From positions 1-60,554 of the forward strand of contig JAFSDP010000016.1 in assembly GCA_017436185.1 (NCBI GenBank): a DNA stretch of 60,554 nucleotides, read 5' to 3'. The notes below the pieces were generated by a model. It saw only the letters and a list, made by a program, of their open reading frames with translations. It was not told the origin of the DNA and searched no databases. A program made the position numbers and the translations under genes. Below are positions 1 through 60,554 of this stretch, piece after piece; position 1 is the first letter of the stretch, and every line of letters starts with the position of its first letter. The DNA comes from Alistipes sp. GTDB lineage: Bacteria; Bacteroidota; Bacteroidia; Bacteroidales; Rikenellaceae.

Positions 1-134
1 AGGTACGCAGATTACCTCGTTGCCCGAAGGTCTGACCGTTGGCGGCTATCTCGACCTCCGAGGTACGCAGATTACCTCGTTGCCCGAAGGTCTGACCGTT
101 GGCGGCTATCTCGACCTCCGAGGTACGCAGATTA
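1..134 (+). repeat. 60-bp tandem repeat, 2.2 copies visible
   Basis: Bases 1-60 and 61-120 are identical and the next 14 bases start a third copy. The unit is 20 codons long, so copy-number change keeps the reading frame. The array probably continues left of the window. Confidence 0.95.
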
Positions 135-607
135 CTGACACGTCGAATGTCAATAGAGTGGTACCCGAACCTCTGTTGCGGGAGTGGCGAGGGAGAAAGT
201 TTATCCAAGCCGACGGTATTTTCCAGCAACTCATCGAGCGCAAGGGTAATGTCTGCCACGTGAAGAATATCGGAAGCGATAAGATCACCTACCTCGTGAC
301 TGATGGCAATGGTAAGTGGGCGCACGGTGAGACTATCAAGGAGGCGAAAGACGACCTTATCTACAAGATAAGCGACCGAGACAAGTCGAAATACGAGAGC
401 TGGACGACGCAGACAGAGGTCAGCTTCGAAGAGGCCATCGAGGCCTACCGAGTAATTACGGGTGCGTGTGCCGCAGGAACAAAGGGTTTCGTAAGCTCAC
501 TGCCGCAGCTCAAAGATCGCTACACGATTGCCGAGGTCATCGAGCTGACGAAAGGGCAATACGGGCACGATGAATTTGTAAAATTCTTCAACGCAAACAC
601 AAAATAA
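2..607 (+). CDS. Leucine-rich repeat phage protein, 5' end outside window
   Basis: The reading frame is already open at the window edge, so the gene starts further left; a TTG at 20 is only an internal codon. The visible part begins with 20-residue repeats of the type GTQITSLPEGLTVGG, encoded by perfect 60-bp DNA repeats, followed by a non-repetitive C-terminal domain of about 150 residues. That domain is mixed alpha/beta in composition and I do not recognise it. The gene ends 2 bp before the recT-like gene and leads the recombination operon in this window. Repeats of this kind suggest protein binding, but no partner can be named. Confidence 0.75.
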   Translation, partial: GTQITSLPEGLTVGGYLDLRGTQITSLPEGLTVGGYLDLRGTQITDTSNVNRVVPEPLLREWRGRKFIQADGIFQQLIERKGNVCHVKNIGSDKITYLVTDGNGKWAHGETIKEAKDDLIYKISDRDKSKYESWTTQTEVSFEEAIEAYRVITGACAAGTKGFVSSLPQLKDRYTIAEVIELTKGQYGHDEFVKFFNANTK

Positions 608-609
608 CT

Positions 610-1386
610 ATGGACAACACTACCGCCATTACCCCGACCAACGAATCGACGATGCTCGTATTCGGGTCGAAGGCCAACTTCGAGAATGCTCAACGTATGG
701 CCGTTGCTTTGGCATCATCAACGATGGTGCCTATTCAATATCAACAAGCCAAAACCCCTGAAGCCGTAGCCAACTGCATCATTGCATTGGAGATGGCCAA
801 CCGCATCGGGATGTCGCCCTTGATGGTGATGCAAAACCTCTATGTGGTCCACGGGAACGTGGGTTGGAGCAGTAAGTTCTTGATCGCATCGCTCAACACC
901 TGCGGTCGCTTCACGCCGATCCAATACGAGCAGGTGGATGCCAACACCGATAAGTGGCGTTGCCGAGCCTATGCCACCGACAAATCGACGGGTGCCATCG
1001 TCTATGGTGCTTGGGTATCGCTCGATATGGCGAAGAAGGAGGGCTGGTCAACCAAGAGCGGCTCGAAGTGGCTGACGATGCCGGAGCTGATGCTTCAATA
1101 TCGGGCTGCTGCATTCTTTCAAAGAGTGTACGCACCCGAAATCTCTATGGGTATGCAGACCGTCGAGGAGCTGCACGACACCGCTATTGAGGTTCCCTAC
1201 GAGGATGTCACCGACACCTACAAGGAGCAGGTTGAAGAGGAGCTGAAGACCATCGACGAGGTGAATAGAGCCTTGTTGCAGGGTCGCATCACGAAGGCCG
1301 AGGCTGACGAACTGAAGAAGAAATTTGAGCAAGTGAAGAAGGCCGATGACCTTATCTCGATGCTCGACGAGGCAGAACAAAAATAA
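610..1386 (+). CDS. RecT-like single-strand annealing protein
   Basis: Predicted to anneal complementary single strands during phage recombination. The 258-aa product has the N-terminal pattern of Bacteroidales phage RecT-like proteins: a helical stretch listing active or abundant alleles (EAVANCIIALEMANRIGMSP, residues about 52-71), then VMQNLYVVHGNVGWSSKF and a MLQYRAAAFF segment. The C-terminus is acidic and helical. It lies directly before a YqaJ-type exonuclease and SSB, the classic exonuclease/annealing pair. Start is the ATG 2 bp after the previous stop. Assignment is from remembered family patterns; the RecT superfamily is diverse. Confidence 0.8.
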   Translation: MDNTTAITPTNESTMLVFGSKANFENAQRMAVALASSTMVPIQYQQAKTPEAVANCIIALEMANRIGMSPLMVMQNLYVVHGNVGWSSKFLIASLNTCGRFTPIQYEQVDANTDKWRCRAYATDKSTGAIVYGAWVSLDMAKKEGWSTKSGSKWLTMPELMLQYRAAAFFQRVYAPEISMGMQTVEELHDTAIEVPYEDVTDTYKEQVEEELKTIDEVNRALLQGRITKAEADELKKKFEQVKKADDLISMLDEAEQK

Positions 1387-1392
1387 ACTACT

Positions 1393-2046
1393 ATGTACGG
1401 AAATATCCACCAGAACAACGCTCAATGGAGGATGGCGAGGTGCTTCAACTTCACCTCCTCGGAGCTGCACAAACTGCTGACGAAGGCAAAGTCGGGATCG
1501 GGAATGTCAAAGACTGCCGAGACCTACATCTTCGACAAGTTGGCCGAGACGCTAACCAATGGTGACTGCTTGAACTACACGCAAGCCGACTCGAAGGAGA
1601 TTCGATGGGGTCACTATTGGGAGAGCGAGGCTCGGTTTCGCTACGAGGATGCCACAGGCGTGAGCGTTGAGACGTGTGGCTACATTCCGTACAACGACTT
1701 CTTCGGAGGCTCTCCCGATGGTTTGGTTGGCGAGGATGGGGGCATTGAAATCAAATGCCCCTATAACTCTGCCGTTCACGTCAGATATCTGATGATGACC
1801 GAGCCGAAGGACCTGCAAGAGTTCAAGCCCGAATACTACGCACAAATTCAAGGGAACCTGCTGACGACAGGTCGCCAATGGTTCGACTTCGTGGCATTCG
1901 ACCCTCGAATGAAGAACGAGGCGCAGCAACTAAAGGTGTTGCGCATTCCTCGTGACGAGGAGTTTATCGCTCGGTGCATCGAGGCGTTGGAAGCAGCTCA
2001 AGAGGTGCGTAGAAAATATGAGTCGAAACTAATCGAAATGCTATGA
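1393..2046 (+). CDS. YqaJ-family (lambda Exo-like) exonuclease
   Basis: A 217-aa PD-(D/E)XK nuclease that would resect double-stranded ends to feed the RecT-like protein upstream. Visible motifs are RWGHYWESEAR near residue 70, SPDGL about 107-111, the catalytic IEIKCP about 118-123, and YYAQIQGNL about 152-160, all in the order expected for YqaJ. The stop overlaps the ssb start by 4 bp (ATGA), so the two are translationally coupled. Confidence 0.88.
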   Translation: MYGNIHQNNAQWRMARCFNFTSSELHKLLTKAKSGSGMSKTAETYIFDKLAETLTNGDCLNYTQADSKEIRWGHYWESEARFRYEDATGVSVETCGYIPYNDFFGGSPDGLVGEDGGIEIKCPYNSAVHVRYLMMTEPKDLQEFKPEYYAQIQGNLLTTGRQWFDFVAFDPRMKNEAQQLKVLRIPRDEEFIARCIEALEAAQEVRRKYESKLIEML

Positions 2047-2372
2047 TTAACAAAGTAATCCTCGTGGGTCACGTTGGTATTGACCCCGAAATCAGGAATC
2101 ACAATGGCTCGAAGGTGGCTAAAATCCGAATGGCCACGACCGAGCGTTGGAAAGACCAGAGCGGTGAACCTCGTGAGAACACCGAGTGGCACAACGTTAT
2201 AGCCTTTGGCCGAAAGGCCGAGGTGATCGAGCAGTACATCCGCAAAGGCTCGAAGGTGTATGTCGAGGGTAGCATCCACTACTCCTCTTACGAGAAGGAT
2301 GGCAAGACCTTCTGCTCGACTGACATACACGCTGCGGAGATCAGAATGCTCGATGGCAATAACAACAACTAA
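2043..2372 (+). CDS. ssb: Single-stranded DNA-binding protein
   Basis: The 109-aa product opens with MINKVILVGHVGIDPEIR and contains WHNVIAFGRKAEVIEQYIRKGSKVYVEG split over an OB-fold, which is the signature of bacterial-type SSB. It lacks the long acidic tail of chromosomal SSB and ends in Asn repeats, so it probably does not recruit partners through the usual acidic tip. It would protect ssDNA for the RecT/YqaJ system and replication. Confidence 0.93.
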   Translation: MINKVILVGHVGIDPEIRNHNGSKVAKIRMATTERWKDQSGEPRENTEWHNVIAFGRKAEVIEQYIRKGSKVYVEGSIHYSSYEKDGKTFCSTDIHAAEIRMLDGNNNN

Positions 2373-2812
2373 TGTGGTACGACCTTTCCTCCTCTTACGA
2401 GAAGGAACAGTTCGTAAATAGAGCCTACGAACTATCCGTCAAGGGTTCGGTCGTGGAGCTGACCGAGAAGAAGCAGAAGCGCACGATACCACAAAACGCC
2501 TACCTGCATCTGATTCTCGGAGCATTCGCAATGAGTGCCGGCGAAACGCTCGATTGGGTTAAGCGAGAATACTTCAAGAAGTATTGCAACAGAGAGTTGT
2601 TCGTGCTGACTCGATACGATGAGCGCATCGGAAAGCAGGTCGAGTACATCAGGTCGAGCCGAGACCTTGACACCGCAGAAATGACGAAGGCCATCGACAA
2701 CTTCAAGCGATGGTCGGAGGAGGAGTGCGACATACCACTCCCTGATGCCGACAACAAAGGTTGGCTCTGGGAGATCGAGAAAGAAATGCAAAAAATTAAA
2801 CATTGGATTTGA
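2372..2812 (+). CDS. NinB/Orf-like recombination protein
   Basis: The 146-aa product has the motif KRTIPQNAYLHLILGAFA near residue 30 and a C-terminal SRDLDTAEMTKAIDNFKRW followed by a CDIPLP segment, matching the pattern of NinB-family ssDNA-binding recombination mediators. It starts on the last base of the ssb stop region and sits within the recombination block. The family is assigned from memory. Confidence 0.7.
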   Translation: MWYDLSSSYEKEQFVNRAYELSVKGSVVELTEKKQKRTIPQNAYLHLILGAFAMSAGETLDWVKREYFKKYCNRELFVLTRYDERIGKQVEYIRSSRDLDTAEMTKAIDNFKRWSEEECDIPLPDADNKGWLWEIEKEMQKIKHWI

Positions 2813-2813
2813 T

Positions 2814-3107
2814 ATGACGAAGATGGAATTGGCCACACGTTTGGCCGAGAAAGCAAACCTCTCAAAGGCGGATGCAATTCGTGCCGTCGAGGGTTTTATG
2901 GAGGCAATGGCCGATGCCTTTGCCGAGAAGGAGAGCATCTATATGCGTGGCTTTGGCACCTTCAAGATTGTGGTTCGAGCCGAGAAAAAGGCCCGTAACA
3001 TTCGCAAGGGTACGGAGGTGATGATCCCCCAGCACCTGTCGGTGAAGTTCATCCCCTGCGACTCGTTGCTCAACAAGATGAATCCGAAGGGGTGGAAGAC
3101 GAGATAA
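2814..3107 (+). CDS. HU/IHF-family DNA-binding protein
   Basis: A 97-aa DNA-bending protein. I start it at the ATG at 2814, immediately after the previous stop; the frame is open further upstream, but that part overlaps ninB. MTKMELATRLAEKANLSKADA and MRGFGTFKIV followed by the basic arm (RAEKKARNIRKGTEVMIP) are typical of the family. It may shape phage DNA for replication, packaging or integrase complexes. Confidence 0.92.
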   Translation: MTKMELATRLAEKANLSKADAIRAVEGFMEAMADAFAEKESIYMRGFGTFKIVVRAEKKARNIRKGTEVMIPQHLSVKFIPCDSLLNKMNPKGWKTR

Positions 3108-3553
3108 CCTTCGCTACCCTCGAAGAGCAGTTTCGGAGGAGGGCGGCTGAAGTGGCCGCCAACCCTCCTCGAAAGCACTCGGCCAACGAAGAACATAAAA
3201 TACAATGTGCCTGCGTGAGGTGGTTTAGGTCGCAGTACCCACACTTCAAAAATCTTCTTTTCGCCATTCCAAATGGAGGTTACCGTACCGAAGCGGTTGG
3301 TGCAAAGATGAAGGCCGAGGGTGTTCTGGCCGGAGTGCTTGACTTACTTCTGCTTATCCCTCGAAGGGAATGCGGCGCACTGTTCTTGGAATGCAAGACT
3401 CCAAAGGGCAGGCTGTCCGACAAGCAGAAAGAATTTATTGAGGCGGCTACACAGCAGGGTTATATCTGTGTGGTGTTCCGCTCGATCACCGAGTTTATAT
3501 CAATCATCGAAAACTATCTCGCAGGAGACCTCGATAAAATCAAACGACTATGA
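3092..3553 (+). CDS. VRR-NUC domain nuclease
   Basis: A 153-aa nuclease of the restriction-endonuclease fold. Catalytic residues are visible as E33/E34, D84 (GVLDLLL) and E100-x-K102 (LECKT), with the family signature AIPNGGYR (58-65). It starts at a GTG within the HU gene (16-bp overlap). Such stand-alone VRR-NUC proteins are common in phages and are thought to act on branched or replication DNA. Confidence 0.9.
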   Translation: MEDEITFATLEEQFRRRAAEVAANPPRKHSANEEHKIQCACVRWFRSQYPHFKNLLFAIPNGGYRTEAVGAKMKAEGVLAGVLDLLLLIPRRECGALFLECKTPKGRLSDKQKEFIEAATQQGYICVVFRSITEFISIIENYLAGDLDKIKRL

Positions 3554-4395
3554 AACGTGACAGCATAACATTCTACACTTTGTGGCTCGATGCAGTTTCA
3601 GCCCTCCCCAAAGAGAAGCAGGGCGATGCGCTGATTGCCATACTTACCTACGCCACAAAGGGTGAGATTGTCTGCGAGGAGGGGTCGATAGAGATGGCGA
3701 TGCTGATGATGGCGAAACCGCAAATCGACATCAACAATCAGCGTTATGAGAATGGCCGGAAGGGTACGGATTTCGGGAAGCTCGGTGGGAGACCACGAAA
3801 AACCCCAACGAAACCCCAAGAAAACCCCAAGAAAACCCCAAGAAAACCCCAAACTAACCCCATAGGGTTTTCAACCCCCTTGTCCCCCTCTTCTCTTTCC
3901 CCCGAACCCCCTATTACTATACCCCCTATATCCCCCAACCACCACGATGGTAATGCGCACGCACCCGTGCGTGAGGATGAGGATTATGCTCATTCGGAGG
4001 AAGACCCTTTCGGCAAAGACCTCGACCCGAAAGAAAAAAGTTGCGCCAAAAAAGAAAGCTCCCTACCCGACGGGACGTGGGTGTCCACCGACCAACTTGC
4101 CGAGGAGTTGCTAAAAGATTCCCGATGGGTTGAGACGGTGTTATCGGTGAGTGGTCATTCCCTCGATGAACTACACCAACTCGTAACTGAATTTTCAGAT
4201 GGCGTGAGGATGGTCGAAAACGTTAAAGAAATGAAAGAAGCCAAAACGCACTTCCGTAATTGGCTACGAAAAAAACCTAAAAACAATGAAAGAGACAACC
4301 AAAGACCAGCAAGGGTTGGTCAAGCAGAGCCTGACTTCAGTAGCCTTGCACAGGCAGTCGCAAGAGGCATTGCTGCCGCAAAGGTTACAGGCTGA
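3550..4395 (+). CDS. Phage replication-type protein with proline-rich linker
   Basis: 281 aa. The N-terminal about 75 residues (MKRDSITFYTLWLDAVSALPKE...) resemble the DUF6291-type domain that precedes helicase-loader-like genes in Bacteroidales phages. A low-complexity Lys/Pro/Asn/Gln linker (about 78-130) follows, encoded by an 11-bp tandem repeat. The C-terminal segment (about 170-250) resembles replisome-organiser tails. A role in replication initiation is inferred from position and architecture, not shown. Confidence 0.6.
   Translation: MKRDSITFYTLWLDAVSALPKEKQGDALIAILTYATKGEIVCEEGSIEMAMLMMAKPQIDINNQRYENGRKGTDFGKLGGRPRKTPTKPQENPKKTPRKPQTNPIGFSTPLSPSSLSPEPPITIPPISPNHHDGNAHAPVREDEDYAHSEEDPFGKDLDPKEKSCAKKESSLPDGTWVSTDQLAEELLKDSRWVETVLSVSGHSLDELHQLVTEFSDGVRMVENVKEMKEAKTHFRNWLRKKPKNNERDNQRPARVGQAEPDFSSLAQAVARGIAAAKVTG
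3799..3862 (+). repeat. Six-copy 11-bp tandem repeat inside the replication gene
   Basis: CCCC runs start at 3803, 3814, 3825, 3836, 3847 and 3858, exactly 11 bp apart, in units close to GAAAACCCCAA. Because 11 is not a multiple of three, successive units are read in different frames, and gain or loss of one unit would shift the frame of the downstream domain. Confidence 0.9.
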
Positions 4396-4801
4396 TGGAT
4401 GCGTAGAGATTACTCCGTTTCGTGGAGATAAAGCATCACCGACCGACATCTTGTTTGCCATCAATAAACTATCTACCGCATTCCCTGCACGCAACCAATC
4501 CTTCTGGGAGCTGCTCTCTCTTCGCATTGCAGAGCGAGGAATGACGACCGAGGAGTTGGAGTATGCCGTAAACGAGACTATCGATAACTTCAACTATCAG
4601 ACACTCACGATTGCCGACATTATGAAGCAGGGCGTGAAGCTGAAGGTGAAACTCCTCTCGTACTCGGCAATGCTTGCCGAATGTGACAAGAACGGCACAA
4701 CAACCAAAGACTATTGCACCATCAAGGTGCGAGGCGTAGAGAAACCCTGTTGGCTCCTGAAAACCGATAAAGCCATCCATCACATCCCTGACGAACTATG
4801 A
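4286..4801 (+). CDS. Conserved-type phage protein, possible helicase-loader partner
   Basis: A 171-aa protein whose ATG lies 110 bp inside the preceding gene in another frame. No internal ATG, except one far downstream, could replace it. The middle (FPARNQSFWELLSLRIAERGM) is helical and the C-terminal part (about 120-165) is a small beta-rich region. Position directly after the replication-type gene suggests a loader or accessory factor, but I do not recognise the family. Confidence 0.6.
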   Translation: MKETTKDQQGLVKQSLTSVALHRQSQEALLPQRLQADGCVEITPFRGDKASPTDILFAINKLSTAFPARNQSFWELLSLRIAERGMTTEELEYAVNETIDNFNYQTLTIADIMKQGVKLKVKLLSYSAMLAECDKNGTTTKDYCTIKVRGVEKPCWLLKTDKAIHHIPDEL

Positions 4802-5169
4802 CAACAACGAAACGCTGCATTATGTGCTGTCGAGAGTTTACGCTCGACCACTTTCCAACCAACCGCAGAATGCCCGATGGCCATCTGAATTGGTGCTTCG
4901 AGTGCTTTGAACATCGTGGCCTGGACCTCGAAGAGCATATCGAGGAGGTGAGAAAATACTACTTCGTTTCAGAGTCGAAACGCAAAGCCCTTGCACGACG
5001 AGATCGAAAACGAGAACGTGAACGCATACGAATGCGTGAGAAGTATCACAACGACCCCGAATTCCGAGAGCGTGAGAAGCAACGCAAGAAAGCCTACTTG
5101 GAACTCCCCGAAGTGCGTGAACGACTCCGAGCATATCATAGAGAACACTATCAACGTAGAAAGGAGTAG
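4798..5169 (+). CDS. Small zinc-finger protein with long basic helix
   Basis: 123 aa. CIMC near residue 8 and CFEC near residue 33 form a Cys4 zinc site spaced like the zinc modules that precede phage HNH-type nucleases (KRCIMCCREF...HFPTNRR). The rest is an Arg/Lys/Glu-rich helix with no nuclease motif, so it is more likely a nucleic-acid binder. ATGA overlap with the previous gene. Confidence 0.6.
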   Translation: MTTTKRCIMCCREFTLDHFPTNRRMPDGHLNWCFECFEHRGLDLEEHIEEVRKYYFVSESKRKALARRDRKRERERIRMREKYHNDPEFREREKQRKKAYLELPEVRERLRAYHREHYQRRKE

Positions 5170-5171
5170 AT

Positions 5172-5579
5172 ATGGAAAAAACTATGAAAATTACTAACCT
5201 ATCCGTCGGGGATTGGGTGCTCTTTGCTGGCTTTCCTCGGAGGGTTAGGCTTGTTTGCTCTACTTTTGTACTTCCTCACAATGGCGTGTTGGACATTGCA
5301 ACATTCTCCATTGATGATATATCTCCAATCCCAATCACTCCCGAAATCTTGGAGAAGAACGGTTTTGTGAAGCGAGATACATACATCTGGAACAACCCAA
5401 AGATGCGCTGTACGGCATACCGATTTGGGCGTAAGTATTGGGATGTCAGAGTTACATATCGAGCAAGAGACTATCGCCCTACTCGTATTACAATCGACAA
5501 CATATTGTACGTCCACGAGCTGCAACACGCCCTCCGCTTGGCAGGGGTAGAAAAAGAACTTGAACTATGGGAAAGCTGA
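5172..5579 (+). CDS. Conserved Bacteroidales-phage protein of unknown function
   Basis: 135 aa. I recall the segments ITPEILEKNGF and YVHELQHALRLAG as typical of a small protein repeated across Bacteroidales phages, but know no function. No membrane segment or cysteine motif is present. Confidence 0.65.
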   Translation: MEKTMKITNLSVGDWVLFAGFPRRVRLVCSTFVLPHNGVLDIATFSIDDISPIPITPEILEKNGFVKRDTYIWNNPKMRCTAYRFGRKYWDVRVTYRARDYRPTRITIDNILYVHELQHALRLAGVEKELELWES

Positions 5580-5668
5580 TTAACACCATTTTGTGGGGGC
5601 TATTCCTCCTCGCCATTGCCGTATGCTCGGCTTGGTGGTGGATAATCGAAAAAATTAAGCGGATATGA
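5567..5668 (+). CDS. 33-aa single-pass membrane peptide
   Basis: MGKLINTILWGLFLLAIAVC begins a 33-residue product with one hydrophobic helix and a basic tail (EKIKRI). It overlaps the gene before it by 13 bp and the methyltransferase-like gene after it by ATGA, so it looks genuinely translated. Confidence 0.55.
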   Translation: MGKLINTILWGLFLLAIAVCSAWWWIIEKIKRI

Positions 5669-6393
5669 AAATCGACGGCAAAGTGCATTGTTTTTTTGAA
5701 CAAAGCGGCACGTTCAAAAACGAGTTCATAAAGTTGGGCATCCCTGCCGAGGATTATGACATCCAAAACAACTTCGGGCAGACTGACCACGTTGTGGATT
5801 TATTCCAAGCGATTGAGGATGCCTACGATGGACGACCGAGCCTCTTTGATGATATTCGGGGGGGGGATTTGATAATGGCGTTCTTCCCGTGTATTTACTT
5901 CTGCCAAATGTCGCAATATGCTCAGTCGCTTAACTACTTGAATTATCGCGCATTGACTGAAGCTGAGGCTATTGATAAAATTATAGCGAGGCAACAAAAG
6001 CGGAATGAGTATTTAGTGCTTTTAACCAAACTCGTAGGTGTTTGTTTAAGACACGAACTGAGACTTGTATTTGAAAATCCGATTACAGGCTCTTTTCTAA
6101 ACAACTACTTCTTAAAGCCTCCGACTGTTAAGGACAACAATAGAATGAATAGAGGAGATTATTATGTAAAGCCTACAGGTTATTGGTTTTGGAACTGTGA
6201 GCCAACATACGGAGAGAGTTATATTAAAGATAAAGAGCAGAAGTTGATAGCTCAAGCAGAAAGCCGATGGACTCAAGAGGCAGGAATTTGCTCCGAGGAG
6301 CGGTCGATGATTAGCCCTGACTACGCTCGAAACTTCATCTGCGACTTCATCCTCGGCATCGAACAACAACATACATTGAGAACTTTATTTTAA
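5665..6393 (+). CDS. C5-cytosine methyltransferase-like protein
   Basis: 242 aa. The N-terminus (FFEQSGTFKNEF, then DYDIQNN and HVVDLF) reads like an AdoMet-binding motif I region, GDLIMAFFPC ends with a Pro-Cys at 75-76 as in motif IV of C5 methyltransferases, and FENP at about 136-139 stands where motif VI ENV is expected. It is short and lacks an obvious target-recognition domain. A G9 tract in codons about 65-68 makes it prone to slippage; the frame is intact here. Alternatively, it could be a related class I methyltransferase with another substrate. Confidence 0.6.
   Translation: MKIDGKVHCFFEQSGTFKNEFIKLGIPAEDYDIQNNFGQTDHVVDLFQAIEDAYDGRPSLFDDIRGGDLIMAFFPCIYFCQMSQYAQSLNYLNYRALTEAEAIDKIIARQQKRNEYLVLLTKLVGVCLRHELRLVFENPITGSFLNNYFLKPPTVKDNNRMNRGDYYVKPTGYWFWNCEPTYGESYIKDKEQKLIAQAESRWTQEAGICSEERSMISPDYARNFICDFILGIEQQHTLRTLF
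5858..5866 (+). repeat. G9 homopolymer in methyltransferase-like gene
   Basis: Nine consecutive G bases encode Arg-Gly-Gly-Asp in frame. Nine keeps the gene open; a change of one base would truncate it shortly afterwards. Confidence 0.95.
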
Positions 6394-6399
6394 TCATCT

Positions 6400-6720
6400 A
6401 TGACACTCAACGAATACCAAGAACACGCCCTTGAGACGGCCATCTATCCTGACAAGATTATTTACCCGACGCTCGGTCTGACGGGTGAGGCCGGAGAGGT
6501 GGCCGACAAGGTTAAGAAAATCCTCCGTGACAACAACAAAGAGTTTACCCCCGAAAAGAAAGCCGAGATTATGAAAGAGATTGGCGACGTGATGTGGTAT
6601 TGCGCCACACTCTCGCACGATCTTGGCTACACGCTCGAAGAGGTGGCCCAAACCAATGTCGATAAGCTGCGCTCACGACAGGCACGCCAGAAGATTGGCG
6701 GAAGCGGCGACAATAGGTAG
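6400..6720 (+). CDS. MazG-like nucleotide pyrophosphohydrolase
   Basis: 106 aa with the metal-binding pattern E30-AG-E33 (LTGEAGEVADK) and E60-IG-D63 (EIGDVMWY) of the all-alpha NTP-PPase superfamily. Phage MazG-like enzymes hydrolyse non-canonical or alarmone nucleotides; the substrate here is unknown. Confidence 0.9.
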   Translation: MTLNEYQEHALETAIYPDKIIYPTLGLTGEAGEVADKVKKILRDNNKEFTPEKKAEIMKEIGDVMWYCATLSHDLGYTLEEVAQTNVDKLRSRQARQKIGGSGDNR

Positions 6721-6723
6721 AGT

Positions 6724-6933
6724 ATGATGGATGTTTGGTTTGGAATGAATGCGATGTCTTGCTCATTCCGTGATTTAGGGTACGCCATTGCTAAATTAAC
6801 TGAAACTTATCGAAGAATATACAAACGCAAAAAATATATGCGGACAGGAATTATTCCCCAAAGGTCTAATCGCACCCGAAAGAAACAGCGATTATCGAGA
6901 TTGCAACGACGAGAAAAAAGACAAAGACGATGA
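6724..6933 (+). CDS. Small very basic protein
   Basis: 69 aa, with a C-terminal half that is almost all Arg/Lys/Gln (RTRKKQRLSRLQRREKRQ), suggesting nucleic-acid binding. It overlaps the next gene by ATGA. Unrecognised. Confidence 0.5.
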   Translation: MMDVWFGMNAMSCSFRDLGYAIAKLTETYRRIYKRKKYMRTGIIPQRSNRTRKKQRLSRLQRREKRQRR

Positions 6934-7175
6934 AACTTACAAAGAAGCAAAAGAACGCCATCTTCAAGGTGTTTGCCGAGCGTTTGGCGCATAGCGGATA
7001 TGGATGCCCATTCTGTAAGCATTACTCACGTTCTGACGAGTGCACTCGATGCCAAACGTGTGATTGCTTCAACAAAGCCGAACTTACCGAGCGAGAATTG
7101 AACGAACCGTATTGGGCGGATGTAGAGGCCGCTTTGGAAAATAAAGTTAAACAAACAAAAACAAAAGAGCTATGA
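6930..7175 (+). CDS. Small cysteine-rich protein
   Basis: 81 aa with CPFC near residue 27 and CTRCQTC near 38, probably one zinc site, followed by an acidic helix. Coupled by ATGA overlaps at both ends. Unrecognised. Confidence 0.55.
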   Translation: MKLTKKQKNAIFKVFAERLAHSGYGCPFCKHYSRSDECTRCQTCDCFNKAELTERELNEPYWADVEAALENKVKQTKTKEL

Positions 7176-7444
7176 TGAGACTTGACGGAGGAACAACTTA
7201 CACCTCAATCAACAACTTTCAGTCGAAGGCAGATGCCTTGCATTACGCAATTGAGTTTACGGCAACAACGGCTTGTGATGGTGGTCGTAAAGCGAACTAT
7301 GAAGCCGCACAGGAGTTGTATGATTTCATCTGCAAAAACGTACAACTCCCGGAGGTAACCCCTAATCCTTTGGAGGCATTTTCTGAATATCTCAAGAAGA
7401 ACCTTCCGGAGGTAAACAACGATTCATCGAAAAAGCCGTGTTAG
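7172..7444 (+). CDS. Hypothetical phage protein
   Basis: 90 aa, soluble and helical; the segment KANYEAAQELYDFICKNVQLPE is the type of small protein common in Bacteroidales phage early operons. No function known to me. Confidence 0.6.
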   Translation: MMRLDGGTTYTSINNFQSKADALHYAIEFTATTACDGGRKANYEAAQELYDFICKNVQLPEVTPNPLEAFSEYLKKNLPEVNNDSSKKPC

Positions 7445-7542
7445 TTCAACACCTCATCGGCGTAGCAATCGTAGTGGTTGCGTGCGCCCTCTTCGTGGGT
7501 GCTATACTTGCACTCGATCGAATCTTCACCACTAAAAAATAA
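7438..7542 (+). CDS. 34-aa single-pass membrane peptide (GTG start)
   Basis: A GTG at 7438 overlaps the previous stop and opens a 34-residue product (LVQHLIGVAIVVVACALFVG then LDRIFTTKK) with one clear membrane helix. Overlap coupling and a clean hydrophobic profile support it, although it is short. Confidence 0.5.
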   Translation: MLVQHLIGVAIVVVACALFVGAILALDRIFTTKK

Positions 7543-7546
7543 CACT

Positions 7547-7783
7547 ATGCACACCATCTTTATCATCTTCTGCATCCTTGCAGGATGTGGTCTCCTCGCA
7601 CTCGTGGTGCTGGGAATCTATGCGCTCTATCAGCGCATCGAGGGTTACGAATACACCGAGCGTGACCTCATCGCCTTCGGCAACTACCTGTTTTCCGACG
7701 AGCGCAACAACAGCTACAACAACGAACACGCACGCAGTGCGGTGGCCGATTGGGATTTGGATCACTTCAAATCCCGTCGCTAA
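7547..7783 (+). CDS. Small membrane-anchored phage protein
   Basis: 78 aa from the ATG at 7547; the frame is open upstream, but that part overlaps the peptide gene. Residues 3-26 form a membrane helix, and the cytoplasmic part contains YTERDLIAFGNYLFSDERNN, a segment I recall from many Bacteroidales phage small proteins. Confidence 0.65.
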   Translation: MHTIFIIFCILAGCGLLALVVLGIYALYQRIEGYEYTERDLIAFGNYLFSDERNNSYNNEHARSAVADWDLDHFKSRR

Positions 7784-7789
7784 CGGATT

Positions 7790-7862
7790 GCCGATGTAGC
7801 TCAATTGGCAGAGCAGCTGATTTGTAATCAGCAGGTTGTGGGTTCGAGTCCCAACATCGGCT
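7790..7862 (+). tRNA. tRNA-Thr (anticodon UGU)
   Basis: The acceptor arms GCCGATG and CATCGGC pair perfectly, the anticodon stem GCTGA/TCAGC encloses the loop TTTGTAA with anticodon TGT, and the T arm contains GGTTCGAGTCC. CCA is not encoded. It begins 7 bp after the previous stop. Confidence 0.95.
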
Positions 7863-7870
7863 CTTTATCC

Positions 7871-7948
7871 CTGCGTTGCGAGGAATTTAAGCGTGTGGCC
7901 TTGTCGGGCTACGGGTAGGGGTAAGGATGCTAAACACGCATTGCGCAG
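7871..7948 (+). other. Unassigned stretch between the tRNAs with nested stems
   Basis: The 196 bases between the tRNAs hold no convincing gene. CTGCG (7871-7875) can pair with CGCAG (7944-7948), and inside it GCGTGT (7891-7896) with ACACGC (7934-7939). A second GCGTGTGG at 7978 offers an alternative partner. No tRNA fold fits. It may be tRNA processing spacer or a small structured RNA. Confidence 0.3.
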
Positions 7949-8058
7949 AGGTAATCCAAGAACTGATTAAAATCAGTGCGTGTGGTGCAGAAAAGGTCCG
8001 AGCATAAATTCATTGCCGAATCCTTATCAAAGACTGACACTCGGAAAGACGAGATTTA

Positions 8059-8132
8059 GGGCCTTTGGCGCAGTTGGTCAGCGCAGCGCACTCATAATGC
8101 GACGGTCGTCGGTTCAAGCCCGGCAAGGCCCA
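8059..8132 (+). tRNA. tRNA with CAU anticodon (Met or lysidine-type Ile)
   Basis: The acceptor GGGCCTT pairs with AAGGCCC, the anticodon loop is CTCATAA (CAT), and the T arm reads CGGTTCAAGCCCG. The discriminator is A and CCA is not encoded. The variable/T region looks somewhat like tRNA-Ile2, so elongator Met versus Ile(CAU) is left open. One pair at the bottom of the anticodon stem is a mismatch. Confidence 0.85.
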
Positions 8133-8189
8133 CGACACCTTGGATGGATGACAGCCCAACAACGTGTTGATTTTTCTTCACTTTATCCC

Positions 8190-8232
8190 GATAGGGGTTC
8201 ATCCGTGACGGCCCAATCCCTATCATTTTTTT
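8190..8232 (+). terminator. Intrinsic terminator after the tRNA genes
   Basis: GATAGGG (8190-8196) pairs with CCCTATC (8218-8224), followed by A and T8. The loop is long (21 nt) and partly self-complementary. It would end the tRNA transcript 10 bp before the yopX-type gene. Confidence 0.6.
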
Positions 8233-8241
8233 TGAAAAACT

Positions 8242-8700
8242 ATGAGAACAATAAAATTTCGTGGACGCCTAATTCATAATGGCGAATGGGCGTACGGCAA
8301 CCTCGTGGAGGTTGATCGCCCATTCAATCTTGACGCCGAAACGGTATATTTCATTATGCCGAAATTTGTGACGACTTCGCAACCAGAAGTCAAAGCAGAA
8401 CACGAGGTTGTCGATGCTGCGACTATCGGACAATTCACGGGGCTGTACGATAAAAAAGGTACCGAGATTTACGAGGGTGACATACTCGTCTTACCTGCCA
8501 ACACGATGGTCGCCGCTTACGAAGCTGGCGAGGCTGTTCCCGAAAAGTTCCTACGGAGATTCGCCGTTGTTTGGTCGAAGCAATGTCAGGGCTTCGGGTT
8601 ATGCACTCCGTTCGAGGCGAAATCGGTAGATTCTCCAGACGTTGGTGCGATGGCGGCAGTTGATAGGATGTTCATCGTTGGGACTATTTATGACTTATAA
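8242..8700 (+). CDS. YopX-family phage protein
   Basis: 152 aa beginning MRTIKFRGRLIHNGEWAYGN, with TIGQFTGLYDKKGTEIYEGD near residue 60, the hallmark of the YopX family. The family is widespread in phages and has no established function. Confidence 0.9.
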   Translation: MRTIKFRGRLIHNGEWAYGNLVEVDRPFNLDAETVYFIMPKFVTTSQPEVKAEHEVVDAATIGQFTGLYDKKGTEIYEGDILVLPANTMVAAYEAGEAVPEKFLRRFAVVWSKQCQGFGLCTPFEAKSVDSPDVGAMAAVDRMFIVGTIYDL

Positions 8701-8702
8701 AG

Positions 8703-9011
8703 ATGGAAGTTCGCTTATTATGCAAGTACCGCCAAATGGCGAGGAAGAAGTTTTACTTAATCGAAGAACGGCCCAAATACCCTCGGTGTAGGTATAGATG
8801 GATGCACGATAAGGAGGAGCTTAAATCGCAGTATTTCTTATGCGACGATGGCGAAAAGATGTGGAACGAGAAACTAATACGTTATCAAAGTTCACGAGAT
8901 TTTGACGAGGCTCAAAAGATGCTTCGAGAGCAGAGAACTCGTTATATCGAGTATTTGGTGGCGAATGAGAAAATAAAACGATGCCGAAAGATAAAGTCGA
9001 TAAGATTATGA
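8703..9011 (+). CDS. Hypothetical basic phage protein
   Basis: 102 aa, rich in Lys/Arg and Tyr, mostly helical after residue 60. Its stop overlaps the following methyltransferase start by ATGA. Unrecognised. Confidence 0.55.
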   Translation: MEVRLLCKYRQMARKKFYLIEERPKYPRCRYRWMHDKEELKSQYFLCDDGEKMWNEKLIRYQSSRDFDEAQKMLREQRTRYIEYLVANEKIKRCRKIKSIRL

Positions 9012-9576
9012 ACAACATCTACACAACGCTCGGAGCGAGTAACCACACGCTCAAAGAGCGTCAAGCAGAAGACTACTACGCCACCGACCCGATCGCAGCC
9101 GAGAAGTTGTTGGAGGTGGAGCAGTTTGCCCACCGCATTTGGGAGCCGGCAGCAGGCGAGAACCATCTGGCCAATGTGTTTCGAGCACACGGCCACGAAG
9201 TGCGCACGAGCGACCTTGTGAAGCGCACACCGACGACTGAAGAGCTGGACTTTCTCTTTCCTTACCCCACCGAATGGGATGGTGACATTGTGACGAATCC
9301 CCCCTTCAAACACGCTTTGGATTTCGTGAAACGAGCGTTGGCTGTAGTTGGTGAGGGTCGCAAGGTGGCGATGTTCCTCAAGCTCACATTCCTCGAAGGG
9401 AAGGAGCGCAGGGTATTCTTTGACACTACCCCCCCCACACGGTTTGGGTGTTTTCGGAGCGAGTGATATGCGCTCAAAATGGAGATTTTGAGACGTATAA
9501 AAACAAAGCAATTGCCTTTGCCTGGTTCGTGTGGAAAAAAGGTTACAAGGGAGAGACTAAAGTTAAATGGCTATGA
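9008..9576 (+). pseudogene. Adenine-N6 DNA methyltransferase, frameshifted at a C8 tract
   Basis: From the ATG at 9008 the product shows YATDP (24-28), EPAAG motif I (46-50) and the catalytic NPPF (97-100), typical of a Dam-like phage family. The frame runs into a stop at 9466. Reading on after the C8 tract (9429-9436) with one extra C restores the expected C-terminus (TVWVFSERV..., AFAWFVWKKGYKG...) up to 9576. So the gene is off as sequenced, but a single-base slip (C9) would restore it. This is either true phase variation or a sequencing/assembly error. Confidence 0.8.
9429..9436 (+). repeat. C8 homopolymer causing the methyltransferase frameshift
   Basis: Eight C bases in codons about 141-143. 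Nine (or six) would keep the conserved frame. Confidence 0.95.
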
Positions 9577-9821
9577 TAAGGAGGATAGACACAGGTATAG
9601 ACGACATAAATGGGCGTCGAGTCTTTACAGGTGATAAGGTGCGGATGCACTATCAGCAGTTTGAGTTTGGGCACCACAATGTGGATAAGGAAATCGTTGG
9701 CACGGTGCAATGGATAAACAGAGGGGATCACATCGTTTTTGGTGTATGTGACACAAAGTATTTTGTGCCGTTCTCCTTGATGGATTTTCCTGAAGAAGAA
9801 ATTGAAATCCTAAACGAGTAA
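9567..9821 (+). CDS. Small phage protein, YopX-like fragment character
   Basis: 84 aa; IDDINGRRVFTGDKVRM resembles the middle of YopX-type domains, and the rest is beta-rich. It overlaps the end of the methyltransferase conserved frame by 10 bp, which supports that frame as the ancestral one. Confidence 0.6.
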   Translation: MAMIRRIDTGIDDINGRRVFTGDKVRMHYQQFEFGHHNVDKEIVGTVQWINRGDHIVFGVCDTKYFVPFSLMDFPEEEIEILNE

Positions 9822-9823
9822 CT

Positions 9824-10042
9824 ATGAAAATCGAAACGAAGTACAACATCGGGGATGAGGTGCTTGCAGGAATGGGGTTGTGTCGGATGCAACCTGTAAA
9901 AATCATAGGTATCTATATAAGTATTGAGAGTAGTGGTTATTCCATTTCGTATGAGGTTGTCCCGATTGATGGGTGGAAAGTTCCAATACGGACAAACGAA
10001 TATAACCTTTTCCCCACCAAAGAAGAGTTAAAAAGTTTGTGA
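9824..10042 (+). CDS. Hypothetical small phage protein
   Basis: 72 aa; NIGDEVLAG near the N-terminus followed by alternating beta-type residues suggests a small beta-barrel. Unrecognised. Confidence 0.55.
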   Translation: MKIETKYNIGDEVLAGMGLCRMQPVKIIGIYISIESSGYSISYEVVPIDGWKVPIRTNEYNLFPTKEELKSL

Positions 10043-10044
10043 AT

Positions 10045-10257
10045 ATGAAACCATTAAAACGACTACTATTCATTGCCCTCTTGGGTGTGATATTCATTCC
10101 ATTGTGCGTGTTGCAGTATGCGGTGGAGGCCGTGTGGGCCATCGTTATCCTACCCATAAGTTTCGTTCTCACGGGCGAATGCTACCAGGCAGATTGGGTA
10201 GCAGACTTAAAGATAATTTTCGGGCCAATAGAATGGCTTGATGATAAATTGTTGTAG
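10045..10257 (+). CDS. Small membrane protein
   Basis: 70 aa from the ATG at 10045; a GTG at 10039 is an alternative that overlaps the previous stop. Two hydrophobic segments (about 7-27 and 31-45) precede a short acidic end. Unrecognised. Confidence 0.55.
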   Translation: MKPLKRLLFIALLGVIFIPLCVLQYAVEAVWAIVILPISFVLTGECYQADWVADLKIIFGPIEWLDDKLL

Positions 10258-10259
10258 GT

Positions 10260-10535
10260 ATGAGTAGCATAGTATCGGAAACAGTAAAGGTCATAGGTGA
10301 AAGTGCGAATGCTTTCGGGAATATCCAGATTGATTGGGAGCAAAGGCGGTATGAGATTGCAAAAGACGCTATGTTGGGCATAATCGCCAATTCTAACGAT
10401 GACGATTATAGATATATCGAAAGAGGTAGCTCTCAAGATTATAAATATAAACTACAAAGAGAAGATATAGTACACAGAGCAGTGCTTTATGCAGATGCAC
10501 TAATAGCAGAGTTGAAAATGGAAATGAATAGATAA
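10260..10535 (+). CDS. Conserved-type small phage protein
   Basis: 91 aa. IQIDWEQRRYEIAKDAMLGI is a segment I recall in many Bacteroidales phage proteins, always small and uncharacterised. Helical, soluble. Confidence 0.65.
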   Translation: MSSIVSETVKVIGESANAFGNIQIDWEQRRYEIAKDAMLGIIANSNDDDYRYIERGSSQDYKYKLQREDIVHRAVLYADALIAELKMEMNR

Positions 10536-10536
10536 T

Positions 10537-10863
10537 ATGAAACAATACACAACGCCCGAGCAGACCGCCAAGCTCATTGAGCTGGGGTTTGAGAAGCCGA
10601 AGAACGCATTACCAATAAGAGAGGAGAACAAGGCATTGGTCTATCAATTGCGCTATACCATTGGCGAGTTGCTTTCGTTCTTGCCTAAATCCATAAAGGT
10701 AAATAATTGCTATTTTACACTTACCATAATAGCAAAATTTGATAATTGGTCAGTTAAGTATGTTGATATGTCGTATGGTTCGCAAGCGTATGTGTATGAT
10801 GTCGAACTCATAGATGCTCTATTTACTGAAATTTTACACTTCAAAGAGGAGGGAGTGATATGA
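10537..10863 (+). CDS. Conserved-type small phage protein
   Basis: 108 aa; opens YTTPEQTAKLIELGFEKP, a common N-terminus among Bacteroidales phage proteins, followed by a beta-rich middle. Its stop overlaps the next start by ATGA. Function unknown. Confidence 0.65.
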   Translation: MKQYTTPEQTAKLIELGFEKPKNALPIREENKALVYQLRYTIGELLSFLPKSIKVNNCYFTLTIIAKFDNWSVKYVDMSYGSQAYVYDVELIDALFTEILHFKEEGVI

Positions 10864-10955
10864 GTGAAGTAACAGTCGTGGCAAGCATTTGCCTCATATT
10901 TGGGGTCATATTAGGAATAATTTTTACTGTAAGTATTTTAACTAACGAAGAGTAA
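10860..10955 (+). CDS. 31-aa single-pass membrane peptide
   Basis: MSEVTVVASICLIFGVILGI opens a peptide with one membrane helix and an acidic end (TNEE). Starts on an ATGA overlap and ends 2 bp before the next gene, so spacing supports translation. Confidence 0.5.
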   Translation: MSEVTVVASICLIFGVILGIIFTVSILTNEE

Positions 10956-10957
10956 TT

Positions 10958-11284
10958 ATGATACACGACGAAATCTGCACCGAGGTAAAGGTAGCTGCTG
11001 TTCAGAATGCTGACAGACGGCTTGCTGAAATTCCCAAGTTGGATTATTCCATTTCTGCAAAAGCGGACTACGATAATGGTCTTACAACAGGTTTTGTGGA
11101 TGGGGCGGAATGGGGATACAATAAGGCTATAGCCAATGTTTGTGGGTGGTTGAAATCAAACGCACATTTCTGTGTTTCGGAGTTTACCGGAACATTGGAC
11201 GAAGATATGTTGGTAAAAATGCTTAAAGAAGAAATGGCGAGAAAATCTGAAAAAACGAGCGTTAACTATGAAAGAGTTTTGTAA
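10958..11284 (+). CDS. Hypothetical phage protein
   Basis: 108 aa; FVDGAEWGYNKAIANVCGWL lies in the middle and the C-terminus is a charged helix. It overlaps the next gene by 17 bp. Unrecognised. Confidence 0.55.
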   Translation: MIHDEICTEVKVAAVQNADRRLAEIPKLDYSISAKADYDNGLTTGFVDGAEWGYNKAIANVCGWLKSNAHFCVSEFTGTLDEDMLVKMLKEEMARKSEKTSVNYERVL

Positions 11285-11501
11285 ACGATTGTTGATTGTT
11301 TTGATGTGGCCATTATGGTATGTTGTTCACATTACATATCAGCTTTTTGTGTTTATCATATTGGGTGCTATTTCGTACCTTATCATTGTTCCACTTGTTT
11401 ATCTATTTAGCGGAAGAGATGTATCCGAATGGTGGTGGAACATACTCAATTTTACGATAGAACAGCATATACGATTTGAAGACAAAATAAGAGAATTATA
11501 A
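11268..11501 (+). CDS. Small membrane protein with two helices
   Basis: 77 aa; a hydrophobic N-terminal half (LLIVLMWPLWYVVHI and FVFIILGAISYLIIVPLVYL), then a Trp-rich amphipathic tail. It ends in a TAATG overlap with a 20-codon frame. Unrecognised. Confidence 0.55.
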   Translation: MKEFCKRLLIVLMWPLWYVVHITYQLFVFIILGAISYLIIVPLVYLFSGRDVSEWWWNILNFTIEQHIRFEDKIREL

Positions 11502-11563
11502 TGGGGTGGCTAAAAAAATACGAAGACAATGGACAGCATACTAAAACAAACTCGCAGACCTGA
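11501..11563 (+). CDS. Possible 20-aa peptide
   Basis: A TAATG junction opens MGWLKKYEDNGQ..., which ends after 20 residues inside the next gene. The first residues resemble the start of small virion proteins in related phages, so it may be a remnant. Weak. Confidence 0.25.
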   Translation: MGWLKKYEDNGQHTKTNSQT

Positions 11564-11903
11564 TGTGACCTTCTATCGGAATGGTCGCATCGACATATCG
11601 TCTCGTGTAGCCAAGATGCTGCATCTTGATGATGGGGATGTGGTCGATGTGGGCGTGCAAGATGGGGAGTATTACCTCTACATCCGCTCGAAGGCATCCG
11701 ATGTGATTGGCCGGCACGAAGCGCAATGCTACGCATCGAAGCCAAAATCGAAGAACTTCCGAGCCTACAGCAAGCGGTTGTGCGATGCCATACTTCGAGC
11801 TACCGCCTCGCCGTTGGCCCGAATCCCTGCTGGTGAGCGTGAGGAGTTTCCGCAGCTCGGAGTAGCCGTGCCGCTCATCATCCGCCTCAACATGGTGGGT
11901 TAA
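11529..11903 (+). CDS. Hypothetical protein, possibly AbrB-like N-terminus
   Basis: 124 aa. Residues about 13-50 (VTFYRNGRIDISSRVAKMLHL then GDVVDVGV) alternate as in a swapped-hairpin AbrB-type DNA-binding fold, but no full match can be claimed. Last gene of the early operon; a late promoter box overlaps its stop codon. Confidence 0.55.
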   Translation: MDSILKQTRRPDVTFYRNGRIDISSRVAKMLHLDDGDVVDVGVQDGEYYLYIRSKASDVIGRHEAQCYASKPKSKNFRAYSKRLCDAILRATASPLARIPAGEREEFPQLGVAVPLIIRLNMVG

Positions 11904-11942
11904 CAGATAAAACGAACCATAAAAACACGACCTCTATATTTG
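11899..11942 (+). promoter_or_regulatory. Late-type phage promoter before the 932-aa virion gene
   Basis: Upstream box GTTAACAGATAAA at 11899-11911 and TATATTTG at 11935-11942; first bases are 36 bp apart, as in five other promoters in this window. The TAnnTTTG element lies within the arm and loop of a terminator hairpin. Confidence 0.7.
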
Positions 11943-11960
11943 CCGATATAGAGGTTTTTT
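11931..11960 (+). terminator. Intrinsic terminator ending the early operon, promoter inside
   Basis: CCTCTATAT (11931-11939), loop TTGCCG, ATATAGAGG (11946-11954), then T6 directly followed by the next ATG. A transcript started at the internal promoter would lack the left arm and escape termination. Confidence 0.85.
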
Positions 11961-14759
11961 ATGGTTTCGGAGATCAAATATAGCGGTTATTCCGCAACGC
12001 CGTCGGACTACGAATGCCCCGATGGAGACTTGGCAGATGTTATTGGGCTGATGCCCGACGAGGGGTCGCTTGCGCCTATCCAACCGCCTGTGAAGGTGAT
12101 GGATATTCAGGGTGATCACCAACTTATGTTTGTGCATAAGGGTGACACCTACACCAACTTCATCTTTAAGGATGGGGCAATGGGTATTTTCTGGGCGCAG
12201 CAGGATGGTAGTCCGCAGCTCATCAGCACCTACGATGCCGAAATCCATCAGGTGACGGCCATTGGCAACACGCTGGTGGTGCTGACATCGAAGGGTATCT
12301 TCTACGCTTTGTGGAAGGGCGTAGAAGATAAGTACATCAATCTGGGACAGATGCCCGAATGTCCCATCTCGTTTGGCTTGCAGGGAGAATTGCGCCGATA
12401 TACCGACCTCGATTACGAGTCTGGCAAAGATACGCACAAGCGGTTTGAGGTTAAATTTAATAAGTTGGAGACATCCAATAGCGAGGAGTTCTCCGATGAA
12501 AATAAGGTAAAGGTTACCAACCAAGTATTGGCGAAAGTAAATCGTTTTGTCGAGGAGGTTTCGACTAACAGCAATCGCTTTATATTCCCATTCTTTGTTC
12601 GATACGCATATCGTATGTATGATGATTCGCTGACTCATCATAGTGCGCCCATATTGATGTTGCCTTGTACGCAGAGCAATCCGAAGGTCTTTGCATACAA
12701 CTACGACACCGAGGGTGTCGGTGCATCAAGCATATCGCTTGACATTTGTACTATCGCCGCCGAATTGGATTATTGTGCCTTAATAGATGAAGCCCAGAGG
12801 ACTACTTTGGCCGAGTGGAAAGACATAATTAAATCAATCGACATTTTTATTTCCGCACCTATCTTTACCTACGACCAAAGTGGCTACTGCAAACGAATAC
12901 TCATTGGGCGAGGCGAGTATTCGCCCGGAAACTTTGTGGGTAAGTTTATCCCTAAAAGAACAACCTTTCCGACGGCCAATGATGGATATGCCATAAAACA
13001 ACACTATCAAAGTTGGGATATATCAAAGTTGGCTGCCTTTGACACCGCACATCTGTCGAGCGAAGATGAAACGCATAAACCAATTCCTACACCCGGTACG
13101 GTTGTGGAACTACCTCGATTTGACGAAAGTGAGATGTTGAGCAAAATAAGAGAGTGCGCAAGTTTCTATTTCCTGACTTCTATTGACATTCAGGATTTGT
13201 CACTCACACGAAAGAAGGTCGAGTTTGAGGATGGGATACTTAAAGCATTGGCTAATAGAGAGGCAATGACGGATGACTATCAGAGCCACGATACGCTGAT
13301 TGCCAAACGTGCACTTGGTTATAATGGCCGAATGAACTTATCGGGAGTTCAACGCAAACTATTTGAGGGCTTTGATCTGTCCTCGATGGTAAGCTATGTG
13401 AATGGCCACGAGTATTTTACTGAATCGATTACTTACGCTGGACCAAACTTCTTAACGAGCGCATCAAGAGCCGGTGAGTATATTTCGACATACACCCACC
13501 TGAAAACGGATGGTGGACTATTTACTTTGCGTAAGAGAAGCAGCCTACTAATGTCGCCCGACCCTAATGATATTTACTACCTATATTACCCCGATACGAG
13601 TGCCGAAAAGATGGGGTTTGTCATCGGAGTCTATGCTAACGGTGGCGACAACTTCGACAATCAAGAGAATAGAAGGTACTTCCTTGAGCCTCACTCGTTC
13701 TTGAATGGTGCGGTATATTTTTCGCTAAAGGGAGATGTAAATAATTATCAGGAAACACCTGTGGCAAGCGATGGTCTGCTTGATGCTAAAAACAAAATCT
13801 ACACCTCCGAGGTTAACAACCCGTTCTTCTTTCCCCTGTTGGGAGTTAATGCTGTTGGTAATGGTGAGGTTATAGGCATTAGTTCTGCCGCCAAAGCATT
13901 GTCGCAGGGTCAGTTTGGTCAGTTCCCCTTGTACGCATTCACCACGGAGGGCGTGTGGGCTTTGGAGGTTGCAGCCAATGGCTCGTACTCGGCTCGTCAG
14001 CCAATCTCACGAGATGTCTGCACCAATCCCAACAGCATCACGCAGATGGATAACACCGTGTTGTTTGCGACCGACCGAGGCATTATGCTCCTTTCCGGTT
14101 CAGAGACGGTTTGCATATCCGATATTCTCAATAGCGAGGAGTCGATGTCGCTTTATGACCTGCCCTATGGTCGTGAGCTTGCGGCGCAAGAGTTGCAACT
14201 CGATGAAGATATCCGAAAAGAGCCGTTCTTGGAGTTTCTCAATGGGCTAAACACGGGGATGATTTACGACTACACCGGACAACGAATCATCGTCTATAAT
14301 CAGCAGAAACAATATGCCTATGTATTCTCGCTGAAGAGCAAGCGGTGGGGTGTGATGTACAGCGACATCTGGAAGGGCATCCCTTCGTACCCCAATGCTT
14401 ATGCACAGGTGCCGGGTATAGGTGTCGTGGACTTCTCGATCATCAACCACGAGAACGTGCAGGGTTACTTTGTAACTCGTCCACTAAAGATGGAGACAAA
14501 AGATATTCTGAAGACCGTAAACACGGTGATTCAGCGTGGCTACTTCAATAAAGGTGCATTGAGAAGCGTGCTGTGGGGATCGAGAGACCTGCGATCGTGG
14601 CATTTGGTAGCCTCCTCCGTTGATCACTATATGCGTGGTTTCCGAGGAACTCCCTACAAGTATTTCCGCATTGGCGGTTTCTTCCAGCTCGGAGCTAAAG
14701 ATCGCATCTTCGGAAGCACGGTGCAGTTCGAGCCGAAGGACAACAATCAGCCGAGATAG
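11961..14759 (+). CDS. Large virion protein, tail or DNA-stabilisation type
   Basis: 932 aa with no membrane segment or catalytic motif. The sequence is rich in beta-strand and aromatic residues with blade-like stretches (for example VWALEVAANG, TVLFATDRGIMLLSG near 650-700), suggesting a beta-propeller. I recall proteins like this from Bacteroidales phage structural modules, sometimes labelled stabilisation or tail proteins. It has its own late-type promoter, lies alone on the plus strand and ends at a shared terminator facing the tail genes. A virion role is inferred. Confidence 0.6.
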   Translation: MVSEIKYSGYSATPSDYECPDGDLADVIGLMPDEGSLAPIQPPVKVMDIQGDHQLMFVHKGDTYTNFIFKDGAMGIFWAQQDGSPQLISTYDAEIHQVTAIGNTLVVLTSKGIFYALWKGVEDKYINLGQMPECPISFGLQGELRRYTDLDYESGKDTHKRFEVKFNKLETSNSEEFSDENKVKVTNQVLAKVNRFVEEVSTNSNRFIFPFFVRYAYRMYDDSLTHHSAPILMLPCTQSNPKVFAYNYDTEGVGASSISLDICTIAAELDYCALIDEAQRTTLAEWKDIIKSIDIFISAPIFTYDQSGYCKRILIGRGEYSPGNFVGKFIPKRTTFPTANDGYAIKQHYQSWDISKLAAFDTAHLSSEDETHKPIPTPGTVVELPRFDESEMLSKIRECASFYFLTSIDIQDLSLTRKKVEFEDGILKALANREAMTDDYQSHDTLIAKRALGYNGRMNLSGVQRKLFEGFDLSSMVSYVNGHEYFTESITYAGPNFLTSASRAGEYISTYTHLKTDGGLFTLRKRSSLLMSPDPNDIYYLYYPDTSAEKMGFVIGVYANGGDNFDNQENRRYFLEPHSFLNGAVYFSLKGDVNNYQETPVASDGLLDAKNKIYTSEVNNPFFFPLLGVNAVGNGEVIGISSAAKALSQGQFGQFPLYAFTTEGVWALEVAANGSYSARQPISRDVCTNPNSITQMDNTVLFATDRGIMLLSGSETVCISDILNSEESMSLYDLPYGRELAAQELQLDEDIRKEPFLEFLNGLNTGMIYDYTGQRIIVYNQQKQYAYVFSLKSKRWGVMYSDIWKGIPSYPNAYAQVPGIGVVDFSIINHENVQGYFVTRPLKMETKDILKTVNTVIQRGYFNKGALRSVLWGSRDLRSWHLVASSVDHYMRGFRGTPYKYFRIGGFFQLGAKDRIFGSTVQFEPKDNNQPR

Positions 14760-14763
14760 AAAA

Positions 14764-14787
14764 AGGGCGCAGTTTGTTCTGCGCCCT
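14764..14787. terminator. Bidirectional intrinsic terminator
   Basis: AGGGCGCAG (14764-14772), loop TTTGTT, CTGCGCCCT (14779-14787) between two convergent operons. A tract AAAA on the left serves the minus strand. Confidence 0.8.
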
Positions 14788-14829
14788 CCCCAACAACAAT
14801 ACAAAAAAACTAATCACCTAACCGCCACC

Positions 14830-15345
14830 TTAAAAGGGCGTTTGAGTTCTTCTTATTCTTCCCATTCGAGCGTTGAGCCGCTCCATAATCTGGCTGTGTG
14901 CCTCATCCATCTTGTTGCCCCAATTCACCGAGCTTTCGGGTTTGGTGATGCTAAACCAATCGGTCAGCACTCGGCACACTAAAAACTCGTGAAGCAATCC
15001 TGCAAGCAGCGTCACCGTAGTCTTGGAGAACTGCTCCGGAACGGAGAGTGTATAGACATACTCCGAAGGCTCGGTGAGGATATCATCACGCTCCTCCAAT
15101 TCATCACACTCCACCTTGCTATAGGGGTATAAGGCCTCTACGGTCGCCGCATAGGCGAGGTTAAGCACTCGGCTAACTCGGTCGATGTTGCCCTGCTCGG
15201 CTATGTCCAATACATAGTGTCGTGCCGGCTCCGTTCCCTCTTGTATCAGATCGCCCTCGATATAGGCATAGTTCTTGATGTCATAGAGGAGTTCTTTGCG
15301 GTGAAGCGTTATCTTAATCGTCTTTCTTTTCTCTTGCTTAATCAT
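14830..15345 (-). CDS. Virion-module protein, paralogue of the gene upstream
   Basis: 171 aa. It shares with the product of the preceding gene a layout of IT.HR/INK start, a YTLSVPEQF-type strand, then a hydrophobic helix ending in a Trp-Phe pair (TDWFSI versus SKWFRL). ATGA overlap with that gene. The pair may be a neck or tail-completion component, inferred from position only. Confidence 0.6.
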   Translation of the reverse strand: MIKQEKRKTIKITLHRKELLYDIKNYAYIEGDLIQEGTEPARHYVLDIAEQGNIDRVSRVLNLAYAATVEALYPYSKVECDELEERDDILTEPSEYVYTLSVPEQFSKTTVTLLAGLLHEFLVCRVLTDWFSITKPESSVNWGNKMDEAHSQIMERLNARMGRIRRTQTPF

Positions 15346-15830
15346 AGCGTACTCTCGGTGTAAGTGGGTCGCACAGGGCGTGTGCGGTGGTAGATTTTCG
15401 TGACGGCATCATCCAAGAAACTAACCGCCTCCTCTAAATACGAGTCAGTCTCCGAGCGGTTCACAAGTCGAAACCATTTGCTCGTGACGAAGAGCACAAA
15501 GTAGTTGAAGAGCGACGATTGAATGCTCTTGACGAGCGTGTCGTCAAAGGCATCAGGGAGGCTTAATGTAGCCGTGTAGTTGTTGCTCATATCAACTTCA
15601 CGCTTTACCTCGTGGTCGCTTACCTCCGAAATGTAGTGTTTGAGTGGCGCAGTTGCTCCATCGCACGCTGCAACCCAAAACCGCTCAAGCATAAGTTGGT
15701 CTGCATCTTTGGTGAAGATGCGATTGTATGCGCCCTCCTCGCCCTGCAGCTTCGCACCTACATAGCTTGTGGTCTTGGCCACCTCGTCGTACACATCGGC
15801 CTTATTTATAGTAAGCGTAACATCCTTCAT
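15342..15830 (-). CDS. Virion-module protein, paralogue of the gene downstream
   Basis: 162 aa from the ATG at 15830 (MKDVTLTINKADVYDEVAKT). The frame is open to 15857, but that extension would cover the promoter. The TAnnTTTG element ends 5 bp before this ATG, so the mRNA would be leaderless or nearly so. Shares layout with the next gene, so a local duplication is likely. Confidence 0.6.
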   Translation of the reverse strand: MKDVTLTINKADVYDEVAKTTSYVGAKLQGEEGAYNRIFTKDADQLMLERFWVAACDGATAPLKHYISEVSDHEVKREVDMSNNYTATLSLPDAFDDTLVKSIQSSLFNYFVLFVTSKWFRLVNRSETDSYLEEAVSFLDDAVTKIYHRTRPVRPTYTESTL

Positions 15831-15834
15831 ATCG

Positions 15835-15878
15835 CAAAGGTATGTTCCCACAACCAACCATCCTCTTTATTTATTAAC
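15835..15878 (-). promoter_or_regulatory. Late-type phage promoter
   Basis: Box GTTAATAAATAAA from 15878 down to 15866 and TACCTTTG from 15842 to 15835, first bases 36 bp apart. The box overlaps the stop codon of the preceding small gene. Confidence 0.75.
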
Positions 15879-15968
15879 AAAGAAAGTTGCACCCTCTACT
15901 ATCATATAGAATAGATAGTCAGGCACATCCTCGGTGAGTTGTCGCACAAAGAAATCAATGTTCTCCAT
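15867..15968 (-). CDS. 33-aa acidic peptide
   Basis: MENIDFFVRQLTEDVPDYLF is followed by YMIVEGATFFVNK. It overlaps the end of the HExxH protein by 14 bp, and its stop lies in the late promoter box. Good spacing, no function known. Confidence 0.5.
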   Translation of the reverse strand: MENIDFFVRQLTEDVPDYLFYMIVEGATFFVNK

Positions 15969-16386
15969 CGTTTTTGCAGTTACAATTGTGAGAGCAGCAG
16001 ATAAAAGAGTGCACGTCGTCGAATAACAATGCGTTCAGGTCGCCCGTAAGATAAGCAACTTCTTCTCCGTGTGCATCGACTCCGCACGCATCTGTTATAT
16101 CATCGACCAAATGTCTCAACTCGTGCTCGAAAGAGTTAAGAAATTGTGCAGGGCTGGACGACAACCCTACCACAACCAGACTCCTTCTGTATCGCTTATT
16201 GGTATAGGTGAGTCCTGTGTCAAGGTTGCCTCGCCATAGATGTAATTTTGCTTTTCTGTATATCTTCTCTTTGCAGTCGAGCGACTTCAAATCGGACAAT
16301 ATACGCTCGGTGCGATAGCAGGTGACGGCATAGTATATCCGCACCCACCATCGACACCTCCGTATATATACATCCGTAACATTCAT
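15955..16386 (-). CDS. Small HExxH protein, putative metallopeptidase
   Basis: 143 aa from the ATG at 16386, in a TAATG overlap with the gene before it. HELRH at 88-92 is a zinc-binding HExxH motif in a helix, and GEEVAYL (107-113) could supply the third ligand Glu. The C-terminus is Cys/His-rich (CCSHNCNC). In a virion module such a protein might mature structural proteins. Activity is not proven. Confidence 0.5.
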   Translation of the reverse strand: MNVTDVYIRRCRWWVRIYYAVTCYRTERILSDLKSLDCKEKIYRKAKLHLWRGNLDTGLTYTNKRYRRSLVVVGLSSSPAQFLNSFEHELRHLVDDITDACGVDAHGEEVAYLTGDLNALLFDDVHSFICCSHNCNCKNDGEH

Positions 16387-16769
16387 TACATCATATCTTC
16401 CCAAATGATTGGTCTTCCGGAGCCTATGCAATCCGCATAGAATCGAGTGAGAGGAAGACCCTCGTAGCCATCAGGATCATCAATATACTCCTTGACGAAT
16501 ACAGCAATATGCTGTTCGCCAATCGAGCGAGGATGATCTGCTTTGGCCATATTAGCAACATACACAGCATCGTACCCGACATTGTTTTCGAGTTTGATAT
16601 TCTGCTTTTCAAACATAGCCTCCAACTCTTCTTTTTGTATAGGAGCGGCAAGAGGCTTCATCATCGACACCGCCCAATCGCACATCTTCTTTGAGAAGTG
16701 CCACCCGTAGTTAGACAAGTAGGCTGTCATCGCTTCGGGCATTCTTTCATAGCTGTCCAATCTGTCCAT
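16386..16769 (-). CDS. Conserved Bacteroidales-phage virion-module protein
   Basis: 127 aa. The N-terminal part (MPEAMTAYLSNYGWHFSKKM, then CDWAVSMM) matches a small protein I recall from structural modules of many Bacteroidales phages, including crAss-like ones. Function unknown. Confidence 0.65.
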   Translation of the reverse strand: MDRLDSYERMPEAMTAYLSNYGWHFSKKMCDWAVSMMKPLAAPIQKEELEAMFEKQNIKLENNVGYDAVYVANMAKADHPRSIGEQHIAVFVKEYIDDPDGYEGLPLTRFYADCIGSGRPIIWEDMM

Positions 16770-16783
16770 AGTTGTTAAGATTA

Positions 16784-16810
16784 AGGGGAGGGGCGAAACG
16801 CTCCTCCCCT
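16784..16810 (-). terminator. Hairpin, weak terminator or attenuator
   Basis: AGGGGAGG (16784-16791) and CCTCCCCT (16803-16810) pair with a GCG/CGC extension. Only a weak T-rich tail follows on the minus strand. Confidence 0.45.
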
Positions 16811-16819
16811 GATTGTTCG

Positions 16820-17035
16820 TTAGCGACGGCGGCGGCGTTCACCATAACCACCATCTCGTTGTCCGTAGCCTCCTCGTTCTCCGAAGCCACCCATCGCACC
16901 ATCGAAGTCTCGCTGGCCGAAGCTCTCCTCCTCGATAGCTTCACAAAGCTCCTCGAACATCTCCTTAATCTCGTAGGCGATCTCTTTTGCCTTCGACTCG
17001 TGGCCTTCACGCATTCTCATCATTCTCCAGCCCAT
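16820..17035 (-). CDS. Glycine/arginine-rich virion-module protein
   Basis: 71 aa: MGWRMMRMREGHESKAKEIA, an acidic helix, then a Gly/Arg/Tyr-rich tail ending in five Arg. Such small proteins accompany the neighbouring genes in related phages. Function unknown. Confidence 0.6.
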   Translation of the reverse strand: MGWRMMRMREGHESKAKEIAYEIKEMFEELCEAIEEESFGQRDFDGAMGGFGERGGYGQRDGGYGERRRRR

Positions 17036-17037
17036 AG

Positions 17038-17538
17038 TTAGTCGTTTTTGGGTTTCATCGTCTTGAACATCTCCTCCATCATCCTCTTGATTTCGGCTAC
17101 CTCCCCCTTGATTGTCGAGAACTCCTTTGCTCGTTCTGCCTCTTCTTTGGCTTTAGGATTCAGAGCCATCAACATAGAGTCGCATAACTCTACATTCTTT
17201 CGATGACGCTCGACTTCGCTTAAAGCCCTTTGGCTTGCGCTCTTGAAATTCTCGATCTCCGCCAATATCGCTTCACGGTTTTCGCTCATAACTACGCCTG
17301 TTTCGCCATAGTCAAAGACGGTTAAGTCCGCAGGGACCTCCCGAAAGGTGACGTTCTGGCTCTCATTTTTCACCGTTATATCTACAACGTTGGTGGTCCT
17401 CGGAGGCCACATAGCTTGTGTGGTAGCATCCATTTTAGTTCGGATGGCCGAAACGTTTACTACGTCATAAATGACCACTTGAGGTGTGGTTTTATCCAGC
17501 ACATACAAAGGAGTGCCTGTTCGAAGATTATGAAACAT
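17038..17538 (-). CDS. Virion-module protein with coiled-coil C-terminus
   Basis: 166 aa: a beta-rich N-terminal half (LRTGTPLYVLDKTTPQVVIY) and a long charged helix from about residue 90. Ends 2 bp before the next gene. A structural role is inferred from the neighbourhood. Confidence 0.6.
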   Translation of the reverse strand: MFHNLRTGTPLYVLDKTTPQVVIYDVVNVSAIRTKMDATTQAMWPPRTTNVVDITVKNESQNVTFREVPADLTVFDYGETGVVMSENREAILAEIENFKSASQRALSEVERHRKNVELCDSMLMALNPKAKEEAERAKEFSTIKGEVAEIKRMMEEMFKTMKPKND

Positions 17539-17559
17539 AAGTTAAACTTTTAATTGATT

Positions 17560-18042
17560 TTACGTTGTGGTTCCGGGGGTTGTGGTCGCAGGAGCAGCCG
17601 TACCCGATGTAAACTCCAAGAAGCGGATTACACCTGTGTACTTGTTGATGTAGGCGAGACGCTCCGAAATGCTTGAAACGTCGCTGCCAACAATCTGTGT
17701 ACTTTGGCTGTCGAGCACCGGCACCTTTGTCGTACCTGTTGCAGCACCTGTGGTCGCAAGAGTAGTCTGCCCATTGTGAGGGATCACAATCGTTACGGGC
17801 AACGCCTCACCTCCGGCAGGGGCGGCTGCGTGAACCTTCAGCAGCACAATCGACACGCACGGTAGTTGAGCATAGCAGTAGGGGTTGATTCCATAATCCA
17901 CCGTCTCATCCGTAACCTCGACTGCATTGGTCGAAAGTTCATAAATGCCACCCACATCCAAGCGTGGAATCTGCGACCCACTCGGTCTGACAACTTGCGG
18001 ATGCGGCATCCACCAATAAGGGTTATACATAGCAGGGAACAT
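17560..18042 (-). CDS. Virion-module protein
   Basis: 160 aa. N-terminus MFPAMYNPYWWMPHPQV, then a beta-rich, Ser/Thr/Ala-rich body without charged helices and a low-complexity Thr/Pro tail. Composition fits a capsid decoration or tail surface protein, but this is a guess from context. Confidence 0.55.
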   Translation of the reverse strand: MFPAMYNPYWWMPHPQVVRPSGSQIPRLDVGGIYELSTNAVEVTDETVDYGINPYCYAQLPCVSIVLLKVHAAAPAGGEALPVTIVIPHNGQTTLATTGAATGTTKVPVLDSQSTQIVGSDVSSISERLAYINKYTGVIRFLEFTSGTAAPATTTPGTTT

Positions 18043-18064
18043 AGTTACCTCCTTTCCTTATTGG

Positions 18065-18739
18065 TTAATAGCCACCAAAACCGCAACCGCAACCTACGGT
18101 CGAAACCTGCACGGGAGTGCTGTAGCTTACAGGGATGTAGCTACCTGCTGCCGGAATGTACGGAATCTTGGCAACAGGAGGCTGGTTGCACTCGATAGCG
18201 GCCAAACGCTGACTCAAATCGTTCAACGAAGCCGTTACGGGAGCGATAGCCTGACCTACAACCCCTGCCGTAAAGCTGTTCTGATGCTCAAGGTTGAGCT
18301 GCGTTGCCAAAGTCGCATTCTTCTCACGCAGTGCATCGATCTTGTCGAGAAGATTCGTCTTCTCCAGAGCGTCGATGCGAGAGGTGATAGCGATGGTTTG
18401 GTCTTTGATCGCACCCTTTACGTCGCAGAAGCCCGACTGCATCTGGCCCTGCACCTGATGCAGAGCCTCCTGAATCTGGCCAATCGAGCAGCCAAGCTGC
18501 GTCGAGAGGTTCTGAATTGCGTTGGCGTTGCCCTGCAATGCGCTGGCGAAATACTGCTGACCGCAGTTGCCGTCACCGTTCCAACCGCCATTGCGGAGGA
18601 GCAGCAGGAATACAAACCACCAAGCGAAACCACCGCCGCCAAAGCCGCCCATACCGCCGTTGTTCATAGCCATCACCAGATTGGGATCAAGGCTCGGAGT
18701 GCTGTTTGCCCCATCGGGGAATACAATTGTCTTTTCCAT
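18065..18739 (-). CDS. Gly-rich, hydrophobic and coiled-coil virion-module protein
   Basis: 224 aa: a Gly/Asn-rich start, a hydrophobic segment FAWWFVFLLLL (about 39-49), a central coiled coil (about 70-190) and a Cys/Gly-rich end (VGCGCGFGGY). The combination of membrane-active segment and rod suggests a virion protein that touches membranes. I recall similar proteins in Bacteroidales phages without known function. First gene of its operon, behind the 11-bp repeat array. Confidence 0.55.
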   Translation of the reverse strand: MEKTIVFPDGANSTPSLDPNLVMAMNNGGMGGFGGGGFAWWFVFLLLLRNGGWNGDGNCGQQYFASALQGNANAIQNLSTQLGCSIGQIQEALHQVQGQMQSGFCDVKGAIKDQTIAITSRIDALEKTNLLDKIDALREKNATLATQLNLEHQNSFTAGVVGQAIAPVTASLNDLSQRLAAIECNQPPVAKIPYIPAAGSYIPVSYSTPVQVSTVGCGCGFGGY

Positions 18740-18794
18740 TTTCTTTCTTTTTTAATGTTAAACAATAAGCAATCGTTGCGCATTGATTACATTG

Positions 18795-18870
18795 CAAAGG
18801 TCGGGAATGGACGACGGCTATGGAAGTGATTTCTTGCGACTTACTTGCGAGTTTCTTGCAAATTACTTGC
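18795..18870 (-). promoter_or_regulatory. Regulated promoter with four 11-bp repeats
   Basis: On the minus strand the unit GCAAGTAA or GCAAGAAA recurs at exactly 11-bp spacing (CTTGC on the plus strand at 18833, 18844, 18855 and 18866), alternating T and A. Downstream GACCTTTG (18802-18795) is one base from TAnnTTTG. The array lies directly after the DnaA-like gene and overlaps its last codons. Confidence 0.65.
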
Positions 18871-19165
18871 ACCCATCCGGGAAGAGTTTGACAAACTCCG
18901 CCTCGATCCGCTTGAAGTTAAATTCAAACGACTTGAGCATTCGCTTGTCGTTGATGGTTGCAATCTTTTGACACACCGCTTGCCGGCTGATGCCGAGCTT
19001 ATCGGCAATGTTTCGGGGCGACATCCCTGATCGGGAGCAGAAGTAGGCTACCATTTGTCGAGCAGATACGACATCTTCGAGGCGTGATTTAGATTGAATA
19101 AGGATAGTGGAAATCTCGGTCTCCTCCGAAACGAGGCGCAGAACCTCCTTGTATATTTTGCACAT
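18863..19165 (-). CDS. DnaA C-terminal-like helix-turn-helix regulator
   Basis: 100 aa from the ATG at 19165 (MCKIYKEVLRLVSEETEIS); a longer open frame upstream looks non-coding. Residues about 33-75 (VVSARQMVAYFCSRSGMSP, NIADKLGISRQAVCQKI) match the helical DNA-binding domain IV of DnaA. There is no ATPase domain. In phages such proteins are probable transcription regulators. It is embedded among late genes with a repeat array just downstream and a palindrome upstream, so it is a candidate late-gene regulator. Confidence 0.7.
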   Translation of the reverse strand: MCKIYKEVLRLVSEETEISTILIQSKSRLEDVVSARQMVAYFCSRSGMSPRNIADKLGISRQAVCQKIATINDKRMLKSFEFNFKRIEAEFVKLFPDGCK

Positions 19166-19201
19166 AGTAATATCAAAGTATTGCTTTACAACTCGAATGT
19201 G

Positions 19202-19213
19202 GTAATATATTAC
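19202..19213. promoter_or_regulatory. Palindrome GTAATATATTAC, candidate operator
   Basis: A perfect 12-bp palindrome about 37 bp upstream of the DnaA-like start. A half-match TAGTAATAT lies next to the ATG. Possibly autoregulatory. Confidence 0.4.
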
Positions 19214-19234
19214 TGTATGGGCACAGTTATCCAA

Positions 19235-19252
19235 GCCTCGTGAGAACGAGGC
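19235..19252. terminator. Hairpin after the lysis cassette
   Basis: GCCTCGT (19235-19241) pairs with ACGAGGC (19246-19252) around GAGA. There is no strong T tract, so it is a weak terminator or a processing site. Confidence 0.4.
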
Positions 19253-19263
19253 CTTACCTATAA

Positions 19264-19584
19264 TCAAATACGCATCGAGGAGACATCGCCCGTCCACATC
19301 TCGGAGTGTCGGGCAGCTTCAGACTTTATGATGGGCTTGAGGCGGAAGAGCCGCAAGCATTTAACACGGATGACCGTGAAGCGACGAAGGGTTGTCGCTT
19401 TGAGAAGAATAGAAAGGGAAAGGGTTTTCGGGGGAGCTTGCCACTCCATCTCATCGGTAGAATCATCGAAATACTGCCCCCCATCGGCGACGACTGCACA
19501 CGAAGGCTCTGCGACCGCTTGCAGGTCGTGAATCATCGGCAGTAGCATCGTGACAATGAGCAGTATTTTGATGTGGTGTTTCAT
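19264..19584 (-). CDS. Secreted or membrane-anchored small protein of the lysis region
   Basis: 106 aa with an N-terminal signal-like helix (MKHHIKILLIVTMLLPMI) and a possible cleavage after QAVAE. No lipobox Cys. The remainder is polar with a basic end. It may be a lysis accessory factor; alternatively the frame may not be used. Confidence 0.45.
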   Translation of the reverse strand: MKHHIKILLIVTMLLPMIHDLQAVAEPSCAVVADGGQYFDDSTDEMEWQAPPKTLSLSILLKATTLRRFTVIRVKCLRLFRLKPIIKSEAARHSEMWTGDVSSMRI

Positions 19585-19660
19585 ATCAGTATTCCCACCA
19601 AATGAAAATCAGGTCGTTCATATTGAAAATTTGAAAGTTTTTCAAAAATCTTCAAATACT

Positions 19661-19918
19661 TTACAGATAGACAAACACCTGCACCACCAAACCACCGAGG
19701 ATGGTAGCGGCCAAATCCCACCAATCGAGCTTGTAGGTGCGGAAGAAGTCGTAAGCCTCCTTTGCAAAACCTGCCACTATCACGGGCAGGATGCAGACCT
19801 CCAAGCCGAATGCGATGTGGAAGAGTGCGGCAATCACCAACCCTGCGATGAAGTGCCAATACTTGTCGATGCCGATACCTCGAAACCAACCGAGGACTTT
19901 TTCGTAAATCTTTTTCAT
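19661..19918 (-). CDS. Small integral membrane protein of the lysis cassette
   Basis: 85 aa with two to three membrane helices and a conserved-looking pattern DKYWHFIAGLVIAA, AGFAKEAYDFF, DWWDLAATILGG. This D-K-x-x-H...KE..D...D..D arrangement recalls YfiM/DUF2279-type small membrane proteins found near phage lysins. A second holin or regulator of lysis is possible. Confidence 0.6.
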   Translation of the reverse strand: MKKIYEKVLGWFRGIGIDKYWHFIAGLVIAALFHIAFGLEVCILPVIVAGFAKEAYDFFRTYKLDWWDLAATILGGLVVQVFVYL

Positions 19919-19921
19919 AGC

Positions 19922-20398
19922 TTAAAAATTGATAAGGTTATAATTCACTCCCACGCCCACATACGGCGATAGCCCCTCTCGGCTCATTCCATAGCCTACC
20001 TGCACGCCGACACCCCATCGGCTCGGCTTCGTCACCACCTGCGTGCGATAGACCGTCTTCGGATAGACCTCCATCCACTTCATCGAGACATCGTACCCCT
20101 CCACCTCGCAGCGATAGAAGCTATCGGAAAATGTGTATCGACTAATCGGCACGGCCACCCACACCGTGTCACGAACTACCAACGTGTCGGTGCGAACCAC
20201 CTCCACGCTCGGCAGGGTGCGATAGACGACCTTCACACGCTCGATTGTGTCGGCCACCACCTCTGTGCGGACAATGGTGTCGTACTCGACCCTCTCCACC
20301 TCCACCACATTGGGCTGGGCGAAGAACTGGCCGATGAAGAAGGCCACCACCAAGCCAACTATGTATAGCGCACTTTTCATAATGTTGCTACTTCTCAT
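19922..20398 (-). CDS. Membrane-anchored periplasmic protein, possible spanin
   Basis: 158 aa. Residues about 7-28 form an N-terminal membrane anchor. A Val/Thr/Arg-rich extended region follows, and the last 35 residues (WGVGVQVGYGM, SPYVGVGVNYNLINF) alternate like outer-membrane beta-strands and end in Phe. It resembles the DUF6808-type proteins of Bacteroidales phages. Anchoring in both membranes would suit a unimolecular spanin, and it overlaps the muramidase gene by 11 bp. Confidence 0.55.
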   Translation of the reverse strand: MRSSNIMKSALYIVGLVVAFFIGQFFAQPNVVEVERVEYDTIVRTEVVADTIERVKVVYRTLPSVEVVRTDTLVVRDTVWVAVPISRYTFSDSFYRCEVEGYDVSMKWMEVYPKTVYRTQVVTKPSRWGVGVQVGYGMSREGLSPYVGVGVNYNLINF

Positions 20399-20894
20399 AC
20401 TTTATGCTCTTGATACGGTTTTTCCAGCCGTTGATGAAGCGTATCTGCGAAGGGTCTCTCTTCACAATGGCATCTACAAAGTCGTAGCGTGCCACCTTGA
20501 TGCGGTCGAACAACTCCTCGGCATCACGGCTGTTGATGGCATTGAGCGTATTCGGCCCAACGATACCGTCAGCCGTCACGCCCAAAAGCTCCTGCACCTT
20601 GCGAATGGCCGTCCCCGGGCCGCTTGCCCACGCCCAATCAACAACGATATTTGCAACGGCTTGATTCTTTATCTGGTCGGCTTGCCACGGTACCCAATAG
20701 CCGGCACGGAAGATGTTGAGCCATTGGTCGTCGGTGATGCGCTTTAGATTCTCAACCGTTGCGCCGGGATAGAACGACTGAAACGTGCCAATCGTTACAC
20801 CTTTGTTCGTTGCCCCTCCTCTGTCGAGGGGGTCGTTTACAAATCCGCCCTCCCAACGCAAAATGAACGGCATTAGTTTTCTTGCATCTGCCAT
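20388..20894 (-). CDS. GH108-family endolysin (N-acetylmuramidase)
   Basis: 168 aa. The catalytic Glu is E15 in LRWEGGFVNDPLDRGGATNKGVT split over the N-terminal motif of glycoside hydrolase family 108, and the C-terminal half (VQELLGVTADGIVGPNTL) is the peptidoglycan-binding-like domain of this family. It lacks a signal peptide and follows the holin gene, so release through the holin is expected. Confidence 0.93.
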   Translation of the reverse strand: MADARKLMPFILRWEGGFVNDPLDRGGATNKGVTIGTFQSFYPGATVENLKRITDDQWLNIFRAGYWVPWQADQIKNQAVANIVVDWAWASGPGTAIRKVQELLGVTADGIVGPNTLNAINSRDAEELFDRIKVARYDFVDAIVKRDPSQIRFINGWKNRIKSIKYEK

Positions 20895-20896
20895 AA

Positions 20897-21367
20897 CTAC
20901 TCCTCCTTTTTCTCTTCCTCCTCGACCGTGATGGCCTCCTCGATTTCGGGCCGGCCAAACAAACGGGCAAAGAGCTTGAATACATCTATGTGAATGTGCA
21001 CCCCTCGGTACTCGAAGTAATTGTTAAATATACTCGTCAGCTCGATGGCGCAGACGACTGCAAAGAGAACATACGACAACACGGGGACGTGGAGCGACGA
21101 GCCGAATGCAAAGCCCATCATTCCTGCCAACGTAATCCAACAGATGTAGTCCACCATCTTATTTATAGACCGTCGCAGCATCCTCGACCGACGAATCCGC
21201 TCTCCTCTTGCACGGGCCGCCTTCACACCGAACACGCAGTCGGTCACGATCAGCACCATCGCCAAAATCAGGAATGGGGCGAGGCCGACATAAAAATCAA
21301 CAATTGGCGCAATCACCGTAGCCGTTGCGCTCCCGATGATGTTTCTTTCTTGTACAACTCGTTGCAT
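20897..21367 (-). CDS. Holin
   Basis: 156 aa with three hydrophobic segments (about 25-47, 75-92, 96-115), a basic loop RGERIRRSRMLRRSINKM between them and an acidic tail, as in the Bacteroidales phage holin 4-type family. Lies 2 bp before the muramidase gene. Confidence 0.8.
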   Translation of the reverse strand: MQRVVQERNIIGSATATVIAPIVDFYVGLAPFLILAMVLIVTDCVFGVKAARARGERIRRSRMLRRSINKMVDYICWITLAGMMGFAFGSSLHVPVLSYVLFAVVCAIELTSIFNNYFEYRGVHIHIDVFKLFARLFGRPEIEEAITVEEEEKKEE

Positions 21368-21371
21368 TTTT

Positions 21372-21593
21372 TTACTCTTCGTTAATTATAGTTTCGCCCT
21401 CCTCGGTCGTCTCCTCTACTGGCGCATCAATCAGCTCGTAGTCCTCGGCCGTCTCCCAATGCGGCTCATCGAGCTTCACGCCACCGAGATAGTAGGTGTA
21501 GCCGAGGAGTGATTCCTCGGTCATCATTCCATCCGACTTTCTTCGCCAGACTTTGCCCTCAATCTTGGGCAGTTGTTCGTGTTTGAGTGTCAT
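21372..21593 (-). CDS. Small acidic phage protein
   Basis: 73 aa; contains KVWRRKSDGMMTEESLLGYTY and an acidic end. Often found between fibre and holin genes in related phages as far as I recall. Function unknown. Confidence 0.6.
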   Translation of the reverse strand: MTLKHEQLPKIEGKVWRRKSDGMMTEESLLGYTYYLGGVKLDEPHWETAEDYELIDAPVEETTEEGETIINEE

Positions 21594-21595
21594 AG

Positions 21596-24500
21596 TTATT
21601 CTGTGTATTCACTTATCGGTTTTATCACATCTGAAAATTGCGACCAATTCGTAGCCTCCTTATACGCATCGACCGCAGCATCGGGAACGTAGATGTAGCC
21701 CGTTCCCGAAGCGATGGGGGTGTTGCTCAATGCCGAGTTCCCAAGTGTCGGCGGTGTTGTTGCCTCACATATCAACGTGTCCAGAACGGTGCAGGAGTAG
21801 AACGTATAAGCAGCAATGCTTTCTGTTGTAGATGGGAGTTTTACATATCTCAAGTTTGGACATTTGTAAAAAAGTCCTTCTCCGCCCCAATTAGTCGTAC
21901 CACTTATCCCAACCGTTGTGATTGTGCCAAGATTTTCCACCGCCAAAATTCCACTGCTTTTGAAAACATTATGGCCAAGTGTACGAAGCGATGGAATGTT
22001 GATTGTAATAGCGAGATTTTCGGTATTTATAAATGCGCCACCTTTTATCTCTTGCAAATTAGCTGGAAACGTTATAGAAGTAAGTCCTGTGCATCCGTAG
22101 AATGCTCCAGATGATACGGCATTTGTTGCATTGTCAGAACCCGACAAACTCGTCACTCCAATAAACTTCTCGAACTCGTCGAAGCTCACAATCTCGGTGT
22201 TTCTATTGAACCACGTCGAAATGCTCGTCACCGCCTCGGCATCTGCGGTTGTGATACCAATGCCATCACCAACGCCTTTCGCCAACAGAACATCCAACAC
22301 CGCTTGGTCAGCAAAGCGAATATAGTAGCCACCTTGAATATCCAGCGTGATGCGACCGGCATAGAGGTCGGAAACAATCTTTGCGGTATCCTCATATACC
22401 GAGCCGTTAACGTGGAGTGTACCCTCCAAGAAGGGGATGATGCTATTGTCTGCATTGCCATTCTCATCGATGCCATAGAAGCCTCCCTCGGCAAAGATTG
22501 CCAAGAGATCGATATCGGTTGCATCTCCATAGTAGTCGAAGCCAATGATGCGGATATTCTTCAGTGAGGTGGTCTCACCCGTCAAGGCAACCTTCATAAG
22601 CGCATAGCCGTCAAGGTTGGGGTTACCCTCCACACGCAGATAGGTCAGCGCATTAAGCGTGTTATACTTCAATCCCTCCTCACTCAAAATCGGAAGACCC
22701 ACAAGCGAGAGGTTCTGGAGTGTATCAGGCAACTCAAACTCGGTAATTTTGCACCCATCGGGAAGCAGAATCTCCGAGGCCGAAGAGCCACCAAACAGGG
22801 CCTTTTGCAGACGAGGACACGCCTTCAGGCTCACCGATCCTGCGAGTTTCGGGATGTTGCGTGCATCCACCTCCATAAGGCTGGGGCAGTCGTTGATGGT
22901 GAGGGTCGAAAGTTCGGGGTTGCCGGCAACCTCGTCACCCACCTTCAGTTTCTTCAGTCGCTTGCTTCGCACCGACAGGGCAGGGTTCTCGGCATAGAGT
23001 TTAATTTTCGAGAAGTCGCCAATGTCGCTCAAGTAGTCCACGCCTTGAATGTAGATACTCGTGTCGCCATCGGTCGAAACGGCAATCGTTGCCGTATCGC
23101 CTGCGTTCACTCGGCCATTAGCACTCTTGCTATCCGAGTCGCCCACAAGAATCGTAGGATTCATATTCACGATGGGCGTGAGGTTGAAGACATTCTCGCC
23201 TTGCGCAGGTCGGAATGCAATCTGACCTGTCGAGGTGTCTTGGTCGTTACCCACACCAAAAGCACCAAAACCATACATCGAGGCCATAAAGAGGAAGCGC
23301 AATTCTACCCACGCACGCTCTGCCTCGTCGTGATTACCCAACGACTGACCAAGCGGATGGACACCGGGAGAGTCGTACTGTCCTTTAACCATTGCAGCCC
23401 ACGCATCCTCATAGGTCCACTCGGCATCGATGTTATAAGCCGAGGCAGGTAAGTAGCCCTGCGCCTTATCCCGGAAGTAGTAACGGATGCAACCGATACA
23501 CTTCTCGATGAGCGACTCTCCATAACCTGTCGGGCAGAGGTTGGCCATTGCGGTCATAATCTCACGCATCATCGAGCGAATCTCGGTATCGTAGTATTGT
23601 TGAATGTTGAGCCAATGGAAGGAGTTGTTGCCTCGGAAGAGGTGCGTGATACCCGACTTATCGCCATTCATCAGCGAGTAAATCTTATTGGCCAAGCCCT
23701 GATTGTTGATGTCAAACAGGGTGTCAAGGTCATCTTGTCGCCAACGCCAACGAGAACCGCTCTCCAATGTGCCGAATTTGTACGGATAGGTATTCTTCTT
23801 GAAATTATCCGTAGCGGCAAAGAGCACGATGAAGCAGTAGTGGAAGAGGCTGTCACGCAGGTGCCAATAGTTCTCCATCTCGGCACGATAACGCTCCTTG
23901 CGCAGCGCACAAATCGTGGCGTTCTTCTCCTCTACCGTAAGACCTTCAAGCGACTCCTCCGTGATGCCGAGGTCTTCGAGAAGGTGAATGCCATCGGGCA
24001 GGTACTTCTCCTCGACTACGTCGTAGTAGTAGGTCTTGTATTCGCCGTTAAACCAAATAAGGCAATCGCCAACCGTGAAGCCATTTCCTGCATCCATACC
24101 TCGAAGTTGGGAGGCTACGGCATTTGCATCCTCTACCGTACCTCCATCGAGGCCGAGAATCATTGAGGTGTTACGATAGTCGCAATCGTAGGCAGGGAAG
24201 AACTCCTGCTTGAGGTAAGCCAAACGCTCGGCATCAGTCTCGGCAGAACCACACGCACCAATCTCCCAAGCGGCTGCTACCGTGCCGTCCGTCTTCAACA
24301 CACCGAGGTTTGCATCGCCATCCGAGTTGGTGACAACGCTTAACTTACCCCACGGATAGTCCATACCTACACCCTTCGGGTTGTGGTCTGTACCCTCAAG
24401 GTGGATAAGCGTTTTCTTGTAGTCGGGATGGTTGTAGCCAAAGGTCGGTTTGTCGCCTTTATCCTGTCCGATGGTGTACAGGCCGATAGGCTCATATATA

Positions 24501-26926
24501 TATTGTCCGGCAGCACCTTCGATAGGAATCTCGATGAATCCATAGGCTGCAAACTGCTCAACTGCTACACGACCATCGGCCTCATTCGGGCCTACGATTT
24601 GGCGATTAAGGTCGTTGAACAATGCCGTTGCGCCCATCTTGTGGGAGTGCATCGAAGATGCAAAGTTCTTCTTGGCCGTGATACGCACCGAGTCGGTCTT
24701 CCAACGGAGATTCCAACGGAAGTAGTTCATAGCCGTTGTGCCCTGGCCCTCGGTCTCCACATCCTCGTAGGTGCCGTTGATGACAAAGTCGGGTTTCTGC
24801 TTGATGTCCACGAAGAGTCGGCACCCTTTCACCGATACCTTCGACAGAGCCGAGGGCAGTTTCGCACCTTCGGGAAGGCGAAGCAGGAAGTAGTTGAAGC
24901 CCCCATTTACGACCTTGTCGTAGTCGATTACACCGCCAAAGGTTACCGAGTTGATACGCTCATAGGCCGCCTTCTTGCTCTCCGAGTCGGGCAGACACGA
25001 GATGTAGTTCTGCACAACGGCAGGCCACTCAAAACCGGTGTTGTACACACGCAACTTGTAGAGGTCGATATCTGCCGTATTCGAGCCAATCTTCACCGTT
25101 GCCGAGGTGTCGAAGTTGTCACCGCTACTCCACTCGAAGGAACAAGCCTTCACGCCATTTACATAAATCTGTGCGAGGTTAGCAATCTGCTTGTAGTTCT
25201 GCACGAGCGTGATGAAGACGTGAACAAACTCTTCATCCTTTGTGTTGTACGACTGCTTGATGTCGTCGGTGTAATTGAGCTTCGAGTGCAGAAGCACATT
25301 TGTAGGCTTAATCTTTACACCAATGAAGTTGGATGCAGCACTCGATGCGATGGTGAGAATATCCTCCGTGAAATCAGCCGTGTTGGTGACCTTGTAGGCA
25401 AACTCCAACGAGCGAGTCTTCACGGCATCGAGCAACGGCGTGTAGGGAATTTCTACCGAGCAGGTAGCAGGAATGAGCAGACACTTACGGCCATCGCCAT
25501 CGGTTGTCCATCCATCCATACCGTCAATGAATGCCACATTCGACCACGTTGCCAACGCAGCCTCGCCATTGTACTCGTTGATGATGTATTGTTTGTTCTC
25601 TTGAGCGTTGCTTCGGTTTACGGGATTGACGTAGATCGCAAGGCCATTGCTTACGGGAGGGAATGCCAACGAGTTGTCAATGGTATAATATGCCTCCTGC
25701 TCGTTGCCATAGGTCATATAGGCCGACAAATTCAGGTTGGACTCGTTGGTCTCGATCTCAAGAGCCTGCACGAAATTATGCTCTACGCCTGTAGCGACGG
25801 TGAGTGTTTCGTCAACAATAGTTGTGGGTTGGTTGTTGATGATCGACTGCACCAACACATTGGGGGTTGCCTCCGAAAGACCCTTATTGTAGCAAGCATA
25901 CGAGAAAAGGATATTCGTGTCGTAGTTCTTGACTTTTGCAGGGATATTGGAGATGGCAACCAATTGTGCGGTTTGCTGCTCCTCGGCACGCACGCACATA
26001 ATGTTGTACTTCAGATGTGTCGATTGCACTCCCTCGGCCTCCAACCACAACTCTACGCCATAAACACCTGTGCCGGCATCGGGGAACTTCAGGTTGTTGA
26101 AGTAGTAGGCCACATTGGTATAGGTGGCCGTGCCGATGTTCTCCTCGTACTCGGCAACGTAGTTCACCTCATCCGTGACACGAATCTTGAGTGTCTTGGA
26201 GAGATTACCACCGATATACATACCTCCCAAGCTGAAGGGCTGACCCTCGATGAAGGGGATATACCACGCAAACTCGGTGGGGCGCAGGTACATTGAAGTA
26301 AGATTTGCATAGAAGGTCACAGACTCTTGTTTTTCTCCGGCCTCGTCAATAGCCGTGAATCGCACACGATTCTGACCTGCTGCAAGGTAGTTGCGAACAT
26401 CTACGGTGTAGTTCTCTCCGTAGGGGACACGTTTATTGGACACAATGTCTGTCCATCTGCCGCTATTACCTCGGTCGATCGCTACTGTGACAAAGGTGTC
26501 TTGCTGTTCATCCTCCCATACTACATCGGCAATTTCTTTTGACTGAACAAGAATGGATACCGTAATCTCTGCTGTCGTGTTCTCGGTTGTGTAGTAGAAA
26601 GTGGTACTGCCATCCAACGTAGCGATACGGATGCGCTTTTGGCGACCTGCGATTTGGAAAGGAATGATCTGCTTGGCAAGCGAGTTGTCGCCCGTATTCA
26701 ACCACTCCTCGTATTTCGCTATAGAATTGAATGTTAGATGCGACATCGTAGCAGGGTCCCACGCTACTGCAGCCAACTTGTCTTCTCTATTGTCCACAGC
26801 CATCTGCGTGTGCTTGCGGAGGAAGTTCTGGACCGACTGCCCAGAGAAAGGCAAGCCTGTTGCCTCGTCCATACCCCAATCAATGGTGGAGTCTTGTATC
26901 TCGTTATAACTAACCTTCTTGCTCAT
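21596..26926 (-). CDS. Giant fibre-like protein with LamG-like and BspA-type LRR regions
   Basis: 1776 aa from the ATG at 26926, 5 bp after the preceding stop. Beta-rich repeats fill the first third. Residues about 505-645 (RSLEFAYKV..., ...IYVNGVKACSFEW...) look like a LamG/concanavalin-type lectin domain. A central region (about 720-1200) contains GTTAMNYFRWNLRW and SMHSHKMGATALFNDL, faintly like CotH-type folds. The last about 190 residues are BspA-type leucine-rich repeats (GAFYGCTGLTSITFP, YTFYSCTVLDTLI). It is probably the receptor-binding or adhesion protein; there is no chaperone domain in view. Confidence 0.7.
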   Translation of the reverse strand: MSKKVSYNEIQDSTIDWGMDEATGLPFSGQSVQNFLRKHTQMAVDNREDKLAAVAWDPATMSHLTFNSIAKYEEWLNTGDNSLAKQIIPFQIAGRQKRIRIATLDGSTTFYYTTENTTAEITVSILVQSKEIADVVWEDEQQDTFVTVAIDRGNSGRWTDIVSNKRVPYGENYTVDVRNYLAAGQNRVRFTAIDEAGEKQESVTFYANLTSMYLRPTEFAWYIPFIEGQPFSLGGMYIGGNLSKTLKIRVTDEVNYVAEYEENIGTATYTNVAYYFNNLKFPDAGTGVYGVELWLEAEGVQSTHLKYNIMCVRAEEQQTAQLVAISNIPAKVKNYDTNILFSYACYNKGLSEATPNVLVQSIINNQPTTIVDETLTVATGVEHNFVQALEIETNESNLNLSAYMTYGNEQEAYYTIDNSLAFPPVSNGLAIYVNPVNRSNAQENKQYIINEYNGEAALATWSNVAFIDGMDGWTTDGDGRKCLLIPATCSVEIPYTPLLDAVKTRSLEFAYKVTNTADFTEDILTIASSAASNFIGVKIKPTNVLLHSKLNYTDDIKQSYNTKDEEFVHVFITLVQNYKQIANLAQIYVNGVKACSFEWSSGDNFDTSATVKIGSNTADIDLYKLRVYNTGFEWPAVVQNYISCLPDSESKKAAYERINSVTFGGVIDYDKVVNGGFNYFLLRLPEGAKLPSALSKVSVKGCRLFVDIKQKPDFVINGTYEDVETEGQGTTAMNYFRWNLRWKTDSVRITAKKNFASSMHSHKMGATALFNDLNRQIVGPNEADGRVAVEQFAAYGFIEIPIEGAAGQYIYEPIGLYTIGQDKGDKPTFGYNHPDYKKTLIHLEGTDHNPKGVGMDYPWGKLSVVTNSDGDANLGVLKTDGTVAAAWEIGACGSAETDAERLAYLKQEFFPAYDCDYRNTSMILGLDGGTVEDANAVASQLRGMDAGNGFTVGDCLIWFNGEYKTYYYDVVEEKYLPDGIHLLEDLGITEESLEGLTVEEKNATICALRKERYRAEMENYWHLRDSLFHYCFIVLFAATDNFKKNTYPYKFGTLESGSRWRWRQDDLDTLFDINNQGLANKIYSLMNGDKSGITHLFRGNNSFHWLNIQQYYDTEIRSMMREIMTAMANLCPTGYGESLIEKCIGCIRYYFRDKAQGYLPASAYNIDAEWTYEDAWAAMVKGQYDSPGVHPLGQSLGNHDEAERAWVELRFLFMASMYGFGAFGVGNDQDTSTGQIAFRPAQGENVFNLTPIVNMNPTILVGDSDSKSANGRVNAGDTATIAVSTDGDTSIYIQGVDYLSDIGDFSKIKLYAENPALSVRSKRLKKLKVGDEVAGNPELSTLTINDCPSLMEVDARNIPKLAGSVSLKACPRLQKALFGGSSASEILLPDGCKITEFELPDTLQNLSLVGLPILSEEGLKYNTLNALTYLRVEGNPNLDGYALMKVALTGETTSLKNIRIIGFDYYGDATDIDLLAIFAEGGFYGIDENGNADNSIIPFLEGTLHVNGSVYEDTAKIVSDLYAGRITLDIQGGYYIRFADQAVLDVLLAKGVGDGIGITTADAEAVTSISTWFNRNTEIVSFDEFEKFIGVTSLSGSDNATNAVSSGAFYGCTGLTSITFPANLQEIKGGAFINTENLAITINIPSLRTLGHNVFKSSGILAVENLGTITTVGISGTTNWGGEGLFYKCPNLRYVKLPSTTESIAAYTFYSCTVLDTLICEATTPPTLGNSALSNTPIASGTGYIYVPDAAVDAYKEATNWSQFSDVIKPISEYTE

Positions 26927-26931
26927 CTTTT

Positions 26932-27111
26932 TCAATCGTAGTTTTTCCAACCTTCATCATCAACCCACGGCTTGTCATTTGCCCAAAAACCTGCACCAAA
27001 GCAGGAGCGCAATGCTTGCCATACAAGCCTCGATCCTTTATAGACTGCGGCTATGGCCCTCTTGCCGTAATAGACAGCAGCGATCTCCCTGCCCTTGTAG
27101 AATATCGACAT
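26932..27111 (-). CDS. 59-aa conserved tail-module protein
   Basis: MSIFYKGREIAAVYYGKRAI is followed by AAVYKGSRLVWQALRSCFG and an acidic Trp-rich end. I recall this small protein next to fibre genes of many Bacteroidales phages. Tight spacing on both sides supports it. Confidence 0.75.
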   Translation of the reverse strand: MSIFYKGREIAAVYYGKRAIAAVYKGSRLVWQALRSCFGAGFWANDKPWVDDEGWKNYD

Positions 27112-27114
27112 ACC

Positions 27115-27714
27115 TTACTCGGTTACGAAGTAAAACTTATCCTCCTTTGTTTCGAGGGCTTCGTAATCCTCCTCCGAGAGAACAACGTGGTACTCTTTCA
27201 TCGTTTCGTCTGCCTCCTCCTTTGTGTAGTAGTCATTCAGATCGACATTGTCGATACCTCCCAACTCTCCTGTGGCAGTCCATACGCCTGTTGAATCACA
27301 TCGGTAGATAGGTGCAGGAATCGAATTGCCGACCGTTGCCCACATCCCCACCTCGGGTTTTGGATAAGCATCCTTCAATGCTTGCACGGATGCAAACAAA
27401 CCCATATTGGGTTGCTTGACGTGTATAGCCTTGAGCGTACCCTTCACACGCACATCGCCATTGAAGACCGCATCGCCACCAACGTGGAAGTCGTCGTGTA
27501 CATCCAACTCGCCATAGAAGGTGTGGTTCTGCTTCGTCGTTGTCTCGGTGGAACCCGTTGTTCCCCAACTCAAATCGTACTTATTCCATCGATAGAGCTT
27601 GTCTCCAATGAAAAGGTAGTCACCCTCTTGGCCACCATCGGGGAAGGTTGCCCACACCTCTTCGATGCTATCGAATGTTCCGAGGTTGTTGATGTCTATA
27701 TTCGGGTCAATCAT
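27115..27714 (-). CDS. Fibre/tail accessory protein
   Basis: 199 aa. A beta-helix-like repeat (GELDVHDDFHVGGDAVFNGD) in the middle is typical of phage fibre or baseplate appendages; the C-terminus (YTKEEADETMKEYHVVLSEE) is helical. It overlaps its upstream neighbour by ATGA. Confidence 0.65.
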   Translation of the reverse strand: MIDPNIDINNLGTFDSIEEVWATFPDGGQEGDYLFIGDKLYRWNKYDLSWGTTGSTETTTKQNHTFYGELDVHDDFHVGGDAVFNGDVRVKGTLKAIHVKQPNMGLFASVQALKDAYPKPEVGMWATVGNSIPAPIYRCDSTGVWTATGELGGIDNVDLNDYYTKEEADETMKEYHVVLSEEDYEALETKEDKFYFVTE

Positions 27715-28355
27715 TTCTGCAATTCGTTACTGATGTTCATAAGAGAGGTAGCCAAATCTGCTTGGCCGATGATCTGCGCCACTAAAGCGGCAGCGTAATG
27801 CACTACGGCAGGGCGCAACTTCTCGCTGATGTCGATGTGGCCATCCTCGATCTTCGGGATAGGGATATATCTCGCACGTTGAATGAAGACATCCTTGCCC
27901 CCATCGCACGAATAGAACTCCAACACCTGACCTATAGGCTGCGTGACAATGGCTACAATGGGGTCTTGCGGACAACCTCGGATGCCCGGATAGCGGCTCG
28001 ACTGCATCTCATACAACGGATGGTCATCGGTAATGACTACCGACACCGCACGGACCCAATCGCTCATCTTGAAGCTGACAAGGCGCAGGAAATCATCGGG
28101 CAGGTGGATGCGGCCACTACTCTTGCCGACCTCACCCAGCCAATCGACGCTGTTCGCAAAGTCCTTACCTCCCTCAAGCAGGAATGTAGGTGCGTTCACC
28201 TCCACAATGCGTGTAGCCTCGGCAATCTTACTCTCGATAATCTCATCGAGCGTGAGCGTGTCGATGTCATCCGTAGCAATGAGAGGTGCGCTGTCGTTGT
28301 TGCGGTCAAGGGCTACACGAACTTCTTTGATTATTTGCTCAACCTCGAACTGCAT
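27711..28355 (-). CDS. Head-tail adaptor/neck-type protein
   Basis: 214 aa, helical with a central beta insert; IHLPDDFLRLVSFKMSDW and PAVVHYAAALVAQIIGQADLA are typical of the adaptor-like proteins that follow capsid genes in Bacteroidales podovirus-like phages. Identity is inferred from position and remembered patterns. Confidence 0.55.
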   Translation of the reverse strand: MQFEVEQIIKEVRVALDRNNDSAPLIATDDIDTLTLDEIIESKIAEATRIVEVNAPTFLLEGGKDFANSVDWLGEVGKSSGRIHLPDDFLRLVSFKMSDWVRAVSVVITDDHPLYEMQSSRYPGIRGCPQDPIVAIVTQPIGQVLEFYSCDGGKDVFIQRARYIPIPKIEDGHIDISEKLRPAVVHYAAALVAQIIGQADLATSLMNISNELQK

Positions 28356-28365
28356 AGCGACCCTA

Positions 28366-28788
28366 TTAGATACCTACGAACTTGATGTTGTGTGCCTCGC
28401 CCAGCTCAATAATCGCTTTCGAGGTGCGCATCTTCGTGCGGCTCTCGCCAAACTTCTCGCTCAAGTAATCCTTTGCGTCATCCAAGCACGAGACATTAAC
28501 CTCTATAACCTCGGCAGGGGTCTCCTTCTCGGCTACTTCAGCAGGAGCATCAGCGTCAGCCTCAAGAACGACACGCTTCTCCAAGATGATTTTGCCTGCC
28601 TTGAAGTACGAGCTGCTCTCGATTACACGTTGGAAGATGGGGTTGGTAGTGCGAAAACGTGCAGGCGTAACACCCTGACTCGTCGTAGCACCATCGGTAA
28701 ATGCGAAGTGGAATTTCGTCTTTCCGTAAGGAATCACACATTGCCACTCCATAAGGCTCTTCACGCCATACACTTTTAAGACTTTCAT
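28366..28788 (-). CDS. Conserved virion-module protein
   Basis: 140 aa: an N-terminal beta region with KTKFHFAFTDGATTSQGVTP and FQRVIESSSYFKAGKIILEK, an Ala/Glu linker, then a helix (RTSKAIIELGEAHNIKF). Resembles small proteins directly after the major capsid gene in related phages; possibly capsid or neck. Confidence 0.6.
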   Translation of the reverse strand: MKVLKVYGVKSLMEWQCVIPYGKTKFHFAFTDGATTSQGVTPARFRTTNPIFQRVIESSSYFKAGKIILEKRVVLEADADAPAEVAEKETPAEVIEVNVSCLDDAKDYLSEKFGESRTKMRTSKAIIELGEAHNIKFVGI

Positions 28789-28808
28789 AGTTGGTGTTTT
28801 TAGTATTG

Positions 28809-28836
28809 AAAAAAGGGGAGGGGATTACCCCTCCCC
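28809..28836 (-). terminator. Strong hairpin after the capsid gene
   Basis: On the minus strand GGGGAGGGG, loop TAAT, CCCCTCCCC and a run of six T. No new promoter is visible before the next gene, so partial read-through probably sets a high capsid to neck ratio. Confidence 0.85.
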
Positions 28837-28866
28837 CGAAGATTTGTTTACCTCGATGTGATGCAA

Positions 28867-30354
28867 CTACTTCGCAAACACCTCACCGGTAAACTCGGTC
28901 CACTTGCTGCCGTCGTACTTCCACAGCTCACCGGCATAAGCCTGCTGACCGCCCAGCTTGCAATCTACCAGCAGGTAGTACACAGCACCCGTTACGGGAG
29001 CCTCCGGAGCAGTAGCCTGATCCCACATCATATAGTCGGTTGCACCGGCAGCAAGCTCCTCGCCCTCGCCGTCGATCCAGATGTGGCACGAACCCTTCAG
29101 AGCCAAACCATCCCAAACGAGCAAGCCATTACGCTTTGCCTCCTCGCCCTCGATAGCCTCGTTGAACGAATGCTCGTTGCTGTACACATAGTGTACGAGA
29201 CGGTTCTCACCAATCAGGGCACCGCTGTTGCTCCAACCCAGACGGTCGAGCGTCGGCTCACGCTTCACCTCGATGTCGCCAAATACGGTGTGGATGTTGG
29301 TTACCTGCCAACCTACATAGTTGGTCTTGGTCGTGATCTGTACCTCCGGATGCTTCGAGTAGTCGATGCTTTGGATATTCTCCAGCAGGTTCTTACCTGC
29401 AAGCAGCAACGCCGTCTTGGGGACATCCTCGCCCGTGAAGAACATCTTGGCCAGAGCGAGGAACTTCTCGAAGGTCCACTTGCCCGTGTGCTGCAACTCC
29501 TTCTTGAACTGCCAACGGATACCCTCGGTCGTATAGACGTACTGAACGCCCATCTTGCCGGCATCTACCTTGATCTTCGACTTGCGACCTGCCCACAGCG
29601 TGCGGTTGCCACGCACCTTGAAGTTGGCGATAGCCTGCTCTGCGATGATTGCCTTCGAGAAGGGGATGCGCTTCTTCTGGCTATCGAAGTAGTCGCTGAC
29701 GACCTGATTCATACCACGCTTCTGGAGGTAGATCAGCGTGGGCTTCGGAACAAACAGGTCGGGAGCAACCTCCTTCTGCGTCTCATAGAGCGCATTGCCG
29801 AGGATGATCATCTTCGTGCCTGTAGGAATCTCGGGGATGGTAGGCTCATCGACACCATCTGCGGCAACACCATTTGCAGCACGAACAATGGGATTCAGCG
29901 TCGAATCGTCCTTGCCAACAACAAAGAGCATCAGCTCCTGACCGTCACCACCTGCAACGCCCTTCACAAGCACCGTCGTGTAAGGCTGGAGCAGACCCTT
30001 GTCACGGCTCTCCAAAGCAAGCACCGTCTGCGTCTGACCAGAGGCGAGGGTAGCACCGGTAGTGACGTAGCTGCGAGGCTCGTCAATCATAAAGTGCTCA
30101 ACCTCCGGACTGTTTACCTTCACCTTCTTTGCCTTGAGCATAAGGCTCATAAGGGGCGTGTCATCGGAGTTATACCGAAAAAGTTCATCGTCAATGTCGG
30201 GCTGAATGAAATTACCAGCCGCAACACCACCTGTTGCTTCGGCTGCCGCCGAAACAGTTGCAGGGTTGCCGTGTGCTTGGGTCTCCAAGCCTGCCGAACC
30301 CTGTGCGACACCTACGGTGCCATTCGTAACATTTACATCTACGATCTCTGCCAT
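28867..30354 (-). CDS. Major capsid protein
   Basis: 495 aa, soluble, preceded by a scaffold-like gene. FIQPDIDDELFRYNSDDTPL and LMLKAKKVKVNSPEVEHFM (about 48-85) plus the long helical spine and beta domains match the HK97-fold capsid proteins of Bacteroidales podovirus-like phages (SU10/DUF5309-like group). The C-terminal about 70 residues contain an Ig-like or decoration-like extension with YYLLVDCKLGG and WKYDGSKWTEF. Not near terL on the same strand, unusually. Confidence 0.82.
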   Translation of the reverse strand: MAEIVDVNVTNGTVGVAQGSAGLETQAHGNPATVSAAAEATGGVAAGNFIQPDIDDELFRYNSDDTPLMSLMLKAKKVKVNSPEVEHFMIDEPRSYVTTGATLASGQTQTVLALESRDKGLLQPYTTVLVKGVAGGDGQELMLFVVGKDDSTLNPIVRAANGVAADGVDEPTIPEIPTGTKMIILGNALYETQKEVAPDLFVPKPTLIYLQKRGMNQVVSDYFDSQKKRIPFSKAIIAEQAIANFKVRGNRTLWAGRKSKIKVDAGKMGVQYVYTTEGIRWQFKKELQHTGKWTFEKFLALAKMFFTGEDVPKTALLLAGKNLLENIQSIDYSKHPEVQITTKTNYVGWQVTNIHTVFGDIEVKREPTLDRLGWSNSGALIGENRLVHYVYSNEHSFNEAIEGEEAKRNGLLVWDGLALKGSCHIWIDGEGEELAAGATDYMMWDQATAPEAPVTGAVYYLLVDCKLGGQQAYAGELWKYDGSKWTEFTGEVFAK

Positions 30355-30377
30355 ATTATTTTAGTGTTAAAAGGTTA

Positions 30378-31121
30378 TTATCGTGCCTCTCTTGCGATGT
30401 CGAAGATTGATTCAGACTTCTTGGGACGGGCTGCGGTCGTATTCGAGCCACCAAGCATAGCGACACCGTCATCTTGGTTTCGCTTGCGCAGACGCTCCTC
30501 GATGCGCTCGTTGCGCCCCTTTACCTCTCCCTCGTGTGCTGCCGTAGCAACATCATCGTCATACGAGATGGCCTTGCGTAGCATCTCGACGGTCTCAATC
30601 GAGAACTTACCCATAATGCCATCGGCGATGATTTGGCCTAACTTCTCCATCAGTCGATCAAGCTCATCATCGCCCAAGCCCTTCTCGGTCTGGTAGGCAT
30701 CGATCTGCTCGAAAGAGGTGGCGAGGTTCTCTTGGTACTGCTTCTCCAACTTCTCGTTCTCTGCTACACGCTCAACAAACTCCTTGTTGGCGGCAGCAAT
30801 CTGCTCCTGTCGTTCGGGGTCATCAAGAGCCTCTCGAATGTCCGAGCCGAACTGACGCACGAGATTGACTACAGGATCATCGCCATCACGCCAGCTCATC
30901 AGGAATGCAGCCGAGCGAGGATCGGAGGTGAACATCGTAGCCAGCGACTTCTCACGGTCTTGGTAGTCGGACATCTTCTTGTCGTAATCGTCGTAATCAT
31001 CGCCAATTCGCCCAAAAAGGGCCTCGTCATCAGCGAAATCCATTTCGGGGTGTCGAGCCTTCATTCGCTCCAACACCAAATCCCGTTTTGTTTTAGTCTG
31101 GTTATTTTCAATGCTTTCCAT
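30378..31121 (-). CDS. Scaffold-like protein
   Basis: 247 aa, very acidic, almost entirely helical with coiled-coil stretches (about 95-150) and a basic C-terminal tail (RNERIEERLRKRNQ...), directly upstream of the major capsid gene. This matches capsid assembly scaffolds. Own late promoter. Confidence 0.7.
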   Translation of the reverse strand: MESIENNQTKTKRDLVLERMKARHPEMDFADDEALFGRIGDDYDDYDKKMSDYQDREKSLATMFTSDPRSAAFLMSWRDGDDPVVNLVRQFGSDIREALDDPERQEQIAAANKEFVERVAENEKLEKQYQENLATSFEQIDAYQTEKGLGDDELDRLMEKLGQIIADGIMGKFSIETVEMLRKAISYDDDVATAAHEGEVKGRNERIEERLRKRNQDDGVAMLGGSNTTAARPKKSESIFDIAREAR

Positions 31122-31150
31122 ATACGAAGTGTTTCGTGTTTCTTTTTTGA

Positions 31151-31194
31151 CAAAAATAGACCCTCAAAATCGGGTTGTCTTTTTATTTATTAAC
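31151..31194 (-). promoter_or_regulatory. Late-type promoter of the scaffold/capsid operon
   Basis: Box GTTAATAAATAAA from 31194 to 31182 and TATTTTTG from 31158 to 31151; 36 bp between first bases. About 25 nt leader to the ATG. Confidence 0.78.
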
Positions 31195-31218
31195 CGAGTG
31201 AAAAACTAATTTTGAGGG
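31161..31218. promoter_or_regulatory. Inverted repeat spanning the divergent capsid/terminase promoters
   Basis: CCCTCAAAAT (31161-31170) and ATTTTGAGGG (31209-31218) form a perfect 10-bp inverted repeat centred on the late box. The plus-strand arm carries the terminase TAATTTTG element. Confidence 0.5.
31207..31214 (+). promoter_or_regulatory. TAnnTTTG element before the terminase genes
   Basis: TAATTTTG lies 32 bp upstream of the ATG at 31246. No GTTAATAAATAAA box occurs 36 bp upstream of it, so it belongs to another promoter class. Confidence 0.45.
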
Positions 31219-31245
31219 AGGTTAGTTCCACTATGTTAGTGAGTT

Positions 31246-31710
31246 ATGAAAAGTCGAGGAAGCGTTTTTGAGTACGCACAAGAGCGAGACGACGACTTGA
31301 TGCGTGCCTATCTTGAGCAGATTTCACTGTGCAGAAACATCTATCTGCCACGAGTCTTTAATGCGGTTGTAAAAATGCCCTCAAAACGATTTTGGGTGAG
31401 TCCCGAAAGGGCATCGATTGTGATTGCCGAAATGTCACGAGGGAATAAACTCCCCAAGATGCGTCCGACCAAGAGAGCGATGTATGAGGAGATATATCGG
31501 CGTGTGATGTTGTTGCAGTCGGCTCATCCGGAAGAGTCGTTAAGCCAACTTGTTTTTCAGGTGGTGCAAGAGCCTGCACCGCAATTCTACCTCACGGCAG
31601 GGTCTGCCAAAGTCATCATTTGTAAGGCTCGAAAATTTTATTTCAGGCGCAGACTTCGTAGGTTTCAATCGCCCCATCGAGCGAATGAAAACGACAACAA
31701 GGAGGTATGA
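31246..31710 (+). CDS. Candidate small terminase subunit or HTH protein
   Basis: 154 aa, basic and helical. RPTKRAMYEEIYRRV and PAPQFYLTAGSAKVIICKARK resemble a small protein found right before TerL in Bacteroidales phages. It overlaps the terL start by ATGA. DNA recognition for packaging is the obvious guess. Confidence 0.55.
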   Translation: MKSRGSVFEYAQERDDDLMRAYLEQISLCRNIYLPRVFNAVVKMPSKRFWVSPERASIVIAEMSRGNKLPKMRPTKRAMYEEIYRRVMLLQSAHPEESLSQLVFQVVQEPAPQFYLTAGSAKVIICKARKFYFRRRLRRFQSPHRANENDNKEV

Positions 31711-33794
31711 GAACCGAGACAGGCAACATATTATCGGAGAATACTCGACGAATATCTGTCATCAATGCACCCTTCAATCCCTACACGGGAGAGGGTGCAG
31801 TTGGTGAACGTGAGAAGGTCGAGATACCGGACTTCCCAATACGCACGCAGTACCTCCCTGTGCAAATGCTCAAGGTGCCGCTTGTTAAACAGATTTTGGC
31901 CGCAGGGTCCATCAAGAAGTTTATCACCGACACACTTAATGTAGAGTACACCGATGAAGAGAAGCAAAAGGTTATCGAGGCTTTTGTTCGTGTACGCAAC
32001 AAAGAGGACTTCTGCTTTTGGGCCGCAACCTATGTCTATATCAAGAATAAAGGTGGTGGCGAAGATGTGCTCTTTCGGCTCACTCGCCCACAACGAAGAT
32101 TTGTTGCAAGGTTGGAGAAAAAGCGAAGGGCCGGCAAGCCGATTCGCATAGTTCTTCTCAAGGCTCGACAATGGGGTGGTTCAACCACATCGCAGCTCTA
32201 TATGGCTTGGTTGCAACTCGTCCATAAGGTTGGTCTTAATTCACTCATCATTGCCCATCAAGGTATGGCATCGGATGAGATTAAGGATATGTTCGACCGT
32301 ATGATTAAGTCCTATCCCACCTCGTTGCTCTATGAGATGGGTGCGCAGTACGATGAGAACGAGTCGAAGTTTGTCGGTGTTGGTAAGTCGGGAGCAATAC
32401 ACCGAGTGCCACAACGAAATTGCAAAATCAAACTCGGTACAGCAGAGCGACCCGACTCGTGTCGTGGTGGCGACTATAACCTTGTGCATTGCTCCGAGGT
32501 AGGCATCTGGAAGAAGACCGACGGAAAGAGTCCGGAAGACATTGTCCGCTCGGCTTGTTCTGGCATTTTGCTTGAACCTTATACGATGATCGTGTACGAG
32601 AGTACAGCCAATGGTACGGGTAACTTCTTCCAACGAGAGTATGATGCTGCCAAGCGTGGGCAGTCGCAATTTGAGGCGATGTTCGTTTCGTGGTTCGACA
32701 TCGATCAATACTCAATGCCGATAGAGGATGTGGAAACATTCGCAACCAACCTTTGGCTGAATCGCAACAATGAGAATGCAAACTCGAATCGTGAAGAGAG
32801 TGGCCGTTATTTGTGGTGGCTATGGGAAAAGGGTGCTACGCTCGAAGCCATCAATTGGTATATACAGGAACGCTCGAAGTATAACGATCACGGACAAATG
32901 GCCTCGGAGTACCCGTCAGACGATGTGGAGGCTTTTGTACATTCGGGTGCACGAGTATTTGATAGGTACAAAGTCGAATTACTGCGAGGAGCTTGCAAAG
33001 CACCGAAGTATATCGGCGATGTTTATGGCGATGCAGATACCGGAGAAGATTGCCTAAAGAATCTGCGTTTCTCGGAGGATAGGCAAGGCCTTCTATGGGT
33101 GTGGTCGTTGCCGGAGATTGATGAGAACGTAAAAGTAGTTAATCGATACTTGGCGATTGTCGATATTGGTGGCCGCTCAAAGAAGGCGGATTGGTCGGTG
33201 ATTACCGTTATTGACCGAATGTTTATGATGGAGGGCGGAAAGCCTGCTATCGTGGCACAATGGTACGGCCATATCGATATGGACCTCTTGGCGTGGAAGT
33301 CGGCTCAAATAGCGGCTTTTTACGACAATGCCTTATTGGTTATTGAGAGTAATACGGCAGAGACGAAAGATAGAGAGCGCAATGTAGATGGCGACCAATC
33401 GGCTTATATCCTCAATCAAATTAAGGGCGTTTACGACAATCTCTACGCTCGTAAGCAGAGCGAAGAGGACATCAAGCAGAAAGCACCACGAAAGTTGGGA
33501 TTCCACACGAACACACGCACGAAACCGATGATTATCTCAACGCTCGTAAAGATGGTGCGAGAATCGGGATATGTAGAACGAGACGAGCGATGTTTGGATG
33601 AATACCTCACCTACGAAAAGAAGGGAAGTGTTTATGCGGCCATTGCCGGTAAGCACGACGACCTGCTTATGACACGAGCCATAGGGTTACATATCTGCTA
33701 CTACGAGATGGATATGCCCGTAATCGTAAACCGAGTACACCAACCTCTTGCAGTAACAAGAAGCAGACGACCTATGACAGAGGCTACGATATAA
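31707..33794 (+). CDS. terL: Terminase large subunit
   Basis: 695 aa. Walker A-like LLKARQWGGSTTSQ at about 150-163, Walker B-like NLVHCSEVG about 258-266, the ATPase coupling motif (VYESTANGTGN, about 298-308) and the nuclease Asp in AIVDIGG (about 482-488) with a later HDDLLMT. It cuts and pumps DNA into the prohead. It stands on the plus strand between two minus-strand late operons. Confidence 0.95.
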   Translation: MRTETGNILSENTRRISVINAPFNPYTGEGAVGEREKVEIPDFPIRTQYLPVQMLKVPLVKQILAAGSIKKFITDTLNVEYTDEEKQKVIEAFVRVRNKEDFCFWAATYVYIKNKGGGEDVLFRLTRPQRRFVARLEKKRRAGKPIRIVLLKARQWGGSTTSQLYMAWLQLVHKVGLNSLIIAHQGMASDEIKDMFDRMIKSYPTSLLYEMGAQYDENESKFVGVGKSGAIHRVPQRNCKIKLGTAERPDSCRGGDYNLVHCSEVGIWKKTDGKSPEDIVRSACSGILLEPYTMIVYESTANGTGNFFQREYDAAKRGQSQFEAMFVSWFDIDQYSMPIEDVETFATNLWLNRNNENANSNREESGRYLWWLWEKGATLEAINWYIQERSKYNDHGQMASEYPSDDVEAFVHSGARVFDRYKVELLRGACKAPKYIGDVYGDADTGEDCLKNLRFSEDRQGLLWVWSLPEIDENVKVVNRYLAIVDIGGRSKKADWSVITVIDRMFMMEGGKPAIVAQWYGHIDMDLLAWKSAQIAAFYDNALLVIESNTAETKDRERNVDGDQSAYILNQIKGVYDNLYARKQSEEDIKQKAPRKLGFHTNTRTKPMIISTLVKMVRESGYVERDERCLDEYLTYEKKGSVYAAIAGKHDDLLMTRAIGLHICYYEMDMPVIVNRVHQPLAVTRSRRPMTEATI

Positions 33795-33795
33795 A

Positions 33796-33820
33796 AAAAG
33801 AGGAGCGAAACTCCTCTTTT
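33796..33820. terminator. Bidirectional terminator between terL and portal
   Basis: AAAAGAGGAG, loop CGAAA, CTCCTCTTTT, flanked by A and T tracts for both directions. Confidence 0.88.
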
Positions 33821-33823
33821 TCT

Positions 33824-35776
33824 TTATGCTGCACGCATTGTGCTGTAACCTCTGTTGACGGCATCCATATTTGCACCTTGCTGCACTTGGGCAAGAAGTT
33901 CGGGAGATAACCCATTCGGGGTTTGACCCTGCTCCAATTGCTCCTGCTGGCTCTGTAGGCTTTGCAACAACTCGTCTGCAAAGGGGAAGTCACCGACCTG
34001 CAACAACTGTTGGATTGAGATTTGATTTGCTCTCCACAGCTCCATCAACATCTCGTTGGCAATCTGTCGATATACGGGAGTTGTCGTGCTTTCGATGATG
34101 CTCAAATCAAACTCTACATCACGCACCTTCTTCGGGTCGTATTCAATCTGCGCTCCGTTGCCTCGGATGTTGAACACTCGTTTGCTGTCGTAAAACTGTT
34201 GGATATTCTTCACATCCTTGTACGCACCATCTACGATGAACATACTGAAGCTCTCCAACATATCCAGCAGCGAGTTTGCCGAGTTCTGCGTCTGCTGTGC
34301 GTAGAGGCTTGCGCTCGTACCGGAATAGCCGGGTTTGCCCTGCAATGCACCATTTACACCCGATATATCCTCGAAGAATTTAAGCTGAATGTTCAACAAC
34401 TCCGAAATACCGATGTTGGTTGCATTGTTGGATATTTGCTGCGGAAGAGGTGCGCCATTCTTGGTCTTGATGGCTATGACACCATCGAAGCGGCTCCACT
34501 CGTCGGCAATATCCTCCAATGACATATTCGTGGGCAAACACTCTTCGGGGAAGATTAAGACACCCTTTGCGCTTGCACGCATAATCCAATCGTACAACGT
34601 AATCAGTCGGTTGGTGTAACGCTGCTGGTCGATTACATCAGCCACAAACGAATGAATCTCGCCATCGATATAGGGGTAAGCCTTGAAGACATACGGATGG
34701 CTCTTGTGCTCGTAGGGAGTCTCACCCTCATCCAGAATGTCACCAAAGGGCGAGAGGTAGTAGAAATACCAATAATCGTCGATAAACCACTCGGCCTTAA
34801 TCAACGGAATGTCATCGACGGACATCCCCAATGCGGTACCCTGCGATATACGATTGTTGTTCACCACCTCGACCATTTCGTGGTAGTCCTCAATGTCAAT
34901 CTTGTACACGTCACCGTTGTTGTAGTCGTGGCAACGATAACGGGGCTTGCTCTCCTTTCTCCACACCTCAATCACACGGCAGCGAGAATCGTTTTGCGGA
35001 TAGAGAAAATCAAATGTTTTCATATAGGAGTAGCCAAACTCCTCGTATATCAATGCAATGGCATCACGGTCCCGTGCGTGCGAATAGATACGGCTCAACT
35101 TCTCGTAGTCCTTTGTCGATTTGGCAAACTTCGAGCAAAGATCGCCAAAGCTCACATCGTGAATCTCGCCTACAATGTTGCAGTCCCAACCTCGGAAGTC
35201 TCGCATATTGCCGTCGATGAAGAAATTGTTGGGATTGACATAGTCCGTCCAACAGTCGAGTTTGTTATCTCTCCATCCATACCACTTTCGATAGACAACC
35301 AATCCTCCGATCAGAAACTCCTCCATTGTTCGGGCATCGACCTCCGAGCGTCTGTTGAGTTGCATATTGTACTTCAGCACCTCCGACATCGTTTCTCCGA
35401 GCTTCTTCTCGTCTCGGTCACGAGCTGCGCAGGTAGGCTCTTTCGCCTGACCTCGGTACACACCAAGCACGTTGCGCAGCAATCTGCGAATGAGGTTGTT
35501 CTTCAAAGGGATGTTGCCCTGCGATTGGATGTACTTCTCCTCGGTCATCTGCACGCCATCGACGGTGACAATGTCCTTCCATTGGTCACCATAGGCATAT
35601 CGTTTATTGCGTTCACGCTCCTCACGGAAACGGAACATATTGTCCCAATGCCGTTGGGCCTCCATCAAAATCGAGAAGGCTCGTTTGTCACCCATCGACT
35701 TGGCCGCTTTCACGGTGTCTATCGAAGTCTTGGGCCGTATTTTACTTAATGGTATGAGTCTTTCTTTCGCTGCCAT
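33824..35776 (-). CDS. Portal protein
   Basis: 650 aa from the ATG at 35776 (MAAKERLIPLSKIRP); the open frame up to 35818 runs through the terminator/promoter hairpin and is not used. N-terminal helices, GWRDNKLDCWTDYVNPNNFF (about 180-200), a clip/wing region, and the C-terminal helical barrel region with NQISIQQLLQVGD and a Gln-rich end match P22-like portals of Bacteroidales phages (NIGISELLNIQLKFFEDISG, GTSASLYAQQTQ). Confidence 0.88.
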   Translation of the reverse strand: MAAKERLIPLSKIRPKTSIDTVKAAKSMGDKRAFSILMEAQRHWDNMFRFREERERNKRYAYGDQWKDIVTVDGVQMTEEKYIQSQGNIPLKNNLIRRLLRNVLGVYRGQAKEPTCAARDRDEKKLGETMSEVLKYNMQLNRRSEVDARTMEEFLIGGLVVYRKWYGWRDNKLDCWTDYVNPNNFFIDGNMRDFRGWDCNIVGEIHDVSFGDLCSKFAKSTKDYEKLSRIYSHARDRDAIALIYEEFGYSYMKTFDFLYPQNDSRCRVIEVWRKESKPRYRCHDYNNGDVYKIDIEDYHEMVEVVNNNRISQGTALGMSVDDIPLIKAEWFIDDYWYFYYLSPFGDILDEGETPYEHKSHPYVFKAYPYIDGEIHSFVADVIDQQRYTNRLITLYDWIMRASAKGVLIFPEECLPTNMSLEDIADEWSRFDGVIAIKTKNGAPLPQQISNNATNIGISELLNIQLKFFEDISGVNGALQGKPGYSGTSASLYAQQTQNSANSLLDMLESFSMFIVDGAYKDVKNIQQFYDSKRVFNIRGNGAQIEYDPKKVRDVEFDLSIIESTTTPVYRQIANEMLMELWRANQISIQQLLQVGDFPFADELLQSLQSQQEQLEQGQTPNGLSPELLAQVQQGANMDAVNRGYSTMRAA

Positions 35777-35822
35777 AAAAAAGAGTGTGGTAATTACCTG
35801 TTCAAAGGTAACCACCACACTC
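35777..35822 (-). terminator. Intrinsic terminator before portal with embedded promoter
   Basis: On the minus strand a 17-bp stem (arms 35822-35806 and 35799-35783, two G-T pairs), loop TTGAAC, then T6 touching the portal ATG. It lies 20 bp after the stop of the giant gene. Confidence 0.88.
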
Positions 35823-35846
35823 CTCTGCTCCGTTTTATTTATTAAC
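35803..35846 (-). promoter_or_regulatory. Late-type promoter of the portal gene
   Basis: Box GTTAATAAATAAA from 35846 to 35834, overlapping the giant gene's stop; TACCTTTG from 35810 to 35803 in the hairpin. Spacing again 36 bp. Transcripts begin past the left arm and cannot form the terminator. Confidence 0.78.
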
Positions 35847-38800
35847 GGCTATCGTTGTCATCCTCCTCTTCGGTGCCGTAAATGGCATCGACCGTCAAGG
35901 ATTTCAACGTCATCAACTCCGCATTGAGAGCCTCTTTCTCCTCATCCGATGTGGCCTCTTTGATTTCTCTCTCAAGGTCTTCGATGTCGCCTCGGTAGAT
36001 ATCAAATAACTCCATTCTTCTGTAAGCCTCCGAATTGTAGAGGAAATTGATTTTTTCTGCGAAATTAAAGATTCCCTCATCGGTGTCGTGCTCATAGTTG
36101 CGCAGTCTGCGCTTTGTCGTTTCGTACTCTTTCTTCGCCTCGTAATACTTATTGTTAACGGCACGATATTGGGTGCGATCGTCACTCTTTGCAAGCACAC
36201 GGTTCAAGAAAAGTACGCCACGAGGGTCAAAGTCTCTTGCTCCGACAACCATCTCTGCCGTCTTGGTGAGCTTGTCAGCAGTAGCAAAGTAGCCGCCAAA
36301 ATAACCATTCAGGAGATACTCAATGATTGCGGGGTTGAGATCAATAGCACCCTTTGTGTATTTATCACCACCGCTCAACTCGTTGAGTGTTGCCGCAAGG
36401 TTGACAAGATACTTGTTAGTGCTACTATACGCTTTCGTCCAATTGGGCATATCCTTGTTGTACGGCGTATCCTTGTAAATCGGCAATCCCGTCCAACTTG
36501 TGTTAGTGGAGGCTTCAACAGCGGTTTTTGCCGCACTCGGGATAAATGCGTGGAATCCACCTCGACCTTCCATAAAGTCAATCGGAAGTATTTTTGTCAT
36601 CTGACCAACAATGGCCGAGGCCAACTCACCATCGCTATAATCCTCCTTGCCGGACATTGCCGAAACCATTAACTCGCCAAGACCATAAACGGCTTGAACT
36701 TCTATCGGAAGTGGTATCTTGGCAAAATTGCCGTCGCCCAGATGGAACATAATGTTGCTTCTGCGGACATATTCCGGATTGTTGAAGTACGAGTTCTTTG
36801 CATCCTCATCGTCATCATCGTAGCCGAGATAGGCCATCAGCGCACCCAATATAAACCACGATGCAACGGCTGTAAATGCTTTGGCAGGATGGCGTTTAAC
36901 CTGTCGGCCAAAATTTGTCGTACCTTGAATAGCCGCATTCCAGAAGATATACATTGAACGACCAAATCCCGAAGTAAATGCAGCCGCATTGCCAAGTGCC
37001 GTTTGCCCATTGGCTCCCATAAATTTTGCGCCGGCACCCTTCTTGTTGAAGTTTATGGATATCTCCTTCGCATCGTAAATCGATCGATCGAGGCTACGGC
37101 CCATCTGCTGCGATGTCATAAAGGCGGCAAAACGGGCGCAGTTCTCAACGGCTTGGTTGAACTCGTCGAGTCTATCTCCGAGAAGTTGCCAACCCTCTTG
37201 TACACTTAACTTTCCTCCAGAACGGTCCAGCTTTTCCTTCAACTCGCTCTTGTGCTGTTCTACATCTCGCAGATTCACATATCCCGTTTCTCCGCCATTG
37301 ATGACGAACTTGTAGAACATCGCCTCCATCGGGTCGCTCATATCCAGCGTTCCCTCTCTGTACTTCGAGTAGAGAATCTTCATTTGCACAGGATTAGCCT
37401 TCAGGTAGTTCTTGTGGAACGTGAGCGCATAATTCGGACTCTCCTTAATCCACACCATCTGGTTGGTATAAAGCATATCTCGCATAAAGTTCGACAAAAG
37501 GAAGTCAGGATTTCGTGTCGTGTATGCGTAACTCAATCCTCGGTTAACCCATTGCGCAGCATTCAAAACAGCACCAATTGCACCCGATATGTCATTATCG
37601 GGATTAGTTAGGCCGTTCAAGGCTTGTGCGAGACGAGGGCTTCCGTTGATTGTAAGCACATAGTCCACACCATTGCGCTTGACAATTACCTGATGCTCCT
37701 TGAGCGTCTCCTTTGATGGAACTTTATAAGGCATCGATGTCTGGTCGCCACTTACCTTGTAGCGATCCGGATAGGCTTTGGACAGCTCCTTCATAGCCTG
37801 CTCGTGTTCGGCCACTTTTCGTGCCACCTCTTCAGGTGAATCGGTCTCCAAGATGTTGGGCATTTCGGGCACCCACTCTTGGTTGGCCTCATCGTAGCGC
37901 AGCCACAGCCTGTTCACGCTTACAAGATCGCTCGGATGACGAAGCACAAAGTTTAAGAAACGTTGCTTTACCAACATATTTCTATTGGCCTGCAAAATCG
38001 CACTCTCGGCCATAGCCGAAAGATTTGCAAAGGGATCATCGGCCTTCGATTCACGGCCACCGGCCTTTCTGATGGGAGAACTAAACGACCCTCTGGTGCT
38101 TGTGAGGTAAGCATATTGGTCGGTCACGGTCTTCTCGTCAAAGCCTCGCAGAGGGATGTAGTAGTCGTACATATCGAGTATTTGTTCCATCTGCTCCTTG
38201 CTCAACAATCCACCCTCATAGAGTTTCGACAGAATAGCCTTGCGCACCTCCTGTACTCGCTCCCAGATTTCGTCTGTTTCGTGCGAGTTCTCATACTCCT
38301 CGACCATTCGTTGAGCCTCCTTCTCCGCATCCGAAACGTGCTTTTTGCCCGTAAGAGCCGTCAGACCTGCATAGTCTTTTTGTCGCTTTTCGGCAATCAG
38401 TTCCGTCATCGTCTTGGCTCCACTTGCCGAGATAGCCTTTGACGCAATTCGACTCTCCTGCTGGTCATACTCTCGCTTGGCCTCACGTTCAGCCATCTTC
38501 TCGTTACGCTCCAATCCGTGCTTTGCGAACATATAGTCGATCAGCTCGGTTCGAGCCTCCTCGTTAGGAGCGATTGCGGAGATCGCATCAACCAATCGTT
38601 GGAATACCGTATTGGCAAACGCATTAGCCTCGGCAAGATTTGTCGAAGATAAGCGATTCTCGCCAATGTAGGCATTCTCGAAACTTGCGACATCCTCGAT
38701 GTACATATCGCCATATCCCTCCTCTTTGAGGATCATAAGCATTGTATCGTGCAGACTCTGCATACTATCCTGCATAGCCTCCATCGACTGATACATACCG

Positions 38801-41800
38801 CTCTTGATGCGCTCCTCATACTGCTGGCGAATTAACGTCTCCCGATATGGGGTGTGCGCAACACGCATCCGCACGTCGTCGGAGGGGGAAGTTGTCTCAC
38901 GGAAGCGTATGTCGTCATTGTCGATACGTTCCATTTCCGATAGATAGGCTTTCCCGTAAAGTGTTGTGTGTTTTACCGAATGCTCTCTTCGTGTATCTTG
39001 GTCGCTTACGACAATAGACCAATCACAAGAAGCAACAGGTCTGCGAGACCCTCGCATATCAACATACCGATCCCACGACGTGTAGCGTCTGGGTCTCCAG
39101 CTAATAACCTTATTGTCGTTTCGTTGTATGTAAGCATCCTCCACCAAAGCCTTTTTCTTCTCAATTGCCTCTTGAGATTTACCTACGTCGCTCCAATGGT
39201 CGGCACCTCTAATCACATAATCGCCTCGTTCATCGTTGCCATACCAATACTCTGAACCGCTTCTCGAAACATAATCGGCAGGTCGGTCTGGTCTCTCTAC
39301 TTGAGTAAAGACTGCTTCAGTCGATTCATAGAAATTGTCATAGGTGATGGGGGCATCACTTGCCACACGGAATCTCGTATCGAACTCACCGACACCGAGG
39401 CGTTGCTGCATCACAACATCCTCGGCTACGGCCATAGCACCCTTACTGCGTTGCATCTGATAGGTGCGCCACAGCATATAGCGTATGTCGTTGTCATTGA
39501 TTCGATAACCCAAAGCAATCTTGGCATCGCTCAACAGGTCGAGGAACAGGTCACGCACAACCTCGAAGAAGTTGCGATTCTCACGCTCCTCAAATCCCTG
39601 CTCTGCAAGGCTTGCAAGGTATTCATCCGTTGCAAGGTTGAAGTCCCAACCGAGCGTGGCAGCACGACGAGCGATGCGCTCACGGATGGTCTGCGAAGCA
39701 CCACGATAGACCTTCTCCAAGAAGGCGTTGTAACGCTTCTCTCCAACCGTCTCACGCATACCCTTGTGGCCTACCACTTCGTGGAATATGGTCGCACGAA
39801 CATCCTCTACGCTCACTGCGTTAGGAAGCACGACAACTACCTGCTTCGTGGTAGCATCGTACCAACCCTTTGCTGCTCGTTTGCGACTTTGCAGTCTCGG
39901 ATTCGGGGCGGTAATATCGCTGATTCGCTCGACAATGTTGATTGGCGTGCCGAGTTGCGAAGCGAACAGCTCGGCCGCTTCCTTTACTGCTTTTCTTCGG
40001 ATTCTTCCTCGTCCTTGTAGTAATCGATCCACTCGTGAATCTCTTCGATTGGCGCTCCTATCGCCTCTTCCAACTTCTGTTTTGCTTCTTCGTAAGTCAT
40101 TTCTGTAGATGTTAAGAATTTCACTCAATGCAAATCTACCCAAAGGTAGCGAATATTCGGATTTATCCAAAAGATTTTCTTCGGAAACAGTTCTCCCTTT
40201 AATGTAGTTGAACAAATCATTTCGGAAGTTTTTGGTTATATTACCAATTGCAAATGCAAGAAGCTCATTGCCCTTTTTCGCATTCGACTCTCCTTTGTAT
40301 AATTTTTCAACCAACAAAGCAAGTGGGTGGTTCGCCTTTACAGCCTCATCCCAGATGGCCTCAAGGTCTCGCTTATCAAAGTGGAGACCTACCAAATGGT
40401 GTGTGTTCTCGTGCATCAGTGTAGCCGATACTGTGAACACATCGTTGGACTCATCGTAATTTGACACATCAGAGGTTATGAAACCTGCTTGAGGCCAATA
40501 TAACCCTCGGGCTTTGGATTTTTCGATGTAGGATTTCACCCAATCCTTATCAACATCGACACCAACATCGTCCTTATAAGTTGATACAATATAATCTGCA
40601 ATCTCTTGGGTATCAATTCCTCCGTTAAAAACCATAATTGGAGGCTCAAATCCCAATTCATCAGAAATAGCTGTTAATACACTCTGAATTGCGGCAGCCT
40701 TTTCGTCTCGCCACTTATTGAGAGCCTCCGTGTCGCTCTTGTCGAGCTTCTTATAACGCTCTTCCAATTCCTTGAATAAATTCTTCGCATCTGCCACACG
40801 GAACATCGTCTGGCCCTGCATCACGCTCTCACGCATCGAGTCGGTGACATCGACCGAGTGCATCGTGCGCCCTGCCTCCTCGACATTGGGAAGCGTTACA
40901 TCCTGCACCGTTGCGCCCCATTTCTTGGCGTACTTGCGCATAAAGGAGGGCAACATCTGGTCGTAGAAGGCACGCATACCCTCACCACCAATACGGAGAC
41001 CGTCGGCATCAATCTCTTTTGCCGTGACCTCTTTTTGGGTATGGTAAGCGTCAAGCGTGGCTTTATCCTCTGCGCTTATAACGGCGTACAAATCTGCAGG
41101 GCGTGACACACCATATTTTTTCATCAACTGCATAATGGCATCGCCCACACCTTCTGTACTTTCACGCAGAACGAGCGTGGCATCTTCGCCCTCGCCATTG
41201 AGAACTTTTCTTGCCACCTCTTTTCCTACAACATCGGCAAAAGGAGTTCCTGCATTGACAAAATCTTCTTCGCTGCTGACGACAACACCATTATTGTCAA
41301 TAGTCATTCGTCTGCGGCTTCTATCGGTCAGATGAATCTCAACGTGTTTTACCTCCTGTCCGTTGTCCTGTCCTTCGTAGGAGAGAATACGAGTGACCAC
41401 ATTGCCTATATGGTATCGCTCGGCCTGCTGATCGCCCTTTGTCCAAGCCACCTTGTCGAAGCCGTGCTCTGCCGCATAGCGAAGCATACGCTTCATCGCC
41501 AGCTCTGCCCAATTCTTCTCAAATGGGACTTCGGGGATGTCCGATTTCTCGTATCCTGCAACATAAAGATCCTTGGCCGCCTTGATGTTGTAGTGGAGCA
41601 GACCCTTTGAGAATCTTCTATCCAACTCACCATCTCGGTAGAACTCATAGAACTCGCCTGTCTCAACAACTTCGATATTGTTGTCCTTGAGGTATTTATC
41701 AACATCCGAAGGACGATAACCCTTCTCACGACCATCTTGATGTCGTTTGCTTTGAATCTCATCGATAACAAGCACACGCTTGCCATCCTCGTCGGTAGTC

Positions 41801-44800
41801 TCGCCAAAGCGAATCCAAGCGATAGTACGGCCCTCGCCTGCATCACCGAAGTGAACTTCATCGTTCTCGTTCCACGGCTCGATAGTCGGCACCGTCAATG
41901 CGATCTCACGATTACCCTCAAGGCCTTTCGTGGTGTAATCCTCACGAAGGTGATAGATAGGTCTGTCAATGGGGAGGCCGAGCAGGATGCAAGCCACCTC
42001 GGCATTATCTACTCGAATTCCATCGTAGCCACGCCAGAAAGCTATCTCAAAGTCATCGCCATATCTGTCCACCAAATCGACCCAAGCGGCATTGTATATT
42101 TCTTCTGCAGTTATTCTCGATAGTGAGGAGTGGGCTTTGCTCTCGTCGCTATTCAATACCGTAGTATCAAAATAATTTTCAGGAAGGTTGTATTTCTTTG
42201 CCAACTTCGCCTCATACTCATCGATATTACGACGTACCTCATCCTCATAGCCTTGGGCGATCTGCTCGAACTCCTCCTGTAAAGCCTTAAACTCAGGCGT
42301 AGTTTCTACGGCACTATTGCTGCTATAAGTAGTCTCCTCAATCTGAATCTGATTCTCGTTGATGTAGTCGAGCACCTCCTGCTTGGTGAGGCTCTTGGCC
42401 TCGGACTGCTCAAGCCACTCCGAGAGGCCAATCCATTTGTCCTCTCCGGCCTTGATTCCTCCTGCCTTCTTCAGCATTGCCAACCATTGTTGTGGCGTAG
42501 CCTTCTCCTGCTTGATGCCCTCCAACGCTACTGCCGCATTCGACAAGAACGTCGGTACCGTGCGGAAAGAGGTGCGCTCCTTAATCTCAAGGTCTGCATC
42601 GTTGAAGATGACATAGTTGCGAACATCTTGATTGCCACCATCGCCAAAATACATTATGCCCGTGAATCCAGCACGAGAGAGGAACTCCGATGCAGCCTTG
42701 TCGCTTCCAAGTGAACGCTCCAAGTCTTTGTATTCAAACTCTCCGCTTGTCATACTGCCATTGAAGACAAGTTCGCCAGAGTCTTCATCACGATAGAAGA
42801 GGTCCGTCAAACCCTCTTTCTCTGCTTGTGAGGCTATCATCTGCATCTGCTTGGGGGTCAGGCGACCCTCCCACGACAGATAGTTGTACCCATTGTCGTC
42901 GGGTATCTCAACCTGATATACATTGCCTCTTACTCGTGCTCTCTCATATACCTCTTGAGCCTGCGCAACGGCAGCTCGTGCGCTTTCGATTTTAGCCTCG
43001 GCATTCTTTAAGGCTTGTTCGTTGTAAAGTGTATTCTCTTTGCTATTCTCGATGTTCTCTTGAGCCTCCTCCAATTCGTAACCTGTTGCACCATTACGGA
43101 TTCGCTCCTCGAAGAATGCGATATTGTCTTTTGCGAATTGTATTTCCTCACGAAGGCTTTCAGCGAACCGCTCCGCCTTATCCAACTCTATTTTAGCATC
43201 GATAATGGCTCTTCTTTCGGTGCTGAACTCATTGATAGGGTCGGTAAGCACTTTTGCATACCACTCGCCAATGCCTTTCTCCTCGGTCACATACGTTCCC
43301 CATCCGAACACTCGGTTGCCTTCACCCGACCCCATAAACGAATGGTCGAAACGCTCGAAGGTTGCAGGTGTGCCGTGATAGGTCGTGCGGAAACGCACAT
43401 CCTCCGAGGCTGCCATTTGTCCCTCGTCGGTGTTAATCCAAGCTACATCAGAGGTGCGCACAACTTTTGAATAGACCTCCTCACCACCGGCGTAGTCCGA
43501 GGCTTGCATCAATGAGGGCGTTACAAACGTACCGTTGGCGATAGGCTTGCTGCTGTAGATGGTGATTCTGCCGCTTTGCTGTGCCTCCTCCAACATATCG
43601 TTGGTTATGTCGGGGTAGGATGCCAACTCCTCCCATCCACCTTGCTCGGCGGCTGTACGAGCCTCGGCAACAGCCTCATCAAAAGTGCGAATATCCTCTA
43701 CCGAGCGAATGCCTGTGTGGTAGTCGTCGAGCATCGGATTAGAACGCTCGATAATTGCAAATTGACGGGCTTTGTCGTTCTCTACGGTGCGGAACAATAT
43801 CGAGTTGCCTTGCTCATCGGTGCGCTCCTCCAATGCGCCAAACAACGCATCAAAGTAGGGCTTCATAATTGCGTTCTCCTCGGCTGAAGGGTAAGGGTAG
43901 GCTTGGCCGAAATCCTCTACCAACGTATCGTCAAACAGCGTGGTCTCACGAACCAGCAGGGGCGAAATCGTCTGTTGGCCGCCAAGCTCGTTATACACAT
44001 AGGTTTCAAAGAGACGTGCAGCACGCTCCCACACCTCATTCCAATACGCACCTGCGTTTCGAGAACGAGTCGAGTAGTCCAATGTCGCCATTCGTCGTAC
44101 AAGCTGACTGAACGTATTGGCTACAATGTCTCGTTCAGCTCTACGCTTATCCGTCGCCATATCGAGTGCATTGCCCGTAGCTTGTCGAGCCAGATAGTTA
44201 TCCAATGCGTGGAACCATTCGTGAGCCAACGATCCTGCGCCATTCATACGGGTAAGGTTGATTGCCATCTTCATCGGCTCGTAGTGGGCTATTGCCTTCG
44301 ATTTGCCACGAGAGCCAAAGGCAAGAGCTAACTGCCCACCAAGCGAGAATGCTTTGGGGGAAATGCCGACAACCTTGCAGAAGTCCATAATGGCATCGTA
44401 GGTCTTATTTAAGTAGAGTTGTCGTTCAGCCTGCGGTACCCAATTACCAAACTCCACTCCTCGGAAGCCAAAGGTGCTTTGGAACTCTTCGGGTGTAATG
44501 TCACGACCTTGTCTGTAATCGACACCGGAACGCTCTACCGCACCAATATCAGACCCCATCAAGGTGAATATCATTTGCTCCTCACGACTACGCAGGGTCT
44601 CTGCATTCTCTTGCAAATAGGCTTCAGCCTCTGCTTTCGTTCTGAAATGCCCCGAAAGGAAGATGTTGCCAGGAATGCTGCGGCTCTTGATTCGGTAGCC
44701 GTATAACGAATCCTTAACAACGTGCAGGTGCCCGACCTTCTCCGACGAATCAGCTTTGCCGCTCTTTGGCTTGGACAGTTCCATCGAAACCACAGGGTAC

Positions 44801-47800
44801 GCCTTTTCCACATAGTCAATGGCCTGCTGCAGTGAGTTGAACACCATACCACGACGAGCACCCAACTCGGATTGTACAAAATACTTACCGCTATGATACT
44901 CTTTAATGACGGTGCCCTTCAGATTTCGATATACGGAAGGGTAGTTTAACTTCTCGTAGGTGGAATGGTAAGCCTCAAACGGCACAAGAATGCTATGCAG
45001 CAAATCTGCTTGCGCTTTCTTTCGTGCATTTGGTTGAGAACGCCAACTCTCATTCATACCCGCCAGATATGCGTCTATCTCGGCATCCGTGACCTCTACC
45101 TTTACCTGTTCGCCTCGCTCCCATTGCAGGGCCACATCACGATATTTTTGCAGTATCCGACCTTTTCGTACCGTCCATTTACTACGAGCTGCGGCATTCA
45201 ATGCCATCAACGTCATAGCATCCTGCTCGGTCATTAGGCCCTCTTGCATAAATTTAACGATGTCCTTACGAGACAAAATCTTATCGGGGTCCTTGAGCGT
45301 CGTTAGGTCTTTCATAGACAGCTTGGCTGTATCACGCAGTCGCCCACGAGCAACATCCTTTCTCGCACCGCCAATCTTCTCGCCAAAGTCCTCGATTTTG
45401 GGGTCGGAGACTTTTTGTGCTTTTGGAGTTGCTGTCTTCGCCTTTTCCTTTGTGGTTGCGGTTTTCGCAGTCTGCTTCAAGTTGCGCTTGCTGGCGTGCA
45501 GGGCATCGACGATTAGCTTGTTGGTGAACTCCACCGAAGGGTCGAATGCCACAGCATCGCCCTCCAATGAAACACCCAATTGGCGGAGAGCATCTCGAAT
45601 CAGCTCCACAATCTTATCCCATACGCTCTGATCCAACTCGGTCAGGCTCTCGGTAGTCTCGGCAAGGTGAGCGATATACTCGTCGCCTGCTTTGGCCTTG
45701 TCGCCTTTCACACCCGGATAGGCCAACCAACGGTTCAGCTCTCGCTCGGTCAGCGTCTGCTCCATCATATCCCACACCTTGAGGCAGAATTGATTGTAGC
45801 CCTCCTCGCCCAGCATCTTCTTCATTCCGTGATGCGCTACCACCTCGTGGATATAGGTCTGGTCAAGGTCGGAAATGTCGGTGGCGTGGGGAAGGTAGAT
45901 ATATACCTTGCCACCCGAATACCATCCGGGGATTCGTTGGCCACTCTTCTGCTCTTCGTGCATTTGGATGGCTTTGCGTGCCGACTCATTCTCGACATCC
46001 TCGAAACGCTCGATGAGAACAGCCTCTACACCAACCTTCTTTGCCCACGCTTGCGCACGCTTACGCAGAGGCTTACGACGAGCCTCCTCATCCTTTTTCA
46101 CTTTGATTCGCACACGTTGCTGCTTGCGTTGCTTCTGCTCCTCTTGCTCGGTCTGCTCTTGGGTCGGAACGGCCTCGGCTTGGGTTTCTTGTGCAGTCTG
46201 CTCGGTCGCAGGTAGTGTTTGCTCTGCAACCTCTTGGGGTGCGATTTGCTCCTCTTGCGAAATTTCTTGCTCAACCTCTTGATTTTTCGGCTCGGATGTT
46301 GTATCTTTGCTGTCAGAAAGAGTTGCCCCACTTGGTATAGTCTGCTGGTCTCCTTGTGTCGAATGAGTGGGTTCGGATGGCAAGGTCGCTTCACTAATGT
46401 AGGTCAGCATTCCCTCCTTTAAGAGACGCTTAATTCTGGGCGTCTCTTTTTCTTGGTTGGATATTACCACCTCACGACCTTCTTTTCGTATTGTTACCGA
46501 CGTGAACTTATAAGTTCTCGTGCCATCAGCATTCGTAAACGCTTTCACAAATACATAGGAAGAATTACGCTCCGCTAATTGACCATCTTTCGCAGAACTT
46601 CTCTCCTCGACAATTATATCAGGAGCTTGAAGAGTAGGTTTAATCATACCTAATTTGCTCTCTCTTCCCTTTTGAGCGAGTTTGAAGTATTGATTCTCGC
46701 CCATCTTTACCTCACCTATAGGGGTCTCAATAACGCCATCCTCACCGAACTCTGCGACCCAATTTTCGGGAGTAAGTTCAATCTCCGGAGCAATAGCCGC
46801 ATTTTGCTCCATAGATGACACTATTGCATCAATTTCCTCATTATTGAGTTTCGTTTGTGGAATTCCTGCGTTTGGCTCTTGAGCGATCGTTTCTTCAACC
46901 TCCTCGGTCTGTGCAACCTCTTGAACGGCTTGCTCCTGCACTGCTTGTTGCGCATTCAGCACCTCCGTCCAATAGTCCACCTTCTGCTGTGCCTCGGCAA
47001 TACGAGCCTTGCGCTCGGCTTTATCCTGCTGAATCTCGGCAACGGTTGCGCCACCCTTCGGCTTTACGCTCGTTGCTTTGTCGAGTTCCTTCTTGGCGTT
47101 ATCGAGCATCTGCTGTGCGGTGTCTGTAGCCTCGGTCGTGTCACCATCGTTCAGCTCGACAAGGGCCGACCAAGTATCTTGTGCAGGTGCTTGCTCGAAG
47201 AGTTGGTTGCCATTCTCATCCGTAGGAATTCGAGACAATGCACTCTCCTCCACCTGCGGCTCTTGCGTTTGCTCGATGGGTTGCTCCTCGATGGGTTGTT
47301 GCTCCTCGGCAACCTCCTGCATAGCGGACTCACGTTGGGCGTTCTGCTGCTCAATATAGGCGGCTGCACGGCCACGATTGGTGGCATCGTTCATCGCTTG
47401 CACCTGTTCCTTCGGCATCTGTACAGCTTCCGTTGCGCCATCCAACGCCACCTGCACGGTGCCATCGCCATTGTCGGCAACAATCTGCGCTTGGTGCTGT
47501 ACGCCCTCCTCATCGGTCAAAACATAGGTGTCACCCTGTGCGAATGCAAGCGTACCGAGAATCTCGGCCTCGGCTTGGCCGGCTACACTCTGGCGAATCT
47601 GCTCACGCAGAGCCTCCTTTGTCTGCTCGGCATCTTCAACCTCACCCACATTCAACAACGACGCAGGATCGCTGAACTCCATTTTGCCCGTCTCGGCATC
47701 CTTTACGATGATGCTCTCGCTTGAGTTGGCTGTGTCGATCGTGCCATCGTCGAGCAATACCACCTCGCCAGACATAATATAGACGGCTCGGTCATCCTGC

Positions 47801-50148
47801 TTCATTGTTGCAGGGTGAATTTTGCCATCGGTCTGGCTGATTCGGCTATCCACCTGCGCATCGCTCTGGGCTATCTTGCCGTCGATATCGTCACGCACCG
47901 CCTGATACATACCCTCTACGGTTGATTTGGCGTTCAGGTAGTTAAGCACGATTTGATTTGCGCTATCGTCCTGCCCTAATTTTTTACTCTCCAAGAGGCT
48001 TGCAAGGGGATTCTCGCCCAAGAACTCATCTACATCTGTATCTTCAGGTAGAGCATAGAGTCTGCGTACAGCATTGGCACACTCCTCCAGCATCGTTCTT
48101 GCATCGTTCTTCTCCTGCGGAGTTTGCAAGGTATAGCCATTCTCAAACGATTGCTCTACCTCTACCTCCTCGGCAGGTGTAGCCGCATCAATTTGGTGCT
48201 TCAGCAAGCCGATACGCACGCCATCCATTCGTTGCAACTCACCAACATAGGTTACGGCTGCTTTCTTCTGTTCGGGGGTAAGGTTTGCATCTGCGAGAAT
48301 CTCACGCACGGCCTTTCCACGAGTCAGCGCATCGGTCGATGCAAGCTGCTCCTTGAATGTTCCCCACAAATCGGCACTGCCGAAAGCATTGATGGCATCA
48401 ACATCGGCACGCTTCAGACGACGCTTGGCACGAGGATATTCTACCGCATAGGCTCCCGTCTTCACGGTAGAGAAGAAACCGCCCATCAATCCTACACCGA
48501 GGAATGTTTCTATCAGGTTTTCTCGGTTGAAGATACCCGTATTTTCATCTGTGTCTCTTGTCTGATCTCCAACGAGATACGAATTAAGAATGCCGCCATA
48601 GATTTCCTCGCCAAACTCACCGACTACACCATTCCATTGGGCCTTTCGTTCCAAATTCGTGATGAATTGCACGGCATCGTTGTAGCTCATATTATCGATG
48701 GTTTTCAACACCCCGTTAGGTGTAATCTTACGGACGACATCCCCACTCAATTTAGAGAGACCTGTATATTTACCGATGGGGGCAATATAGCCACCGGCCA
48801 TTTCGGATGCACGTTCAATTGTGCCTGCCATAATAGCATCATACCACGCTCGGAGTGCATCATCACCTTCCGTATGGCCTCCATATATCGGTCGGCCATT
48901 CTCATCCAGATCATACTCAATGTCGCCCGACATTCTACGCAGAGCATCTGCCGTTGTACCTAAAGCACCCGTAGTAGCGGTCATCGTTGCTGCGCCAACC
49001 ACATCTGCGCCCACTCGTGTAGCTGCTTTTGTTGCAAGATATTTTGCCGCATTCTTTCTGATGGCCTCCTTGCCGTAACGCTTCAGCGCATAGCGTGTGA
49101 GTTTTGCCGATGCCCCTTTGCCCAATGCGGCAGCAGGGTTGATGGCCATCTCCAACATAAAAGGAATAGACTCCGCCGACACTTGACCTGCCTTGTAGCC
49201 ATATCCGAGATACGAGCCAAAGTAGGCATTGGTTGCCATCTCAACAGCCTTTGCATCAAGCAAAGTGCGTTGTGCTTCGGTCAGTTCGCCACCGCTATCA
49301 GCTACGTCAAGGGCTTCAAGGAGTGTGCCGCTGTTCGCCATCTCCGAAAGACCCATATCCCACGTTGTAGGGTCGAACACCTTCTGGCCGAAACCTCGCA
49401 ATGCGCCACCAACAAATGAAGTCTCGTTTCCACTCCCATCTGCACCATTTCTGTCTGCCTCGTCAATGATGCGTTGTGCGTTCCGCAAAGCGTCGTTGGC
49501 CGCACTGTAGGCATCCAAATCCTTGCGACGCTTCGTGTTTGCACGAGACATTGTCATCAGCATACCCATTTGGCCGGGAACGAAATCTCCAAGACTTCGA
49601 TTATCATTTATCTTGCCTTGAACAAAATCCTGCATCCCTGCAACCTGCTCACGGGTAGCCGACATATCGGCCAGCTCCTGCTCGTCAATGGTGGGTTGCT
49701 CGGCTTCAGGCGTTGGGGTATTTGCTCCAGAGCGATAGAGTGAGTTGATTGTACCCATCGGCCCCGGTACAAGGCTTGCAAGATTCGTCTTCTGCGGTTG
49801 CTCTACGGGTGCAGGCTGTTGGGGTTGTTGGGTCGAAGGAATGTTATCAACGCCGAATCTGTTGATGTCACGTTCGAACTCGGCCTCACGCTCCTCCAAC
49901 TGCTTCTGCTCGACCTGTGCAGGGTCTCGAAGGTCGGCATCCAAGAAATCCTCCGGTGCGTGCGATGCGGTGGGGGAGTGGGTTGTACCCTTTGGGGTAA
50001 TAAAAGCCTTATAGTCGGCAGGTTTCACGCCATATCGGACACCTTGATCCTCGATAACGGTATATGCGTCAGGATAATCTGTGGCAAACTTGGCAATGTC
50101 CTCTTCTCGAACTTTGTAGCGTTTGCCATTAACATTAAATATAGGCAT
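35842..50148 (-). CDS. 4768-aa polyvalent ejection-type protein
   Basis: A huge protein after two ejection-type genes and before portal. Visible parts: N-terminal small domain (1-50); a hydrophobic/helical zone (about 290-420, 530-600); a Gln/Glu-rich linker (about 960-1100, 1290-1390); HEVVAHHG (1434-1441); an LPD1-like block (FGFRGVEFGNW...SLGGQLALAFG...) with HEWFH (1976-1980); an ADP-ribosyltransferase-like domain starting YHGTP (2257); an EIQSKRHQDGR segment (about 2797), LPD5-like; HENTH (3246-3250); HEVVGHKG (3456-3463); YDYYIPLRGFDE (about 3990); an LPD38-like region (about 4200-4230, RNPDFLLSNFMRD); a membrane-like helix (about 4420-4440); and a charged helical end. Domain names are from memory of polyvalent proteins injected by phages. 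Confidence 0.8.
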   Translation of the reverse strand: MPIFNVNGKRYKVREEDIAKFATDYPDAYTVIEDQGVRYGVKPADYKAFITPKGTTHSPTASHAPEDFLDADLRDPAQVEQKQLEEREAEFERDINRFGVDNIPSTQQPQQPAPVEQPQKTNLASLVPGPMGTINSLYRSGANTPTPEAEQPTIDEQELADMSATREQVAGMQDFVQGKINDNRSLGDFVPGQMGMLMTMSRANTKRRKDLDAYSAANDALRNAQRIIDEADRNGADGSGNETSFVGGALRGFGQKVFDPTTWDMGLSEMANSGTLLEALDVADSGGELTEAQRTLLDAKAVEMATNAYFGSYLGYGYKAGQVSAESIPFMLEMAINPAAALGKGASAKLTRYALKRYGKEAIRKNAAKYLATKAATRVGADVVGAATMTATTGALGTTADALRRMSGDIEYDLDENGRPIYGGHTEGDDALRAWYDAIMAGTIERASEMAGGYIAPIGKYTGLSKLSGDVVRKITPNGVLKTIDNMSYNDAVQFITNLERKAQWNGVVGEFGEEIYGGILNSYLVGDQTRDTDENTGIFNRENLIETFLGVGLMGGFFSTVKTGAYAVEYPRAKRRLKRADVDAINAFGSADLWGTFKEQLASTDALTRGKAVREILADANLTPEQKKAAVTYVGELQRMDGVRIGLLKHQIDAATPAEEVEVEQSFENGYTLQTPQEKNDARTMLEECANAVRRLYALPEDTDVDEFLGENPLASLLESKKLGQDDSANQIVLNYLNAKSTVEGMYQAVRDDIDGKIAQSDAQVDSRISQTDGKIHPATMKQDDRAVYIMSGEVVLLDDGTIDTANSSESIIVKDAETGKMEFSDPASLLNVGEVEDAEQTKEALREQIRQSVAGQAEAEILGTLAFAQGDTYVLTDEEGVQHQAQIVADNGDGTVQVALDGATEAVQMPKEQVQAMNDATNRGRAAAYIEQQNAQRESAMQEVAEEQQPIEEQPIEQTQEPQVEESALSRIPTDENGNQLFEQAPAQDTWSALVELNDGDTTEATDTAQQMLDNAKKELDKATSVKPKGGATVAEIQQDKAERKARIAEAQQKVDYWTEVLNAQQAVQEQAVQEVAQTEEVEETIAQEPNAGIPQTKLNNEEIDAIVSSMEQNAAIAPEIELTPENWVAEFGEDGVIETPIGEVKMGENQYFKLAQKGRESKLGMIKPTLQAPDIIVEERSSAKDGQLAERNSSYVFVKAFTNADGTRTYKFTSVTIRKEGREVVISNQEKETPRIKRLLKEGMLTYISEATLPSEPTHSTQGDQQTIPSGATLSDSKDTTSEPKNQEVEQEISQEEQIAPQEVAEQTLPATEQTAQETQAEAVPTQEQTEQEEQKQRKQQRVRIKVKKDEEARRKPLRKRAQAWAKKVGVEAVLIERFEDVENESARKAIQMHEEQKSGQRIPGWYSGGKVYIYLPHATDISDLDQTYIHEVVAHHGMKKMLGEEGYNQFCLKVWDMMEQTLTERELNRWLAYPGVKGDKAKAGDEYIAHLAETTESLTELDQSVWDKIVELIRDALRQLGVSLEGDAVAFDPSVEFTNKLIVDALHASKRNLKQTAKTATTKEKAKTATPKAQKVSDPKIEDFGEKIGGARKDVARGRLRDTAKLSMKDLTTLKDPDKILSRKDIVKFMQEGLMTEQDAMTLMALNAAARSKWTVRKGRILQKYRDVALQWERGEQVKVEVTDAEIDAYLAGMNESWRSQPNARKKAQADLLHSILVPFEAYHSTYEKLNYPSVYRNLKGTVIKEYHSGKYFVQSELGARRGMVFNSLQQAIDYVEKAYPVVSMELSKPKSGKADSSEKVGHLHVVKDSLYGYRIKSRSIPGNIFLSGHFRTKAEAEAYLQENAETLRSREEQMIFTLMGSDIGAVERSGVDYRQGRDITPEEFQSTFGFRGVEFGNWVPQAERQLYLNKTYDAIMDFCKVVGISPKAFSLGGQLALAFGSRGKSKAIAHYEPMKMAINLTRMNGAGSLAHEWFHALDNYLARQATGNALDMATDKRRAERDIVANTFSQLVRRMATLDYSTRSRNAGAYWNEVWERAARLFETYVYNELGGQQTISPLLVRETTLFDDTLVEDFGQAYPYPSAEENAIMKPYFDALFGALEERTDEQGNSILFRTVENDKARQFAIIERSNPMLDDYHTGIRSVEDIRTFDEAVAEARTAAEQGGWEELASYPDITNDMLEEAQQSGRITIYSSKPIANGTFVTPSLMQASDYAGGEEVYSKVVRTSDVAWINTDEGQMAASEDVRFRTTYHGTPATFERFDHSFMGSGEGNRVFGWGTYVTEEKGIGEWYAKVLTDPINEFSTERRAIIDAKIELDKAERFAESLREEIQFAKDNIAFFEERIRNGATGYELEEAQENIENSKENTLYNEQALKNAEAKIESARAAVAQAQEVYERARVRGNVYQVEIPDDNGYNYLSWEGRLTPKQMQMIASQAEKEGLTDLFYRDEDSGELVFNGSMTSGEFEYKDLERSLGSDKAASEFLSRAGFTGIMYFGDGGNQDVRNYVIFNDADLEIKERTSFRTVPTFLSNAAVALEGIKQEKATPQQWLAMLKKAGGIKAGEDKWIGLSEWLEQSEAKSLTKQEVLDYINENQIQIEETTYSSNSAVETTPEFKALQEEFEQIAQGYEDEVRRNIDEYEAKLAKKYNLPENYFDTTVLNSDESKAHSSLSRITAEEIYNAAWVDLVDRYGDDFEIAFWRGYDGIRVDNAEVACILLGLPIDRPIYHLREDYTTKGLEGNREIALTVPTIEPWNENDEVHFGDAGEGRTIAWIRFGETTDEDGKRVLVIDEIQSKRHQDGREKGYRPSDVDKYLKDNNIEVVETGEFYEFYRDGELDRRFSKGLLHYNIKAAKDLYVAGYEKSDIPEVPFEKNWAELAMKRMLRYAAEHGFDKVAWTKGDQQAERYHIGNVVTRILSYEGQDNGQEVKHVEIHLTDRSRRRMTIDNNGVVVSSEEDFVNAGTPFADVVGKEVARKVLNGEGEDATLVLRESTEGVGDAIMQLMKKYGVSRPADLYAVISAEDKATLDAYHTQKEVTAKEIDADGLRIGGEGMRAFYDQMLPSFMRKYAKKWGATVQDVTLPNVEEAGRTMHSVDVTDSMRESVMQGQTMFRVADAKNLFKELEERYKKLDKSDTEALNKWRDEKAAAIQSVLTAISDELGFEPPIMVFNGGIDTQEIADYIVSTYKDDVGVDVDKDWVKSYIEKSKARGLYWPQAGFITSDVSNYDESNDVFTVSATLMHENTHHLVGLHFDKRDLEAIWDEAVKANHPLALLVEKLYKGESNAKKGNELLAFAIGNITKNFRNDLFNYIKGRTVSEENLLDKSEYSLPLGRFALSEILNIYRNDLRRSKTEVGRGDRSANRRDSRVDRLLQGRGRIRRKAVKEAAELFASQLGTPINIVERISDITAPNPRLQSRKRAAKGWYDATTKQVVVVLPNAVSVEDVRATIFHEVVGHKGMRETVGEKRYNAFLEKVYRGASQTIRERIARRAATLGWDFNLATDEYLASLAEQGFEERENRNFFEVVRDLFLDLLSDAKIALGYRINDNDIRYMLWRTYQMQRSKGAMAVAEDVVMQQRLGVGEFDTRFRVASDAPITYDNFYESTEAVFTQVERPDRPADYVSRSGSEYWYGNDERGDYVIRGADHWSDVGKSQEAIEKKKALVEDAYIQRNDNKVISWRPRRYTSWDRYVDMRGSRRPVASCDWSIVVSDQDTRREHSVKHTTLYGKAYLSEMERIDNDDIRFRETTSPSDDVRMRVAHTPYRETLIRQQYEERIKSGMYQSMEAMQDSMQSLHDTMLMILKEEGYGDMYIEDVASFENAYIGENRLSSTNLAEANAFANTVFQRLVDAISAIAPNEEARTELIDYMFAKHGLERNEKMAEREAKREYDQQESRIASKAISASGAKTMTELIAEKRQKDYAGLTALTGKKHVSDAEKEAQRMVEEYENSHETDEIWERVQEVRKAILSKLYEGGLLSKEQMEQILDMYDYYIPLRGFDEKTVTDQYAYLTSTRGSFSSPIRKAGGRESKADDPFANLSAMAESAILQANRNMLVKQRFLNFVLRHPSDLVSVNRLWLRYDEANQEWVPEMPNILETDSPEEVARKVAEHEQAMKELSKAYPDRYKVSGDQTSMPYKVPSKETLKEHQVIVKRNGVDYVLTINGSPRLAQALNGLTNPDNDISGAIGAVLNAAQWVNRGLSYAYTTRNPDFLLSNFMRDMLYTNQMVWIKESPNYALTFHKNYLKANPVQMKILYSKYREGTLDMSDPMEAMFYKFVINGGETGYVNLRDVEQHKSELKEKLDRSGGKLSVQEGWQLLGDRLDEFNQAVENCARFAAFMTSQQMGRSLDRSIYDAKEISINFNKKGAGAKFMGANGQTALGNAAAFTSGFGRSMYIFWNAAIQGTTNFGRQVKRHPAKAFTAVASWFILGALMAYLGYDDDDEDAKNSYFNNPEYVRRSNIMFHLGDGNFAKIPLPIEVQAVYGLGELMVSAMSGKEDYSDGELASAIVGQMTKILPIDFMEGRGGFHAFIPSAAKTAVEASTNTSWTGLPIYKDTPYNKDMPNWTKAYSSTNKYLVNLAATLNELSGGDKYTKGAIDLNPAIIEYLLNGYFGGYFATADKLTKTAEMVVGARDFDPRGVLFLNRVLAKSDDRTQYRAVNNKYYEAKKEYETTKRRLRNYEHDTDEGIFNFAEKINFLYNSEAYRRMELFDIYRGDIEDLEREIKEATSDEEKEALNAELMTLKSLTVDAIYGTEEEDDNDSR

Positions 50149-50174
50149 ATATTATTGATTGTTATGTTATTACC

Positions 50175-51314
50175 TTAATTGTCGTCAGGGTTGTACATTA
50201 CATCATAGTCGGCATCGCTGCCTCCATAGGTGTCACCATCCAAATATGAGTCGATACCATATTCCTTTACGGGGTCAATCTTCGATAAAGAGAGCATATA
50301 TTCCTTAACCGAGGGGTCTTTCGTCCAATTCTGTTTAATAAAGTCGTCTTTCTGCTGTGCAGTCTTCTTCGCCATTAATGCTTTGAATAAGTCTTGACTC
50401 AATTTGCGCGTGTTGCCTATGCCTGCATCAACCATCCGATCGAAGACCTGCTGCATCGAACCCTTCCAAACACTTCCGTAGATAGATATCGGATTGCCTT
50501 TTTCATCGGCAAATTGAATCGGAGCTTGTCGGAGTTTGTTCGCAACCTGTTGAGCATATCTACCTCTGGCGATATTTTCTTGTGCTGCACGCTGTTTTGT
50601 GCTCTCGGCTGCTGCGTGCGCTCTCGCCTTCGCACCTTGTTCTGCCTGAAACTCCTGACTATCCTCTCGTGCCGCATCTGCGTGTGCTCTCGTTTTTTCG
50701 GCATTCTCCTTCTGCCAAGCGAATTGCGCAGCCGCTCTTGCTTCTGCACGAGCTGCACGCTCATCGGCAAGACGGTCACGCTCACGCTGATATGCGGTAG
50801 CCTCATCTGCCTTATGATCGGCCCACAGCTTGTCGAACTGCGTCTGGTAACGTTGGCGACGAGCCTCCCGATCTGCGTAGAATTTTTCCCAACGAGCTTG
50901 GTTGGCGGCAGAAAGCGAATTCTTGGGGTCTTTTTCCTGATAGGGGCCATACTTAACTGCCGTGTGCATATCGGAGATGGCCGAGATGCCGTCACCGAGC
51001 GACAAGATAAGTTGCTGTATCGCCTTGCGCTTCTTCTCCTTGCGCAGCTCCTCTGCGGTAGGCTCTTCGTAGCCGGTGGTGCGACGAGCAATCTCATCGA
51101 CAATCTCACGATTGGATCGCTTGGCCAATCCGGGTGTAGCAGTAGCAGGGGCAACGGTTCCCTTCATCCCTTGATCGAGGGTTTGGGTAGTCGATGCGGT
51201 GGCAACAGGTTGCGTCTGTTGCTTCACGACCTGCTCGGCTTGGGGCTGTTGAGCAGGTGCTGCGGCAGCCGTCTTCTTCGGCTTACCGTTCAAAATCTCA
51301 TCCTTTACACTCAT
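50175..51314 (-). CDS. Internal virion/ejection-type protein
   Basis: 379 aa. Low-complexity Ala/Gln/Pro N-terminus, a hydrophobic helix (KAIQQLILSLGDGISAIS, about 97-114) and a long Ala/Arg/Glu coiled coil (about 135-260). The composition and place between a T7 gp14-like gene and the giant protein suit a middle ejection protein. Confidence 0.6.
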   Translation of the reverse strand: MSVKDEILNGKPKKTAAAAPAQQPQAEQVVKQQTQPVATASTTQTLDQGMKGTVAPATATPGLAKRSNREIVDEIARRTTGYEEPTAEELRKEKKRKAIQQLILSLGDGISAISDMHTAVKYGPYQEKDPKNSLSAANQARWEKFYADREARRQRYQTQFDKLWADHKADEATAYQRERDRLADERAARAEARAAAQFAWQKENAEKTRAHADAAREDSQEFQAEQGAKARAHAAAESTKQRAAQENIARGRYAQQVANKLRQAPIQFADEKGNPISIYGSVWKGSMQQVFDRMVDAGIGNTRKLSQDLFKALMAKKTAQQKDDFIKQNWTKDPSVKEYMLSLSKIDPVKEYGIDSYLDGDTYGGSDADYDVMYNPDDN

Positions 51315-51320
51315 ACCATA

Positions 51321-51854
51321 CTACTTCTTCGAGAATGCGTCAACCAAAGATGTGATACCGCTACCAAGCGATTCACCTGCTGAAGACAAACCCTCTGCGG
51401 ACTTTTGTGCGGCTGTTGCTCGTTGCATCTCCACATCGATGAGTTGCTTATTCAGGCTCTCCTTGTTTGCCATATACTGCTGCTCGATGGTGTCCTTGCG
51501 GTCTGCGGCCTCGGCTGCGATTTGGCTGGCCGTGTCGGTCATTGCTCGTGCCGATGCTGCTTTCTCTGCGGCCACCGACTCATTGGTGCCACCCATCACG
51601 GCTGCCGTAGCTGCGGCCTGACGATTGCGGTTGCGCATTGCCTCCTGTGTCATCGTCAAAAGGCGTTGAGCATCTGCTCGTTGGGTCGCATCTTCGTTGT
51701 AACGACGATCGAACCAATCCTGATTCTCCTTCTGCTGATCTGCGATTATTTTTCTTGCTCTTCGAGCCGATCTTCGAGCGGCTGCATTGCTTGCGATGGT
51801 GCCACCAATCTTCATAGCGGCACTAACTCCTGCGCCAATAGCACTACCTATCAT
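51321..51854 (-). CDS. Small ejection-type protein (gp14/gp7-like)
   Basis: 177 aa from the ATG at 51854 (MIGSAIGAGVSAAMKIGG); the frame extends to 51896 but would cover the promoter. A Gly/Ala-rich membrane-active N-terminus followed by an Ala/Arg/Glu coiled coil resembles internal core proteins of podoviruses that form the periplasmic channel. Confidence 0.65.
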   Translation of the reverse strand: MIGSAIGAGVSAAMKIGGTIASNAAARRSARRARKIIADQQKENQDWFDRRYNEDATQRADAQRLLTMTQEAMRNRNRQAAATAAVMGGTNESVAAEKAASARAMTDTASQIAAEAADRKDTIEQQYMANKESLNKQLIDVEMQRATAAQKSAEGLSSAGESLGSGITSLVDAFSKK

Positions 51855-51870
51855 AGGGATATGTGTGTTA

Positions 51871-51914
51871 GTTAATAAATATAATTCTGACCGCAATTTA
51901 AGGGGTTATTTTTG
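51871..51914 (+). promoter_or_regulatory. Late-type promoter of the DUF5681-like gene
   Basis: Box GTTAATAAATATA (51871-51883) and TATTTTTG (51907-51914), 36 bp apart. Interleaved with the opposite promoter. Confidence 0.75.
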
Positions 51915-51936
51915 CTACATCATTTTATTTATTTAC
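51893..51936 (-). promoter_or_regulatory. Late-type promoter of the ejection operon
   Basis: Box GTAAATAAATAAA from 51936 to 51924 and TAAATTGC from 51900 to 51893, spacing 36 bp. The downstream element is degenerate. It drives 51854, 51314 and the giant gene. Confidence 0.55.
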
Positions 51937-51945
51937 TGACTTCGT

Positions 51946-52236
51946 ATGCCGAAAAAGAAAGGTGACCCCAAGACAGGTGGCAGGGTGAAAGGAACACCGA
52001 ACAAGGCCACCTCGATGAGCAAGGCGGTGATTGCCGACCTGCTCAATACATATAGCTCATCGGGGTTGATGAGCGAGGATTTTATGGCCCTTGAGCCGAA
52101 GGATAGATTGGCGATTGCCGAGCGACTGACTCAATATGTAATGCCAAAGATGCAGGCTGTATCTGCCGAAGTTAACGACCAACGCAACCTCACAATCGAG
52201 GATCGACTGCGAGAGTTGTCGGGCGAAGAGTCGTAG
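51946..52236 (+). CDS. DUF5681-like protein, alternative small terminase candidate
   Basis: 96 aa. KKGDPKTGGRVKGTPNKATS and EPKDRLAIAERLTQYVMPK match small proteins of Bacteroidales phages and mobile elements that are often placed before TerL. Here it is 20 kb away from terL and convergent with the integrase. The late promoter supports a packaging or virion role. Confidence 0.7.
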   Translation: MPKKKGDPKTGGRVKGTPNKATSMSKAVIADLLNTYSSSGLMSEDFMALEPKDRLAIAERLTQYVMPKMQAVSAEVNDQRNLTIEDRLRELSGEES

Positions 52237-52283
52237 TCTTATTATATATAGGTATCTACCACTTTCTACAATAGAAAAGAGAA

Positions 52284-52309
52284 AAGCACCCGGAAAAGGG
52301 TGCTTCTTT
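52284..52309. terminator. Bidirectional terminator between the late gene and integrase
   Basis: AAGCACCC, loop GGAAAA, GGGTGCTT followed by CTTTTA on the plus strand and an A-rich flank serving the minus strand. Confidence 0.8.
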
Positions 52310-53787
52310 TATTTGTGTCGCTTCATTCTCTCATACACGACCTCTTGTTGCTTATCTACATTTCGGATTTTGAATTGCAGCATCGCTCGGTCTGGGATAT
52401 AGTCGGGCACGAATGACCATAGTGCATTGATGACCTCGTCGATGTTGTTGTAGCCAATATCCTCCACCTCGCCAAAACATTCACCTCGGAAATAAACCCG
52501 GCCGTGAATGAGGTATTTGGGAGAGAACCGCTCGAATACATTCTCCTCCTCCTTTCTATCTCTGCTCGACTCGATATTCGTAAAGAATACGAGATTAACA
52601 ACCTCTTCGTTCAATTTCCAAGCAGGGGTGAAGTCAATTTTGATATAACCACGAGTGATCGTGTGGCCTGCTGCGTGGTTCATCGCAAAAGCTACATCAG
52701 CAATAGATGCGCCACAATCGTTCTGGGCGATCGTTCCCCAAGTGTGGCGAAAGGTGTAGGCCGAGTAACGATCCTCCTTTGCCATACCCATCGACTCGCA
52801 GATTTTTTTTATACCTAAATTTACATTGGCATTAAAGGAGTCGGAGGTAGAGTAACGACTGCGGAAGACGAAGAGGTATTCATCACCTTCGGGGGCGAGG
52901 TACTTCTCGATTGTCGGCTGAAGCATTGCAGGTACTCGTATCTCGAAGTATGCTTCGTCTCTGCGGAACTTTTGGGTCTTTGCACGCTTATAGGCGAGGA
53001 TGCCATTGCGATAATCCTCTTTCTTCATTCGGTAGAGATCGACAGTATTGATACCTGCGAGACATAGCGTCATCAACGCCACATCACGCCCAAGCTCCGG
53101 AATGGGCGACTTCATTTTGCTTTCTGGGATCGGAGCAGAGAAAAATGCACGACACTCCTGTGGGGTGATTGCCAACTTCTGTGGTCGCTCCGACTTCGGA
53201 ATTTGCACCACTCGCCACGGATCATTCTTGATTCGCAGGATGCCGTTGTCGTAGTCGTTGTAGTAGAGCTGGGCACTCTTGAATACTTGACGTAGGCATA
53301 TCGGGTACATCTCCTTTGCTCGGTGGGTGTGCGCAAGCGACTTAATCCAAGCGTTAATGAACGTGGATGTGAGTTGCGAGAAGTTCACCTTGTTCGTGCC
53401 GGCAAAGAGTTCGAGGCTCTTCAACGCCAGCGAATAGTTCTTGGCTGTGCGTTCTTGGTCCTTGTTGATGAGTTGGTCGATGTGCCGACGAGCAAAAAGA
53501 CTAAACGAGATTTCTGCCTCACCAGACTCAAGGTATCTCACGACCTCGGTAAGGCTCCAATTCCTCGTGTCCACCTTATTGAGCATTTCAACGTATTCGA
53601 CGATGCGGTCGGAGCAATACTTCTGAATATAGGGGTCATTTACCTCTCCTTGCTTCGAGACTGCCGATTTCGATGCGAGTTTTCCCGTCTTCACATACTT
53701 AACATCGCCTCCGTGTCCGATGCGAATATAGACGGGATAAAAGCCATCTTTGCGCTGTTTTCTAACGCACACTTTGAAAGTAGCCAT
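52309..53787 (-). CDS. int: Tyrosine recombinase (integrase)
   Basis: 492 aa. N-terminal beta arm-binding-like domain (about 1-45), SAM-like core-binding domain (about 90-200), catalytic domain with R347 in TFRHTWGT, H371/H375 and the nucleophile Y381 in HTITRGY. The box I segment reads LAGINTVDL where Arg is usual; this variation is known to me in some Bacteroidetes integrases. An unusual extension of about 110 residues follows the Tyr. Expected to recombine at the site beside ppdK. Confidence 0.92.
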   Translation of the reverse strand: MATFKVCVRKQRKDGFYPVYIRIGHGGDVKYVKTGKLASKSAVSKQGEVNDPYIQKYCSDRIVEYVEMLNKVDTRNWSLTEVVRYLESGEAEISFSLFARRHIDQLINKDQERTAKNYSLALKSLELFAGTNKVNFSQLTSTFINAWIKSLAHTHRAKEMYPICLRQVFKSAQLYYNDYDNGILRIKNDPWRVVQIPKSERPQKLAITPQECRAFFSAPIPESKMKSPIPELGRDVALMTLCLAGINTVDLYRMKKEDYRNGILAYKRAKTQKFRRDEAYFEIRVPAMLQPTIEKYLAPEGDEYLFVFRSRYSTSDSFNANVNLGIKKICESMGMAKEDRYSAYTFRHTWGTIAQNDCGASIADVAFAMNHAAGHTITRGYIKIDFTPAWKLNEEVVNLVFFTNIESSRDRKEEENVFERFSPKYLIHGRVYFRGECFGEVEDIGYNNIDEVINALWSFVPDYIPDRAMLQFKIRNVDKQQEVVYERMKRHK

Positions 53788-53803
53788 AAATCAATTAGTT
53801 ATA

Positions 53804-53878
53804 GGTGTAAGTTTTGGTGTAAGTTCGGTGTAAAGCACCCCTCGTTTTGGTGTAAGTTTGGTGTAAGTTTTTCGGTGT
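53804..53878. repeat. GGTGTAAGTT direct repeats, candidate integrase arm sites
   Basis: GGTGTAA begins at 53804, 53816, 53827, 53849 and 53860, with a degenerate GGTGT at 53874. Spacings (12, 11, 22, 11 bp) keep one DNA face. They lie between int and the putative att core. Confidence 0.7.
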
Positions 53879-53880
53879 CA

Positions 53881-53903
53881 TTCTGCACGAAAAGCGTGTA
53901 GAA
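53881..53903. other. Candidate attachment core at the phage-host junction
   Basis: TTCTGCACG and CGTGTAGAA form a 9-bp inverted repeat with one mismatch around a 5-bp spacer (AAAAG), the usual form of a tyrosine-recombinase core. It is 10 bp from the tail of the ppdK terminator. The partner site is outside the window. Confidence 0.5.
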
Positions 53904-53912
53904 TGCGTATTT

Positions 53913-53954
53913 AAGAAAAGGCGGTAGAAGCCCTTGTGGGGTCACTCTACCGCC
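53913..53954 (-). terminator. Terminator of ppdK
   Basis: GGCGGTAGA and TCTACCGCC (53946-53954 with 53920-53928) with an inner CCC/GGG pairing, then TTTTCTT on the minus strand. Confidence 0.85.
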
Positions 53955-53979
53955 TAATCTACTGATAATTAAGCACTTT

Positions 53980-56709
53980 TTACTTCTGATTTAGTGCGGC
54001 GTGTGCCGCAGCCAGACGTGCGATAGGCACGCGGAAGGGCGAGCAGCTCACGTAGTTCAGGCCTGCGTAGTGGCAGAACTCTACCGACGAAGGCTCACCA
54101 CCGTGCTCACCGCAGATACCGCACTTCAGGTTGTCGCGCGTACCACGACCCTTGAATACGGCCTCGCGAATCAGCTGACCAACACCGTTGCGGTCCAGAA
54201 TCTGGAACGGGTCGTTCTTCAGGATGCCCTTCTCGAGGTAGATAGGCAGGAACTTCGAAATATCGTCACGCGAGAAACCAAGCGTCATCTGCGTCAGGTC
54301 GTTCGTACCGAACGAGAAGAACTGGGCTACCTCGGCGATCTGGTTAGCCGTAACAGCTGCACGGGGAACCTCGATCATCGTACCTACCATATAGTCAATC
54401 TTATCGTTACGCTCCGAGAATACCTGCTCGGCCGTCTTGTCGATGATGTTCTTCTGGTAGCGCAGCTCCTTGTGGTTACCTACCAGCGGAACCATAATCT
54501 CAACGTGTACATCTACACCCGTAGCCTTCACGTTCATAGCGGCCTCGATGATGGCACGTGCCTGCATCTCCGTGATCTCGGGATAGGTATTGCCCAGACG
54601 GCAACCACGGTGACCCAGCATCGGGTTGAACTCGGCCAGAGCCTCTACCTTGGCGATGATCTTCTCAACGGGTACACCCATCTCCTCGGCCATCTCCTGC
54701 TGACCCTTCAGATCGTGGGGTACGAACTCGTGCAAGGGGGGATCCAAGAGACGTACAGTCACGGGGTGACCCTTCATGGCCTTGAACAGACCCTCGAAGT
54801 CGCCACGCTGGATCGGCAGCAGCTTGTTCAGGGCTACACGGCGGCCGGCCTCATCGTCCGACAGAATCATTTCACGGATAGCCTTGATACGGTCGCCCTC
54901 GAAGAACATGTGCTCCGTACGGCACAGACCGATACCCTCGGCACCAAACTCAAAGGCCTGGGCTGCATCCTTCGGCGTATCGGCGTTGGCGCGAACCTTC
55001 AGTACTGAGTACTTACCGGCCAGCTCCATCAGCTTACCGAAGTCACCGCTCAGGTCGGCAGCGCGCGTAGCTACCTCACCGAGGTAAACCTCACCCGTCG
55101 AACCGTTGAGCGAAATCCAATCGCCCTCCTTAACCGTTACACCGTCAACCTTGATCGTGCGAGCCTTGTAGTCGATCTCCAGCTCACCGGCACCCGATAC
55201 GCAGCACTTACCCATACCACGGGCAACTACGGCTGCGTGCGAGGTCATACCACCGCGAGCGGTCAGAATACCGGCAGCATCCAACATACCCTTCAGGTCC
55301 TCGGGCGAGGTCTCGATACGCACCAGGATAGCGCGCTGACCCGTCTCGGCCAGAACCTTGGCAGCATCGTCGGCGAAGAATACAACGGGACCCGTAGCGG
55401 CACCCGGCGATGCGGGCAGACCCTTCGTGATCACCTTGGCCGAAGCGATGGCCTTCTTATCGAATACGGGGTGGAGCAGCTCGTCGAGCTTGGCGGGCTC
55501 GCAACGCAGTACGGCCGTCTTCTCGTCGATCATACCCTCGCGGAGCATATCCATAGCGATCTTCACCATGGCAGCACCCGTGCGCTTACCGTTGCGGCAC
55601 TGCAGCATCCAGAGTTTACCGTCCTGGATCGTGAACTCGATGTCCTGCATATCGCGGTAGTGATCCTCGAGGTGGTTCTGGATAGCGTCCAGCTCCTTGT
55701 AAACCTCGGGCATTACCTCCTCGAGCGAAGGATACTTGGCTACGCGCTCCTCCTCCGAGATGTTCTGAGCCTTGGCCCAACGACGCGAACCCTCGATCGT
55801 AATCTGCTGCGGCGTGCGGATACCGGCAACCACGTCCTCGCCCTGAGCGTTAATGAGGTACTCACCGTTGAAGATGTCCTCACCCGTTGCGGCGTCACGC
55901 GAGAAGGCTACACCCGTTGCCGAGTTGTCACCCATGTTACCGAATACCATGGCCATAACCGATACGGCCGTACCCCACTCGGCGGGGATGTTGTTGAGCT
56001 TACGATACAGGATGGCGCGATCGTTCATCCACGAACCGAACACGGCGCAGATAGCACCCCAAAGCTGCTCCCAGGGGCAAGCGGGGAAGTCCTTGCCGGT
56101 CGAAGCCTTTACGGCGGCCTTGAACGAAGCTACCAGCTCCTTCAGATCCTCTACCGTGAGGTCGGTATCCTTCGTGATACCGCGCTTCTCCTTCTGCTTC
56201 TCGATGATCTCCTCGAAGGGATCCTGATCCTCCTTCGAAGCGGGCTTCATCTCGAGTACTACGTCACCGTACATCTGTACGAAACGGCGGTACGAGTCCC
56301 ATGCGAACCAGGGGTTGCCGCTGAGCTTGGCCATAGCCTCTACAGCCTCGTCGTTCATACCCAGGTTGAGGATCGTATCCATCATACCGGGCATCGAAGC
56401 GCGAGCACCCGAACGTACCGACAGCAGCAGGGGCTGCTGCTTGTCACCGAACTTGCGGCCGGTCAGCTTCTCAATGTTAGCCACGGCCTTCTCTACCTCG
56501 GGCTTGAGCAGCTCTACGACTGCCTCCTTACCCTGTGCGTAGTACTCGGCGCAGGTGTCCGTCGTGATCGTGAAACCCGGAGGTACGGGCATACCGATGA
56601 GGTTCATCTCAGCGAGGTTTGCACCCTTACCACCCAGCAGCTCACGCATCTTACCATTACCCTCGGCCTCTTTGTTACCGAAGGTATAAACTCGTTTTAC
56701 GTCTGCCAT
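53980..56709 (-). CDS. ppdK: Pyruvate, phosphate dikinase
   Basis: 909 aa. It converts pyruvate, ATP and phosphate to PEP, AMP and PPi, or the reverse, in central metabolism. N-terminal ATP-grasp region (GGKGANLAEMNLIGMPVPPG near residue 28), the phosphorylated His H491 in GGMTSHAAVVARGMG, and the C-terminal PEP-binding barrel with C863/C866 in CGICGEHGG. Typical length for the bacterial enzyme. It flanks the prophage and appears intact. Confidence 0.97.
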   Translation of the reverse strand: MADVKRVYTFGNKEAEGNGKMRELLGGKGANLAEMNLIGMPVPPGFTITTDTCAEYYAQGKEAVVELLKPEVEKAVANIEKLTGRKFGDKQQPLLLSVRSGARASMPGMMDTILNLGMNDEAVEAMAKLSGNPWFAWDSYRRFVQMYGDVVLEMKPASKEDQDPFEEIIEKQKEKRGITKDTDLTVEDLKELVASFKAAVKASTGKDFPACPWEQLWGAICAVFGSWMNDRAILYRKLNNIPAEWGTAVSVMAMVFGNMGDNSATGVAFSRDAATGEDIFNGEYLINAQGEDVVAGIRTPQQITIEGSRRWAKAQNISEEERVAKYPSLEEVMPEVYKELDAIQNHLEDHYRDMQDIEFTIQDGKLWMLQCRNGKRTGAAMVKIAMDMLREGMIDEKTAVLRCEPAKLDELLHPVFDKKAIASAKVITKGLPASPGAATGPVVFFADDAAKVLAETGQRAILVRIETSPEDLKGMLDAAGILTARGGMTSHAAVVARGMGKCCVSGAGELEIDYKARTIKVDGVTVKEGDWISLNGSTGEVYLGEVATRAADLSGDFGKLMELAGKYSVLKVRANADTPKDAAQAFEFGAEGIGLCRTEHMFFEGDRIKAIREMILSDDEAGRRVALNKLLPIQRGDFEGLFKAMKGHPVTVRLLDPPLHEFVPHDLKGQQEMAEEMGVPVEKIIAKVEALAEFNPMLGHRGCRLGNTYPEITEMQARAIIEAAMNVKATGVDVHVEIMVPLVGNHKELRYQKNIIDKTAEQVFSERNDKIDYMVGTMIEVPRAAVTANQIAEVAQFFSFGTNDLTQMTLGFSRDDISKFLPIYLEKGILKNDPFQILDRNGVGQLIREAVFKGRGTRDNLKCGICGEHGGEPSSVEFCHYAGLNYVSCSPFRVPIARLAAAHAALNQK

Positions 56710-56797
56710 AAAATGATAGTGTTATTAAAAAAATATTGAAAATTGTTTGTTGTTTTTATCTTTTTGCTAAAAATCTTGCTCCACAAACTGCGGATTG

Positions 56798-56828
56798 CGA
56801 ATATAGTATATTTTTTTGGTCTGTGCAA
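56798..56828 (-). promoter_or_regulatory. Host-type promoter of ppdK
   Basis: TTG (56828-56826) and TATATTCG (56805-56798), one base from TAnnTTTG, with 20 bp between. It lacks the phage box. The leader is long and AT-rich (about 85 nt). Confidence 0.5.
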
Positions 56829-56835
56829 GAAAAAA

Positions 56836-57639
56836 CTACTCAATTTCGCACCAGAGGGGCAGGTAAGCCCCTACACCTTTGGTGTAGCGGTTGCCGCTGT
56901 AGGTGGGAAGCGGCTCTGCGGTGCGCTCATCGAGCCACTCGCGGCGAATCACTACTGCCCCCTCATGACCACGGAGGGGCGAGCGTGTGAAGATGCGATC
57001 GCGCATCCGCCAACGCCCGCGGTAGATGCGGTTGCCCTGTCCGCGACGAGCCGCCGCGGCGAGGCAGTCATGCAGCCCGTAGGCTGTAGCATCGAGGTTG
57101 TAGAGCTTCCCTGCTACCAGCATGCCCCGTTCGGGATGGCGCTCGATCAGCTCCTTGATGTGCAGGTCGGCAAAGCGACTTTCGGAGCATAGCACAAGAT
57201 TGACCGTATCCCTGCCGATGCGCGCCTCGATGATCAGGGCCGCTCGTTGTGCCTCGGCATGCAGGGGCTCCAGCCGATCGGCCAGGTAGAGCAGGGCAAA
57301 GTCCATGCCGTCGAAGGAGTTAATTGTGCGGTGGAGATAGGTGTAGTCGCCCTTTAGGCGCAGGGCGATATCGCGCACCACCTGCTCACTCTCCACACCA
57401 TAGAGCGCCACGGCATCGCATCGGAGCGAGTCGATGACGGCAACAACCTGATTTACTTTTCGTTCGTAGCGTGTCGAGTCCCACTTATAGCGCCCCTCGG
57501 GCGTGAACTCCGTATCGTCGTAGAAGAGCGACGGCTCGGTATCATAGAGCCGATCGACATCGTAATAGGCAAACCGCAGTTGCGCAACGAGGGGTTGCGT
57601 GATGGTAATCAGTGTGAGTGATAGGAGAATACGCCACAT
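56836..57639 (-). CDS. Secreted endonuclease/exonuclease/phosphatase-like protein
   Basis: 267 aa from the ATG at 57639, overlapping nothing; the longer frame is unlikely because the signal peptide (MWRILLSLTLITITQPLVAQ) starts here. LRFAYYDVDRLYDTEPS and YGVESEQVVRD stand where the Bacteroidetes EEP family has YNVENLFD and EVEN, so the first Asn is replaced by Asp. FDGMDFALLY and RWRMRDRIF match later motifs. Activity may be reduced or altered. Confidence 0.7.
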   Translation of the reverse strand: MWRILLSLTLITITQPLVAQLRFAYYDVDRLYDTEPSLFYDDTEFTPEGRYKWDSTRYERKVNQVVAVIDSLRCDAVALYGVESEQVVRDIALRLKGDYTYLHRTINSFDGMDFALLYLADRLEPLHAEAQRAALIIEARIGRDTVNLVLCSESRFADLHIKELIERHPERGMLVAGKLYNLDATAYGLHDCLAAAARRGQGNRIYRGRWRMRDRIFTRSPLRGHEGAVVIRREWLDERTAEPLPTYSGNRYTKGVGAYLPLWCEIE

Positions 57640-57641
57640 GG

Positions 57642-57869
57642 TTAGAGCGGCTTTTCGGGTAGAAAATCGCGGGGCGAGCAACCAAGATATTTGGCAATTT
57701 CGTTGAGGTGTGTCGGGCTGTACTTTACATCGCATTTCGGACTTTCCACCTGCCCGATGAAACCACGCGATACACCAATCCAGCTTCCCAACATCGCTTG
57801 CGAGATATGTTGCTCGCGTCGCATCTTGCGGACAGCATCAATAATGTATTGATCGATTGGCGAAATCAT
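57642..57869 (-). CDS. XRE-family HTH regulator
   Basis: 75 aa from the ATG at 57869 (MISPIDQYIIDAVRKMRREQ). HTH helices at about 18-40 (HISQAMLGSWIGVSRGFIGQVES) and an ending CSPRDFLPEKP typical of a small Bacteroidetes regulator. It ends 2 bp before the EEP-like gene and may control it. Confidence 0.85.
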   Translation of the reverse strand: MISPIDQYIIDAVRKMRREQHISQAMLGSWIGVSRGFIGQVESPKCDVKYSPTHLNEIAKYLGCSPRDFLPEKPL

Positions 57870-57887
57870 GGCATACTTTCTTTCCCA

Positions 57888-57895
57888 CAAAGCTA
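57888..57895 (-). promoter_or_regulatory. TAnnTTTG element before the XRE gene
   Basis: TAGCTTTG (57895-57888) 18 bp upstream of the ATG at 57869. No clear upstream TTG at the usual distance. Confidence 0.4.
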
Positions 57896-58026
57896 AATAT
57901 CATGCCATTTTATATGCATCGGTATACCTTGCAATGTTAGTTCTGCCTAACATTTTGCGAGGGATAGAATTTTGTCGCAGCTCCCCAACCGTTCATAGTA
58001 TTACCCAAGGAGCGAAGCGACTAAGC

Positions 58027-58217
58027 CCTCCTTATCAAAGGAGGGTTTGGGAGGATTGTCTATATTTTTTTATATTGATTGGCTTTGTCAAATCTTTTTT
58101 CAGCCTTTTGTAGCCGCCTTTAGGTGGCTTTGAAAAAGAGAAATCCACCTCCAAGCCTTGCTTGGGAAGGTGGATTTCTCTTTTTCAAATCGGTTGCCAT
58201 TGGCAACCAAAAGGCTG
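58027..58217. repeat. Nested hairpin element in the 389-bp gap before mnmA
   Basis: The gap 57870-58258 holds no gene. CCCTCCTT/AAGGAGGG (58030s) is followed by nested repeats: an outer CAGCCTTTTG (58101-58110) with CAAAAGGCTG (58208-58217) and an inner perfect 22-bp pair (58129-58150 with 58168-58189), plus GGTTGCC/GGCAACC. It resembles a MITE- or REP-type intergenic element or a bidirectional terminator. Confidence 0.55.
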
Positions 58218-58258
58218 ACACGCTTTATTGTGACCGCAATAATTTTGAATTTGCGAAT

Positions 58259-59464
58259 CTATTCGCAAATCACCCCCGAGGCGATCAGCTCCTCGTCGTC
58301 GTACAGGGCGGCAAATTGGCCGGCCGTGATGCCGCGTTGCGGTTCGTCGAACAGTAGGTAGAAGCCCCCTGCACGGTGGTAGAGGGTCGCTTGTTGCAGC
58401 GGCTGGCGATAGCGGATGCGCACCAGGCAGCGGAGCGTATCGCCCTCCGCAATAGCGCGATCGGGATCGACCCAATGCATCGCCTCACGCTCAATCTTCA
58501 ACGCGGGTCGCCAAAGACCGCGGTGGCCATCCCCCTCGCCCACATAGATCACATTCTCGGCAACATCCGTGGCGAGGATGAAGAGCGACTCTTTGCGCCC
58601 GCCGATGCCAAGCCCCTTGCGCTGCCCGATCGTGTAGAAATGGGCACCGTTGTGCGTGCCGATCTTCTTGCCGTCGCGCACCGTGTAGTGCCACCCCTCG
58701 GCGAGTGCTTCGAGGAGTTCATCGCTTGGCTCATCATCGGATGGTGTATAGTGGGGACGGCGGTCGAACTTCGGCCACTCCTGCTTGATTTCGTGGACGT
58801 TACCAACCTTCTTGGCTAGCTTTTGCTGGAGGAAGGTCGGCAGATCGACCTTGCCCACAAAGCAGATGCCCTGCGAATCTTTGCGCTTGGCCGTGGCAAG
58901 CCCCTGCTCGGTGGCGATGCGCCGAACCTCGGGCTTTAAGAGGTGACCGATCGGGAAGAGGGCGTAGCGGAGCTGCTCCTGCGTGAGTTGGCAGAGGAAG
59001 TAACTTTGATCTTTGTTGGGGTCCGAGCCGGCGAGGAGGTGGTAACGCTCCGTGCCGTCGGGGAGGGTAGTGGTCGTTTTACGGCAATAGTGGCCCGTGG
59101 CAACATAGTCGGCACCGAGCTTGAGCGCCTCTTTTAGGAAGACGTCGAATTTGATTTCGCGGTTGCAGAGCACATCGGGATTGGGGGTGCGCCCCGCCTC
59201 GTACTCCGCGAACATGTACTCCACCACGCGCCGACGATACTCCTCCGAGAGATCCACGACGCGCAGCGCAATATCGAGCTTCTTGGCCACCAGCTCGGCA
59301 AATACGCGGTCGTCGTGCCAGGGGCAGTCGCCCTCCAGCGTGCCGGTCGTATCGTGCCAATTGACCATGAAGAGGCCGATCACCTCGTGCCCCTCCGCCT
59401 TGAGCAGATAGGCCGCTACCGAGGAGTCCACGCCACCCGAAAGTCCAACTACTACGCGCGCCAT
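58259..59464 (-). CDS. mnmA: tRNA-uridine 2-thiolase MnmA
   Basis: 401 aa. Thiolates U34 of tRNA-Lys, Glu and Gln in the cytoplasm. PP-loop SGGVDSS at 9-15, catalytic C100 (NPDVLCN) and C201 (GICFVG) as in other MnmA, tRNA-binding C-terminal beta domains. Lies 6 bp after rimM in translation order, forming a translation-gene cluster. Confidence 0.97.
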   Translation of the reverse strand: MARVVVGLSGGVDSSVAAYLLKAEGHEVIGLFMVNWHDTTGTLEGDCPWHDDRVFAELVAKKLDIALRVVDLSEEYRRRVVEYMFAEYEAGRTPNPDVLCNREIKFDVFLKEALKLGADYVATGHYCRKTTTTLPDGTERYHLLAGSDPNKDQSYFLCQLTQEQLRYALFPIGHLLKPEVRRIATEQGLATAKRKDSQGICFVGKVDLPTFLQQKLAKKVGNVHEIKQEWPKFDRRPHYTPSDDEPSDELLEALAEGWHYTVRDGKKIGTHNGAHFYTIGQRKGLGIGGRKESLFILATDVAENVIYVGEGDGHRGLWRPALKIEREAMHWVDPDRAIAEGDTLRCLVRIRYRQPLQQATLYHRAGGFYLLFDEPQRGITAGQFAALYDDEELIASGVICE

Positions 59465-59470
59465 AACTTG

Positions 59471-59983
59471 TTAATCGATAAGTCCTTCGGGGAGGATGAA
59501 TTTGATCTGTCCGCGCTCGAAGTCGATGCCGCCGATCATCTCGTCCACCGCCGGAACGAGTACCTCGCGCCCCTCGATGTCGAGTTCGAACAGGGGGTTG
59601 ATTTCGCTGTCGATGTAGTCCGCCACCTCGCCCGAGAAGGTGCGCTCCGTGCCCATTTCGAGGATTGTGGCACGGAAGCCGATGAGGTCTTCGAGGTAGA
59701 ACTCATCCTCCTCGCGCTCCTCGGCCTCCAGCTCGATCGAGAACTCCTTGCCCAGCAGCTCCTCGGCTCGGCGCTCGGTGTCCATGTCGGCAAAGCGCAC
59801 CGAGGCTCCCGAAGCCCCCACATAGTCGAATTCGTCGCAGTAGAGGGGCACCTCCAGCCCGTCGATCTCGACGATGAGCGGGGTGGTTTGGGGGTTGAAA
59901 TCCTCGGGGAACGACTCGTAGAGTGTCAGGCGCAGGCCTCCGCCCGTGCCAAAGAGTTTATTGATGCGACCACAAAGCGTCAT
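59471..59983 (-). CDS. rimM: Ribosome maturation factor RimM
   Basis: 170 aa. Assembly factor for the 30S head. N-terminal beta domain with FNPQTTPLIVEIDGLEVPLY, a C-terminal PRC-type domain with DLIGFRATILEMG and FILPEGLID end. Usual length, and next to rpsP, the S16 gene, as in many bacteria. Confidence 0.93.
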   Translation of the reverse strand: MTLCGRINKLFGTGGGLRLTLYESFPEDFNPQTTPLIVEIDGLEVPLYCDEFDYVGASGASVRFADMDTERRAEELLGKEFSIELEAEEREEDEFYLEDLIGFRATILEMGTERTFSGEVADYIDSEINPLFELDIEGREVLVPAVDEMIGGIDFERGQIKFILPEGLID

Positions 59984-60046
59984 GACAAATTCAAAGTTTA
60001 GAATTCAGCATTCAAAATTAGTGAATTTCGAACAAAAAAACAAAAT

Positions 60047-60076
60047 AAGAGGCCGCTCCTTTCGGAACAGCCTCTT
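60047..60076 (-). terminator. Terminator of rpsP
   Basis: On the minus strand AAGAGGCTGTTCC, loop GAAA, GGAGCGGCCTCTT, then a T-rich run. Confidence 0.85.
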
Positions 60077-60097
60077 TTTCGGTAAGCGGTCAAGGAA

Positions 60098-60554
60098 TTA
60101 CTCCTCAACAGCAGCCTCCGTAGCCTCCTCGGCAGCCTCAGCAGCGGCCTCGGCAGCAGCAGCCTCAGCGGCAGCCTTCTTCTCGGCGATAGCCTTGGCA
60201 CGCTCCTCGTTTACCTTAGCCTCGGCAGCCAGACGAGCCTTCTCGGCCGACTTGGCATCCGATGCGAGCTTCGAGGTCTTAGCCTCGATCTTACCCGACT
60301 TGGCCTCTGCCCACTTGTTGAAGCGAGCCTCAGCCTCAGCCTCGGTGAATGCGCCCTTAGCTACACCACCCAGCAGGTGCTTCTTGTAGAGTACACCCTT
60401 GTACGAGAGGATGGCACGGCAGGTGTCCGTAGGTTGTGCGCCTTTGAGTAACCAACCCAGTGCTTGCTCGAAGTTCAGGTCGATCGTAGCAGGATTCGTG
60501 TTGGGGTTGTAGGTACCCAACTTCTCGATGAATTTACCATCACGTGGCGCTCTG
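60098..60554 (-). CDS. rpsP: 30S ribosomal protein S16, 5' end outside window
   Basis: The visible 152 codons read [20 protein letters not shown], then [20 protein letters not shown], typical S16. It continues with an Ala/Glu/Lys-rich C-terminal tail of about 65 residues, as in other Bacteroidetes S16 proteins. The N-terminal start lies beyond the right window edge. Confidence 0.95.

Follow-up and report, generated by a model that had tools for sequence, protein, structure and literature searches.

At phage promoters, class II activators such as Mu C and Mor, P2 Ogr and lambda CII use a site that overlaps or lies beside the −35 element. The T4 middle promoters, according to PMC2988021, carry a MotA box that is centred at −30, with 12 ± 1 bp between it and the −10 element, and are used through sigma appropriation involving AsiA. 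Bacteroidetes primary-sigma promoters combine TTTG at −33 with TAnnTTTG at −7, as given in PMC7366714. Among the matches listed in a search of the open-access literature, no late-gene switch of Bacteroidales phages was found.

The window analysed here is the whole stretch of 60,554 nucleotides from Alistipes sp., in which an earlier note had placed six phage promoters sharing a 13-letter box. Scanning the window located the box at all six claimed positions (11899+, 15878−, 31194−, 35846−, 51871+ and 51936−): the boxes at 15878−, 31194− and 35846− have the exact consensus GTTAATAAATAAA, and the others are the variants GTTAACAGATAAA (11899+), GTTAATAAATATA (51871+) and GTAAATAAATAAA (51936−). 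The claim that TAnnTTTG begins 36 bp from the start of each box, with one degenerate copy, stood as well, since five of the six sites have a perfect element at this distance and the sixth (51936−) has TAAATTGC. The promoter features are:

11899..11911, + strand: late box A, GTTAACAGATAAA
11935..11942, + strand: −7 element A, TATATTTG, 36 bp from the start of box A
15866..15878, − strand: late box B, exact consensus
15835..15842, − strand: −7 element B, TACCTTTG
31182..31194, − strand: late box C, exact consensus; reversed, it spans the p154-TerL core promoter
31151..31158, − strand: −7 element C, TATTTTTG
35834..35846, − strand: late box D, exact consensus
35803..35810, − strand: −7 element D, TACCTTTG
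51871..51883, + strand: late box F, GTTAATAAATATA
51907..51914, + strand: −7 element F, TATTTTTG
51924..51936, − strand: late box E, GTAAATAAATAAA; faces box F, 65 bp away
51893..51900, − strand: −7 element E, degenerate, TAAATTGC

Allowing up to two mismatches, the box matches the window nine times versus 0.91 expected, a count that 0 of 100 shuffles reached; two of these nine are shifted matches that overlap the true boxes of the divergent pair, and another, at 56721, falls in the host portion of the window and has only TATCTTTT at +36. The box followed by TAnnTTTG at exactly 36 bp occurs five times in the window versus in 0 of 300 shuffles, and once at the other distances from 20 to 50 bp, pooled.

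The same register is found in relatives, where the earlier note had proposed searching for it. In 52 related loci, many of them near-identical, the spacing from box to −7 element is 36 bp at 63 of 63 scored sites (29–43 bp being permitted), with 23 bp between the end of the box and the −7 element at every one. A sequence logo of 44 nonredundant sites holds information at −36 to −24 and at the −7 element, in which TA, TT and G are present at all 44 sites (letters that were also weighted in the scan); TTTG is the variant at 38 of these sites and TTCG at six. With respect to the −7 element, the boxed promoters resemble the primary-sigma promoters described in PMC7366714, with TAnnTTTG (at five of six sites in the window) and TAnnTTCG in a minority. 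Unlike those promoters, they have no −33 element: TTTG is present at −30 to −19 from TA at 0 of 76 sites, and TTG at five. As the earlier note had claimed, the 13-bp box occupies this position and reaches further upstream.

The arrangement is like that of MotA/AsiA in T4 in that a phage box replaces the −35 element, the host −10/−7 element is kept at a fixed short distance and many units would be switched together; unlike the MotA box, the box described here is separated from the −7 element by 23 bp rather than 12 ± 1 bp. No MotA or AsiA Pfam match was found among the 22 window proteins scanned, including p154, a candidate regulator considered below. The likeness to Mu C/Mor, P2 Ogr and lambda CII lies in a site at the −35 region, at which, as we propose, a phage protein would turn genes on; the differences are the Bacteroidetes primary sigma with its TAnnTTTG, and the absence of any Pfam family matching the window p154 at E ≤ 1. 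A conserved box at a fixed distance ahead of several late units, as found here, is consistent with activator-dependent late promoters.

The earlier note had each box preceding a virion, packaging or ejection gene. The genes downstream of the boxes are:

11961..14759, + strand: p932, large late protein (PHROG 32516), after box A; a homologue is present in each of the 19 phages compared
15342..15857, − strand: p171, late protein; first in-frame ATG past promoter B at 15830, as read from the sequence
30378..31121, − strand: scaffold-like gene that opens the capsid operon; role suggested by position
33824..35818, − strand: portal gene, with coordinates as listed; its ATG start is probably at 35776, downstream of promoter D
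51321..51896, − strand: p191, perhaps an internal virion protein, given a weak match (E 0.019) of T7 gp14-like type
51946..52236, + strand: p96, small conserved protein, after box F

The assignment was mostly right, holding for the scaffold-like gene and capsid operon, for portal and, weakly, for p191; p932, p171 and p96 have no assigned function. The terminase unit (31246–33794) has no box in register with its −7 element. Overall, the next gene belongs to one of eight late families (p932, p141, DUF4376, p171, scaffold, portal, p191 and p96) at 67 of 76 sites, and the remaining nine sites comprise one ahead of a reverse transcriptase, four ahead of other genes and four without a called gene. 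In several phages, either the box or the −7 element is weak at one of the two facing promoters E and F.

Sequence comparison indicates that the boxes belong to a family-wide late regulon in phages of Bacteroides and related bacteria. The isolated Bacteroides phages BS-TP4 and BKO1-TP3 each have six boxed promoters ahead of the same late units. Scans of IMG/VR for exact matches to the pattern placed 9 of 14 loci with a spacing of 36 within this phage family, and at other spacings one of 188 examined loci lay there, by a weak 82-bit TerL match; the scan of spacings 24–40 was a sample, and the figures hold among the matches listed. Of 268 genomes belonging to one host family, a single one has the pattern, namely the genome by which that family was picked, where it adjoins a p154 gene; it is missing from the other 267, and the equally spaced random host matches that the earlier note had named as a refuting outcome did not appear in them. 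Distant relatives carry other 13-mers (TTCGTTGGTTGCA, GTCATTGGTTGCA and CCCATTAACCGCA) in the same register, mostly ahead of the same genes, and the −7 element is unchanged where the box switches, save that three of the four sites in BF1-TP2 have a different first letter. The sequence of the box drifts between phages while its position stays fixed.

The earlier suggestion that the box probably binds a phage activator or alternative factor is supported by the rigid register, the replacement of −33, the link to late genes, the absence from 267 host genomes and the drift. We consider it quite probable that one phage-encoded activator, likeliest p154, binds the box, and that this activator would replace −33 recognition and work with host primary-sigma RNA polymerase; protein binding, activation and the identity of the protein are the parts of this reading that we infer. 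The activator would sit between 36 and 24 bp upstream of the −7 element, with its site centred at about −41 of the transcript on the assumption that the −7 element lies where it does in Bacteroides, and would assume the −33 role by recruiting or positioning the polymerase, with primary sigma still reading TAnnTTTG. The late transcription units, with six promoters in this phage, would thereby be switched on together.

The candidate protein is encoded in the unit that has no in-register box:

31207..31214, + strand: −7 element of the p154-TerL promoter, TAATTTTG; no box lies 36 bp upstream
31246..31710, + strand: p154, candidate activator or small terminase
31707..33794, + strand: TerL, terminase large subunit, 71–72% identical to those of BS-TP4 and BKO1-TP3

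We tentatively regard p154 as the most likely late-box activator. The protein is found in 19 of 19 compared genomes and in all 18 long records, two of which (G023 and G025) have switched boxes, and is basic (pI 9.1–11.5). Its model consists of two similar helical units (pLDDT 90.9), and in 14 of 19 members the two halves align above nearly all shuffles (at most 8 of 300 as high, and 0 of 300 in six members); the other five show no such excess (47–67 of 300 as high). No Mor/C-, Ogr- or CII-type family is present among the 25 listed of 28 families weakly matched by 52 aligned p154 relatives, and fold searches gave no clear relative. In relatives, the p154 promoter has its TAnnTT[TC]G 7–13 bp past the reversed capsid box for 25 of the 29 distinct capsid boxes, and such an element follows 0 of 15 portal boxes, capsid and portal boxes having been sorted by distance to TerL. 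Made from its own box-less promoter, p154 bound to the capsid-operon box would cover the p154-TerL promoter and so might limit its own synthesis and that of the terminase.

A reading otherwise compatible with this mechanism, and one that comes fairly close to an even chance, is that the box is bound by a phage-encoded activator other than p154. In that case p154 may simply be the small terminase: it lies directly upstream of TerL, which it overlaps by 4 bp in the window, and the spot just before TerL is usual for this subunit. Against this, a rhomboid-like gene parts p154 from TerL in BS-TP4, and p154-TerL is alone among window structural units (as judged by gene direction) in having no in-register box. 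Searches of Pfam, PHROGs and NCBIfam gave p154 no match named as a small terminase. That box and p154 covary is inseparable from shared ancestry, with only two to three independent pairs, and the box is tracked better than by p154 by portal in a 27-row subset and by scaffold in 39 main-dialect rows. An AbrB-like gene (11529–11903; weak match, E 0.0079) just before the first late gene could supply the activator, but among 32 records, which may be fragments, it was found in 16, and among the 18 that bear p154 in 10, and it lies behind a late box in BS-TP4 and BKO1-TP3. The left part of the phage lies outside the window, and an early gene located there could also qualify; across the 17 box-bearing genomes, several of them incomplete, no early gene family is present in every one. 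Alternatively, p154 could be both small terminase and late activator, a tandem helix-turn-helix protein that would read the box through paired units, act with primary-sigma polymerase, shut its own operon via the reversed box and have changed its recognition several times at fixed geometry; we think this rather unlikely.

It is improbable that host primary sigma or another host factor reads the box as an extended promoter element, with no phage protein involved. While TAnnTTTG is the host −7 consensus (PMC7366714) and a rigid register to −7 is expected of one bound polymerase, the 267 other genomes of the host family lack the pattern, the one positive genome has it beside p154, and a shared host factor would hardly permit boxes that differ so greatly between phages with the same genes. 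Equally improbable is an alternative sigma of phage origin reading both box and −7 element: the latter is the host consensus and is kept when the box switches, and p154, as noted above, matches no Pfam family at E ≤ 1. We favour an activator with host primary sigma over an alternative sigma because TAnnTTTG is preserved. A repressor site silencing late genes in the lysogen would overlap the promoter as the box does, and prophages need silencing, but this is the least probable reading, as operators need no fixed 36 bp to −7 and would not replace −33, and promoters lacking −33 should, as we would expect, be weak and depend on an activator.

The Bacteroidales rank among the major bacteria of the gut, and under the phage-activator reading their phages would have a late regulon that can be read from sequence alone, with several box dialects and one geometry. 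Dialects sharing the same geometry would constitute a natural experiment on the joint change of a regulator and its sites, with a short list of testable candidate proteins, p154 first, and the system may find use as a phage-controlled promoter for Bacteroides strains kept in the laboratory.

The earlier note had described six phage promoter boxes, starting at 11899(+), 15878(-), 31194(-), 35846(-), 51871(+) and 51936(-), each with TAnnTTTG (degenerate in one copy) starting 36 bp further on. All six were located at these positions in the window, and the -7 element 36 bp past the box start is a perfect TAnnTTTG at five of them, the exception being 51936(-) with TAAATTGC. Boxes with at most two mismatches number nine in the window vs 0.91 expected, and the combination of box and TAnnTTTG at a distance of 36 occurs five times as compared to none in 300 shuffles. 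PMC7366714 describes TAnnTTTG as the -7 motif of the primary sigma factor in Bacteroidetes, with TTTG near -33 as its usual partner. In a logo of 44 nonredundant sites (from 92 scored), positions -36 to -24 and the -7 element hold the bulk of the information; -40 and -23 give a weak signal, and the stretch from -22 to -1 shows nothing strong; TTTG was found at -30 to -19 in none of 76 sites (score at least 19, 17 genomes). Placing the -7 element where it lies in Bacteroides would put the centre of the box at about -41, the position of a class II activator. The next gene belongs to one of eight late gene families at 67 of the 76 sites, the other nine preceding a reverse transcriptase (one), other genes (four) or no called gene (four). 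At promoter B (15830-15842) the first in-frame ATG is only 12 nt from the TA; the transcript may be leaderless.

Starting from the 932-aa protein behind the box at 11899(+), we reached three Bacteroides phage isolates: BS-TP4, BKO1-TP3 and the more distant BF1-TP2. The first two carry six boxes each in the register seen in the window, mostly GTAAAAAGATAAA or GTAAATAGTTAAA, with a -7 element that is sometimes TAnnTTCG. Four of the six stand before homologues of window genes (scaffold, portal, p191 and p96); the remaining two serve units that hold a p932 or p171 homologue, but with another gene first. Both phages also have a reverse transcriptase gene between the tail and lysis genes (L045:35987-37477 and L047:23818-25308), possibly a diversity-generating element, for which blastp gave no match within the window. 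Scanning the TerL (large terminase) alignment against IMG/VR yielded 52 loci, many of them near-identical. Separately, the records PQ571277.1, PQ571269.1 and PQ571263.1 all label their large terminase a 'tail spike protein'. When box and -7 element were scored separately, with spacings of 29-43 permitted, a box site was present in 43 of the 52 loci and the spacing was 36 at all 63 sites, bearing out the fixed distance claimed earlier; six extra rows at 38 arise from these boxes being paired with an overlapping -7 element. At the other nine loci a candidate 13-mer at the same place was picked out by inspection.

The box sequence drifts, and boxes of one phage tend to be alike: GTTAACxGATAAA in G018, G020 and G024, GTTAATA(G/C)(A/T)TAAA in G011 and G014, and, as the prevailing form, AGTAAxArATAAA in G016 and G019. 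The distant phage G023 has four exact copies of TTCGTTGGTTGCA, every one 36 bp upstream of TAnnTTTG; three of the copies are followed by scaffold, portal and p191 genes. The same 13-mer precedes the scaffold gene of L094. GTCATTGGTTGCA is common to L095 and L101, and CCCATTAACCGCA is the box of L096. In BF1-TP2, GGTAAGATTTATC-like boxes with slightly altered -7 elements keep the usual distance before the scaffold and portal genes and at one further site, and a weaker box precedes p96. An all-pairs site comparison that made no use of the known box placed the peak between -35 and -37 for 19 of the 23 genomes (ties counted); the peak of BF1-TP2 lies at -31 to -33, and G008, G009 and G025 have no clear one at -35 to -37.

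For the exact consensus, nine of the 14 IMG/VR loci at spacing 36 come from this phage family, vs one of 188 at other spacings among the matches examined. The TTCG pattern gave six loci, five of them belonging to the family and four of the six lying in G023 itself, and ten genomes reached via exact hits have one pattern match apiece. One host family was selected because a member had given an exact-pattern hit; of its 268 genomes, that member alone has the pattern and it alone has p154, the two adjoining each other. Many matches in host genomes, the outcome that the earlier note had set against its own reading, were thus not seen, and this check does not count against the reading.

Further features of the window are:

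51871-51936, (+)/(-): opposed late boxes F and E, facing, at the p191/p96 divergence
31182-31214: reversed capsid box overlying the core promoter of p154-TerL, 12 bp ahead of that promoter's TAATTTTG
35842-50148, minus strand: single open frame of 4768 aa, behind p191
53980-59464: host genes adjoining the integrase (pyruvate phosphate dikinase, tRNA methyltransferase-like gene)

In all nine phages where both p191/p96 boxes were found, the distance from one facing box to the other is exactly 65 bp, and the core promoters therefore overlap; with this arrangement, polymerase can probably hold just one of the two at once. The 4768-aa frame is 58.6% identical to a 5391-aa BS-TP4 protein over 1012 residues. 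The right end of the prophage probably lies near 53.8-54.0 kb. A small AbrB-like protein is encoded just ahead of the late region (11529-11903), and its homologue is placed behind a late box in BS-TP4 and BKO1-TP3.

Nine protein families are found in all 17 box-bearing genomes: TerL, portal, capsid, scaffold-like, p932, p214, p171, p140 and p154. The last, a basic protein, occurs in every one of 18 long records, two of these with switched boxes. It has 167 relatives at E<=0.001, with no functional name among the 120 listed. Its AlphaFold2 model (pLDDT 90.9) consists of two similar three-helix units; a structure search with the model gave no clear fold match. In 14 of 19 members the two halves are more alike than nearly all shuffles; the other five members do not show this. 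So far as gene direction reveals the units, the only structural unit in the window that lacks an in-register box is p154-TerL. In relatives, 25 of 29 distinct capsid boxes are followed, 7-13 bp past the reversed box, by p154's own TAnnTT[TC]G, as compared to none of 15 portal boxes. Since the distances are spread over 7-13 bp, activation of this promoter by the capsid box is disfavoured, while occlusion would fit. Over 45 loci, box distance correlates with protein distance at 0.80 for p154, 0.76 for TerL and 0.71 for scaffold. However, portal tracks the box better than p154 in a 27-locus subset, scaffold does so in the 39 loci of the main dialect (box variant), and the tree holds too few independent changes to judge covariation; we therefore put p154 as the activator at somewhat below an even chance.

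Among the matches listed for open-access papers on late promoters or activators of Bacteroides or Bacteroidetes phages, the box is unreported; the analysis also covered one hankyphage paper, for promoter terms. The regulatory logic resembles that of T4 middle promoters (PMC2988021), but the distance is 23 bp here vs 12 +/- 1 bp there, and we therefore reject membership in that class. In the mechanism we propose, p154 would be made early or middle from a box-less promoter and would bind the boxes at the other late units, recruiting host polymerase that still uses TAnnTTTG; the late operons would then be switched on together, and the p154-TerL promoter would become covered.
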